A stretch of 45,631 bases of DNA from Verrucomicrobiales bacterium (GTDB lineage: Bacteria > Verrucomicrobiota > Verrucomicrobiia > Verrucomicrobiales > DEV007). Positions 1 to 45,631 of this stretch are shown in pieces (position 1 is the first letter of the stretch; the number at the start of each line of letters is the position of its first letter). The notes below the pieces were generated by a model, which did no database searches, had not been told where the DNA came from, and saw nothing but the letters and a program-made list of their open reading frames with translations. The stretch spans positions 26,088-71,718 of the forward strand of contig JARGOD010000012.1 in assembly GCA_029210205.1 (NCBI GenBank), written 5' to 3'. The position numbers and the translations under genes are program-made.

Positions 1-2315
1 GGTCCCATCACGAAGCCGATGATCATGAGAAAGGTCTGCCACGCAGACTCGATATCGCTCCAGGCGAGAACGAGCGCAAACAAGGTTCCGATGGCACCGA
101 GAACTACGGTGAGAATTCTCGCAAGCCACAGATAGCTCTTTTCGCTCGCCTCCCAGCCGAGCCGTCGGAAGAAGTCCGTGACGATCACGGTCGAGGTGCT
201 GTTCATACTCGATGAAATCGTCGACTGCGCTGCGGCAAAAACTGCCGCGATAACAATCCCCGCAAGTCCAACTGGTAGCTCCCGGGAAATGAATAGTGGT
301 AAGATTGAATCAGTTGGGAATGTCGGATCCAATCCTTCGGGATTCGCTTTGTAAAAGACGTAGAGCCCCGTGCCGAGGCCGAAGAAAAGCAGAGTGGCAA
401 CCGCAGACATCGCCGCATTCAACCAAATCGCAGATTGAGCATTCTTCTCTGAAGGTGTCGAAACATAGCGCTGAACCACCGCTTGATCTGAACTGTAGGG
501 TATCAGCGAACTTCCGATGCCACCTAACAAAACCACCCAGAAAGCGGTCGTGAGATAGGAGGACGAACCAAAGTCGAAGTCGGCCCATCGAAATTTGTGA
601 TCGGTGAGGGCGACCTCGACGTATTCGGCCCAACCTCCATCGAGATTCATCAGGATGATTCCAAAACTGATGAACGCACCTCCCAGTAGAACAATAGATT
701 GCAGGGCATCCGTCCAGACAACCGCCTCCAATCCTCCGATTGAGCAATAGAGAATGCTCATCACTCCCATCACGAGAATGCACTGTTCGACGGTGAGTGG
801 AGTGATCGTCGCCAGCGCCAGTGCCGGTAGAAACATCACGATCGCCATGCGACCGATCTGAAACAACACGAAAGAAACCCCGGCGAAAAGCCGCAGGGAG
901 AGATGAAACCGGCTCTCAAGATATTCGTAGGCTGATGTGACGTTGAAACTTCGGAACTTTGGAATGATCGCCAGAACTACAAGCGGCGCGCAGATGAGAA
1001 TTCCAGCATTCACTATGATCATGACCCAGTCAGTTGCGAAGGCGCGGGCAGGCAATGCGATGAACGTGATAGAGCTGAGCAGCGTCGCAAAAATGCTCAG
1101 GCCGGCGACCCATGAAGGAACTCGCTGTCCTCCCCGGAAAAAGTCATCGGTGCTTTTGTTCCGGCGCGAGAAGAACACGCCGATACCAATGACACCGCTC
1201 AGGTAGAGTACAATGGCGACCCAGTTCGCCGCCGCAAAGGTAGTTTCGCCGACTGCCGGCTTGATCTTCCAGGCGGCGGGAGTTCGAACTCGCGGACGGA
1301 TTTCTCCACTGACGAGAAACAGTTCATCTCCTCGTGAAATTACTTCAGTGGTGACTTGATTCTGTGGAAGCGATCCCGCGTCAATCCAGGTGTCCGTGAT
1401 GGTATGATAGGCAAAGGAGAGTTTTGGAAATCCGGGATGCTCATCCTTCAGTTCATCCGAACGGGCGAAAAGCCTGCCATCGGCACCGCCGAGAGTCACG
1501 AGATGACTTTGACCAATCGCCGCGACTGTTCCTGCTGCCATTGGAGCCGGCAAATCAGCCTTCCGGGTCCATGGATTCGCTTTTTCCAGCGGATCAAACT
1601 GATAGAGTTCGCGAAGAAATATTACTTCTCCATTGTCGTCATGACGACGGCCACCGAGGAGATAGATAAGGTCCTGCCGACCATTGCTCTGCACCGCGAG
1701 GGAATGAAAAGCACGGCCCCTTCCCGGGGTTGCTTCCAATGTCTCCCAGGTAAACGCCTCCGGATTGGATCGCTTAGACCAGTCAAGGCGCATGAAGTCG
1801 GATGATGCGGAATCAAGTCCGGGACCGGTCTGGCCACCGGCGAGATAGATATAGTCTCCCAATTTCACAGCGGCGGCATAGCAGAGAGGAGTCGGCAGCT
1901 TCGGCAACATTTCGATATCGACTAAGGCTCCGTTCCATTTTAAGAGAAAAACCGAATCACTGAGTGATGACGCATCGTTTCCCCCGAGGCAAAGCACCCC
2001 TTCGGGTAGTGAAATGGTTGTTCCGTAGCCGAGTGCTTTCGGCAGCTTCCCGGCCTCCTTCCATTCAGGTTTCTCTATATCGAGAGGGAGAACGAAAATG
2101 TTATCGTGCCAGATTTTGTCTGCTTCCCAGACATCTCCCGGGAAATTCGCCCCGCCGGCGACGATAAGAGCCTCATTGTGGATTCCTGTGAACGGACCGG
2201 CGACTCCCGTTTCATTCGGGATCGGAGGAATCGCTTCCCACTCGAGGAACTCTTCGGCGCTGACCCCTTGACCCAGGAGAAAGACGCTAAGGAGGATCAG
2301 TTGTCTTTTTTTCAT
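1..2315 (-). CDS. Kelch-domain / sodium:solute symporter fusion, probable sialic acid transporter (3' end beyond window)
   Basis: About 771 codons are visible, starting at the ATG at 2315-2313 and still open at the window edge. A Sec signal (MKKRQLILLSVFLLGQGVSA) is followed by a kelch propeller to about residue 345, with repeated blade motifs such as LIVAGGANFPG, YLAGGQTGPG and IYLLGGRR, resembling NanM-type N-acetylneuraminate epimerases. From about residue 355 the chain becomes a multi-helix SSS transporter (FFRGGQRVPSWVAGLSIFAT, then PARAFATDW). The propeller would lie outside the membrane and could mutarotate or capture the sugar before sodium-coupled uptake. The start overlaps the upstream lyase stop in an ATGA, so the two are translationally coupled, and the lyase points to sialic acid as substrate. 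The substrate is inferred; the fold assignments are strong. Confidence 0.85.
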   Translation of the reverse strand, partial: MKKRQLILLSVFLLGQGVSAEEFLEWEAIPPIPNETGVAGPFTGIHNEALIVAGGANFPGDVWEADKIWHDNIFVLPLDIEKPEWKEAGKLPKALGYGTTISLPEGVLCLGGNDASSLSDSVFLLKWNGALVDIEMLPKLPTPLCYAAAVKLGDYIYLAGGQTGPGLDSASSDFMRLDWSKRSNPEAFTWETLEATPGRGRAFHSLAVQSNGRQDLIYLLGGRRHDDNGEVIFLRELYQFDPLEKANPWTRKADLPAPMAAGTVAAIGQSHLVTLGGADGRLFARSDELKDEHPGFPKLSFAYHTITDTWIDAGSLPQNQVTTEVISRGDELFLVSGEIRPRVRTPAAWKIKPAVGETTFAAANWVAIVLYLSGVIGIGVFFSRRNKSTDDFFRGGQRVPSWVAGLSIFATLLSSITFIALPARAFATDWVMIIVNAGILICAPLVVLAIIPKFRSFNVTSAYEYLESRFHLSLRLFAGVSFVLFQIGRMAIVMFLPALALATITPLTVEQCILVMGVMSILYCSIGGLEAVVWTDALQSIVLLGGAFISFGIILMNLDGGWAEYVEVALTDHKFRWADFDFGSSSYLTTAFWVVLLGGIGSSLIPYSSDQAVVQRYVSTPSEKNAQSAIWLNAAMSAVATLLFFGLGTGLYVFYKANPEGLDPTFPTDSILPLFISRELPVGLAGIVIAAVFAAAQSTISSSMNSTSTVIVTDFFRRLGWEASEKSYLWLARILTVVLGAIGTLFALVLAWSDIESAWQTFLMIIGFVMG

Positions 2316-3253
2316 GCGACCGACTCTTGTGAAACTGAAAGTGCGGCCCATTCATCAAAACCGATCGCATCGAGTCGACGGTCAATCTCATCTCTCTCCG
2401 TTTGTTTAAGTTGTCTCATCGGAAGACGACGCGATCCGCAGTCTATCCCGTGACGATGCATCGGATACTTGATCGCCGCTTCTCCTCCGACTTCGACGAT
2501 CGCTTTGATCATGGCAACCGAACGTAGCTGACACTCACGTGCCGTCTTCATGTCACCGGAGCTAAAGGCTTGAATAATGTTTTGATAGAGTTTTGGGGCA
2601 AGATTGTAGGTGCTTCCGACGGCACCCGCAGCTCCGGAGCTGAGACCGGCGAGGAGCATTTCATCGCGACCAAAGAGGACATCGAATTTCCCCCCATCAA
2701 CTTGCTGGCATTCGTTCATGAGACTGAGATCAGAGTCCGTGAATTTGATTCCACGCAGAGTCGGAATGGATTTCCCGCCCTCTTCGAGAAACTGCACTGG
2801 ATTCACCGCCACACCGGTTAGTGAAGGAATGTGGTAATAGTAGAAGGGCAGCGTCGGTGCTGATCGAGCAGCATCTCTGAGGAAGTGAACGAGAGACTTT
2901 GTGTTTTCCGGCTTAAAATAATAAGGCGAAACCGAAGAGATCGCGTCGGCACCGATCGATTCAGCATGAGCTGCCAAATCTCTCACGTCAGCGAGGCAGG
3001 TATGCCCGATGTGAACGATAGTATGTAACCGCCCCGCGGCGGCTTTCACGTAGGCTTCAGCGACGGCTTTTCGTTCTGCGATCGTTAAAGAGGGCCCTTC
3101 TCCGGTGCTCCCGCAAAGGTAGGCTCCGGCGACTCCATTTCGGATTAAAAATTCGGTGCAGTCAGGGATCTTTTCAAAGCAGATCCTACCGTCGGGTTGA
3201 AAAGGGGTGAAAGTCGCGGCGATAAGCCCGGTCAACGGTGGGGAGTCGATCAT
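2312..3253 (-). CDS. nanA: N-acetylneuraminate lyase (DHDPS/NAL family)
   Basis: 313 aa, cytoplasmic TIM-barrel class I aldolase that would split N-acetylneuraminate into pyruvate and N-acetylmannosamine. The GSTGEG carboxylate-binding loop is at residues 48-53, the catalytic tyrosine precedes HIPSLTG (Tyr140), and the Schiff-base lysine is in GIKFTDSDL (Lys170). The YYYHIP and GAVGSTYN blocks are more like NanA than DapA, and dihydrodipicolinate synthase is the main alternative. Length is normal for the family. It is the first gene of a minus-strand pair and overlaps the kelch-SSS transporter by four bases, which supports a sialic acid role. The 228 bp upstream are a divergent intergenic region shared with the DUF1592 gene. 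Confidence 0.85.
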   Translation of the reverse strand: MIDSPPLTGLIAATFTPFQPDGRICFEKIPDCTEFLIRNGVAGAYLCGSTGEGPSLTIAERKAVAEAYVKAAAGRLHTIVHIGHTCLADVRDLAAHAESIGADAISSVSPYYFKPENTKSLVHFLRDAARSAPTLPFYYYHIPSLTGVAVNPVQFLEEGGKSIPTLRGIKFTDSDLSLMNECQQVDGGKFDVLFGRDEMLLAGLSSGAAGAVGSTYNLAPKLYQNIIQAFSSGDMKTARECQLRSVAMIKAIVEVGGEAAIKYPMHRHGIDCGSRRLPMRQLKQTERDEIDRRLDAIGFDEWAALSVSQESVA

Positions 3254-3481
3254 GACAGAGATTGAATGGAATTATCGTCCTCTGCTTTGATACATCGCCA
3301 ATGGCAAATGGTTACCAGCGTCATGGTCTGATAGTGAATTTCAGGAGGAGACGGAGGTCGCAGTTCACCATCATTTCTATCCTGTTTTTCTAAATCAGCC
3401 TTGTTTTGTCGAGATTATTTCCCGCGATCTCGTAGCCGGGAACAGTTTACCAGTCGGAGTATATCAAGGTTTAGTATCTCA

Positions 3482-5821
3482 ATGTTCGGGAACCCTTTGC
3501 GATTTGGCGTTGTTGCCATTTTCTTCTTAGTGAGCACTGCCGCTTTCGCAGAAGAGAAGTGGGATCACGTCATCGCAAACTACTGTCTCGATTGTCATGA
3601 CGGGAACAGTGAAAAGGGTGGTATCAACATGGAGTTGTGGCTCGATGGAGACTTTGTCGATCATGCCGGGAACTGGGAGCGGGTCCTACGCCAACTCGAC
3701 GCCCGTCAAATGCCGCCAGTCGGGGAGAACCGTCCTGACGAAGCGACCTATACTTCTCTCGTCGCCGGTTTCGAAAGCAGGTTGGATCGAGCGGCCGAGA
3801 TTCGTCCGAATCCGGGCCGAACAGACACTTTAAGGCGTCTGACTCGATTTGAATATCAAAATGCGATTCGTGATCTTCTTGCTCTTGAGATTGATGCGAC
3901 CGAACTGCTCCCTGCTGACGAATCGAGCCACGGCTTTGATAACATCACCGTAGGTACTCTCTCTCCGGGCCTTCTAGAGCGCTACTTGACTGCCGCTCAG
4001 AAAATCAGCCGCCTTGCTACGGGGCACAGCGGAGAGCGCATTGAGGAAAGAACGGTGAGACTGGCTCCTGATCTCACGCAAGAGGAACACGTCCCCGGGC
4101 TGCCTCTCGGAACCCGGGGTGGTGCGGTGATACCACACCTTTTCCCCGTCGATGGGGAATACGAGGTCCATGTCTTACTGACGCGCGACCGAAATGAGCT
4201 GATCGAGGGGCTCTCCCGTGAGCACGAGCTCCAGATTTTGGTGAACCGGGAACGGCAGGCAAGCTTGAGAGTGGCGCCACCGAAGAATAAGCAAGATCAC
4301 ACGACCTTCGATGCCAGGCTCAAAGCTCGAATCAAGGTCAAAGCCGGCTCTCAGGATCTGGGCGTCACTTTCGTAAAAAATCCCTCTTCGGTCGAGGAAA
4401 CGTTACGCCAGCCTTATGATGCGCACTTTAACTTCCATCGTCATCCGAGGATTTCGCCGGCCGTTTACCAGGTTTCGATCACGGGTCCTTTTGAAACGAC
4501 GGGAGCAGGAGATACCGCGAGCAGACGCCGAGTCTTCTCATATCTTCCCGAAGGAACCGATGACGAGATTGAAGCTGCCCGCAAAAACCTCGGTGCTCTT
4601 ATGCGAATCGCCTACCGGCGTCCGATTACAGAGGACGACTTCGACGAGATCATGGCTTTCTTTGAGGAGGGGCGAAAGGCGGGAAACTTTGAAGACGGCG
4701 TCGAACTTGCCCTCAGCGCCATTCTCGTGAGTCGAGACTTCCTTTTTAAGCTGGAGAAAGATCCCGAAGAAATGGCGGCAGAGACACCCTACCGGATCAA
4801 CAATCTGGAGCTTGCTTCCCGCCTTGCTTTTTTCCTTTGGAGCAGCCTCCCCGATGAAGAGCTTCTGCTTCTTGCTGAGCAGGGAGTTTTGCACCAGTCC
4901 GGTAAACTTCGGGAACAGGTCCGCCGTATGCTCGAAGACCCGCGATCGAAAGCACTCGTCACAAACTTCGCCGATCAGTGGCTCTATCTTCGGAATCTCG
5001 ATTCGATCACCCCGGACGGACGTCTTTTTCCGGGGTTCGACGAGAATCTGAGGCAGGCCTTCCGCGAGGAAACAAGTCGCCACGTCGAGCGTCTCATACT
5101 CGAAAACATGAGCGTGCTCGATTTGCTCGAAACCGACGATACGTTTTTGAACGAGCGACTCGCGAAGCATTACGGCGTCCCCCACATTTATGGGACACGG
5201 TTCAGGAGCGTCGACCTCAATCCGGAGTGGAAGAGAGGCGGTCTTTTTCGACAGGGGAGTATCCTCACGGTCACTTCTTACGCGAACCGAACCTCGCCAG
5301 TGATCCGTGGGCACTGGATATTGGAGAACATCCTTGGCACCCCGCCTCCGCCTCCCCCGCCTAACATTCCCGCCCTCGAAGATGCGGCTGTTTCTGCTGA
5401 TCTGCCGATTCGCGAGCGACTTGCAGCCCACCGTGAGAAGGCCGCCTGCGCTAGCTGTCACAACGTCATGGACCCAATCGGTTTTGCTCTCGAGAACTAT
5501 GATGCGGTTGGGCAGTGGCGGGCGCACGAGAACGGTCTCCCCGTCGATGCCACCGGAACTTCCCCAAGTGGAGCTGAGTTCGAAGGCATCTCCGGGCTCG
5601 AGGGACAAGTCCTCGCGCGACCGGAACTGTTTGTCCGCACCTTCACCGAAAAGCTTCTCACTTATGCTCTTGGTCGCGGTATCGAGCCAACTGACGCTCC
5701 TGCAATTCGTCGAGTGGTTCGCGAGTCTGCCGAGACCGGCTATGCCTTTGAATCGGTGATCCAATCACTTGTCACGAGTAGCCCCTTCACGATGCGAATG
5801 AGTGCTTCCGAGTCTCACTAA
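3482..5821 (+). CDS. Secreted DUF1592-family protein with two CxxCH motifs (DUF1587/1592/1588/1585/1595)
   Basis: 779 aa from the ATG at 3482. An upstream in-frame TTG at 3401 would add 27 residues ahead of a clear signal peptide (LRFGVVAIFFLVSTAAFA), so it was not used. A heme-c-like CLDCH lies at residues 35-39. DUF1587 follows around residue 110 (LRRLTRFEYQNAIRDLL), then a beta-rich middle region, DUF1595 near 373 (AYRRPITEDDF), DUF1592 near 442 (SRLAFFLWSSLPDEELL), DUF1588 near 650 with a second CASCH, and DUF1585 at the C-terminus. The proline run before DUF1588 is typical. The family is common in PVC bacteria and has no established reaction; an extracytoplasmic redox role is inferred from the CxxCH motifs. 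It is followed 57 bp later by a DUF1552 gene and then an ankyrin gene. Confidence 0.9.
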   Translation: MFGNPLRFGVVAIFFLVSTAAFAEEKWDHVIANYCLDCHDGNSEKGGINMELWLDGDFVDHAGNWERVLRQLDARQMPPVGENRPDEATYTSLVAGFESRLDRAAEIRPNPGRTDTLRRLTRFEYQNAIRDLLALEIDATELLPADESSHGFDNITVGTLSPGLLERYLTAAQKISRLATGHSGERIEERTVRLAPDLTQEEHVPGLPLGTRGGAVIPHLFPVDGEYEVHVLLTRDRNELIEGLSREHELQILVNRERQASLRVAPPKNKQDHTTFDARLKARIKVKAGSQDLGVTFVKNPSSVEETLRQPYDAHFNFHRHPRISPAVYQVSITGPFETTGAGDTASRRRVFSYLPEGTDDEIEAARKNLGALMRIAYRRPITEDDFDEIMAFFEEGRKAGNFEDGVELALSAILVSRDFLFKLEKDPEEMAAETPYRINNLELASRLAFFLWSSLPDEELLLLAEQGVLHQSGKLREQVRRMLEDPRSKALVTNFADQWLYLRNLDSITPDGRLFPGFDENLRQAFREETSRHVERLILENMSVLDLLETDDTFLNERLAKHYGVPHIYGTRFRSVDLNPEWKRGGLFRQGSILTVTSYANRTSPVIRGHWILENILGTPPPPPPPNIPALEDAAVSADLPIRERLAAHREKAACASCHNVMDPIGFALENYDAVGQWRAHENGLPVDATGTSPSGAEFEGISGLEGQVLARPELFVRTFTEKLLTYALGRGIEPTDAPAIRRVVRESAETGYAFESVIQSLVTSSPFTMRMSASESH

Positions 5822-5878
5822 TGTCACCAGCTGTAGAATTGACGATCACCCTCTCTCTGATTTATCCTCCAACCTATT

Positions 5879-7204
5879 ATGAATTTCCTGACTCGAAAGT
5901 CCCTGCAACGCCGGACCGTTTTACGCGGACTTGGAGCTTCGCTTTCGCTGCCGCTTCTCGACGCCATGATTCCTGCCGCGACCGCGCTTGGTGCGACTGC
6001 GGCGAAACCAGTGAAACGACTCGGCTATGTCTTCATGCCAATGGGTGCAGATCTCAGTCGCTGGACTCCCGGATCAGAGGATAATCTGGACACCCTTTCA
6101 CCGATTCTTGAATCGCTCGCATCAGTAAAGAATCAGGTGACCGCTTTCACCAATCTTGAGCTTCAGCCCGCTTACCCCGGGAGCCATGCAACTTCGAACT
6201 CAGCTTTTCTGAGTGCTGCCCGGGCTAAGCTCACTGAAAGCACGGACTACTATCTCGGAACGACCGCCGACCAGATCGCCGCGAAAGAAATTGGACACGA
6301 GACTCAGCTTCCATCTCTTGAGCTCGCGATGGACATGATGCAAACCGTTGGTCAGTGCGACAATGGTTATGCCTGTGTCTATCAAAACAATCTGAGCTGG
6401 TCGTCGCCGACAACTCCACTGTCCGCTGAAGCTCACCCGCGACTCGTCTTCGAGAAGCTCTTCGGAGAAGGTGGTTCCAAAGCGGATCGTCAGGCCGCTT
6501 TGCGGAAAAGGTCCAGCCTTCTCGATTTTGTCAAAGAGGACATGGCGAGCCTGAAGCGTGAACTCGGCTCCGCTGACCGCGAGAAGGTTGATCACTACCT
6601 CGACTCGATCCGGGAAGTTGAGCGCCGCATTCAAAAGGCAGAGGTCAGTGTCAGGGAAAATCCTGAGCCTGATCTCGACCGCCCCGTCGGCGTCCCCGAT
6701 TCCTATCGGGATCATGCCCGACTTATGTTCGATCTTCAACTCCTTGCCCTTCAGGGGGACATGACCCGCATTATCAGCTTTCAGCTTGCCCGCGAGACAA
6801 GCAACCGAACCTACACGGAGATTGGCATATCAGATCCACACCACCCGCTGTCTCACCATGGTAATGATCCAGGCAAGATCGAGCGAATGTCGAAGATCAA
6901 TGCTTTCCACGTTTCGCTCTTTGCCGAGTATCTTGAGAAGCTTGCCGCGACTCCCGAGGGTAATGGCTCACTTCTTGATCAGTCGCTGATTCTTTATGGC
7001 AGCGGAATTGGAAATCCCAACGTGCATGATCATACGAATCTTCCGATTCTCGTTGCCGGGGGTCAGGCTGCTGGCGTGAAAGGCAATCGTCACCTCAGTT
7101 ACGACAAGCCGGTTCCACTTGCCAATCTCCATCTGACGATGCTTCACAAGGCAGGCGTGAGAATCGACAAGTTTGGTGACAGTGATGGAATGGTAAGCCT
7201 TTAG
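5879..7204 (+). CDS. DUF1552 (HXXSHH) Tat-exported protein
   Basis: 441 aa. The N-terminus holds a twin-arginine motif (QRRTVLRGLG, residues 10-19) followed by a hydrophobic stretch, so export as a folded, perhaps cofactor-bearing protein is likely. The family-defining H-x-x-S-H-H is present as HPLSHH at residues 322-327 and is probably a metal site. Near the C-terminus are LYGSGIGNPNVHDHTNLP and LAGG-type segments resembling DUF1501 proteins. No reaction is known for the family. The gene lies between the DUF1592 cytochrome-like gene (57 bp upstream) and the secreted ankyrin gene (ATG 2 bases after its stop), so the three are probably one operon and one machine. Confidence 0.9.
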   Translation: MNFLTRKSLQRRTVLRGLGASLSLPLLDAMIPAATALGATAAKPVKRLGYVFMPMGADLSRWTPGSEDNLDTLSPILESLASVKNQVTAFTNLELQPAYPGSHATSNSAFLSAARAKLTESTDYYLGTTADQIAAKEIGHETQLPSLELAMDMMQTVGQCDNGYACVYQNNLSWSSPTTPLSAEAHPRLVFEKLFGEGGSKADRQAALRKRSSLLDFVKEDMASLKRELGSADREKVDHYLDSIREVERRIQKAEVSVRENPEPDLDRPVGVPDSYRDHARLMFDLQLLALQGDMTRIISFQLARETSNRTYTEIGISDPHHPLSHHGNDPGKIERMSKINAFHVSLFAEYLEKLAATPEGNGSLLDQSLILYGSGIGNPNVHDHTNLPILVAGGQAAGVKGNRHLSYDKPVPLANLHLTMLHKAGVRIDKFGDSDGMVSL

Positions 7205-7205
7205 A

Positions 7206-8594
7206 ATGACCCGACTTCTCCTCGTCGTATTCGTGCTCGCTGTTTTCGGCCTCACGGTTAAAGGTTCCGAGCCGCCATTCATTCAGGCAGCTTACGAGGA
7301 TCAAACGGAGTTGGTCGCTCAACTCATCGAGGATGGCTCCGATGTGAACCAGACTAACGACTATGGGGTCGCTGCTCTTTCACTCGCGTGTCAGAACGGG
7401 AACGCAAAAATCGTGAAGATGCTCCTCGAAGCGGGGGCTGATCCTGACACAAGCTTAAAAGGCGGGGAGACTGCGCTCATGACGGCCGCCCGAACCGGTC
7501 GCCCCGAACCGGTGGCACTTTTGCTATCTCATGGAGCAGAAGTCGAGGCGAAAGACTGGAAGCAACAGTGTGCTCTCATGTGGGCGGTTGCTGAAGGTCA
7601 CAAAGAAGTCGCAGGAATTCTCCTCAAAGCGGGAGCTGATCCTGAACGAACCTTGAAATCGGGGTTCACTCCTCTGTTCTTTGCCGCTCGAAATGGACAC
7701 CGCGAGGTCGTGGAGCTGCTCTTGAGTTTTGGTGTTGATCCGACGATCGCCTCTGCCAACGAGACAAAGGCACGAAAAGGAATCTCAAAGGGTACTACCG
7801 CTCTTCGACTCGCCGTTGAGAACGGGCACTTCGAGACGGCAATCACTCTTCTCGACGCCGGAGTTGATCCAGGCGATGAGCAATCCGGTCATTCACCTCT
7901 TCATGTTTTATCCTGGGTGAGGAAACCAAATCGAGGTGATGGAGAAGACGGCCTCCCTCCTCCAGCCATCAAAGGGGATCTCACCACCCTCGATTTTGCC
8001 CGTCTTCTCGTAAAGAAATACGATGCTGAGGTGGATCAACCGATCTCGAACCGTTCAACTGCTGGTCCAAAGTTTGGAACGCGAGGGGCAACCCCACTGT
8101 TGCTCGCCTGTCGAACGGTCGACTTGCCCTATTTGAAGTTACTTCACGAACTGGGAGCGAATCTCGAGGCGACGGATCAGGAAGGATCCACTGCCCTTCT
8201 TACGGCTGCAGGAGTCGGGAGTCGGAATCCGGAGGAAGAGGCGGGCGTTGAATCAGAAGCGATTGAAATGGTTCGCTGGCTCCTTGAGCGAGGTGCCGGG
8301 GTCAACGCGGTGAATCGAAATCGCGAAACTGCGATGCATGGCGCCGCCTACCGTAACTGGCCGAAGATGGTCAACCTTCTTGCGGAGGCTGGTGCCGACA
8401 TTGAAATCTGGAATCAGTCAAACAAACGCCGCTGGACGCCTCTCCTTATTGCGCAAGGTTTCCGCCCCGGGAATTTCAAACCTTCCGCCGCGACTGAGGA
8501 GGCCATCGCTTTTGTTATGAAAGCGAATGGCTTCGCTCCCCCATCCGCTCCCGAACGACCGATTGTTGGAAAGCCCAAAGCCTACGAGCCTTGA
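7206..8594 (+). CDS. Secreted ankyrin-repeat protein
   Basis: 462 aa. A Sec signal (MTRLLLVVFVLAVFGLTVKG) is followed by roughly nine ankyrin repeats covering most of the chain, seen as recurring units such as ALSLACQNGNAKIVKMLLEA, ALMTAARTGRPEPVALLLSH and TPLFFAARNGHREVVELLLS. Around residues 235-290 the repeats are interrupted by a longer, proline-rich loop segment. There is no catalytic domain, so a scaffold or partner-binding role outside the cytoplasm is the simplest reading. Only one base separates it from the DUF1552 stop, which implies co-expression with the DUF1592 and DUF1552 proteins. Confidence 0.9.
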   Translation: MTRLLLVVFVLAVFGLTVKGSEPPFIQAAYEDQTELVAQLIEDGSDVNQTNDYGVAALSLACQNGNAKIVKMLLEAGADPDTSLKGGETALMTAARTGRPEPVALLLSHGAEVEAKDWKQQCALMWAVAEGHKEVAGILLKAGADPERTLKSGFTPLFFAARNGHREVVELLLSFGVDPTIASANETKARKGISKGTTALRLAVENGHFETAITLLDAGVDPGDEQSGHSPLHVLSWVRKPNRGDGEDGLPPPAIKGDLTTLDFARLLVKKYDAEVDQPISNRSTAGPKFGTRGATPLLLACRTVDLPYLKLLHELGANLEATDQEGSTALLTAAGVGSRNPEEEAGVESEAIEMVRWLLERGAGVNAVNRNRETAMHGAAYRNWPKMVNLLAEAGADIEIWNQSNKRRWTPLLIAQGFRPGNFKPSAATEEAIAFVMKANGFAPPSAPERPIVGKPKAYEP

Positions 8595-8643
8595 TTCACC
8601 CTCTTGCATCGTTTGTCAGACCCTGTTAGGACTCTCCGTTTTT

Positions 8644-9609
8644 ATGGATACTGCGCTCTTAGTGACTCCGTTTTCGGACGAAAATCTCCAGCTCGCCGCT
8701 CAGGTCGGGACGACAGATGTCGTTTCGATCTTTCCGGGTCTCGAACTCGATTCGCTTCTCAAGATCAGGAATAAGGTAAAGTCCTTTGGTCTCAAGCTCA
8801 GTGTGATTGAGCGCTACGTTCCGACTCTCGACTTCATTCATGGAACGGGGCAGCGTGATCAACAAATCGAAGATTTTAAAACGCTGATTCGAAATTTGGG
8901 AGAAGCCGAAGTTCCTGTCCTTTGCTACAGCTGGATGCCCGACGACGATTGGCAACGCACCAGCCTGGAGGCAAGGGAACGCGGTGGAGCTCTTGTCACC
9001 GAGTTCGACATGCGCGATCCTGATACCGTTCAAAGCGTGACTGGATTCGATTTTCAATCCGGTAATCCAACTTCGGCAGCGACACTCTGGGATAACCTCG
9101 AGTACTTTCTCAACGAAGTCATCCCGGTTGCGGAGGATGCAGGGGTGAAGCTGGCGATGCACCCGGACGATCCTCCGATCGCGATGCTTCGGGGACAGGA
9201 AAGAATCCTTTCCACTCCGGAAGCCTTCGAGCGACTTGTTTCCATCGTCGATTCTCCAAGCAATGGGATCTGCTTCTGTCAGGGATCGTTTGCGTCGCAT
9301 GCGAACGAGTATGATATCCCCTCACTCATCAAGCGCCTCGCCCCGTACATCACATTCGCTCATTTTCGCGATGTCGTCGGCGCGGTGCCGCATTTTACGG
9401 AAGCCTTTCACGACACCGGGAAGACGGACATGGCAGCTTCGATGAAAGCCTATCTCGATAGTGGCGTCGATTGTCCGATCAGGCCGGATCATGTCCCAAC
9501 TCTGGTAGGAGAGAGGAATGAGTTTCCAGGCTACCACATGCTTGGTCGACTCTGGGCGGTTGGTTACATGCGCGGAATCATCGACACCCTGAAAACAGTG
9601 GAAGGTTAA
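8644..9609 (+). CDS. Mannonate dehydratase-like protein (UxuA family), short form
   Basis: 321 aa from the ATG at 8644; an in-frame start at 8527 would overlap the ankyrin gene and add an unlikely leader. UxuA converts D-mannonate to 2-keto-3-deoxygluconate in uronic acid catabolism. The UxuA signatures are present: HPDDPP near residue 173, GICFCQGS near 208-215 with the metal-ligand cysteine, HFRDV near 240 and a C-terminal PDHVP block. The chain is clearly shorter than the E. coli enzyme of about 394 residues, so the substrate may differ. There is no signal peptide, so it is cytoplasmic. It follows the ankyrin gene by 49 bp, and its stop codon overlaps that of the convergent esterase gene. 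Confidence 0.8.
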   Translation: MDTALLVTPFSDENLQLAAQVGTTDVVSIFPGLELDSLLKIRNKVKSFGLKLSVIERYVPTLDFIHGTGQRDQQIEDFKTLIRNLGEAEVPVLCYSWMPDDDWQRTSLEARERGGALVTEFDMRDPDTVQSVTGFDFQSGNPTSAATLWDNLEYFLNEVIPVAEDAGVKLAMHPDDPPIAMLRGQERILSTPEAFERLVSIVDSPSNGICFCQGSFASHANEYDIPSLIKRLAPYITFAHFRDVVGAVPHFTEAFHDTGKTDMAASMKAYLDSGVDCPIRPDHVPTLVGERNEFPGYHMLGRLWAVGYMRGIIDTLKTVEG

Positions 9610-10589
9610 CGACGCTTTGATTCAAAGAAATCCCAGGTCACTTCGATTCCATTGATGTCTCCGCACACTTTTCCGATGATTCGTTCCGGGAGGTATTGAG
9701 TGCCGCCGGGAATAGTGTGTCCGCCACCCTCAATTTTGTAGAGTTCCACGGCAAGGGTATCATCGTCGTTCGACCATCGTGAATGATGTATCTCGCAGCC
9801 ATCGTCTGGGTCTTTGTCAGGTAGAATGGAAATGACAGCTTCGGGCTGGAGATTGTTGTGCTTGGTCCACAATTCCATTGCGAGCTCGGTGTGAATCGCT
9901 GTTCCCTGACCAAAGTCGAATGACTCACTATCGATCAGCCGCGGTGCCATGTTGGGCGTCAATTTTCCGCCCTCGTATGGCATAAAGGGATCCTCCGTTC
10001 CATTCATGAATAAGACAGACAAGGGAGCCGTTGGCTCAAATTTCAGGGGTCCTTCCAGGTAGGTGTCAGGCAAGGAGGCGATTTGAATGGCGACAGCAGC
10101 GAAGCGTTCCGTCTGTTCTACCGCGAGGCGTTGAGTCATGAAGCCGCCGTTGGAAATCCCAACGACATACACTCTCGTTGGATCGACCGGCTCTTTCTCG
10201 ATGAGCTCGTCGAGCAGCTGCAATAAAAAATCGACATCATTTGTCACCGCATTTTGAGCAGTATGCTTTCGTACATTTCGACCATCGTTCCAATGACCAT
10301 TGAGGCCTTCGGGATAGACCACGATAAAGCCTCGCCTGTCAGCTAATTCAGACCACCCTGCTTTCGACATCGTCGCTGCGTCGCTCCCGCCTCCGTGAAG
10401 ACATATAACGATGGGAACTTTCGTTTTGGAATCTTTCACCGCCTTCGGTAGGTGAATTCGGTAGTTCCGGACGGCGCCACTGTGGTCGAAGCTCTTCTTG
10501 AGTCCGGTCGGGCTAGCAGTCTGCGCAGAACCCTCGGGGAGAAGACAGATCAGTAGAATCAAGACTATGGCTAAAGAGTAACGCATCAT
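9606..10589 (-). CDS. Secreted alpha/beta hydrolase, PHB depolymerase / feruloyl-esterase-like (LpqC type)
   Basis: 327 aa from the ATG at 10589. A start at 10616 is possible, but the hydrophobic signal (MMRYSLAIVLILLICLLPEG) begins at 10589. Counting from 10589, the fold signatures are the oxyanion segment HGGG (65-68), the nucleophile elbow GISNG with Ser146, Asp200 in NGTEDP and His291 in GGGHTIPGG, giving a complete Ser-Asp-His triad. Families of this type hydrolyse polyhydroxybutyrate or feruloyl and acetyl esters on polysaccharides; the substrate cannot be told from sequence. It is the second gene of a minus-strand pair, 51 bp after the metalloprotease. Confidence 0.8.
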   Translation of the reverse strand: MMRYSLAIVLILLICLLPEGSAQTASPTGLKKSFDHSGAVRNYRIHLPKAVKDSKTKVPIVICLHGGGSDAATMSKAGWSELADRRGFIVVYPEGLNGHWNDGRNVRKHTAQNAVTNDVDFLLQLLDELIEKEPVDPTRVYVVGISNGGFMTQRLAVEQTERFAAVAIQIASLPDTYLEGPLKFEPTAPLSVLFMNGTEDPFMPYEGGKLTPNMAPRLIDSESFDFGQGTAIHTELAMELWTKHNNLQPEAVISILPDKDPDDGCEIHHSRWSNDDDTLAVELYKIEGGGHTIPGGTQYLPERIIGKVCGDINGIEVTWDFFESKRR

Positions 10590-10640
10590 CCAAGAATTAG
10601 ACGATACAACTCGCAAAGGGTTACTTCGTTCCCAAGAAAA

Positions 10641-11969
10641 TCAGTTCGCCTTTCTCGCGGTAAGCTCAAACGTTTCGACTTCACTGAGGTCCGGGGCCAT
10701 GGATGGAAAAGCGATCTTAATATTCGTCGAGCTCCCCTTTGCCACGAAAAGAAACAGTCGCCCGCTCATGGCCCCTTGATTCTTCCCGTCATGCTGAATG
10801 ATGATGCTGGAGGCTTTTTCCTCTTTCTCCAGAGCTGAGTCGGGCCACGACAAGCCATATCGTACGCCCGGCTTTGTCACGACGTCGAATTCGAGTGCTC
10901 GCTCATTGATCGCTCTAGCATTAGATTCCACTGGTGATGGCTGAGGGAAATACCAGGCGCGGTTGCCCGGCAGATTGGGGTTGTAGTTGATGATGCGGTT
11001 CTTTCCCATGGCTTTGTGATTTCCAGAGATCGCTCTCACCCCGACAAACGCCGCGGCATAACCATCTGGCCTATCGAAACGAATAATGACGTCAGAGCTA
11101 TCAGATAATCCAACCCATTTAATCTTCAGGGAATAGTCATCGGGGGTTCCCTGTAGTTCGTCGACTCCGCTCATCGCGTAGCGAATCGCAGCAACATCAT
11201 CAGCGCCTAGTCCGCGTCTTATCTGGGCTGGGACAAGACTTCCTCCACCGACGATCATCGCCTCGGTGTTGGGAAGTGAAAAAAGGTCGGCCGCAACCTC
11301 GCGGGAGGCGACGTTCGGCGATGTGCTTCCCGATGGGAGATCCTCTAAATTTCTCGAGTAGGTTGTCGAGTCGATGACGTCGTCTTCCGGCAAGCTGAAG
11401 GGATTGTTATCCGATTTCTTGAAGTAGACGGTATTGATGTCATCGCCCCGATCATCATCGGATGAGCCACGAATACCGTCGGGACCTTCGTCGATGTCGA
11501 ATTTGCCGTTTGGGCCAGGCTCTGCCATCGAGAATTTGCCGCGACCTCTTGAGGCATTCACTTCGTTCGCCATCAGAGTCGGATGGGCAATCCCAAGGGT
11601 ATGACCAAACTCGTGAATGAGAGTTCCGAAGAAGTCAGTGCCTCCAATCTTTGGAATTTCGATCGAGGGTCCGAGGTTCTCTTCCCAGACGAGAAGCGAA
11701 TCCCAGATTGCCGCGACGTGTTCAGCGGAGAAAGCGATCTCGTCCTCCAGATCTGCGAAATCAGGGTGGAGTCCCAACGTGACGACGAGTTCTCCTCCAC
11801 GACCTTCGTAGCCGGCTGGATGGACGATTATTTCAGCATCGCTCTTTGCTGTGACATAGGTGAAGGCGACTACTTGTCCCGTAAAGAGTGCGATCAGTGT
11901 CGCCGCTGTCATGAAGAGGAGAAATCTTGGATCTCGAGGTAACATTCTTTGATTAGAACTGAGAGCCAT
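10641..11969 (-). CDS. Matrixin-type zinc metalloprotease, exported or membrane-anchored
   Basis: 442 aa. One hydrophobic segment (FLLFMTAATLIALFTGQVVAF, residues 17-37) would serve as signal or anchor. The zinc motif HEFGHTLGIAH covers residues 119-129 and fits HExxHxxGxxH with ligands His119, His123 and His129 and catalytic Glu120. Downstream are Asp/Gly-rich segments (PDGIRGSSDDDRGDD) that may bind calcium, then a C-terminal beta-rich region of about 150 residues of unknown type. An alternative ATG at 11945 would only shorten the leader. It diverges from the AraC gene across a 60-bp region and is followed by the esterase gene. Confidence 0.8.
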   Translation of the reverse strand: MALSSNQRMLPRDPRFLLFMTAATLIALFTGQVVAFTYVTAKSDAEIIVHPAGYEGRGGELVVTLGLHPDFADLEDEIAFSAEHVAAIWDSLLVWEENLGPSIEIPKIGGTDFFGTLIHEFGHTLGIAHPTLMANEVNASRGRGKFSMAEPGPNGKFDIDEGPDGIRGSSDDDRGDDINTVYFKKSDNNPFSLPEDDVIDSTTYSRNLEDLPSGSTSPNVASREVAADLFSLPNTEAMIVGGGSLVPAQIRRGLGADDVAAIRYAMSGVDELQGTPDDYSLKIKWVGLSDSSDVIIRFDRPDGYAAAFVGVRAISGNHKAMGKNRIINYNPNLPGNRAWYFPQPSPVESNARAINERALEFDVVTKPGVRYGLSWPDSALEKEEKASSIIIQHDGKNQGAMSGRLFLFVAKGSSTNIKIAFPSMAPDLSEVETFELTARKAN

Positions 11970-12006
11970 ACAGCTGGAAAGGAGTTTCCACTTCGTTTTT
12001 GCGAAG

Positions 12007-12016
12007 AGTGGTAAAT
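12007..12016. promoter_or_regulatory. Candidate operator half-site in the matrixin/araC divergent region
   Basis: The 10-mer ATTTACCACT (read on the minus strand) lies 14 bp before the AraC start and recurs in the opposite orientation at 13349-13358, between the AraC gene and the sulfatase. The 60-bp divergent region also holds two short dyads, TGGAAA/TTTCCA at 11975-11990 and CTTCG/CGAAG at 11991-12006. Binding by the adjacent AraC protein is inference. Confidence 0.25.
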
Positions 12017-12029
12017 AATAACCATCTTC

Positions 12030-13325
12030 ATGAATTCAAGTTTCATCCAGACGGGCACGTCCACGACCCGGCAGAGTGGCTCTCAACCGCGAAGGATGAG
12101 CAGCTTGGTGCTTTACCGCATTGCCAAGGGACGCACCCGCTGGTCAATCGAGGGTGATTCTTATCTGCTTCGCGAAGGAGATATTCTGATCCTTCTGCCG
12201 GGTCAGATATTTGGCGGTGTCGAATCCTCTGAGTCAGCCCTTCTGGAACTCGAGTGGATCGAGGTTCGTCTTTGCGAAGGCTCGAAGCGACTCACTGGCA
12301 GCGCCCTGGCGCGCGCGCTTAAGTGTGATTCCGGGGACGCCCGCCTCCTCGTTCAACGGATCCTTGCTTTCGATCCTCCGATCCTTCGGCCAAAAGAACT
12401 TCTGTCTCGATCTTTTCAGCAGCTTGCGACCGATGGCAATGCCGCCTCAGATATTTTCCTTCGCACTTCAATGTTACAGATCCTTGTCGGATTGAGCGCT
12501 GAGGATCTTTCTGAGCCGAGCTCCGACATGGCTGTTCGCACTGACGCTGAGTCCGATGTGGCGCTTTTTCTTAGTGAACTCGAAAGTCAATGCGAGGAGC
12601 TATGGACACTCGAATCCATGGCTGCGGGCGCTGGCCTGAAGCGCTCTCGTTTCGGATTTTTTTGCCGGAAACTAACGGGTGAAAGCCCGGCCGTTTATCT
12701 GAATCGTTTGCGCATCCGGAAGAGTCGAAAGCTTCTAGCAGAAACAGATCTCAGCGTGACCGACATTGCCTTTGAATGCGGATTCTCTTCCAGCCAATAT
12801 TTCGCCAAAACCTTCCGGCGCTTTCAGGGACACGAACCAACTCACTACCGACGACTTGCGCAGGAAGTGAGTCGTGTGCGCGGCGTCAAATACTTGAAGG
12901 GAAACTCTGCGAAGAATGCCGCTTTTGCGAAGGTCGAAGTGGGAGCAGGTGACTTTGAGATCACGGGAGAAATCATGCTGGATCGCCTCGGCGATACGGC
13001 AGCTTCTCTCGAGTTCGGGGCAGACCGGTTTGGGTTCGATGGAAGAGAAGGCCGCTTCTTCGTTGAAGGAGGAACGTTTGGAGAAGCTACTTTTTTTGAT
13101 CGCTCGGCGGACCTGATTCGTGAAGGTGAGTATTTCCCTTTCGCGCTTCGGCGTCGGGGCAAGTCGCTGTCCATGGAAGTAAATGGCCGCCAAATTTTCT
13201 CAGTGGCCGACGAATCCGGCCGAGCTGTTGGGAAAGTAGGTCTGAGACCTCTTCGAAATGGTATTCGGGTCCAGCGCTTCGAGATCGACGGTTCCAATGC
13301 AGGTCTTCGAATCCTGGGGTCGTGA
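12030..13325 (+). CDS. AraC-family transcriptional regulator with a C-terminal DUF1080-like beta-sandwich
   Basis: 431 aa. The N-terminal part (to about residue 70; LLREGDILILLPGQIFGG) resembles the cupin-type AraC sensor. Two helix-turn-helix units span about residues 185-270, with the second carrying the standard signature (DLSVTDIAFECGFSSSQYFA, then KTFRRFQGHEPTHYRR). About 130 extra residues follow. Their pattern (FPFALRRRGKSLSMEVNGRQ near 375, then VGKVGLRPLRNGIRVQRFEI) matches the end of secreted DUF1080/LamG-like domains, including the one at 44934-45590. No signal peptide is seen, so this carbohydrate-binding-like fold would be cytoplasmic. The position just upstream of the sulfatase/oxidoreductase genes, on the same strand, suggests it controls them. 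Confidence 0.85.
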   Translation: MNSSFIQTGTSTTRQSGSQPRRMSSLVLYRIAKGRTRWSIEGDSYLLREGDILILLPGQIFGGVESSESALLELEWIEVRLCEGSKRLTGSALARALKCDSGDARLLVQRILAFDPPILRPKELLSRSFQQLATDGNAASDIFLRTSMLQILVGLSAEDLSEPSSDMAVRTDAESDVALFLSELESQCEELWTLESMAAGAGLKRSRFGFFCRKLTGESPAVYLNRLRIRKSRKLLAETDLSVTDIAFECGFSSSQYFAKTFRRFQGHEPTHYRRLAQEVSRVRGVKYLKGNSAKNAAFAKVEVGAGDFEITGEIMLDRLGDTAASLEFGADRFGFDGREGRFFVEGGTFGEATFFDRSADLIREGEYFPFALRRRGKSLSMEVNGRQIFSVADESGRAVGKVGLRPLRNGIRVQRFEIDGSNAGLRILGS

Positions 13326-13348
13326 TCCGGATTTTCGATCTGTGAACG

Positions 13349-13358
13349 ATTTACCACT
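13349..13358 (+). promoter_or_regulatory. Candidate operator half-site upstream of the sulfatase cluster
   Basis: ATTTACCACT, identical in reverse orientation to 12007-12016 in the AraC leader. It lies 24 bp after the AraC stop and 48 bp before the sulfatase ATG. Two identical 10-mers in the two short intergenic regions flanking a regulator gene fit autoregulation plus control of the downstream genes, but a chance match is not excluded. Confidence 0.25.
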
Positions 13359-13405
13359 GGCAGGCATTGATTGATGTTTCCTCCCGGTCAGGACACTCTC
13401 TCCAC

Positions 13406-14809
13406 ATGCTCCCCCGCCAACTGGCAATCCTCATTGTACACAGCGCCTTTGCCCTGATGGTTTCTGGTGAAGAGAGACTGAATGTCGTTCTCTTCGTCGT
13501 CGATGATCTCGGCTGGAAGGACCTCGGGTGTCAGGGCAGCGATTACTACGACACGCCCCACATCGATCGCCTCGCTGAGTCCGGCGTCCGCTTCACCCGG
13601 GCCTATGCGGCGGCGGCGATCTGTTCACCCACCCGCGCCAGTATCCTCACCGGCAAATACCCGGCTCGCCTTCTCATGACGCAATGGCTTCCGGCGGGAC
13701 GGTGGGATCCTGCTGAGCACCGCAAGCAGGAAGGTCGCTTCCTCAGGGGATTGCCGCTGGAGGAGTGGACGATGGCTGAAGCCCTGCGGGATAGCGGCTA
13801 TCGGACGATTCACGTTGGGAAGTGGCACCTCGGAGGTCCGCCGTTCTCGCTGCCAGAGCAACACGGTTTTGACGTCAATGTCGCGGGGCAGGAGCATGGA
13901 GCTCCGGGCAGCTACTTCTTTCCTTATAAGGGCATGTGGACCATCCCCACGACCGAGAGCAAAGTCGTGAAACAAACCCTGCCCGACGGAGAACCTGGAG
14001 AGTATTTGACCGACCGCCTTACTGAAGAGGCCATTCAGTATCTGGATGAAGAACCGTTCTTTCTCTATTTTCCCTACTACGCAGTGCACACCCCTCTGCA
14101 GGCTAAGGAAGAAAAGATTGAACGCTACGAGGCGATTCCGGAAGCCAAGCAACAGGGAAAGCCTGCCTACGCCGCGATGGTCGAGAGTGTCGATGACAGC
14201 GTCGGGCGAATCTTGAATCACCTCACCGAAACAGGAAAGCTGGAGAACACGCTCATCATTCTCACTTCGGACAATGGTGGCTTCGCTGGAGCAACGAGCA
14301 ATGCGCCTCTGCGCGCTAACAAAGGATCCCACTATGAAGGAGGGATCCGCATTCCTCTGATTGTCAGTGGACCCGGCATTCAACCAGATCAGACATGCGA
14401 TCTACCGGTGATCACCAACGATCTCTATCAAACGATTCTCTCACAGGCCGACGTTGAAGCTCCGACTTGGCAGGAATCCGATGGCATGGATCTTTCTCCA
14501 ATATTGGACGGCAGTGGAACTCTTCCAGACCGCCCGCTTTTCTGGCACTACCCGCATTACAACCGCCATCCTCAAAGTGCTCCCGTGTCGATTGTGCTGC
14601 AATCCGATTGGAAACTGATCGAGTTCCTTGATGAAGAACGCCTCGAACTTTATCATCTCGCGGAGGATCCCGGAGAAAGTATCAACCTCGTCGATTCCGA
14701 AACCGAGCGACATCTCACGATGAAATCAATGCTGGATCGATGGCGTCTCTCGGTTGGTGCTGAACCTATGCGCCCAAATCCTCAATTCAATCCTGACAAA
14801 ACCCCATGA
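13406..14809 (+). CDS. Secreted formylglycine-dependent sulfatase (family S1, arylsulfatase-like)
   Basis: 467 aa from the ATG at 13406; a TTG at 13367 would add 13 residues ahead of the signal peptide. After the signal, the metal-binding VVDDLGW (residues 31-37) and the maturation motif CSPTRAS (Cys73 to Ser79) are intact, so Cys73 would become formylglycine. Further family blocks are HVGKWHLGG, HTPLQAKEE and SDNGGFAGA. It would remove sulfate esters from sugars in the periplasm or outside. The start of the next gene overlaps the stop by ATGA, so sulfatase and FAD oxidoreductase are translationally coupled. No sulfatase-maturing enzyme is in the window. Confidence 0.9.
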   Translation: MLPRQLAILIVHSAFALMVSGEERLNVVLFVVDDLGWKDLGCQGSDYYDTPHIDRLAESGVRFTRAYAAAAICSPTRASILTGKYPARLLMTQWLPAGRWDPAEHRKQEGRFLRGLPLEEWTMAEALRDSGYRTIHVGKWHLGGPPFSLPEQHGFDVNVAGQEHGAPGSYFFPYKGMWTIPTTESKVVKQTLPDGEPGEYLTDRLTEEAIQYLDEEPFFLYFPYYAVHTPLQAKEEKIERYEAIPEAKQQGKPAYAAMVESVDDSVGRILNHLTETGKLENTLIILTSDNGGFAGATSNAPLRANKGSHYEGGIRIPLIVSGPGIQPDQTCDLPVITNDLYQTILSQADVEAPTWQESDGMDLSPILDGSGTLPDRPLFWHYPHYNRHPQSAPVSIVLQSDWKLIEFLDEERLELYHLAEDPGESINLVDSETERHLTMKSMLDRWRLSVGAEPMRPNPQFNPDKTP

Positions 14810-16941
14810 AGGGTCTTTCCCTCACTGTTTTGATCGGGTCTCTGGCGATGTTGACCCTCCGTACTGGTTCGGTGGGTGCCGAAACCGAAACGGTAGACCT
14901 TTGCGTCTACGGGGGCACCAGCGGAGGAGTCATCGCGGCGGTGCAGGGTGCACGCATGGGGAAACGCGTAATCATCGTCCATCCCGGGCTTCACCTCGGA
15001 GGGATGACATCAGGTGGTCTCAGTGCCGTTGACATTGGTGAGCCGCGCAGCGTCGGCGGCCTGACTCGTGAGTATTTCACCCGACTCGTGGGCCGCTACG
15101 GAAAGCGGTTGATGTGGGAGGACGGCTTCCACAAAGAGGGCAAAGGAGGTCCGGCTACCGGTGGCGCCTACTCGATCGAGCCTCATGTCGCAGAAGAGGT
15201 TTTCGATGAAATGGCCCGCGAAGCCGGGATCATCATTTGGAAAGAGGCCAGACTTGTTTCTGTAGAGAAAAGTGGAGCTGAGATCAGGTCATTGCGCTGT
15301 GACGACGGTCGTGTCGTTGGAGCAAAACAGTTCATCGATGCCACCTACGAAGGCGATCTTATGGCTGCGGCCGGAGTCAGCTACACCCTGATGCGCGAAG
15401 GGAACGACCAATATGGCGAAACCTACAACGGGATTCATTACAATGAGAAGTTTCTACCGCAGAAATCCCTTGCTCAGCCGGGAGAGAACGGGCGCCTTCC
15501 GAGTGGATATGGGGTTTGGGATCGCGATTTCCCGCTGGATCCCTATGTGGTGAAAGGCGATCCCTCAAGCGGATTGCTTCCCCTCATCAATGAAGGTCCA
15601 ACAGGTGTCCCGGGAGAGTCAGCTCCAGGTGTGCAGGCGTATTGCTATCGCCTCTGCCTGACGACGGATGAGTCTAACATGATTCCTATTCATCCGCCCG
15701 AAAACTACGATCCGGCCCGCTACGAAATCGTTGCGCGCTTCATCGAAGCCTGCATCAAAAACGGAGATGAGATGGATCTTCGCTGGTTTTCCAAGCACGA
15801 TGCACTTCCGAACTCAAAATGGGATTTCAATACCGCAACCTTCGGGGGCAACCTTCCCGGCTTGAGCTGGGAATGGCCTGAGGCCTCTTACGCGGAACGC
15901 GAGCGGCTTGCGGGCGAACTGGAAAATTACCACCGGGGCCTTTTCCACTTTCTCCGGACTGATCCCCGGGTTCCAGAGCAGGTCAAAATGGACCTCGCGC
16001 GCTTTGGTCTGCCCCGGGACGAATTTCAGGAAACCGGTGGATGGCCACATCAGGTCTATGTGAGGGAGGGTAGGCGCATGGTGAGTGATGTGGTCATGAC
16101 TGAGCATCATACCTTTGGGCGGGAATTCGTAGTTCACCCGGTGAGCCTTGGCAGCTATGGCACCGACGCCCACGAGATTCGCCGAATCGTTAAAGATGGG
16201 GTGGTGATCCGGGAGGGAAAAATCGCGACCGGCCGGGGAGGGTTCGGCCCCTATCAGATCGGATACGGGGCCATAGTTCCGAGGAAATCTGAATGTACAA
16301 ACCTGTTGGTTTCATTCGCTTTGTCAGCCAGCCATTCCGCCTTCGCCAGTATTCGCATGGAGCCTCCCTTCATGATCACAAGTCAGTCGGCAGCGACCGC
16401 TGCCTGTCTGGCAATCGACGCGGACTTCGCCATTCAGGACGTGGATCAGGAGAACCTGCGCACCCGGCTTCTCGACGATGGACAGATCCTCGACTGGATT
16501 GGGAGAGGCTCGCGACCAGCGTTGAAGGGTATTATACTGGATGATAAAGATGCCGCCTTCTCTGGAGAGTGGACACAAAGCAACGCAGAGGAGCCCGTCA
16601 TCGGATCATCATACAGACACGATGGAAATCGTCGGGACCCGATCCAGACCGCCGTCTTCGAAACGACGGTTCCAGAGGCCGGACTCTACGCGGTTAGCCT
16701 GCTCTATTCCCCGCATGAAAATCGTTCCAGTCGGGTAAAATTTAGGGTTCACTTGCCCACCGGCGGGCCCACTATCACAATCAACCAGCGTGAGCCACTT
16801 CTCGCCGAAGGGGTTCCTCGCGCGGTCTGCAAAGTTTCGCTTTCCCCGACCTCTCCAGCCCGATTCGTCGTGTCCAACGAAGGAAGCGATGGAATCGTCA
16901 CCGTCGACGGCCTGCAACTCATCCGGATCAAAGACAATTAA
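14806..16941 (+). CDS. Exported FAD-dependent oxidoreductase with C-terminal golvesin/xanthan-lyase-like beta domain
   Basis: 711 aa. Signal peptide at residues 1-25, then a Rossmann FAD site of the PF12831 type ([20 protein letters not shown], residues 30-49, with [14 protein letters not shown] shortly after). The last 130 residues (from about 580) form a beta-rich domain like those at the end of golvesins and xanthan lyases, with [20 protein letters not shown] and [11 protein letters not shown] near its end, probably for carbohydrate binding. The substrate is unknown; extracytoplasmic oxidation of a sugar hydroxyl fits the gene company. It overlaps the preceding sulfatase (ATGA) and is followed 25 bp later by the BNR protein. 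Confidence 0.8.
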
Positions 16942-16966
16942 ACTCACCATCTCTGATCATTCCAAA

Positions 16967-18106
16967 ATGAAAACCACCCTGATTCTTCAAGTCATTACCA
17001 GTCTTGTGCTCCTAACCCACGCTTTCAGTGAGGATGGGCCTGACCTGCCCTTCGTCGACCTGTCCGGCGACACCAAGCGCCACACCATTATCGCCGCCGG
17101 GACGGAGGACGTGTATCAGGGGCACCCGACGACACTGCTGATGCCTGACGAAAAAACCATTTTCACGGTCTGGTGCATCGACCACGGAGGCTCCGCCGGA
17201 CCGATGGCGCGCAGTGACGACGGGGGTCTCAACTGGACGCGGCTCGACGATACCCTGCCTCCCGGTTACTCCACTCACCAGAACTGCCCGAGCATTTATC
17301 GTCTCGTCGATCCTGAAGGGCAGGCCCGGCTCTGGGTTTGGTCGGCGGCGCTGGGAACACGCCAGGGGCCCGGGATGCCGAGTATCATGAGTGAAGATGA
17401 GGGCAAAACCTGGACGGAGATGCCGCCTCTCGGCCTCCCCTGCGTCATGACGTTCAGCAGCATCGTGAAACTCAAGGACGGGCGCTATCTTGGTCTCTAT
17501 CACAAAGGGCCCGAAGGAAAGGACAAATCACCTCTCGAAGTCTATCAAATGATCACCGCCGATGGCGGCCTGACCTGGTCGGAGCCAAGAATGGTTGCGG
17601 CCGTTGAAGGCAAAGACCCCTGTGAGCCCTTTGTCTTTCGTTCGCCTGACGGCAACGAGCTCTGTTGTCTTCTGCGGGAAAACAAGCGCACCGGACGGAG
17701 TCTCGTCATGTTTTCATCTGACGAAGGCAAAACCTGGAGCACGCCGGTCGACACGCCCTGGGGACTGAGCGGTGATCGTCACATCGGAGTTCAGCTCGAA
17801 GACGGACGTTGGGTTTTCGCGTTTCGTGATCAGGCCCCTGACAGTCCGACGAAACACCACTTCGTCGCCTGGGTCGGAAGCTACGACGACATCAAGAACG
17901 GAACGCCGGGCGAATATCGGATCAAGTTGCTCCACAGCCATGCCAAGCGGGTCGGCGACTGTGGCTACCCCGGTGTCGAACTGCTGCCGGACGGCACCCT
18001 TGTTATCACGACTTATATCAAATACGAGGAAGGTCCCGAAAAGCACTCTGTCGTAACGACTCGTTTTAAAATCGATGAAACCGATGCGCTACTCAAAAGT
18101 CTGTAG
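16967..18106 (+). CDS. Secreted BNR/Asp-box six-bladed-propeller protein, sialidase-like
   Basis: 379 aa from the ATG at 16967, where the signal peptide ([19 protein letters not shown]) begins. Four Asp boxes fit SxDxGxxW: residues 83-90 (SDDGGLNW), 142-149 (SEDEGKTW), 197-204 (TADGGLTW) and 250-257 (SSDEGKTW). This gives a sialidase-type propeller. A clear FRIP/RIP arginine motif near the N-terminus, usual in GH33, was not found, so sialidase activity is uncertain and another glycan-binding or hydrolase role is possible. It lies in the sulfatase/oxidoreductase run, and its end overlaps the following sulfatase gene. Confidence 0.75.
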
Positions 18107-19523
18107 CCGTGAGCGTGCTGTCGGGCGGCCCCCGCGTGCTCTTACTGGTTTTCTGGCTGTCTTTGTTGTTGCCTTGTCAGGCTTTTCGGCGGCCGTTGAG
18201 CGACCCGATGTTCTCTTCATCGCGGTCGATGATATGAATGACTGGATCAGTTTGCTTGATCCGGATTCACCGATCAAGACGCCCAATCTCGAACGCCTCG
18301 CCGCTCGCGGCATGTCGTTCACCCGGGCCTATTGCGTTTCACCAGCCTGCAATCCTTCGCGGGTTGCCACCATCACCGGACTTCGCCCCTCGACGAGCGG
18401 CGTCTATGGAAATAAAAGTGATTGGCGTCGCGCGCTCCCTGACAGGCTCACTCTTTTTCAGCAGTTCCGTGAAGTAGGCTACTTCGTCGCCGGAGCGGGG
18501 AAGATCTTTCACCATCACCTCGACGGAGCCTTTCATGATGACGCCTCGTTCGAGAGCTTTGAGCCGATGCGGGAGCAACTCTATCCAGAGACAAAGTTGA
18601 ATGGAGCACCCGAGTATGGCTCGCCCAATACCGACTGGGGAGTCTGGCCGCCGCATGAAAAAGACAGCATCGATTTTGGCACTGTCGAAGCGGCGAAGCG
18701 CATCCTGCGCGAAGCCCCGGATGACCGACCTCTTTTTCTCGCCTGCGGAATTTTCAAACCCCATTCTCCGTTCTTCGCCCCGCAAGAATGGCATGAAGAA
18801 ACTCCGTTGCCGCTGCGGAAAGAGGATGACTGGGACGATCTCCCAACCGGCGCTGAGACTCTCCTCGAGCGGCCGGCCTGGTTTTGGAAGGGGATGATGG
18901 AGCTTGAGGAAAAAACTCCCGGTTCCTATCAGCGTTTTATCAACAGCTATGCGGCCGCCTGCCGATATGCGGATGCGAAGATCGGCGAAGTAATCGACGC
19001 GCTCGACAACAACCCTCGCGCTTCCGACACGATTATCGTTCTCTGGTCCGACCACGGATTTCATCTCGGCGAGAAAAATCATATCGAGAAGTTTACCCTT
19101 TGGGAGAAAGCCAATCGCGTTCCCTTCATCGTCGTTGCTCCAGGGGTGACCGAACCCGGTACGACCTGTGATCGCCCTGTTGATTTATCCGTTCTTTATC
19201 CCACGCTCCTCGATCTTGCTGGACTCCCTGCGGATGACCGCGGCGACGGAGTGAGTATTGTTCCGCTTCTCAAGAATCCAGCAGCGAATTGGGATCGACC
19301 GGCAATCATGACTTACCTCAAAGGGAATCATGCCGTCCGCACTGATCGTTGGCGCTACATTCAGTATGCCGATGGCACTGAAGAGCTCTACGATCACAAA
19401 GAAGATCCCCATGAATGGGAAAATCTTGCCGACGAGGCGGGGCTTTCTGATGTCGTTGCCGAACATCGGAAATGGATTCCAACCGTAGATGCCAGTGAGG
19501 TGCCTCTTCTTCGAAAGCCGTGA
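18075..19523 (+). CDS. Secreted sulfatase, iduronate-2-sulfatase-like (S1 family)
   Basis: 482 aa from the ATG at 18075; a second ATG at 18084 is equally possible. The start overlaps the BNR gene by 23-32 bp. A hydrophobic signal (residues 23-40) precedes AVDDMNDW (50-57), the variant metal site typical of iduronate-2-sulfatase-like enzymes. The maturation motif is [11 protein letters not shown] with Cys92 and Arg96. Further blocks are [20 protein letters not shown] and [11 protein letters not shown]. It would remove 2-O or similar sulfates from uronic or related sugars; the exact linkage cannot be read from sequence. It is probably co-transcribed with the upstream genes. Confidence 0.9.
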
Positions 19524-19569
19524 CAGGATTGTCCCTCGATCTTATCTCACTTGGAGCTATGGTAATTGA

Positions 19570-20541
19570 ATGAGGGCCGCCCTAATTCTTCTCATTGGAA
19601 CTTTCCACCTTGTTGGAGCGCAAGAGGTCAAAGTCCGCTTTGATCTCTACAAGGTTGAACCGGCGATCGGGCTTGCTCTGGAAGGGCGCCTCATTGCGGG
19701 TGGAGAAGGAGCCACTGCCGCGATGGCAAAGCTGCCCGAGTTCATCAGGCAGCGTCGCATTGAGGAAGTTGCGGCAGTTGAAATCGAAACCGAAAGCGGA
19801 TCGAGAATGCGCGGTAAGTCGAGTGAAGCGGTGATCGTCCTTCCATTTCACGAGTCGACCGCCGGTCTTGATATAGATATCGATCCGCTCATCGAGGGTG
19901 GTGCCCTGAACATGAATATTCAAGGTGTCTACACGAGCGCGGAAAATGATTCCCCGATGGAACGCGTCATCACGACACAGGCAGCCGGCTTGAGTGGTAT
20001 TCCGATGCTGATTTGTCGTTGGCAGTTGGACAAGGATTGGCTCCTCCTTGTCGGGACGCCAGAGTTTGCCAACTCAGCCAACTCTTCCCCTCTCGTGAGT
20101 GGACTGATCTATATGGAGTCCGCCTTTTACCCGACGGTGAACTCGGCCAGCTCCGGACGTGACCTCCTCGCCTCGGCACTCTTTCCCTGCCGTAGTGGTC
20201 AGCGCAGCAGCGCTGAAATGATTGGCTGGATCAATGACGATAACGTTCCCGAAAGCGACCAACCTGGTTTTCGTACCATGATCGATCCTGTCCTCAATGC
20301 CGATGGCACGGTGACAGCCGGTGCCGAAAGCACCTATGTAATCGAATCAGGAGGAAGGACACGACTTGAAAGCGGAGACCGTGTTCGCCGCCTTGAGATC
20401 AGGGAAATGAGCGACACCCTCGAGATGGAGGCTGATAAGATGACGGGACGGAAAGCAACGAAGGCAGGAAACGAGGATATTGAAGTGGAGGAAGACCACT
20501 ACGTCGCCGCCTTCAAATATTCTCTTCCAAGTGCCCCGTGA
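19570..20541 (+). CDS. Secreted protein of unknown function
   Basis: 323 aa, not recognised. It begins with a short signal (MRAALILLIGTFHLVGA) and looks beta-rich, with segments such as VKVRFDLYKVEPAIGLALEG, VYTSAENDSPMERVITTQAA and LICRWQLDKDWLLLVGTPEF. The C-terminus is acidic and charged (EMEADKMTGRKATKAGNEDI). No CxxCH, lipobox or catalytic motif is visible. It starts 46 bp after the sulfatase on the same strand and is followed by the pectate-lyase-fold gene, so a role in the same glycan process is plausible but unproven. The regular LLLVG strand pattern recalls secretin-associated beta domains only loosely. Confidence 0.7.
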   Translation: MRAALILLIGTFHLVGAQEVKVRFDLYKVEPAIGLALEGRLIAGGEGATAAMAKLPEFIRQRRIEEVAAVEIETESGSRMRGKSSEAVIVLPFHESTAGLDIDIDPLIEGGALNMNIQGVYTSAENDSPMERVITTQAAGLSGIPMLICRWQLDKDWLLLVGTPEFANSANSSPLVSGLIYMESAFYPTVNSASSGRDLLASALFPCRSGQRSSAEMIGWINDDNVPESDQPGFRTMIDPVLNADGTVTAGAESTYVIESGGRTRLESGDRVRRLEIREMSDTLEMEADKMTGRKATKAGNEDIEVEEDHYVAAFKYSLPSAP

Positions 20542-20628
20542 CCCTTCCCTTGCGACTCGAAAGGATCAGCAAAAACGGCTCAATCTCGTCCTGATTTTTC
20601 AGAGGGTTCCTGATAGGCTCGTCGCGGT

Positions 20629-22530
20629 ATGGTAGACAAAGCGAGAATCAACCCTGTCAGGTCACTCATTCAACCCCGTTGGATTCTCGTTTTAACCCTG
20701 CTTTGGAGCGAATCTTCCTTCTCAGTGGATCCGATCACCTTTCCCGGTGACGCTGGAATTGTAGACGTAACCGCATTCGGGGCAATTCCGGATGACGACA
20801 CAGATGATACTGAAGCAATTCAAACAGCACTCAACCAGTTCCCGAGTGGTAACCGGATCGTCTACCTTCCTCCGGGAGAATATCGGGTTAGAGATACGCT
20901 ACGCTGGCCTGATGGGGAGCATGCCGGACAAAACCAGAAGCGTACTATTCTTCAAGGAGCTGGAGAGGCGCTCAGTATTCTCCGCCTTCCCGATAGCGCG
21001 AGAGGATTCTCTGATAGCGAGCCGAGGCCTTTGATCTGGACAGGTAGTAAGCCCGCGCAACGTTTCCGCAATGCAATTCGCGATCTCACGATTGAAATCG
21101 GTGAGAACAATCGCAATGCAATCGGGTTGCAGTTCAACGCGAGCAATCAGGGCGGTATCCGCAATGTCACGATTCGTGCCGCTCAAAGCTCAGGAAAGAT
21201 TGGGCTCGATCTCGGACACAGCGATGAAATTGGCCCCTTGCTCGTGAGAAATCTTACGGTCGAAGGATTCGACATTGGTATCAGCTCAAAGTGGCCGGTC
21301 AACTCCAACACCTTCGAACATATCAATCTGATCAATCAGCGTCTCTACGGTTGGTGGAACTATCACCAAATGGTTTTCATCCGTGGGCTTGTCAGTGAGA
21401 ACAACTCTACGGTTCTCTACAATGAGCGCAATTCATGGGGAGCAGTGACTTTGTTAGACTCACATCTCCATGGAATAAATTCACCGCGCAATGCGGCGAT
21501 CCACAATCAACGTCAGCTTGTGATGCGGAACGTGGAGATTCTCGACTATCGACGGGCCGTCGACAACGATGACAAGAATCGCGACAAAGGGGACATCGAA
21601 GGATCGACTTTTATCGAGCTCGACAGTTCTCATCGCAATGTCACCAGCCCCTTCCGCGGCATTAAAGACGGAGTGTTTACCAATCCTGACGAGATCAAAC
21701 GTCTTCCGGTGAAAGAGACACCCAAGGTTCCGTGGGGCGAACCAACAAGCGATTGGGCGAATTTGCTGTCGTTCGGTGCCGATCCGAAAGGAGAGGAAGA
21801 CGCCAGCCCGGCATTACAGCGAGCGATTGATTCCGGTAAAGAAACCGTCTATTTGCCACCCGGCGCCGATTTTAAATTCGAAGGATCAGTCGAAATCCGG
21901 GGGCCGGTCCATCGTATTATAGGTCTCGAAGGGCGCTTCACGGCCTACGGCGAGCCAGTCTGGAAACTCGTCGACGGAAAGCACCCGGCGGGCCTTCCCG
22001 ATGCGCCGGTCGTTGTCGTCGAACGTCTCACGCATCGCAATGGTGGTCTCGAACTAAAGATCCGACAGGAAAGCAACCGCACCCTGGTCGTCAGCTCTTC
22101 AATGGGTTTCTCGATCGAGGGTCATGGCACCGGTGATCTTTTTATCGATGACCTTGCCGGGCACCTCGATCGCGTTGCTCCCGGGCAGAATGTCTGGTGT
22201 CGCCAACTCAACAGTGAGCGAAAGGGCGGCGTCAAATGCCGCAACCTCGGAGGTAATCTCTGGATTCTCGGGATGAAGACTGAGAACCTGGGCACAGTTT
22301 TCGAACTCAGCGGCGGAGGTCATACTGAGGTCAACGGGCTCTTTCTTTACTCCAACGCAGGTTGGGATGAAGCTGATCCTGCAGTTGTTATCCGCGACAG
22401 CACGGCGGTTTTCCTTGGGATCAACGAGCGCAACTTCAATCGCAGTCCGGTATCGTTCTGGGTTTCGGAAACGCAGGAGGGCGAGACGAAAGAGTTGCGC
22501 GAGAGGCCGTTTATTTATCTGAGTCGGTGA
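20629..22530 (+). CDS. Secreted right-handed beta-helix protein (pectate lyase superfamily / GH55-like)
   Basis: 633 aa with an N-terminal signal (PRWILVLTLLWSESSFS). Two copies of the pectate-lyase-3 start signature occur: VTAFGAIPDDDTDDTEAIQT near residue 46 and LLSFGADPKGEEDASPALQR near 381, each followed by YLPPG. This bipartite beta-helix layout is that of GH55-like and tail-spike-like proteins. It would bind or cleave polysaccharide outside the cell; the linkage is unknown. The 87 bp upstream show no gene. A perfect hairpin lies 5 bases after the stop and may end the transcript. Confidence 0.8.
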   Translation: MVDKARINPVRSLIQPRWILVLTLLWSESSFSVDPITFPGDAGIVDVTAFGAIPDDDTDDTEAIQTALNQFPSGNRIVYLPPGEYRVRDTLRWPDGEHAGQNQKRTILQGAGEALSILRLPDSARGFSDSEPRPLIWTGSKPAQRFRNAIRDLTIEIGENNRNAIGLQFNASNQGGIRNVTIRAAQSSGKIGLDLGHSDEIGPLLVRNLTVEGFDIGISSKWPVNSNTFEHINLINQRLYGWWNYHQMVFIRGLVSENNSTVLYNERNSWGAVTLLDSHLHGINSPRNAAIHNQRQLVMRNVEILDYRRAVDNDDKNRDKGDIEGSTFIELDSSHRNVTSPFRGIKDGVFTNPDEIKRLPVKETPKVPWGEPTSDWANLLSFGADPKGEEDASPALQRAIDSGKETVYLPPGADFKFEGSVEIRGPVHRIIGLEGRFTAYGEPVWKLVDGKHPAGLPDAPVVVVERLTHRNGGLELKIRQESNRTLVVSSSMGFSIEGHGTGDLFIDDLAGHLDRVAPGQNVWCRQLNSERKGGVKCRNLGGNLWILGMKTENLGTVFELSGGGHTEVNGLFLYSNAGWDEADPAVVIRDSTAVFLGINERNFNRSPVSFWVSETQEGETKELRERPFIYLSR

Positions 22531-22535
22531 CGGGG

Positions 22536-22607
22536 AGCGCCGGAGGCGCTGTAAAAGGTGGGAAAGTGAAAGGTGGAAAGGTTTGGAGTGCGGCGGCTCG
22601 ACGCCGC
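22536..22607. repeat. Two GC-rich palindromes (REP-like) after the beta-helix gene
   Basis: AGCGCC-GGA-GGCGCT at 22536-22550, then GCGGCG-GCTCGA-CGCCGC at 22590-22607. They are separated by a purine-rich GGTGGGAAAGTGAAAGGTGG stretch. The first is close enough to the stop to act as a terminator stem, but no T-run follows. The second unit resembles short interspersed palindromes I associate with Verrucomicrobia genomes; that comparison is from memory. Confidence 0.6.
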
Positions 22608-22638
22608 TTTGGGGAGTGGCTCGGGCTTAGGGGGAAGG

Positions 22639-22712
22639 GAACCACTAATTTGCACGGATGAGGTTTTCTACAGAGGCCCTGGTCAGTGTAAGTCAATGTC
22701 TATGAGTGGTTC
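22639..22712. repeat. Inverted-repeat element, empty copy (AACCACT family)
   Basis: A 74-bp unit bounded by GAACCACT (22639-22646) and AGTGGTTC (22705-22712). The interior has CAGTGTAAGTCAATG, like the arms around the GxxExxY remnant at 33755-34196. It lies in the 251-bp gene-free region between the beta-helix gene and the sugar isomerase-like gene. It has no coding content. Confidence 0.5.
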
Positions 22713-22781
22713 TACATTCCGCAATAGCTGACGGGTATGCGGGCTCGACGGGTGGGTTCGTTTCAGGCTATTACTTTAAGC

Positions 22782-23726
22782 ATGACGTCGCGCCGCCGTT
22801 TTTTACAACACACCTCCCTGCTTGCCGGAGCAATTCCAGTGATTTCAACCGCTGAGGAGAAAGACGTCATCTTGTGTGGAGCAACCATCAACATGGTCGA
22901 AGCTCCGCTCAAAGGCAGACTCTATAAAACGCTCAAGCTCGGCATGGTGAAGATCAAGAGCGACTCGCTGACCGACAGATTCAAAGCCGCTAAAGCGGCG
23001 GGATTTGGAGCGATCGAGCTAAGCTGTCCGGGGAACGACATCGACGAAGTGAAACGCGCGATCGCCGGTTCAGGACTCCTTGTCGATGGTTCAGTCTGCG
23101 CGGAGCATTGGGAAGTAAGACACACCGATCCCGACCCTAACATTCGCGCTAAGGCACTCGAGAATCTCCTGGGTGCACTCCGCGAAACAAAAGCCGTGGG
23201 AGGACACTCGGTGTTGCTTGTCGTTGGGCATGGCAAAGATGGTCCCGAAGAGGAAATTTGGGATCGCTCGATCGAAAACATATCCAAAGCCCTGCCACTG
23301 GCAGCTGAGCTGGGAGTCACCATTCTCGTCGAGAATGTCTGGAATCACTTTTGCTATGATCACGAGGGAGATGCGAATCAGACTGCTGATAAGTTTGCTC
23401 GCTACATTGACGACTTTCAGTCCCCCTTTGTCGGGCTGCAGTTCGACATCGGCAACCATTGGAAATACGGCTCGACCGGAGACTGGATTCGCACTCTCGG
23501 GAAGCGAATTTACAAGCTGGACGTCAAAGGGTTCGATCGAGCTGCTAAGGAGGGACAAGGTTCTTTCACCAAGATCGGCGAAGGGAACATCGACTTCGCC
23601 GACGTCCGCGCCGCTCTGACTGAGATTAATTTTTACGGTTGGTGTGCTGCTGAAGTCGCTGGTGGAGATGAGGACAGGCTGAAAGAGGTTTCCGATAACA
23701 TGGATCGGGCTTTCGGCTTGGCTTGA
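22782..23726 (+). CDS. Tat-exported sugar isomerase/epimerase-like TIM barrel (xylose isomerase-like, AP2EC family)
   Basis: 314 aa from the ATG at 22782. A Tat signal (SRRRFLQHTSLLAGA) directly follows the start, so an upstream ATG at 22737 is not needed. The barrel shows the metal-ligand pattern of the family: Glu in ILVENVWNH near residue 182, Asp and His in LQFDIGNHW near 225, and a late Glu in CAAEVAGGDE. Relatives isomerise or epimerise sugars or keto-sugars. Extracytoplasmic placement by Tat is notable and recurs in PVC genomes. The stop is 2 bases from the convergent DUF3445 gene end. Confidence 0.8.
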   Translation: MTSRRRFLQHTSLLAGAIPVISTAEEKDVILCGATINMVEAPLKGRLYKTLKLGMVKIKSDSLTDRFKAAKAAGFGAIELSCPGNDIDEVKRAIAGSGLLVDGSVCAEHWEVRHTDPDPNIRAKALENLLGALRETKAVGGHSVLLVVGHGKDGPEEEIWDRSIENISKALPLAAELGVTILVENVWNHFCYDHEGDANQTADKFARYIDDFQSPFVGLQFDIGNHWKYGSTGDWIRTLGKRIYKLDVKGFDRAAKEGQGSFTKIGEGNIDFADVRAALTEINFYGWCAAEVAGGDEDRLKEVSDNMDRAFGLA

Positions 23727-23728
23727 AC

Positions 23729-24514
23729 CTATGTCGTCGCGGAATCAATCAACTCAAGTACTCGCGGGATCGCCGCATCGAGGTTTTTGTATTCAGCGAC
23801 CGCAAGAGGCATTGTCGCGAGTTGCGCCCGAAGATGTAAGAGCACCTCTGGGTGATTGTTTCGCAGGGTCTCCAGCGCGACCGGTTCGATCCTCACCGCG
23901 AGGACGATGCCCGGGTCGACGCGAAGGAAGGCCTGATGCTCAATCCTCAGAAACAAGTCCTCCCACGTGACCGTTTCATCGAGTTTCCGGTGTTCCAGCG
24001 CCGGATGGTAGTTCAGCTCATCACTTCGCGTCATTCCCCAGTTCGCGCGATGAAAAGCTTTCCCCGACGGAAGTTTCTTCAGAAATTGATGAATCTTATC
24101 GCTCAGAGTTTGATTTAATTCAGGAACGACACCGTGAACGGTTTCCAATGTTTTACCTGTCGCTTCTTCAAGGCTCCAGGAAGAAGGGAAACAGACGCAG
24201 CCTCCCGCCACCGTAAAGGTCTCAGCATTCAGGAAGATCAGATCAGCTTCCCAAGCTCGTGAAAGTGATTCGAGCGTCTCATCCTTTCGAATCTCCAGTT
24301 GCCCCCATTGCTTCGCCAGCATCCAGAGCTCCGTCGCGAACGCATCACTATTATCTGTTTCGATCAGGCAGTGTTCCCTCTGCGTGTCGAGCCAATGATT
24401 TTTCTCCTTGAGCAGGGCTCCGCTGGAATCGCGCTTTGCGAAAAAAGCCTCCGGTGAATCGCTGCGCATGCGCAGGCTCCAGGCAAACTCAGGGGTGGGA
24501 AAAGGATTCAGCAC
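23729..24514 (-). CDS. DUF3445 protein (heme-dependent oxidative N-demethylase-like)
   Basis: 261 aa with a probable GTG start at 24514, 15 bp after the antiporter gene stop. Family blocks are visible: GGCVCFPSSWSLEEATGKTL near residue 104, then VHGVVPELN, HRANWGM near 154 and LFLRIEHQAFLRVDPGIVLA near 187. DUF3445 proteins include the heme subunit of dimethylamine mono-oxygenase-type enzymes. No electron-transfer partner subunit is adjacent, so its substrate is open. There is no signal peptide. It is the last gene of a minus-strand series. Confidence 0.7.
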   Translation of the reverse strand: MLNPFPTPEFAWSLRMRSDSPEAFFAKRDSSGALLKEKNHWLDTQREHCLIETDNSDAFATELWMLAKQWGQLEIRKDETLESLSRAWEADLIFLNAETFTVAGGCVCFPSSWSLEEATGKTLETVHGVVPELNQTLSDKIHQFLKKLPSGKAFHRANWGMTRSDELNYHPALEHRKLDETVTWEDLFLRIEHQAFLRVDPGIVLAVRIEPVALETLRNNHPEVLLHLRAQLATMPLAVAEYKNLDAAIPRVLELIDSATT

Positions 24515-24529
24515 GGCGGCCCCAGTTGT

Positions 24530-26152
24530 CTACTCCTCACCGTCACGTTCTTTCATCCAGGTGATGGAAAGGTCGGGGCGCTGCTGATGAAACACTTCCA
24601 TGACATGACGGGCGAAGGTCCCACCCGCCTGAGCGTAGAGGTTGAAGGCGGTGTCGACTCCGAGAGCTCTCAGTTGTTTGATTTCGCGATCGTAGACTGC
24701 AGACGCGGCGACCACTCCTCTGAAATTATGCCGCTGTAAGGTTTCGATCGCATGCATGTTCGCGCTGTGGGTCGGCATCGCGAGGACGACTAAGTCGAGC
24801 TCATCACTCGGACAGACGCTTTCCCAAAAATCCGAGTCGGTCGCGTCCGCCGCTTTCACGTTCCGCTCGGCCTCGACGTGGGCCGCAACCTTGACCGGGT
24901 CTCGATCAAAACCGATAATCCGCCCGGGAAATCTACCTTCCAGAGAGTGGTATGCCGCCATGCCGACGCGTCCCATCCCGAAGATGGCGACCCGCTCTCC
25001 ATTCTCGATCGCAGGCAGGTCATCGCGGTGACTCCCTTTCGTTTCCCACTTTTTCAGAAAATCACTGATCGGATCATAGAGCTTCTCGGCACGACGGTTG
25101 AGCGGAGCCGCAACGAAGATACTGAGGGACAAGGCCAGCGCGATCGCGACAAGCCACTCCGCGCCGATCCAACCTTGCGCGACGCCCAGTGCCATAACAA
25201 TGAGTCCAAACTCACTGTAGGTCGAAAGTGCGGCCGCAGACATCCACGAGGTACGGGCGCGGAGGTGAAAACGAGTCAGTAAGGCGAAAAATCCAATGCT
25301 CTTGAGCGGAAGCAAGAGGATGAAAAACGCAGCCCAGCCTAAGGCGGAAAGCGTGACCGAGCCTTCGAGGCCGATTTGTAGAAAGAATCCAACAAGGAGC
25401 AGGTCCGTGACGCGGTTGAGGGATTTCCGCAATTCACTGGAGCGGGGATGCCACCCGACGAGAACTCCGACGAACAAGGCCCCGAGATCCGCCTTCAGCC
25501 CGACCCCCTCAAAAGCTCCCGCACCGACTACCAGGGCAAGAAACAATCCGCAGAGCGCCAGCAACTCACCTTGGCCCGAACGGCCAAGAACCCATCCAAG
25601 TGCCGGTCGCAGAAGGAGGAGCAGTGGAATCGCGATGAGGGCCCACCAGGTCGGGAGCTTCCCGGTCGAGAAAGTGAGGAAGAGCACCGCGATAATGTCC
25701 TGCATCACAAGAATGCCGATCGCGACTCGACCGTGCATCGCTCCGAGATCACCATTTTCGGTCAGCGATTTCACCGCGAATACAGTGCTGGAGAAGCTGA
25801 GAGCGAAAGCGAGAAGAAAGGATGTCTTCCAGTCGAGGCCCGCTGCGCCGCCAATTAGGATCGAAGCTCCATAGACAATCGGTCCAAAGAGAAGAACCAC
25901 GAGAGAGGCATGGATCGAGGTGCCGGCCCAGATTTCAGGACGCATCAGATTTCGAATGCGGAGCTTCAGGCCGATGCTGAAGAGCAGCAGGGTGACGCCG
26001 AGATTGGAAATGGTCTCAAGTGCCTCACCCCCTTCTTTTCCGAGCGCGCGAAGAACGAAGCCTGCGACAAGAAATCCCACCAAAGGCGGGAGCTTGAACA
26101 TCTGAGCCACAAAACCGAAGAGAAAGGCAATCGCGATAAGAATAGCGTCCAT
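24530..26152 (-). CDS. CPA2-family K+/H+ antiporter with RCK domain (KefB/KefC-like)
   Basis: 540 aa from the ATG at 26152; an in-frame TTG at 26188 would add 12 residues. Some 12 hydrophobic helices fill the first 350 residues, with the CPA2 signature VMQDIIAV (149-156) and SFSSTVFAVK. The cytoplasmic RCK_N domain has the nucleotide-binding loop FGMGRVG (391-397) and the acidic end of strand two, FDRD (415-418). There is no long C-terminal extension. It probably exchanges K+ for H+ under nucleotide or glutathione-type control. It follows a sulfatase gene by about 110 bp on the same strand. Confidence 0.88.
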   Translation of the reverse strand: MDAILIAIAFLFGFVAQMFKLPPLVGFLVAGFVLRALGKEGGEALETISNLGVTLLLFSIGLKLRIRNLMRPEIWAGTSIHASLVVLLFGPIVYGASILIGGAAGLDWKTSFLLAFALSFSSTVFAVKSLTENGDLGAMHGRVAIGILVMQDIIAVLFLTFSTGKLPTWWALIAIPLLLLLRPALGWVLGRSGQGELLALCGLFLALVVGAGAFEGVGLKADLGALFVGVLVGWHPRSSELRKSLNRVTDLLLVGFFLQIGLEGSVTLSALGWAAFFILLLPLKSIGFFALLTRFHLRARTSWMSAAALSTYSEFGLIVMALGVAQGWIGAEWLVAIALALSLSIFVAAPLNRRAEKLYDPISDFLKKWETKGSHRDDLPAIENGERVAIFGMGRVGMAAYHSLEGRFPGRIIGFDRDPVKVAAHVEAERNVKAADATDSDFWESVCPSDELDLVVLAMPTHSANMHAIETLQRHNFRGVVAASAVYDREIKQLRALGVDTAFNLYAQAGGTFARHVMEVFHQQRPDLSITWMKERDGEE

Positions 26153-26263
26153 AGTCGTCGGGGTAAGTGATAGCAGGGTTCCCGCCAAGTTGACCCAAGC
26201 ACCGTGGCAAGCAAGCAGTTGTAGCGGAACTTGCCAAAAGTTCCGGCCCCTTTTGGGCGGTTG

Positions 26264-27709
26264 CTACTGACCGCTCTTCCAGAGATTGATGTCATCAACG
26301 TCGTTGCTCCCCGCCGATCCAGCCGTGCTCCGTCCACGTCGGACGTCTTCCATGAGCAGGGCGAGAAGGTCGTCGACTTTCTCTGGCTTCTTGAGATACA
26401 GGTTTGTGGTCTCGCCTGGATCTTTGCCTAGATGGTACAATTGAGCGGGAAGGGCGTCTTTGGGCATTTCTTTCTCTGTCGGAGAAGTCCAGCCGCCGGA
26501 CCCTTTCGCGAGGATCAATTTCCAGGGACCCTGACGGTAGGCAAAATGGCCGCTGACTGAGTGATGCACCACGCCATGACGCGTCGTCTCGATCGGTTCT
26601 CCGGAAAGCGCCGGCAGAAAGCTCACGCTATCCTCGCAGGTGGTTTCGGCCAACTCGGTCCCGAGGATATCTGCGGTCGTCGCAAAGAGATCCGTCAGAC
26701 AGATGAGCTGATCACTGGTCGAGCCCTGCTCAACTTTGCCGGGCCAGCGCACAATAAACGGAATGCGATGCCCTCCCTCCCAGATGTCCGCCTTTGAGCC
26801 CCGAAGATGAGCACTGACGATGTGTCCCTGATTCGCAAGCTTATCGATTCCAGCTGCCTTCGAACAACCATTGTCGCTCGTGAAAATAACGAGCGTGTTG
26901 TCGGCAAAACCGTTTCGCTCGAGGGCTTTGGAAACCTCACCGACGACGAAATCGGTCTGCATCACGAAATCCCCGTAGTCACCCAACCCGCTTTTTCCCT
27001 GCCATTCAGGTGAAGGCACAATCGGGGTGTGCGGCGAACCCAGCGGCACGTAGAGAAAGAACGGCTCATCTTTTCCGGCACGGCTATCGATGTATTCGAC
27101 GGACTTCTCGGTGAGGCGCGGAAGCATGTTTACGACTTCGTCCATCTCGATCACCTCATCGTTTTCGATTACCGCCTCCATGTCGCGGGCGTGGTGGAAC
27201 CCATGGAAATAGTCGAAGCCGCGATGCAGTGGCCCGTCCGGAATCTTTGCCCCGACCGGCGGTTTCTTGTGGGTTTTCTTCGTGTAGGCTTCACCGGTTT
27301 CGGCATTGGTGTATTGAAAGTCCAAGTGCCACTTCCCGACAATCGCCGTCGCGTAGCCTTGTTCCTTGAGATAGCCGGCGACCGTCTCTCTTTCGGCATC
27401 GATAAGGCAGGGGGCAAAGCCCGTCACAACACCCTTCTGCAATTTTGTCCTCCACGCATAGCGCCCTGTCATGATGCCGTAGCGGGTCGGCGTGCAAACG
27501 GATGAACCCGAATGCGCATCAGTGAAAATCATTCCCTCACTCGCGAGCTGATCGGCATGAGGCGTCGGGATCTTGCTCGTCTCCGGCGCGAGGCATTGAA
27601 TGTCTCCATAGCCGAGGTCATCGCAGATGATGTAGACGATGTTGGGTTTCTCCGCGGCTTGAGTGGTAAGTGCGATGAGGGAAAAGAAGAGGGCGGCAAA
27701 TTGTCTCAT
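26264..27709 (-). CDS. Secreted formylglycine-dependent sulfatase (arylsulfatase A-like, S1 family)
   Basis: 481 aa with a Sec signal (MRQFAALFFSLIALTTQAA). The metal site ICDDLGYGD (28-36) and the maturation motif CTPTRYGIMTGRY with Cys72 and Arg76 are intact. Other blocks are IVGKWHLDF, GSPHTPIVP and FTSDNGCS. The C-terminal end is Gly/Ser-rich. It is the third sulfatase in the window and the only one on the minus strand. It stands 92 bp after the SulP anion transporter, with a perfect 21-bp palindrome in that gap. Confidence 0.9.
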   Translation of the reverse strand: MRQFAALFFSLIALTTQAAEKPNIVYIICDDLGYGDIQCLAPETSKIPTPHADQLASEGMIFTDAHSGSSVCTPTRYGIMTGRYAWRTKLQKGVVTGFAPCLIDAERETVAGYLKEQGYATAIVGKWHLDFQYTNAETGEAYTKKTHKKPPVGAKIPDGPLHRGFDYFHGFHHARDMEAVIENDEVIEMDEVVNMLPRLTEKSVEYIDSRAGKDEPFFLYVPLGSPHTPIVPSPEWQGKSGLGDYGDFVMQTDFVVGEVSKALERNGFADNTLVIFTSDNGCSKAAGIDKLANQGHIVSAHLRGSKADIWEGGHRIPFIVRWPGKVEQGSTSDQLICLTDLFATTADILGTELAETTCEDSVSFLPALSGEPIETTRHGVVHHSVSGHFAYRQGPWKLILAKGSGGWTSPTEKEMPKDALPAQLYHLGKDPGETTNLYLKKPEKVDDLLALLMEDVRRGRSTAGSAGSNDVDDINLWKSGQ

Positions 27710-27757
27710 GGATATGCCGCACCGTAAGAACTTGGAGGCTAAGCTACCATCACGAAT

Positions 27758-27778
27758 TCACGGTAAATTTTACCGTGA
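27758..27778. promoter_or_regulatory. Perfect 21-bp palindrome upstream of the sulfatase
   Basis: TCACGGTAAA-T-TTTACCGTGA, ten-base arms around one central base, 48 bp upstream of the sulfatase ATG and 23 bp after the SulP stop. The tiny spacer favours a dimeric repressor or activator site over an RNA hairpin, and no T-run follows on the minus strand. The binding protein is unknown. Confidence 0.5.
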
Positions 27779-27801
27779 GATTTGCCCATCTACGGTTGCC
27801 C

Positions 27802-29379
27802 CTAAACATCCGCCCGTAATCTCGCGACGGTATAGGCAGGATCGTCCGGCAGGACTTCGACATCGACCATGGCGCCGGCACGCTCGAGCATGCGGCGGCA
27901 ATCGGAAGAGAGATGGCGGAGACGGAGATGTTTTCCGGCGTCACGATAGCGTTGCGCGAGACTGTTGATCGCTTCCAGCCCTGACATGTCACAAACACGA
28001 GCTTCGCCGAAATCGATCACGATTTCTTTAACGTCGGACTTGGCCTGAAACCGGTCTGTGAAATCGCGGACCGAACCAAAGTAAAGGAGCCCCTGGAGCG
28101 AGTAGATCTTTTCTTCGTCGGTCTCTTTCTCGACGCGGACGACGATGTGCTTGGAGCTTTCCCAGGCAAAGAAAAGGGCTGAGAGAATGATGCCGACAAA
28201 AACCGCCGTGGCGAGGTCATGAAGAAACACGGTCACGAGAGTCACCGCGAGAATGACCACAATTTCGCTGAATGGAACCTTGCCAAATGTCTTCAAAGAT
28301 GACCATTCGAAGGTCCCGATCACGACCATGAACATGACGCCGACAAGGGCGGCAATCGGAATTTTCTCAATGATCGGGCCACCGGCCATGATGAAAAACA
28401 TCAAAGCGAGAGCGGCGGCAACCCCGGAGGTTCTCCCGCGTCCGCCCGACTTCAGGTTGATGAGCGATTGTCCGATCATGGCGCACCCACCCATGCCGCC
28501 GAAGAGGCCCGAGAGAAAGTTCGCGCTACCTTGAGCGAGACACTCGCGATTGCCCTGACCGCGAGTCTCCGTGATCTCATCGATCAACTGGAGGGTCATG
28601 AGCGATTCGATGATGCCAACCATCGCGACGATAAAAGCCGTTTTGAGGAGGAACTGCCACTCCGAGGCCCAGGCAATGTCTGTCGGGAAGGCCGGAAGAG
28701 GAAAGGAACCGGCGAGCTTTCCGTCGGGATTGTCCGCCGATTGGGCAAGGACATTGGAAACCGTCGAAGAGTCTTTGAAAAAGAAGAAAGCGATGAGACC
28801 GACCGAGACAATCGCGACGAGCGAGGAAGGCACCGCCCGGGTCAACTTTGGAAAAAAGTGAATGATCGCCATCGTCAGAGCGACAAGACCGATCATGACC
28901 CCGAGATTCTGCCCCGTGAGCCATTCCCCTGTCTGCGTGTCGCGGAAGGATGGGAACTGCGCCATGAGAATGACAATCGCGAGACCGTTCACGAAACCAA
29001 TCATGACCGGATGCGGGACGAGTCGGATAAAGCGCCCCAACTTCAGCGCCCCGAAGGTGATCTGAATGATACCGGCGATCATGATGACCGCGAAAAGATA
29101 CTGAAGGCCGAGCCCTGCGCCCATCGCATCGCCGTGTTCGACGGCTTTACCGGCAACGACCGCAATCGCTCCCGTCGCACCGGAAATCATACCGGGACGC
29201 CCCCCGAAGGCCGAGGTGATGAAGCCCATAAAGACCGCCGCCCAGAGACCGACGAGAGGATCGACACCAGCAGCGAAAGAGAAAGCAATCGCCTCGGGGA
29301 CAAGTGCGAGAGCGACGGTCAATCCGGAGAGGATGTCGTCCTTATAGTTACCATTCTTTTTACGAAAGAGTTCAAACAT
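27802..29379 (-). CDS. SulP-family anion permease with STAS domain
   Basis: 525 aa from the ATG at 29379; an in-frame start at 29430 adds residues with no support. The N-terminal SulP signature (DILSGLTVALALVPEAIAFS) leads into about 12 membrane helices. A STAS domain fills the last 110 residues (YSLQGLLYFGSVRDFTDRFQ, then VCDMSGLEAINSLAQR). SulP proteins carry sulfate, bicarbonate or other anions. With a sulfatase directly downstream, handling of released sulfate is an attractive but unproven role; bicarbonate is the main alternative. Confidence 0.88.
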   Translation of the reverse strand: MFELFRKKNGNYKDDILSGLTVALALVPEAIAFSFAAGVDPLVGLWAAVFMGFITSAFGGRPGMISGATGAIAVVAGKAVEHGDAMGAGLGLQYLFAVIMIAGIIQITFGALKLGRFIRLVPHPVMIGFVNGLAIVILMAQFPSFRDTQTGEWLTGQNLGVMIGLVALTMAIIHFFPKLTRAVPSSLVAIVSVGLIAFFFFKDSSTVSNVLAQSADNPDGKLAGSFPLPAFPTDIAWASEWQFLLKTAFIVAMVGIIESLMTLQLIDEITETRGQGNRECLAQGSANFLSGLFGGMGGCAMIGQSLINLKSGGRGRTSGVAAALALMFFIMAGGPIIEKIPIAALVGVMFMVVIGTFEWSSLKTFGKVPFSEIVVILAVTLVTVFLHDLATAVFVGIILSALFFAWESSKHIVVRVEKETDEEKIYSLQGLLYFGSVRDFTDRFQAKSDVKEIVIDFGEARVCDMSGLEAINSLAQRYRDAGKHLRLRHLSSDCRRMLERAGAMVDVEVLPDDPAYTVARLRADV

Positions 29380-29529
29380 AGTCAGTTTCTGGTTGGGATG
29401 CCCGAACGCGGGCGGGGCCGAATCGCGCATTTCGCGGAGGCGTCGTGCAGCAGCGCAGGCCCTGATGGGCTTGAAAACCGGGCGGGTTCAAACTGTCGCT
29501 CTGCGCGGCATCTCTCGTCGAATCTGGCT

Positions 29530-29552
29530 AAACATCAAGCTCGATGTTTTTT
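29530..29552 (+). terminator. Terminator-like hairpin in the leader of the DUF6498 operon
   Basis: AAACATC-AAGCTC-GATGTTT followed by TTT on the plus strand. No plus-strand gene lies directly upstream, so it would act in the 5' leader of the DUF6498-kinase-phosphatase operon as an attenuator, or be fortuitous. The stem is AT-rich and weak. Confidence 0.3.
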
Positions 29553-29587
29553 CTGGACTCCCGCGCTGCAAAAGTCACCTTGGCCCC

Positions 29588-30259
29588 GTGCAGCTCTACA
29601 ACTCCTCAGTCGAAACTCGCTCGAAGGACTATTCCGGCATCGGAATTCTCCTCAGCAATTTCGTCGTGATCATCTTTGCGATGATCGAAGACTGGGATCT
29701 GAGCTCGATGATGTTCATTTATTGGTTCCAGAGCGTCATCATTGGTTTTTTCCATTTCTTCCGCATCCTCTGCCTGAGGAAATTTTGCACCGATGGCTTC
29801 ACGAGCAATGGCAAGCCGGTCCCTGCAAACTCAAAAGGAAAGTGGAGCACAGCACTTTTCTTTGCCGTTCACTACGGATTCTTCCACCTCATCTACGTTT
29901 TCTTTATCCTCGGTTTCGAGGCTTCGCCTGACGATCTCCCGGCCCCAACTACTGAAGAGTCGAAAAAAGAGGGGCTCTGGATGCTCTTTTCCATCGCAGG
30001 CTTTTTTCTCGGTCACGGCTACTCATTTTATCAGAACGTGAAGGCAGATCTCATCAATGGTCCAAATCTCGGAGCCCTCATGTTCATGCCCTATGCCCGG
30101 GTCATTCCGATGCACCTCACGATCTTTGTCGGGAGCATCTTCGATTCCAATCGATTCGCGGTCCTTATTTTCTCGCTATTGAAAACCGGTGCTGACTACC
30201 TCATGCATATTGTTGAGCATCGCGTCCTACAGAAAAAGAAGCCGGGAGACGGGGAATGA
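29588..30259 (+). CDS. DUF6498-like integral membrane protein
   Basis: About 223 aa if the GTG at 29588 is used. An ATG at 29465 is an alternative, but the extra residues are basic, unlike the family and overlap a hairpin. At least five hydrophobic helices are evident, with conserved-looking [37 protein letters not shown] and [14 protein letters not shown] segments. No function is established for the family. Its stop overlaps the start of the kinase gene (ATGA), so the two are co-translated. Confidence 0.65.
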
Positions 30260-31230
30260 TCGACCCTGCTCTGGAGTCATTTGTCAAAGCATCCACAGGC
30301 GCGAGCCGGGTCAAGTTCGCGGGGGTCGTGCAGGAACTCTGGAGTGGCTACGGAAAAATCCTGCGGCTGAATCTCGTCGGCGCGGAACAAACTTCAGTCA
30401 TTGCCAAACACATCGCCGCTCCGACGCAGCGCAGCCATCCCCGAGGCTGGGTCACCGATCTTTCCCATGAACGGAAAGTGAAGTCTTATGAAGTCGAACT
30501 TGCCTGGTATCGCAACTGGAGTTCGCGCTGTCGTGAGGGAAGCCGCCTTCCCCGGTTTCTAGCCGCTGAGCAGAACGGGGACGATGTGTTCCTCCTCCTC
30601 GAAGATCTCAACGCTTCCGGCTTCCCAAAACGACTCACGACCCTGACGATCCCACAACTCGAATCCTGTCTCGCATGGCTCGCTGAGTTTCACGCGACCT
30701 TTTTCGGAGAAAAGCCCGCCGGACTCTGGGAAACTGGAACCTACTGGCATCTCGCGACGCGACCGGATGAATTCAAAGCGCTCACCGACCCCGAGCTCAA
30801 GCAAGCCGCCGTTGCAATTGACCGCCGACTCTCCGCTGCCACCTACCAGACCTTCGTTCACGGCGACGCCAAACTCGCCAACTTCTGCTTTTCTGCGGAC
30901 TGCACAGAGGTCGCAGCCCTCGACTTCCAGTATGTCGGTCGCGGCTGCGGGATGAAAGATGTCGCCTACTTTATCGGAAGCTGCCTCGACGAGGAAGCCT
31001 GCGAACTAAAGGAAGGCGCGCTTCTTGATTCCTATTTCCAATCCCTCCGGGATTCCCTGACAAAGCATCAACCAAAAATCAATCCTGCAGCCGTCGAAGC
31101 AGAATGGCGCGAACTTTTTCCCGTCGCGTGGACGGATTTTCACCGTTTTCTCAAAGGCTGGTGCCCGGGCCATTGGAAAATCAATGGATACAGCGAGCGA
31201 ATCGCGCGAGAGGTAATTTCCCAACTGTAG
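30256..31230 (+). CDS. Small-molecule kinase of the choline/aminoglycoside phosphotransferase fold (EcKinase-like)
   Basis: 324 aa. The protein-kinase-like catalytic loop HGDAKLANF is at residues 202-210 with Asp204 and Asn209. The metal-binding DFQYVG at 223-228 replaces DFG, as in EcKinase and DUF1679 proteins. The N-lobe has IAKHIAAP with the likely ATP lysine near residue 51 and FLLLEDLNA near the hinge. The substrate is unknown; choline, an aminoglycoside or another hydroxyl compound is possible. It overlaps the DUF6498 stop and is followed 4 bp later by the IMPase-family gene, so kinase and phosphatase are co-expressed. Confidence 0.8.
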
Positions 31231-31234
31231 TCCT

Positions 31235-32119
31235 ATGGCATTGACCGATCCCGATCTCACGACTCTCCTCTCCGCCGCGAAAAAGGCGGCCCGGGAGGCA
31301 GCGTCCCATATTCGTTTGGAGTCCGTGCGCAAATTTGAAGTCTTTCATAAAGAGGGTGGTAACACTGAAGCCTCGCAAGCGCTCACCGAAGTAGACCTCG
31401 CGAGTGAGAAAATCATTCTAGAATCTCTCCACGACGTGACCAAAAGCTTCGAGCTCGGCATTCTCACGGAGGAAACCGAAGACGATTCGAGCCGGCATCG
31501 TGCTGACTATTTCTGGTGCATTGATCCGATTGACGGAACCCTGCCATTCATCAAAGGCGAACCGGGGTACTCTGTCGTCATCGCCCTCGTGAGCCGCGAG
31601 GGTGTGTCGCAACTGGGCGTCATCTGGGATGTCGCCGCCGATGTTTGCTACCACGCACTTCGTGGGAAGGGTGCTTTCCGGGAAGGCCGGCTCATTGACC
31701 CCCGCAAGACTGAGACACCGAATCGTTTGAGTTGGTTCATGGACAGGAGCATGGCTGCTCAGAGCAATTACAGTGAGTGGCTCGAAGCTCTAACCGAAGT
31801 AGCTCACGCAAAGGGACTCGATGGTGTCGATATCATCAACCACGCCGGAGCAGCCCTCAATGCTTCCTGGTCAGTGACGGCTTCTCCCGCGGTCTATTTT
31901 AAGTGTCCGAAAAAGGAGGACGGCGGGGGATCAGTCTGGGATTTTGCCGCCTCTGCCTGCCTGTACGAAGCGCTCAACCTTCCTGTGAGTGATATGTTTG
32001 GCCAAGCTTTGAACCTGAATCCTGAAGGCTCCACATTCATGAATGAAGCCGGAGTCCTCTATGCCTCGAGTGGAGAGTGGGTCGAAGCGGTGCAGGCTAT
32101 CCACGGGAGACTTGGTTGA
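31235..32119 (+). CDS. Inositol monophosphatase-family phosphatase (IMPase/CysQ-like)
   Basis: 294 aa, cytoplasmic Mg-dependent phosphatase. The metal-binding acid pair ILTEE (76-80) and the IMPase core IDPIDGT (96-102) are intact, and the second motif appears as SVWDFAAS near residue 235. The family covers inositol monophosphatase, histidinol phosphatase and 3'(2'),5'-bisphosphate nucleotidase (CysQ). The sequence does not settle which. CysQ would fit a sulfate-rich lifestyle, while the adjacent kinase suggests a phosphorylated small molecule. It is the last of three tightly spaced genes. Confidence 0.82.
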   Translation: MALTDPDLTTLLSAAKKAAREAASHIRLESVRKFEVFHKEGGNTEASQALTEVDLASEKIILESLHDVTKSFELGILTEETEDDSSRHRADYFWCIDPIDGTLPFIKGEPGYSVVIALVSREGVSQLGVIWDVAADVCYHALRGKGAFREGRLIDPRKTETPNRLSWFMDRSMAAQSNYSEWLEALTEVAHAKGLDGVDIINHAGAALNASWSVTASPAVYFKCPKKEDGGGSVWDFAASACLYEALNLPVSDMFGQALNLNPEGSTFMNEAGVLYASSGEWVEAVQAIHGRLG

Positions 32120-32310
32120 GCCAGGTTGGTGTCGGCAATTGCTGGCAACTAAGCCAATGGAAACGTCGTTTAAAGAAGGTTTCTATCTCCGTCCACGAGG
32201 CGTGGCCGGTTGGCTCCACTCCTAGAAATATCATCCCCGGCTCAAAGTCTGGACCGCCATCTGGTGCTTGGAAAAATAGAGGACAGTTTGGCATCGAGCA
32301 TTTCAGCCTA

Positions 32311-33723
32311 TTATCCGATGATCTCCGGAATCACCTGCCCGCCAAATTGCGAGAGCTGCTTGTACCTTCCGCCGTGGAAGTAGGTCAGCTTGTTGTCATC
32401 GAGACCTAACAGATTCAGAATTGTGCAGTGCACGTCGCGGATCGGGTGAACGCAGTCGACGGCCTCAGCTCCGATTTCGTCGGTCGCTCCCACGATGGTT
32501 CCTTTCTTCACGCCGCCTCCAGCGAAGAGCATCGACATGGCGTCGACGTTGTGGCCGCGTCCGAGGGAGTAGACTCCGCCTCGCTTGTTGTTGTCGGGTG
32601 TGCGACCAAACTCACCGCACCAGATCACGAGAGTGTCGTCGAGCATGCCGCGGTTCTTGAGATCTTTGATCAATCCAGCCATGCCCTTGTCGACACTGCG
32701 GATTCGTGATTTGTGACCGCGCTCGAGGTAGTCATGGCTGTCCCATCCACCCGAGAAAATCTGCACAAAGCGAACGCCTTTCTCGACCATGCGACGGGCC
32801 ATGAGACACTGGCGACCGAAGGTTTCGGTGTCCTTGTGATCGAGGCCGTACATTTCTTTGACGTGCTCCGGCTCACTTTCAATATCGACGACTCCCGGCA
32901 CTTCCATCTGCATGCGGTAAGCGAGCTCGTAGTTCTCGATCCGGGATGCGAGGGCATCGTGCTGAGGATTCGCGTCCGCGTGCTTTTGATTGAGGAAGGC
33001 CAATTCATCGAGAGCGCGGCGTTGATGCTCGCGGCTTTTGAAGGATTGGGACTGCAGGTCGAGAATCGGGGATCCTTCAGGACGAAGGCGGGTGCCCTGA
33101 TAGTGTGCTGGAAGGAAGCCATTGCTCCAGTTCGTTGATCCGCCCTGAGGCAGCGCGGCTTCGGTCATGACGACAAAGCCGGGAAGGTTCTGGTTCGATG
33201 AACCGAGACCGTAGGTGGTCCAGGCGCCGAGTGCCGGATCAGCTCCGAGGCGACTTCCAGTGTTCATGTGGAAGAGGGCTTCCGGGTGGTTGAGTGATTC
33301 CGCCTGGCATCCGCGGTAGTTGCAGAGCTCGTCGGCCACTTCCGGATCTGCCATGTGGACCCACTGGTCGCTCATCTCGATTCCTGATTGACCGACCTTG
33401 CGGGAGCCGAAGGGACTGCCGACGTAGAAGCGGAAGCCGTTTGCGAGTCCTGCCGTGCTTTTGGACTCGGTTTTGTGGAGCTCCTGAAGCTTAGGCTTCG
33501 GATCGAACGTGTCGACGTGACTCGGACCACCTTCCATGAAGAGCATGATGACGTTCTTAGCTTTCGCAGGGTGCATCGGCTTCTTCACTGAGAGAGGAGA
33601 AGGAGCATCGGTCGCGAGCATGTCGCTCATGGCAACGCTGCCGAGGGTGGCTCCGAGACCGTAGAGGAACTCGCGGCGGGATCCGGCGGTGGAGAGGGGT
33701 CGTGAACAGATGGAATGCTTCAT
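32311..33723 (-). CDS. DUF1501 Tat-exported protein, copy A
   Basis: 470 aa from the ATG at 33723; an upstream start adds 13 residues before the Tat signal. The twin-arginine segment is SRREFLYGLGATLG. DUF1501 blocks follow: FMEGGPSHVDTFDPKP, GWDSHDYL, WCGEFGRTP, GRGHNVDAM and HCTILNLLGL. These resemble the metal ligands of the alkaline phosphatase/sulfatase superfamily, to which DUF1501 is related. The reaction is unknown. The partner DUF1549/DUF1553 gene lies upstream (34203-37061) but is separated by the GxxExxY cassette, whereas in the sister module the gap is 20 bp. Confidence 0.9.
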   Translation of the reverse strand: MKHSICSRPLSTAGSRREFLYGLGATLGSVAMSDMLATDAPSPLSVKKPMHPAKAKNVIMLFMEGGPSHVDTFDPKPKLQELHKTESKSTAGLANGFRFYVGSPFGSRKVGQSGIEMSDQWVHMADPEVADELCNYRGCQAESLNHPEALFHMNTGSRLGADPALGAWTTYGLGSSNQNLPGFVVMTEAALPQGGSTNWSNGFLPAHYQGTRLRPEGSPILDLQSQSFKSREHQRRALDELAFLNQKHADANPQHDALASRIENYELAYRMQMEVPGVVDIESEPEHVKEMYGLDHKDTETFGRQCLMARRMVEKGVRFVQIFSGGWDSHDYLERGHKSRIRSVDKGMAGLIKDLKNRGMLDDTLVIWCGEFGRTPDNNKRGGVYSLGRGHNVDAMSMLFAGGGVKKGTIVGATDEIGAEAVDCVHPIRDVHCTILNLLGLDDNKLTYFHGGRYKQLSQFGGQVIPEIIG

Positions 33724-33754
33724 GGCTTGGATGGGGGCTTGGCTTCTGGAGGTT

Positions 33755-34196
33755 GGAACCACTGATTGGCACTAATGGGACACTGATGTTTTAAATGATG
33801 AAGCGCTTCCATTCGACGGATTCGATTGGGGCGAAGTTGATGAGGTATCCGACGGGTTTCTTCGTGATTCGCATGTAGTTGAGAAGTTGTGCTTCATGTT
33901 CGGGCAGGAGTTTAGAGACGGCTTTTAGCTCCACTACAATTTCGCGATGAGTGATTAGATCGGGGATATATCGCTTTTTCAGCTCTATGTCTTTGTAGAA
34001 GACCTTCAGCGTGGAACTCGATCGTGCGCTGCTCCAATTCGATTTCCAGACTCTCCTGAAAAATCTCTTCGAGAAGCCCACCTCCAAGCTCCTGATGAAC
34101 GGCAAACACAGCCCCCATCAACGCATAGCCTTCATCAGAAAATCGATTCTTTGGCTTCATCAAATTTGTGTTCGATCAGTGTCAATTAGTGGTTTC
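33755..34196. mobile_element. GxxExxY cassette bounded by imperfect inverted repeats
   Basis: The left arm begins GGAACCACTGATTGGCACTA at 33755, with a further CACTGAT by 33790. The right arm, 34175-34196, reads in reverse complement GAAACCACTAATTGACACTG and on. The first 22 bases agree at 18 positions and all four differences are transitions. The arms enclose only the GxxExxY remnant. The element sits exactly between the partner genes of a PSCyt/DUF1501 module that are 20 bp apart in the sister copy, which supports insertion. No transposase is present. Confidence 0.6.
33791..34160 (-). pseudogene. Frameshifted GxxExxY (PD-(D/E)XK nuclease-like) gene
   Basis: The N-terminal half reads in one frame from the ATG at 34160 (GYALMGAVFAVHQELGGGLL, then the motif GLLEEIF with Phe for Tyr, to QRTIEF). 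The C-terminal half continues in another frame (TLKVFYKDIELKKRYIPDLI, then VVELKAVSKLLPEHEAQLLN and NYMRITKKPVGYLINF). The switch is at about 34013, and the junction lacks roughly four residues relative to the family, as a deletion of about 11 bases would leave. The nuclease-core Asp and ELK residues survive. Either a true pseudogene or a sequence error; the missing residues favour the former. Confidence 0.75.
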
Positions 34197-34202
34197 TTCA
34201 CC

Positions 34203-37061
34203 TCAATACAGATAAACAAACTCATTCGAGTTAAACAGCAGCAGACAAACATCGGCCAACGCTCTCGTCTCTGCTCCGACATCAGCCGCTTTCAAATCAG
34301 GCTGATAGTCCTGAAAGGCAGGAAGAATTTCGGTGTAGTCGAAAGGCTCTCCGGAGAATTCTTCCACCAGTGTCCGGGTGATCTCCTGCGGATACTCGGG
34401 ACCATCTGGATTGATGCCTTGATGATACTCCGTCATGTCGGCAAGATAGATGGTGAGGCGATCGAGCTCGATCTGGTCCGGCTCGCGACCCAGGGTCTTG
34501 AGGAAAGCCTGACGAATTTGCTCTTTCGGATCGCTGGCCACTTGTTCGAGGCGATGGGCAAAGGCTACCGAACGGTCGGTGATCTGATCGCTGTTCAGGA
34601 GGGTGAATGCCTGAGGCGAAACCGCGGCGGAGTCCCGCATCTCGCACGAATCGTTCGGATTCGGGCGATTGAATAGCTCGAGGAAAGGATCCGCCATGCC
34701 GCGAACCTTATAAGCATAGACGGTGCGACGGTTACGGCGCTCAGGCAGTGGATCGGGTTGATAGGCCGGAGCGAGCGAGAACTGGATCATGCGTGGCTGC
34801 AGGGCGACTTCCATGTTGATCTCAGGCATGATGGGAAGACCTCCCATGGCGGTTGCGAGCTCGCCAGTGAGTTCCAGTGTCGTATCGCGGATTTCCTCGG
34901 CGGTGAGACGGCGGGTTGGAAAGTAAGCGAGTAGCGCATTGTCAGGATCCTTTGTCGCAAGCTCTTCCCGGTTCGGGTGATGGCCAGCTTGACGATAAAC
35001 ATCTGACGTCATGATGAGACGATGCAGGCGCTTCATGGTCCAGCCGTTTTCGACGAAGTCGGATGCGAGCCAGTCGAGTAGCTCAGGGTGAGACGGCTTC
35101 TTCCCTTTCACGCCAAAGTTGTTCGGGTTGCCGGCAATGGCCTGGCCGAAGTGATACTGCCAGATGCGATTCACGAATGAGCGTGCCGTGAGCGGGTTCT
35201 TCGGATCGGCGATCCACTGCGCAAGCGCAAGGCGACGACCTTTGACCGATCCGGGAAGGGCGTGAGGGTCTTTCTGATTAGCACTTGGGACAGGGACACC
35301 AAGCGAGCTCAGCACGCCGGGCGAGACCTTTTCTCCGGGAGCTTCAAGCGCACCTCCGGTGAGGATGAAACTCTCCGGGCTCCAGCTTTCTTCATGCTTC
35401 GGATTGACCCGGAGTTCCCTTGCGCTGCCCTTATTCTTGATCGCGCTGGAGTAGACGCTCTGGGCCATGGGCTCGTAGCGGTCAAGGCGGCGCTTCCAGA
35501 TCCAGACGTCCTGCTCACGGACCTTGAGTTGTCCCTGCTCGACGATGTCGAGTCCGACGTGGCGCGGTGGCTTCACCTCGTCGGGAAGATCTTTGCGCTC
35601 CGCGTGTCCGATGTAGTCGAGTCCATTCTCTTTGAACCAGGCCTTTGCAGCGGCCTCGCGCTTGTTTACGAGTTTGTCTTTCTCCTTCGTCGCGAAGTCG
35701 AGCATGCCCTGCACGAACTCGCGTCCTTCATCCATGTGTTCGAGGTTCTCTTCTTCGAGAAACGGGACAGGACGCTCTGCCATTTGCGTCGTCGCGAAGG
35801 CAGCGGTCATCCGATAGTAGTCGCGGGTGGGTAGTGGATCGAACTTATGATCGTGGCACTGGAAGCAGCGCATCGTCGTCGCGAGGAAGGTCTGGCCGAC
35901 GGAGTTCACGACATCGTCGAGGTAGATCTTGCGCGCCTCTGCCTCTTTGACCATCGCATTGTCATAGGGGCCCATGCGGAGAAAACCGGTCGCGACGATC
36001 TGCTCGGCTTCGACCTCGGTGTAGTCTCCGCTGAGACGAGTCGGGTGGATCTGGTCGGGTCCGAGGCGATGCTCGACGGAGATGTCAGCAAGTTCGTCGC
36101 CGGCAAGCTGCTCAAGGACGAAACGGTTGTAGGGCTTGTCTTCGTTGAAGGCACGAATGATATAGTCGCGGTAGCGCCACGCATTGGAGCGCTCGTAGTC
36201 GTTCGACATGCCGCCGGTGTCGGCGTAGCGGGCGATATCGAACCAGTGCTGCGCCCAGCGCTCGCCGTAGTGGGGGCTGGCGAGGAGGCGATCGATCAAG
36301 CCTTCCCAGGCCTCGTCCGTGTTCTTTTCCGAGGCGGAGTGGAAATTGGTAATCTCCTCGGGGGTCGGTGGGAGACCGGTGAGATCAAAAGTCGCACGAC
36401 GAATCAGAGTGAGAGGATCCGCCTCTGGTGCAGGCGCGAAGCCGGATTCGTCGAGCTTTCGTTGCACAAATCCATCAATGGGATTCCCGGCGCCGGCCGG
36501 AACTTCGGGAGCGCTGACCGGAAGGAAGGCCCAGATGTCTTCCGGATTGTAGCGGCGGAAGGTCCACTCATCGCCAAGACCACCGCTGGTCTGGACGATC
36601 ATGCCGTCTTCGTTGACGGTCTGTTTTGCTTCCTCCTCGCGGATCGTGAGCTGGAGCTCTTCATCCGCCCAGGGAGCGCCCATGTCGATCCACTGCTGAA
36701 GCCATCCGATTTGCTCCTCGGTAAGTCGATCATTTTCCTTCGGAGGCATTTCCCAGTCAGGGTCGGCCCATTTCACGGTTTCGATGATCGCACTCGCCGC
36801 GGCATCGCCGGGGATGAGCACGTCTTTTCCGAAATACTCTCCGCCTTTGAGAAGGGCCTCGCGGCTGACCATGTCGAAGTCGCCTTTGATCTTTTCGCGA
36901 TCGTCGCCGTGGCAGCCGTTGCACTTCTCGGATAGAAGCGGCTGAATTTTGAGCGTGAACAGCTTTTCACCGTCCGTGGCAGCATGGCTGCTTGCCGCAG
37001 CCGCGAGAAAAAGAGCTGCCGCGAAAAAGGCGCGAGAGGAAGACAAAAAAACAGCATTCAT
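34203..37061 (-). CDS. Secreted PSCyt1-DUF1549-DUF1553 multidomain protein, copy A
   Basis: 952 aa. Signal peptide to about residue 28, then a PSCyt1 heme-c-like domain with CNGCH at 47-51 and a MPPKE distal segment near 105. DUF1549 spans about 190-410 (IRRATFDLTGLPPTPEEI, HYGERWAQHWFDIARYADT) and contains a second CFQCHDHKFDPLPTRDYY near 398. DUF1553 spans about 605-880 (LALAQWIADPKNPLTARSFV, then NRIW). Extracytoplasmic electron transfer is inferred; no reaction is established. The leader shares sequence blocks with that of the paralogue at 41710, and a 12-bp stem with a bulge ends just before the ATG. Confidence 0.9.
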   Translation of the reverse strand: MNAVFLSSSRAFFAAALFLAAAASSHAATDGEKLFTLKIQPLLSEKCNGCHGDDREKIKGDFDMVSREALLKGGEYFGKDVLIPGDAAASAIIETVKWADPDWEMPPKENDRLTEEQIGWLQQWIDMGAPWADEELQLTIREEEAKQTVNEDGMIVQTSGGLGDEWTFRRYNPEDIWAFLPVSAPEVPAGAGNPIDGFVQRKLDESGFAPAPEADPLTLIRRATFDLTGLPPTPEEITNFHSASEKNTDEAWEGLIDRLLASPHYGERWAQHWFDIARYADTGGMSNDYERSNAWRYRDYIIRAFNEDKPYNRFVLEQLAGDELADISVEHRLGPDQIHPTRLSGDYTEVEAEQIVATGFLRMGPYDNAMVKEAEARKIYLDDVVNSVGQTFLATTMRCFQCHDHKFDPLPTRDYYRMTAAFATTQMAERPVPFLEEENLEHMDEGREFVQGMLDFATKEKDKLVNKREAAAKAWFKENGLDYIGHAERKDLPDEVKPPRHVGLDIVEQGQLKVREQDVWIWKRRLDRYEPMAQSVYSSAIKNKGSARELRVNPKHEESWSPESFILTGGALEAPGEKVSPGVLSSLGVPVPSANQKDPHALPGSVKGRRLALAQWIADPKNPLTARSFVNRIWQYHFGQAIAGNPNNFGVKGKKPSHPELLDWLASDFVENGWTMKRLHRLIMTSDVYRQAGHHPNREELATKDPDNALLAYFPTRRLTAEEIRDTTLELTGELATAMGGLPIMPEINMEVALQPRMIQFSLAPAYQPDPLPERRNRRTVYAYKVRGMADPFLELFNRPNPNDSCEMRDSAAVSPQAFTLLNSDQITDRSVAFAHRLEQVASDPKEQIRQAFLKTLGREPDQIELDRLTIYLADMTEYHQGINPDGPEYPQEITRTLVEEFSGEPFDYTEILPAFQDYQPDLKAADVGAETRALADVCLLLFNSNEFVYLY

Positions 37062-37063
37062 GG

Positions 37064-37098
37064 GGGTGAAAATTTCCGGAGGAGAACTCCGGTCACCC
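37064..37098 (-). promoter_or_regulatory. 5' leader hairpin directly before the copy A start codon
   Basis: Nested stems GGGTGA/TCACCC (37064-37069 with 37093-37098) and CCGGAG/CTCCGG (37076-37081 with 37087-37092), with a six-base AAATTT bulge on one side. The structure ends two bases before the ATG at 37061 and could affect ribosome access. The inner GGAG of the stem is the only Shine-Dalgarno-like string nearby. Confidence 0.4.
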
Positions 37099-37115
37099 GC
37101 AAATGCTGTTTTTCA

Positions 37116-37147
37116 GAAAAAGGTTAACAAGTTTCTGAAACTTTTTC
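37116..37147 (-). terminator. Terminator-like structure after the 116-aa secreted protein gene
   Basis: AAGTTT-CTG-AAACTT at 37129-37143 and a competing outer stem GAAAAAG/CTTTTTC (37116-37122 with 37141-37147). On the minus strand a CTTTTTC tract follows the inner hairpin. It lies 6 bases after the stop of the 116-aa gene and would separate it from copy A of the PSCyt1 gene. Confidence 0.4.
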
Positions 37148-37152
37148 CTCTC

Positions 37153-37503
37153 TTACTTATGAGAGAAATCGAGCACCCAGTGGCGTCCGTCTGCGGCCCA
37201 GAGCGTGACGCGTGTCTGGTTATTGGAAATTGGTCCGCTGACCGGGATCCGCTGATTGCCCTGAAATACCGTGCCAACATAGGTCTCGCCCTTTTTCATT
37301 CCGGAGAAGAAAATCGGAGAGGCGCCGGTAGGTAGGTAGAGAGCACGCTGGTTTCCGTTGGCGGTGAGACCGTAAGTGTTGCCGTCGCTGCACTTCCAGT
37401 AGGAAGCGTAGTAGTCCTGTCCGTCGCTGGCCTCGAGCGAGGTGGCAGGAAGGAAAAACGTGGCGATCAGGGCGAAGAAAGAGAGAGCAAGCGTCGTTTT
37501 CAT
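37153..37503 (-). CDS. Small secreted protein of unknown function
   Basis: 116 aa, not recognised. A Sec signal (MKTTLALSFFALIATFFLPA) is followed by about 90 residues rich in aromatic, Gly and Asn residues (YYASYWKCSDGNTYGLTANG, VGTVFQGNQRIPVSGPISNN), which suggests a small beta-barrel or sandwich. A single cysteine lies in WKCSDGN. It stands between the two PSCyt1/DUF1501 modules, with a terminator-like structure after it and a repeat element before it, so it is probably its own transcription unit. Confidence 0.65.
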   Translation of the reverse strand: MKTTLALSFFALIATFFLPATSLEASDGQDYYASYWKCSDGNTYGLTANGNQRALYLPTGASPIFFSGMKKGETYVGTVFQGNQRIPVSGPISNNQTRVTLWAADGRHWVLDFSHK

Positions 37504-37584
37504 GATGTCGTGACGACTATGTCTGCCGTTTCATTCAAAAAAGGAAGAGAAAATTTTCTTCGTTTTCGTTTCGTGTTGCCAAGG

Positions 37585-37743
37585 CACCGCAGAGTTTAAC
37601 CACTGAAAACTCAGAATACACTGAAGGCATCAATGATGCCTGATATCCATCCGCCTCAATTTTATCTACCAAGTTTCAGTGTATTCAGTGCCTTCTGTGG
37701 TTCCAAAAATGCAAAGCCAGGGCTCCGCAGAATTTAACCACTG
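37585..37743. repeat. Inverted-repeat element with flanking direct repeats (AACCACTGA family)
   Basis: Arms at 37598-37625 and 37675-37702 agree at 23 of 28 positions (both end AATACACTGAA and begin AACCAC in reverse complement). The longer unit CCGCAGAxTTTAACCACTG occurs directly repeated at 37588-37605 and 37726-37743. It fills most of the 254-bp gap between the 116-aa gene and the DUF1501 gene and holds no coding sequence. A third member of the family seen at 22639 and 33755. Confidence 0.6.
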
Positions 37744-37757
37744 CACCCCAAAGCAGT

Positions 37758-39110
37758 CTAAGCCACAATGTCCTGGGCGACATTTCCGTGCACATCCGTG
37801 AGTCGGAAGTCACGACCGGCGTAGCGGTAGGTCAGCTTTTTGTGATTCAACCCTAACAGGTGCATAATCGTCGCGTGCCAGTCATGGATGTGCATTTTGT
37901 TTTCGACGGCTTCGTTGCCGTGCTCGTCGGTCGCGCCGTAGCGCATGCCTCCTTTGGCACCGCCTCCGGCCATCCAGGTGGTGAAGCCTCTGGAGTTGTG
38001 TCCGCGACCGTCACCTTCTCCGGTGGCGGTGCGGCCGAATTCGCCTCCCCAGAGAATGAGGGTGTCCTTGAGCATGTCGCGATCTTTCAGATCCTGGAGC
38101 AGAGCCGCGATGGGGCCGTCGGTCTCGCCGCAGGTCTGGGTGAGGTTTTCCTTCAACTTGTCGTGGTGATCCCAGTTGCCGTGAACGATTTCCACGAAAC
38201 GCACGCCGCGTTCGACCATGCGACGGGCGAGGAGGCAATGCTTGCCGAATGATTCTGACTCACCGCCGATACCGTAAGACTCGAGCGTGTCGGGTGTCTC
38301 GGACTCGTAGTCGAGGAGCTCCGGCATCGAGGTCTGCATGTGATAGGCGAGCTCGGTGGACTGGATCATGCCCTCGGTCTCAGGAGAGTGCACATCCCGC
38401 TCGAGCTGGTTCCGGTTCAGCCACTGCACGAAGTCGAGCTGCTTCCGCTGCGCGTCAGCGTCCATCTTCGTGTTCCGGATGTTCGGCACGCGGGGAGGTC
38501 CTGCGGTGGGGTTGTCGCCGCCGATCATCGTGGCCTGGTAGTAGGCAGGGAGAAAAGCACTGCTGTAATCGCCCTTTTGGCCGCCGCCGAGAACGACGTA
38601 GCCGGGCACGTTGGTATTCTCAGTGCCGAGACCGTAGAGCGCCCACGCGCCCATCGAGGGCCGGATAAAATTCACGCTGCCAGTATGCATCGCGGTGACA
38701 GCTGGCTGGTGATTCGACGAGTCACCGTGCATGCTGTTGATGAGGCAGAGGTCATCGGCATGCTGCGCGACGTTTGGGAAGAGCTCGGAGATCCAGAGAC
38801 CGCTCTCGCCGTGCTGGTTGAACTCGAAGGGGGATCCCATCAGATCGCGGCCGCCATATTTCCCGGGCTTGCCGGAGTCTTTGGTGAGCTGTGGTTTGTA
38901 ATCGAACGTGTCGACATGTGAGGGGGCGCCACGCATCGAGAGGTAGATGACGTTCTTCGCGCGGGGAGCGAAGTGCGGCTGCTTTGCAGCCAGTGGACCG
39001 GTCTTCGCGGCGAGAGCTCTTTCCTCGGTGAGGGCGGTCATGGCGATGCCTCCCAGTCCGGTGGTCAGGGTCTGGAGAGCGCCGCGGCGGGTGAAAGCGT
39101 TTTGAAACAT
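37758..39110 (-). CDS. DUF1501 Tat-exported protein, copy B
   Basis: 450 aa. Tat signal FTRRGALQTLTTGLGG at the N-terminus, then the family blocks YLSMRGAPSHVDTFDYKP, HGNWDHHDKL, WGGEFGRTA, GRGHNSRGFTTWMAGG and WHATIMHLLGL. It differs from copy A in using a shorter leader and an uncharged segment before the first block. It follows the 859-aa PSCyt1 protein by 20 bp, so the two are an operon. The metal-site pattern is that of the alkaline phosphatase superfamily; the substrate is unknown. Confidence 0.9.
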   Translation of the reverse strand: MFQNAFTRRGALQTLTTGLGGIAMTALTEERALAAKTGPLAAKQPHFAPRAKNVIYLSMRGAPSHVDTFDYKPQLTKDSGKPGKYGGRDLMGSPFEFNQHGESGLWISELFPNVAQHADDLCLINSMHGDSSNHQPAVTAMHTGSVNFIRPSMGAWALYGLGTENTNVPGYVVLGGGQKGDYSSAFLPAYYQATMIGGDNPTAGPPRVPNIRNTKMDADAQRKQLDFVQWLNRNQLERDVHSPETEGMIQSTELAYHMQTSMPELLDYESETPDTLESYGIGGESESFGKHCLLARRMVERGVRFVEIVHGNWDHHDKLKENLTQTCGETDGPIAALLQDLKDRDMLKDTLILWGGEFGRTATGEGDGRGHNSRGFTTWMAGGGAKGGMRYGATDEHGNEAVENKMHIHDWHATIMHLLGLNHKKLTYRYAGRDFRLTDVHGNVAQDIVA

Positions 39111-39130
39111 GATAGGACGAAGGTGGAGGA

Positions 39131-41710
39131 TTAATGGATCGTGCGGAACTCGGCGCTCATCATGAGGGCCTGGCAGAGTGCGGCGAGTTTGGCGGTTTCC
39201 GGAGAAAGTGGTTCGGTCGGTTCAGTGGTTGGAGCGGGTTCATTTCGTTTCCCTTTTTTGCCCTTCCCTTTCATCGCACCCCTGTCGCGACCGGGCCCCG
39301 GAAGCGCTGCCGGTTCAATTACCGGAGGTTCCCCGGGATCGAATTCCCTGAGGAATTGCATGCTGTGGTCGATCTCCATCGTTGTCGCGGCCCTGTTGTA
39401 CGCAAGCAGGAAAGCATTGCTGACCTGTTCCTTCATCGCGGGGAAGCGGTTTTGGAGCAAGTTGGCCATCGCTTCTGCTTGAACCTGCACGAGCTCGCTA
39501 TTCATGAGATGCAGCGACTGAGGCGCGACATTGGTGGTGCTGCGTTGTCCGACCGTTCCCTGAGGATCAGGAAAATCGAAGAGCCCGAGCTCGTCCGGCA
39601 GCGCATCGCGAAGCACCGGAAGGTAGAGCGAGCGGCCACGAAACAAAGCCGTGTTGAATGTTTCCTCCCCTTCCCCGCGGCGACCCCCAAGACGGGAGTT
39701 CCCGGCTTCGTAGGCCATCGAGCTTTCCGGTCGGGTGCGATCGAGAAGGCCGCTGACAAGTAACATCTGATCACGGAGTGCTTCGGCATCCAGTTGCCGT
39801 GGCTTGGCACGCCAGTGAGTCGTGTTGGCCGGATCCTTGGCGTAGTGCGCTTCGTCGTAGGTCGAGGCGAGTTGGTAGGTCTCGCTGAGCACGATCTCGC
39901 GGATGAGGGTCTTGATGGACCAGCCGCTTTCCATAAATCGGATCGCGAGAAAGTCGAGCAGCTCGAGGCTCGTGGGAGGCAATCCGGTCGTTCCGAAGTT
40001 GTCCATTGTTTCGACAATGGGTGATCCGGTGAGATGCAGCCAGATGCGGTTCACCATGACCCGGGCGGTGAGCGGATTTTGCGTCGAGGTGATCCATTGC
40101 GCGAGCTCGAGCCGTCCACTCTCGTCGGTCGGCAGCTCCGGAGCATCAGTTAAGTCGAGCACCTGCAGGAAACCACGATCGACTTCCTGAGCGATCTTGT
40201 TCACGTCTCCCGCAATGAGGATGTTCGAATTTTCGACGGTGCCTTCCTGGGCGCCCATCGCGAACGTTTTCTCGCTGCCGTCAGGATTGAGAAATTCCAG
40301 TTCACTCTCGGTGCGCATGATTTGTTGACGGATTCGCACGAGATCCCGCTGCTCGATTCCATTTTCCTCGAGCATGTCCTTATCCGGCGCTGCTCCTTCG
40401 GCTTTTCCTTTACCCTTACCACCCTTGCCGCCTGTCATGCCCCGCATCTCGCGGTTCTTCTCGCGTAGATCAGCGAGGTGCTGCACCTTCTCTTCGTAGA
40501 GATTGCTCTGGTCCTCGCTTAATCCCGCGTCAGCGATGGGCAAGTCCAGCAACTCCGTGGTGCGGTGATTCTGATTGCCGGCGATTGTGCCCCACAGCGT
40601 GTCAGTGCTTTGGAAAATGCCAGCCATGGCGTAGTAATCGGCGGTCGGGATGGGGTCGAACTTGTGATCGTGGCAGCGGGCGCAGGATACGGTCGTGCCG
40701 AGGAATCCCCTAGTGACCGTGTCGATCTGTTCGTCGATGAGATTCATCGCAAAGACCTGCGGGTTTTTCTCATTCTGCTTCTTCGGTCCCAGCGCAAGAA
40801 ATCCGGTCGCGATAAGATTCTTCTGCCGGGTCTCATCGTTGGGAGCAGAGAGGAGATCCCCGGCGAGGTGCTCGGTGAGGAGCTGGTCGTAGGGCTTGTC
40901 CTCGTTGAACGAGTCGATTACGTAGTTCCGGAAACGCCACGCATAGGGGTAGACAATGTTCAGGGTGCCGCTGGATTCGCCGTAGCGAACGACGTCGAGC
41001 CAATGCCTTCCCCAGCGCTCGCCGTAATGTTCGGAGGCGAGAAGCTGATCGACTTTATCGGTGAAGGCGGCCTCGCGATTTACTTTGAACGCTTTGGTGA
41101 AGGCAACGACTTCGGGCGGTGTTGGTGGGAGTCCGGTAAGGTCGAAAGTGATGCGTCGCAACAATGTCAGGGCATCTGCAGACCCGACCGGCGTCACGCC
41201 CATCTCCGTTTGCATGCCGCCGATAATGGCATCGATCGATTTTTCCGCGGGGCGGGCCGGCTTTTGGTAGGACCAGTGTTCCCTCCCTTTCTCGATGTCG
41301 ATGCCGGAGTCCTCCACCTCGAAGGTTTCCCGTTCGCGAGGATCAGGAGCACCCATTTTGACCCACTCAGTCAGCTTCGCGATGACATCATCCGGCATCT
41401 TCTGCTTTGGTGGCATTTCAAAGTCAGGATCGTTCCAGGTCACCGCATCAACAAAGAGGCTGTATTCCCAGTTCTCGTCGTCAAAGAGAGAACCAGTGCT
41501 TCCGCCTTCGCGCATGCCTTCGCGCGTGTCGAGATAGAGACCGCCGCGAGATTCCCCCTGCTCGACCGAGTGACACTCGTAGCAGTATTTGATCAGGTTT
41601 GGGCGAACATGAGTCTCGAAGTAGTCGAGGTGCTCAGGAGAGATCGCTTCTTCCGATTGTGCGTTTGTCAGGAAGACGGATAGAAGGCTGAAAAGAATGA
41701 AGCTTCTCAT
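39131..41710 (-). CDS. Secreted PSCyt1-DUF1549-DUF1553 multidomain protein, copy B
   Basis: 859 aa. Signal peptide to about residue 18, PSCyt1 heme motif CYECH at 43-47, MPPKQK distal segment near 100, DUF1549 about 155-360 (LRRITFDLTGLPPTPPEV, HYGERWGRHWLDVVRYGES) with a second CARCHDHKFDPIPTADYY near 341, and DUF1553 about 528-765 (LELAQWITSTQNPLTARVMV, then NRIW). Two Lys/Gly-rich runs interrupt it: GGKGGKGKGKAEG near 426 and MKGKGKKGKRNEP near 812. Copy A lacks them. It starts the module with DUF1501 copy B 20 bp downstream. Confidence 0.9.
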   Translation of the reverse strand: MRSFILFSLLSVFLTNAQSEEAISPEHLDYFETHVRPNLIKYCYECHSVEQGESRGGLYLDTREGMREGGSTGSLFDDENWEYSLFVDAVTWNDPDFEMPPKQKMPDDVIAKLTEWVKMGAPDPRERETFEVEDSGIDIEKGREHWSYQKPARPAEKSIDAIIGGMQTEMGVTPVGSADALTLLRRITFDLTGLPPTPPEVVAFTKAFKVNREAAFTDKVDQLLASEHYGERWGRHWLDVVRYGESSGTLNIVYPYAWRFRNYVIDSFNEDKPYDQLLTEHLAGDLLSAPNDETRQKNLIATGFLALGPKKQNEKNPQVFAMNLIDEQIDTVTRGFLGTTVSCARCHDHKFDPIPTADYYAMAGIFQSTDTLWGTIAGNQNHRTTELLDLPIADAGLSEDQSNLYEEKVQHLADLREKNREMRGMTGGKGGKGKGKAEGAAPDKDMLEENGIEQRDLVRIRQQIMRTESELEFLNPDGSEKTFAMGAQEGTVENSNILIAGDVNKIAQEVDRGFLQVLDLTDAPELPTDESGRLELAQWITSTQNPLTARVMVNRIWLHLTGSPIVETMDNFGTTGLPPTSLELLDFLAIRFMESGWSIKTLIREIVLSETYQLASTYDEAHYAKDPANTTHWRAKPRQLDAEALRDQMLLVSGLLDRTRPESSMAYEAGNSRLGGRRGEGEETFNTALFRGRSLYLPVLRDALPDELGLFDFPDPQGTVGQRSTTNVAPQSLHLMNSELVQVQAEAMANLLQNRFPAMKEQVSNAFLLAYNRAATTMEIDHSMQFLREFDPGEPPVIEPAALPGPGRDRGAMKGKGKKGKRNEPAPTTEPTEPLSPETAKLAALCQALMMSAEFRTIH

Positions 41711-41742
41711 GGGTAAAATAGAACTCCGTTTCCTGAAAAGAG

Positions 41743-41781
41743 TTGCGGAGAGGTTTGGTAAAATGGCGTAAACCTCCGCAA
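41743..41781 (-). terminator. Strong hairpin after the ABM gene
   Basis: TTGCGGAG-AG-GTTT pairs with AAACCTCCGCAA: twelve base pairs with a two-base bulge and a 13-base loop, one base past the ABM stop codon. On the minus strand it is followed by CTCTTTTC. It probably ends the ABM transcript and separates it from the PSCyt1 operon, whose leader begins inside it. Confidence 0.5.
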
Positions 41782-41782
41782 A

Positions 41783-42073
41783 TCACGACACTGGAGTCAT
41801 TTCGTGGAGCGTGAAATGATCCACTGCGCCTTCTGTCGCCGCGGCGTACTCCGCGAGGTGCGGCTGCTCCATGTGGGCGAGCCAGAGTTCGCGGGAAGCC
41901 CAGTTCTCGTAGAACATAAAGTGAGCTGGATTCTCGTTGTCCTGATGAAGATCGTAATTGAGGCAACCCTCCTCGGCGAGGGTCGGGGCAATGATCTTCA
42001 GGAGTTCGGATTTGACGAGTTCGATCTGATCCGGTTTGGCGAAAATGTTAGCAACGATAGTAAGTTTTGACAT
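41783..42073 (-). CDS. Antibiotic biosynthesis monooxygenase-fold protein (YgiN-like)
   Basis: 96 aa, one ABM ferredoxin-like domain. Typical features are LTIVANIFAKPDQIELVKSE at the start, EEGCLNYDLHQDNENPAHFM in the middle, and YENWASRELWLAHMEQPHL, the conserved W-x-S-x-x-x-x-x-x-H region. Relatives act as quinol monooxygenases or bind small aromatic compounds. There is no signal peptide. It stands alone between two non-coding stretches, a repeat-rich one upstream and a terminator-like hairpin downstream. Confidence 0.85.
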   Translation of the reverse strand: MSKLTIVANIFAKPDQIELVKSELLKIIAPTLAEEGCLNYDLHQDNENPAHFMFYENWASRELWLAHMEQPHLAEYAAATEGAVDHFTLHEMTPVS

Positions 42074-42102
42074 GATGATTGGTTTTTGGTCAGCGATTCA
42101 AT

Positions 42103-42127
42103 AGGGTTGAGCCAAAGAGTCAACCCT
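42103..42127. repeat. Perfect 8-bp-stem hairpin in the ABM leader
   Basis: AGGGTTGA-GCCAAAGAG-TCAACCCT, 30 bp upstream of the ABM start. No T-run follows on either strand. It could terminate readthrough from the helicase gene or be part of the repeat that follows at 42157-42241. Confidence 0.45.
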
Positions 42128-42156
42128 GTTAGGTCGTGGGTAGCTAGATGCTCAGG

Positions 42157-42241
42157 ATTCGCGGTCATCTGCGAGAGCCGAACAGGCTCATCTGCGTTAA
42201 ATAGTTTTGGGAAACGCGTATGGTCGCAGATGAGAGCGAAT
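42157..42241. repeat. TCATCTGCG repeat element between the helicase and ABM genes
   Basis: ATTCGCGGTCATCTGCGA (42157-42174) and, in reverse complement, ATTCGCTCTCATCTGCGA (42224-42241) match at 16 of 18 positions. A third TCATCTGCG is direct at 42188-42196. This 85-bp element occupies the 188-bp gap between genes and has no coding content. Confidence 0.5.
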
Positions 42242-42261
42242 AAGTCGCGAATGGGGAACCT

Positions 42262-43509
42262 CTATTCCGCGGCCTTGCGAGCAGCAGCTTCGCGAAGCTT
42301 ATCTTTCTTGCTCTTGCGGCGGCCTTTGATGCCACCAGTTCCAGCCGAAGCAGGTTTTGCTTCTGCGACTTCGGAGGTTTCGAAGCCTGCGATCTCTTCG
42401 CGGGCCAGACGAAAATCATTTCGCTTTTCGATGAGACGAAAGTGGGCCTCATTTTCCGCGGTCACGAAACTCACGGCATCGCCACTTTCGCCGGCACGTC
42501 CCGTTCTTCCGATGCGATGCGTGTAGTCATCAGGTGAGCGGGGCAGGTCGTAGTTCACGACGACGGGTAACTGCTCAATGTCGAGGCCGCGGGCGGCAAG
42601 ATCGGTCGCGACCATGACCTTGAAATGCGAGTTTTTAAAATCCTCGAGGGCCTCACTTCTTGCTCCTTGTCCGAGATCTCCGTGAAATGCCCAGGACCGA
42701 ATGCCGTTTCTTCGCAACTTCATCGCGACATGATCTGCGGTGTATTGTGAACCGACAAAGACAAGGACACGCTTCCAATCCTCATGTTCGATGAGATGAC
42801 GTAGCAGTGGAGTGCGTTTGTCCTGATCGACGCGGATCGCCCGCTGCGAAATATCCGGGGTGTTCTCCGGTTCGTCATCGACGCGGATACTGATCGGTTC
42901 GCGGAGCCACTCGCGGGCGAGCGCTTCCACCTTCTTTGGAAACGTCGCCGAGAAAAGGAGGTTCTGTCTCCGGTCAGGCAAGAGCTCGAGAATCTGCGTG
43001 AGCTCCTCGGCAAAACCAAGATCGAGTAGACGGTCTGCTTCATCGAGCACCAGTGATTTCACCCCGGAAAGTGACAATGCATTCTTACTGACGAGATCGA
43101 GAAGGCGCCCGGGTGTCGCAACAACAAAGTCAGCGCCTCCGCGAAGAGCCATCATTTGCGGATTGATCGAGACACCGCCGACCGCGCTGACAATTTTGGG
43201 TCGTTCTGCAAGGTGCGCCGAGCATTCCTGAACGACCGACCGAACCTGAGCCGCGAGCTCCCGCGTTGGAACGAGGATAAGGGCGTTGAGCGGACGATTG
43301 CGGGTCACGCGTTGTGCGTCAACGAACCAGCGTTGAAGCAAGGGCAGGACAAACGCCGTTGTCTTTCCGGAGCCTGTCTGCGCTGTCGCGAGAACCTCTC
43401 GGCCATCCAGAATTACCGGAATCGCTTCCGATTGAATGCGAGTCGGATCAGGATAGTGGCTCACCGCGCGGAGGAGCGGCTCGGCCAGTGGAAAATCTGA
43501 GAAGGGCAT
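42262..43509 (-). CDS. DEAD-box RNA helicase (RhlE/SrmB type)
   Basis: 415 aa, ATP-dependent RNA helicase of the cytoplasm. Motifs in order are the Q-motif region near residue 25, Walker A AQTGSGKT (43-50), PTREL (81-85), GG and TPGR (to 135), DEAD (156-159), SAT (187-189) and HRIGRTGR near 325. A short basic tail (KGRRKSKKDKLREAAARKAA) follows the two RecA domains and probably binds RNA. Likely roles are ribosome assembly or cold adaptation. It is 107 bp from the cupin-like gene end and is unrelated to the glycan genes. Confidence 0.92.
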   Translation of the reverse strand: MPFSDFPLAEPLLRAVSHYPDPTRIQSEAIPVILDGREVLATAQTGSGKTTAFVLPLLQRWFVDAQRVTRNRPLNALILVPTRELAAQVRSVVQECSAHLAERPKIVSAVGGVSINPQMMALRGGADFVVATPGRLLDLVSKNALSLSGVKSLVLDEADRLLDLGFAEELTQILELLPDRRQNLLFSATFPKKVEALAREWLREPISIRVDDEPENTPDISQRAIRVDQDKRTPLLRHLIEHEDWKRVLVFVGSQYTADHVAMKLRRNGIRSWAFHGDLGQGARSEALEDFKNSHFKVMVATDLAARGLDIEQLPVVVNYDLPRSPDDYTHRIGRTGRAGESGDAVSFVTAENEAHFRLIEKRNDFRLAREEIAGFETSEVAEAKPASAGTGGIKGRRKSKKDKLREAAARKAAE

Positions 43510-43616
43510 TTTGGAAGTCTAGCGCCGAATGGGGGTTGGGGCGAGTGTGCAACTCTGATCGCGGAGGAGGCCTGACCTTTTCGGTTTCTCTTGATCTTGC
43601 TCTTCCGTCGTAAGGA

Positions 43617-44831
43617 TCAGGATTTGTGATCCAAAAGCCGCCCAAGACATGATTTTTTCAACGCATCGTGAATCGCTGAGAATTCTTCCGTCCAGTTTCC
43701 AGTCTCCGGACCAGCCTCCAGCACTTCTTTGAGCCCATCGATCAGGAGAACGGACTGTCTTTCACTCGCGATTTCTCCATTATCCGGAAAAGTCGCATCC
43801 AGCAGGGTGAGACCAAAATCGGTGGGCTCGATCAGTTCTCCGGCCCATTCCAGGATCGTCTCGATTGGGGACTGGTTGGGAAATCGCGCTTCGATGAATG
43901 CTAATATATCTTTGCGCGTCGGGACATTCATGAGGAGCGCGAGGAAGAAACGATGATCGGGATCTTCAATGTGATAGCGCATTCGGGATATCGTATCGCG
44001 GCGCATGGATTCGGCGAGCGTAGCAGGAATTCCTCCTGCGAGGTCCCCGTGTCTTTCTTGAAACACGGCAAGAACTGGTTCCCACTCCTCAAGATCCTGA
44101 AGTCGCTCCATCGTGTGAAGGAGGATGTGGAAGCCCCGTTCAAAGTCGAGCCCCTCTATCATTTCACTGACAAACGAGACATAACCCGGATCGTCGAGCG
44201 TTTCGAGGACGCTGAGGAGTTGCTTGCGGCGTAGCGTGAGCGCGTCCGTTTGAAGCGGGTCAATGGCGAGGTGAGGTGGCAGGTAGTTATATTGTGGCCC
44301 GGTACCCGGATCGTGATGAGTTCGAACGACGACGGTGACAGAGGGGGTATCGAGGTGGAAGAGAGAGTGTATGCACCGTCGGCCGGAGGTGATAGGGATG
44401 GTGCATCCCGTCTCGAGTAGTTCGACCTGCTGCATTTTGAGGTCGCCGGTTCGCAAATGTGGTGTGACTGAGCGGGCATTCTCAAACTCGAATTCCGAAT
44501 GAATGCTGGACCCTTCCATGACATGAAACGCACCGGAAAATTCGTGCTGATGAATGTCGGTTGTTCCTTCCAACCAGAAAAGAATCTGAATGTAAAAACG
44601 CTGATCGTTAAAGGCCACCAATTCGGGCTGACCGAATCCGGACTGGCTTTGAAAGGGTTGGTTGTCGTTGCAAAGAAATTCGTGAATCAGCTCTTCGAGA
44701 TTCACTTCCTGCGACGGTGGAGATTCATTGATCGCGATCCGGGCAAGCTCCGGAAAGACATCGAGCGAGAAATTCTGTTCTCGCCATCGTTCGAGGACAG
44801 TCTGCCCCAGTCTTTCAAAATACGGATTCAT
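43617..44831 (-). CDS. Cupin-like protein with an all-alpha C-terminal half, function unknown
   Basis: 404 aa, not recognised as a named family. Residues 75-165 look like a cupin or cysteine-dioxygenase-like barrel: FYIQILFWLEGTTDIHQHEF contains HxH (His94, His96) and is followed by AFHVMEGSSIH, with CIHSLFHLDTPSVTVVVRTH on the closing strands. From about 200 on, the chain is helical (TLRRKQLLSVLETLDDPGYV, then ILAFIEARFPNQSPIETILE). There is no signal peptide. A metal-dependent dioxygenase or a sensor would fit; neither can be shown. It diverges from the DUF1080 gene over 102 bp. Confidence 0.7.
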   Translation of the reverse strand: MNPYFERLGQTVLERWREQNFSLDVFPELARIAINESPPSQEVNLEELIHEFLCNDNQPFQSQSGFGQPELVAFNDQRFYIQILFWLEGTTDIHQHEFSGAFHVMEGSSIHSEFEFENARSVTPHLRTGDLKMQQVELLETGCTIPITSGRRCIHSLFHLDTPSVTVVVRTHHDPGTGPQYNYLPPHLAIDPLQTDALTLRRKQLLSVLETLDDPGYVSFVSEMIEGLDFERGFHILLHTMERLQDLEEWEPVLAVFQERHGDLAGGIPATLAESMRRDTISRMRYHIEDPDHRFFLALLMNVPTRKDILAFIEARFPNQSPIETILEWAGELIEPTDFGLTLLDATFPDNGEIASERQSVLLIDGLKEVLEAGPETGNWTEEFSAIHDALKKSCLGRLLDHKS

Positions 44832-44933
44832 GAAACCTATCTTTCGGCCACGGGATGGGTCTCGACAAGCGGCAACCTTCCCGGGGCGAGTTGGTATTGC
44901 GTCGTCTCATGACACTCTGATAGATTGAAGGCG

Positions 44934-45590
44934 ATGAATCGAATCGTTCTTATTCTCTTTTGTTCCCTTGCTCCACTTTCGATGCCGGCTGGAGAATGGA
45001 CCGAGCTCTTCGATGGGGAATCCACCGCGGGCTGGAAGCCGAACGCGGATCGCGGTGCTTACCGGGTTGAAGATGGAGTGCTGCGATTGCAGGCCACTCA
45101 TCTAAGCAATCGGGGGCACCTGTTTTATGTTGGTGACGACGAGGAACTGGATTTCTTCATAAACTTCGAACTTGAGGTCGTGACACGTGGCGAGCCCAAT
45201 TCAAATTCAGGCATCTTCTTCCACACGGATCGGGAAACTCGTGACAAAGTCCTTCACCTCGCGAACGGCTATGAGGTACAGCTCAATTCCACAGTGAAGG
45301 AGCGTCGCAAAACAGGCAGTCTCTATGATGTCATCGATTTAGCCGAGCAGGTCATTGATGATACCGAGTGGTTTACCGTGCGCGTCCGCGTCGAGGGCAA
45401 AAGGATTCAGGTATGGTTGAATGACATACAAACAATCGACTACACTGAGCCTGCCAATGTCGTCGCGGAACGCTCTGAAAAACGAAAAGGCCGCGTCCTC
45501 CGCGAAGAAGGCGGGGCGATTGCCCTGCAGGCGCACGATGAGGACAGCATCTTCTATTTTAAATCCCTGCGCATCCGAAGGCTGCCGTGA
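44934..45590 (+). CDS. Secreted DUF1080 protein (3-keto-disaccharide hydrolase / LamG-like fold)
   Basis: 218 aa from the ATG at 44934; a TTG at 44925 adds three residues. A signal peptide (MNRIVLILFCSLAPLSMPA) is followed by a single DUF1080 domain: EWTELFDGESTAGWKPNADR, SGIFFHTDRE, NGYEVQLNST and the closing VWLNDIQTIDYTE and GAIALQAHDEDSIFYFKSLR. Some members cleave 3-keto-glycosides; others only bind. It stands apart from the oxidoreductase cluster at 14806, but its closing strands resemble the extra domain on the AraC regulator at 12030. Confidence 0.88.
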   Translation: MNRIVLILFCSLAPLSMPAGEWTELFDGESTAGWKPNADRGAYRVEDGVLRLQATHLSNRGHLFYVGDDEELDFFINFELEVVTRGEPNSNSGIFFHTDRETRDKVLHLANGYEVQLNSTVKERRKTGSLYDVIDLAEQVIDDTEWFTVRVRVEGKRIQVWLNDIQTIDYTEPANVVAERSEKRKGRVLREEGGAIALQAHDEDSIFYFKSLRIRRLP

Positions 45591-45631
45591 CTATGAGCTT
45601 TCTTGAAGAGGAGAGTCAGGAAAAAAGTTAG

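Follow-up and report, generated by a model that had tools for sequence, protein, structure and literature searches.

The three loci of this stretch that pair a CxxCH protein with a twin-arginine protein very probably represent a single conserved module of two extracytoplasmic proteins, whose component A is a DUF1501 or DUF1552 protein and whose component B is a DUF1549/DUF1553, DUF1592 or, elsewhere in the phylum, DUF1800 protein. The best overall account of the module, credible at about even probability, is that A would be a catalytic unit with a His-rich pocket and B its dedicated partner, heme being optional. The window, by which is meant the whole stretch of DNA analysed (45,631 nucleotides), lies on contig C107 of a 4.9 Mb draft assembly that is 86.6% complete, and the features on which the argument turns are these.

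3482..5821, + strand: DUF1592-type partner (DUF1587/1595/1592/1588/1585; Pfam)
3584..3598, + strand: first CxxCH of the DUF1592 protein (C35/C38/H39 invariant in the 15-row alignment A4)
5447..5461, + strand: second CxxCH of the DUF1592 protein, within DUF1588 and followed by xxxDPxG (C656/C659/H660 invariant in the 15-row alignment A4)
5879..7204, + strand: DUF1552 (HXXSHH) protein with RR signal, a sulfatase-superfamily homologue (Pfam E 5e-94)
6185..6187, + strand: His103 of the DUF1552 protein, at the sulfatase nucleophile position (21/22 rows)
6842..6856, + strand: His322-His326 (HXXSHH) of the DUF1552 protein (H322 in 21/22 rows, H326 in 22/22)
32311..33762, - strand: DUF1501 protein with RR signal (Pfam E 2e-139 or better)
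34203..37061, - strand: PSCyt1/DUF1549/DUF1553 partner (Pfam), with CxxCH at 36909-36923 and 35853-35867
37758..39110, - strand: DUF1501 protein, RR being residues 8-9 (Pfam E 2e-139 or better)
37998..38000, - strand: His371 of the 37758-39110 DUF1501 protein
38031..38042, - strand: Glu357-Phe-Gly-Arg360 of the same protein, aligned with the sulfatase D-N/H-G motif
38163..38171, - strand: Asp314-x-His316 of the same protein
38709..38711, - strand: His134 of the same protein, at the sulfatase formylglycine position
39131..41710, - strand: PSCyt1/DUF1549/DUF1553 partner (Pfam)
40670..40684, - strand: second CxxCH of the 39131..41710 partner, in DUF1549, in a 10-residue segment missing from CxxCH-free homologues
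41570..41584, - strand: first CxxCH of the 39131..41710 partner, in PSCyt1, a domain optional in the family

As the sequence-only reading had described them, all three window pairs have the named domains by Pfam, two CxxCH motifs in each partner and an RR motif in each Tat protein, and the window partners score above the Pfam cut-off for DUF1549/DUF1553 (PSCyt2/PSD1). The DUF1592-type gene is taken from the ATG at 3482, in an open frame that runs from a TTG at 3401 (3401-5821+). Its product has two CxxCH and an N terminus of Sec type, read by eye like the other signal peptides, and no Pfam match besides DUF1587/1595/1592/1588/1585; PSCyt1 has no Pfam match in it, and the first CxxCH was read from the sequence. 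The twin arginine is present in 103/103 DUF1501 rows, both window proteins being counted twice, and in DUF1552 R11 is found in 21 of 22 rows and R12 in all 22. A search of NCBIfam with 10 proteins gave 0 matches. Elsewhere in the window an ankyrin-repeat ORF (7206-8594) that overlaps a UxuA-like ORF begins 2 bases past the last base of the DUF1552 gene, and a NANM-kelch/SSF fusion, a DHDPS-family gene and a BNR_2 protein (3-3253 and 16790-18106) look like genes of sialic-acid use.

The description of these as three independent loci is sound as to the loci and understates their number, there being more than 60 such pairs genome-wide. Profile searches, with split matches merged, found 45 DUF1501, 43 DUF1553, 22 DUF1552 and 22 DUF1592 genes in the assembly; two of 47 DUF1501 matches (on C30 and at C43:11712) lie inside sulfatase ORFs and were excluded. 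The sequence-only reading had proposed counting how often the families adjoin, and in this genome each of the 43 DUF1553 loci has a DUF1501 gene of its own no more than 5 kb away, which accounts for 43 of the 45 DUF1501 genes; the two always share a strand, DUF1553 is upstream in 41/43 pairs and the distance is below 2.5 kb in 41/43. The DUF1501 genes left over lie on C47, where the gene reaches the contig end, and on C24. Likewise, a same-strand DUF1592 gene lies no more than 2.6 kb from 21 of the 22 DUF1552 genes and is upstream in 12 of the 21. Gaps between the two genes run from -228 to +145 bases in 32 of 35 clean-sequence pairs of this genome, some of the overlaps arising partly because the first start codon was chosen. 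ORFs of this genome were dropped if they held masked runs or were shorter than 500/600 aa, which kept 39/44 for DUF1553, 17/22 for DUF1592 and 40/42 for DUF1501. DUF1800 has no match in this genome, and no DUF1800 partner was found here; the control genome, that of Caulobacter vibrioides, gave matches to DUF1800 as well as to DUF1501. Both kinds of pair adjoin on C22 (L144) and C174 (L125), and the unpaired DUF1552 gene (L147, on C139) is close to an ORF with a CTICH motif.

Across the phylum the same association is seen as matching presence and absence, with shared ancestry ignored in both comparisons of genome sets: DUF1552 and DUF1592 occur in the identical 7 of 145 genomes (this one included), and the genomes with DUF1553 (44) or DUF1800 (31) above cut-off together make up exactly the 65 of 145 in which DUF1501 is above cut-off, four more genomes having weak DUF1501 matches alone. 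The co-occurrence proposed as a check of the earlier claim is seen for both pairings. In the six other genomes the DUF1552:DUF1592 counts are equal (10:10, 1:1, 1:1, 1:1, 5:5 and 7:7), and DUF1592 lies within 3 kb of 21/25 DUF1552 genes, the other 4 being non-adjacent. A same-strand DUF1501 gene stands within 2.5 kb of 43/44 DUF1800 places (44 of 50 listed places were entered, those out being 4 of genome G066, one fragment and one below cut-off) and of 51/54 DUF1553 places (split matches merged, the places of G000, G066, G102 and G086 left out). Seen from the other side, among 102 listed DUF1501 places there are 8, 4 of them partial matches, for which no partner is listed within 2.5 kb. At least 590 named loci were found, and in the best 80 of these DUF1553 is within 1.5 kb in 69 and absent in 8, 3 more being cut off.

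The two kinds of pair are also related on both sides. Profile comparison joins DUF1501 to DUF1552 at 99.3% (E 7e-21). Among the partners the whole cores match at 93% for DUF1553-DUF1592, 81% for DUF1553-DUF1800 and 55% for DUF1592-DUF1800, and the pieces at 90% for DUF1549-DUF1592, 82% for DUF1553-DUF1585, 75% for DUF1553-DUF1800 and 88% for DUF1585-DUF1800; the N-terminal pieces score low against DUF1800 (DUF1549 17%, DUF1592 0.2-0.3%). CxxCH-free DUF1553 proteins match DUF1800 at 95.9% (E 5e-9, 343 columns) and DUF1592 at 66%. Reversed-profile controls gave 0.1-5.4% wherever they were run, the 99.3% for DUF1501-DUF1552 standing without one. The partner homology is sensitive to how the profiles are cut, cruder profiles giving 50% and 10%, then 0.1%, 3.5% and 15%; a cruder, motif-based core extraction kept 3 DUF1800 rows and 60 of 124 DUF1553 rows, and cutting by columns was used instead. 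On these comparisons DUF1553, DUF1592 and DUF1800 share a common core and form one superfamily. DUF1501 scores only 0.1-0.3% against DUF1553, DUF1592 or DUF1800, so component A is no duplicate of component B.

Paralogous pairs within this genome co-diverge (35 pairs, Mantel r 0.89, a value reached in 0 of 2000 shuffles), as do its 25 two-CxxCH pairs (r 0.87) and a wider set of 114 pairs (r 0.92; 0 of 500 shuffles as high, also when shuffled within CxxCH classes). Such co-divergence shows joint inheritance, not contact. Together with the two-sided homology, the one-to-one pairing and the matching presence and absence, it upholds the proposal that the two pairings are forms of a single system. 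One-to-one pairing and co-divergence, retained where CxxCH is missing, would also suit a B protein that serves as chaperone or anchor, binding exported A for assembly or for holding at the surface, with heme in a regulatory or structural role; the B proteins are, however, large, and some bear further domains (of 8 scanned, picked for odd size or motif count, laminin-G in 2 and WD40 in 1), and this explanation is regarded as rather improbable.

With respect to component A, hhalign against 21 sulfatases of this genome matches the C-terminal part of DUF1501 at 91.8% and the N-terminal part of DUF1552 at 94.6% (reversed controls 0.5% and 0.2%), so that the kinship of DUF1501 with sulfatases, which had been put forward as family knowledge, holds and extends to DUF1552. 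In the alkaline phosphatase/sulfatase superfamily the nucleophile is Ser, Thr or Cys, the first metal-ligand pair is D-D and the second is D-N or D-H. The nucleophile position is instead His in 114/114 DUF1501 and 21/22 DUF1552 proteins. In DUF1501 this His stands where sulfatases have the formylglycine Cys, nine residues ahead of T/S-G; the N-terminal match of DUF1501 to sulfatases is itself weak (0.8%), and the assignment is made because DUF1552 matches sulfatases at 73.7% and DUF1501 matches DUF1552 at 93.3%, with equal spacing to T/S-G by a by-eye count. The D-N pair is replaced by E-F (Glu357, Phe358) in DUF1501 and by G-I in the window DUF1552 protein. At the first D-D place DUF1552 aligns M-P; DUF1501 aligns too weakly with sulfatases at that end for a direct comparison, and Asp70, near that place, is conserved in 100/103 DUF1501 rows.

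The residues that would line the rebuilt pocket are highly constant. H134, D314, H316, R360 and H371 are found in 114/114 DUF1501 proteins and E357 in 113, with one Asp; DUF1501 proteins linked to DUF1800 have the His, DxH, FGR and final His in 29/29, with Glu in 25 and Asp in 4 at the equivalent of E357. The fixed His of DUF1552, over 22 rows, are 103 (in 21), 322 (21), 326 (22) and 383 (20). Alignments A6 (61 DUF1501 proteins from the 80 loci) and A7 (40 DUF1553 proteins), each with two window proteins added, were hand-picked. Judged from the sulfatase positions, the conserved residues would converge in one pocket, and the His/Asp/Glu set of DUF1501 could bind another metal; that A is catalytic, with a metal pocket, seems about evenly balanced. 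A plain hydrolase of sulfatase or phosphatase type acting on sulfated glycans would account for the sulfatase homology and for the sulfatase genes that are enriched near the pairs and lie inside 3 of 43 of them, but with His at the formylglycine position and the D-N ligand pair absent it is highly improbable.

The heme motifs of component B are not universal. Among the 39 kept DUF1553 proteins of this genome CxxCH occurs twice in 27, once in 11 and not at all in 1, but three of the one-motif proteins may be undercounted, since the start of L123 and of L129 is close to a contig end and L132 extends beyond the sequence retrieved; in 61 DUF1553 proteins from other genomes the figures are 51, 10 and 0, and all 17 kept DUF1592 proteins of this genome have two. 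By contrast, CxxCH is missing from all 20 short DUF1553 proteins taken elsewhere in the phylum, a non-random sample since it was chosen by short open frames, and DUF1501 stands alongside in 19 of the 20 loci. In alignment, the DUF1549 CxxCH lies in a 10-residue segment that the CxxCH-free DUF1553 proteins lack, and the PSCyt1 domain is optional among proteins of the DUF1553 family. The pocket residues are unchanged in 18/18 DUF1501 proteins paired with CxxCH-free DUF1553, and none of 29 DUF1800 proteins from this phylum has a CxxCH. In a quickly built tree of 138 DUF1501 rows, which kept 24 of the 29 DUF1800-linked proteins, the 18 heme-free rows form one clade near heme-bearing divergent rows. 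The idea that heme was added late was rejected on account of that placement, with which gain and loss both fit.

The earlier view of the partner as a redox component thus finds no support as a general rule. Its fullest form, in which a two-heme protein is the essential electron carrier for a catalytic DUF1501 or DUF1552 metallo-protein, draws on the two CxxCH of 3/3 window partners and of most B proteins of this genome, on the match of the DUF1553-family profile, over PSCyt1, to c-type cytochrome stretches of solved structures (hydrazine synthase alpha and FoxE), and on the X183 heme domain of Cbp2D, which reduces LPMOs (PMC8981238, as far as its available text goes). CxxCH-free DUF1553 and DUF1800 partners nevertheless go with identical DUF1501 residues, and LPMO_10, the LPMO family searched, has 0 matches in this 86.6% complete assembly, so that an essential carrier is considered unlikely. 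With CxxCH in only some partners, heme is probably not central to the two-gene unit; electron transfer in those members that bear heme remains a tentative proposal, somewhat short of even probability. Otherwise the search of solved structures gave one chance match for profile A2, and none for A4 or for the DUF1592 protein alone.

The genomic surroundings add context. The three sulfatases noted in the window are confirmed, and the 4.9 Mb assembly has at least 151 sulfatase matches. Of 150 that were listed, 59 have a pair no more than 10 kb away where 28.5 would be expected, and 13 have one within 1.5 kb where 6.0 would be expected, in binomial comparisons that leave clustering aside; for DUF1501 pairs alone the excess is non-significant at 3 kb (P 0.14) and 5 kb (P 0.07). 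In 3/43 pairs (L107 and L116 on C7, L120 on C170) DUF1553 and DUF1501 are separated by a sulfatase gene on the same strand. The enrichment is context and does not identify a substrate. Four DUF1553 proteins (L107, L108, L113 and L116) have a long N-terminal extension, read as anti-sigma-like, and are encoded directly behind an ECF-type sigma gene. This arrangement, and the ECF regulator suggested for RB10051 of R. baltica in the accessible part of PMC2754498, are what would be expected of a B protein that detects substrate or redox state and signals through ECF sigma factors. The arrangement is found, however, in 4 of 44 DUF1553 ORFs of this genome and in 0 window pairs, the extensions of the two proteins scanned have no Pfam match, and a crude look at 61 other proteins gave 2 candidates; a sensor is very doubtful as a general account.

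Under the preferred reading, of A as catalytic unit and B as dedicated partner, component A would be exported folded via Tat and would have a sulfatase-like fold in which, with His at the nucleophile position and the D-N pair replaced, a His/Asp/Glu set is left that may bind metal: His134, Asp314, His316, Glu357 and His371 in the 37758-39110 protein, and His103, His322, His326 and His383 in DUF1552. Component B would hold A, the substrate or both. In many members, though not all, B would carry c-type heme sites, namely the optional N-terminal PSCyt1 domain and the core CxxCH segment at its fixed place, and in those pairs electrons may be exchanged between B and the pocket of A. The work done is envisaged as substrate-specific, on poly- or oligosaccharides, with which the dozens of paralogous pairs, the laminin-G domains of some partners and the sulfatase enrichment fit. 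Homology, pairing, co-divergence, residue conservation and optional CxxCH are properties of the module as observed; we infer complex formation, pocket geometry, metal, catalysis and substrate. A bolder proposal, that DUF1501 and DUF1552 are a new extracytoplasmic metallo-oxidoreductase class, with a His-rich metal site made from a sulfatase pocket, acting on glycans with a dedicated partner that in some lineages bears c-type hemes, is speculative and rather unlikely; were it true, the heme-bearing pairs would be a bacterial counterpart to an LPMO with its electron donor.

Such pairs, without known function, can be present by the dozen in Planctomycetes and Verrucomicrobia, 43 and 21 of the two kinds being found here, and the related partners, optional heme motifs, constant DUF1501 residues and His-rich DUF1552 counterpart turn an annotation puzzle into testable questions. 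The gene pair itself is already in print. In the available passages of He et al. (2017, PMC5615132), genes with PSCyt2 and PSCyt3 usually adjoin two unknown families; DUF1501 and DUF1552 are each counted three times in the text index of that paper, and the main text, so far as available, shows neither. DUF1501 clusters in PVC bacteria are credited to Kamneva 2012 in the accessible part of PMC4452313, and that of PMC2754498 gives R. baltica 41 occurrences of DUF1549 and as many of DUF1553. No single text naming DUF1501 with DUF1553, or DUF1552 with DUF1592, was found in the literature covered, most of the subscription literature lying outside it, and the DUF1501 literature, in the portions available, yielded nothing on partner homology, heme-free forms or the His position. 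Within the literature searched, what looks new is the homology of both components, the existence of heme-free members and the apparent rewiring of the sulfatase pocket; some of these families may already be grouped together in family databases.

Comparison with known systems places the module as follows. The pairings of PMC5615132 comprise the same domain families as those of the window, and the passages available draw no homology link between the pairings, analyse no residues and describe no heme-free forms. Conserved DUF1800-DUF1501 operon pairs with Tat-exported DUF1501 have been reported from proteobacteria and tied to chitin synthase genes (PMC5122149, in its available text); they are like the window pairs in the Tat-exported DUF1501 and in a DUF1800 partner homologous to DUF1553 and DUF1585 here, but differ in that 0/29 DUF1800 proteins of this phylum have CxxCH, as against two in each window partner. 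Cbp2D of Cellvibrio japonicus, which is secreted and combines DUF1587 with c-type heme domains (the accessible part of PMC8981238), has DUF1587 in common with the window DUF1592 protein, but it carries CBM2, X158 and X183, for which the window protein has no Pfam match, and the assembly has no LPMO_10. The sulfatases (PF00884), finally, are homologous to DUF1501 and DUF1552 by profile comparison, and differ from them in just those places, the formylglycine position and the D-N pair, at which DUF1501 and DUF1552 have His and, respectively, E-F or, in the window DUF1552 protein, G-I.
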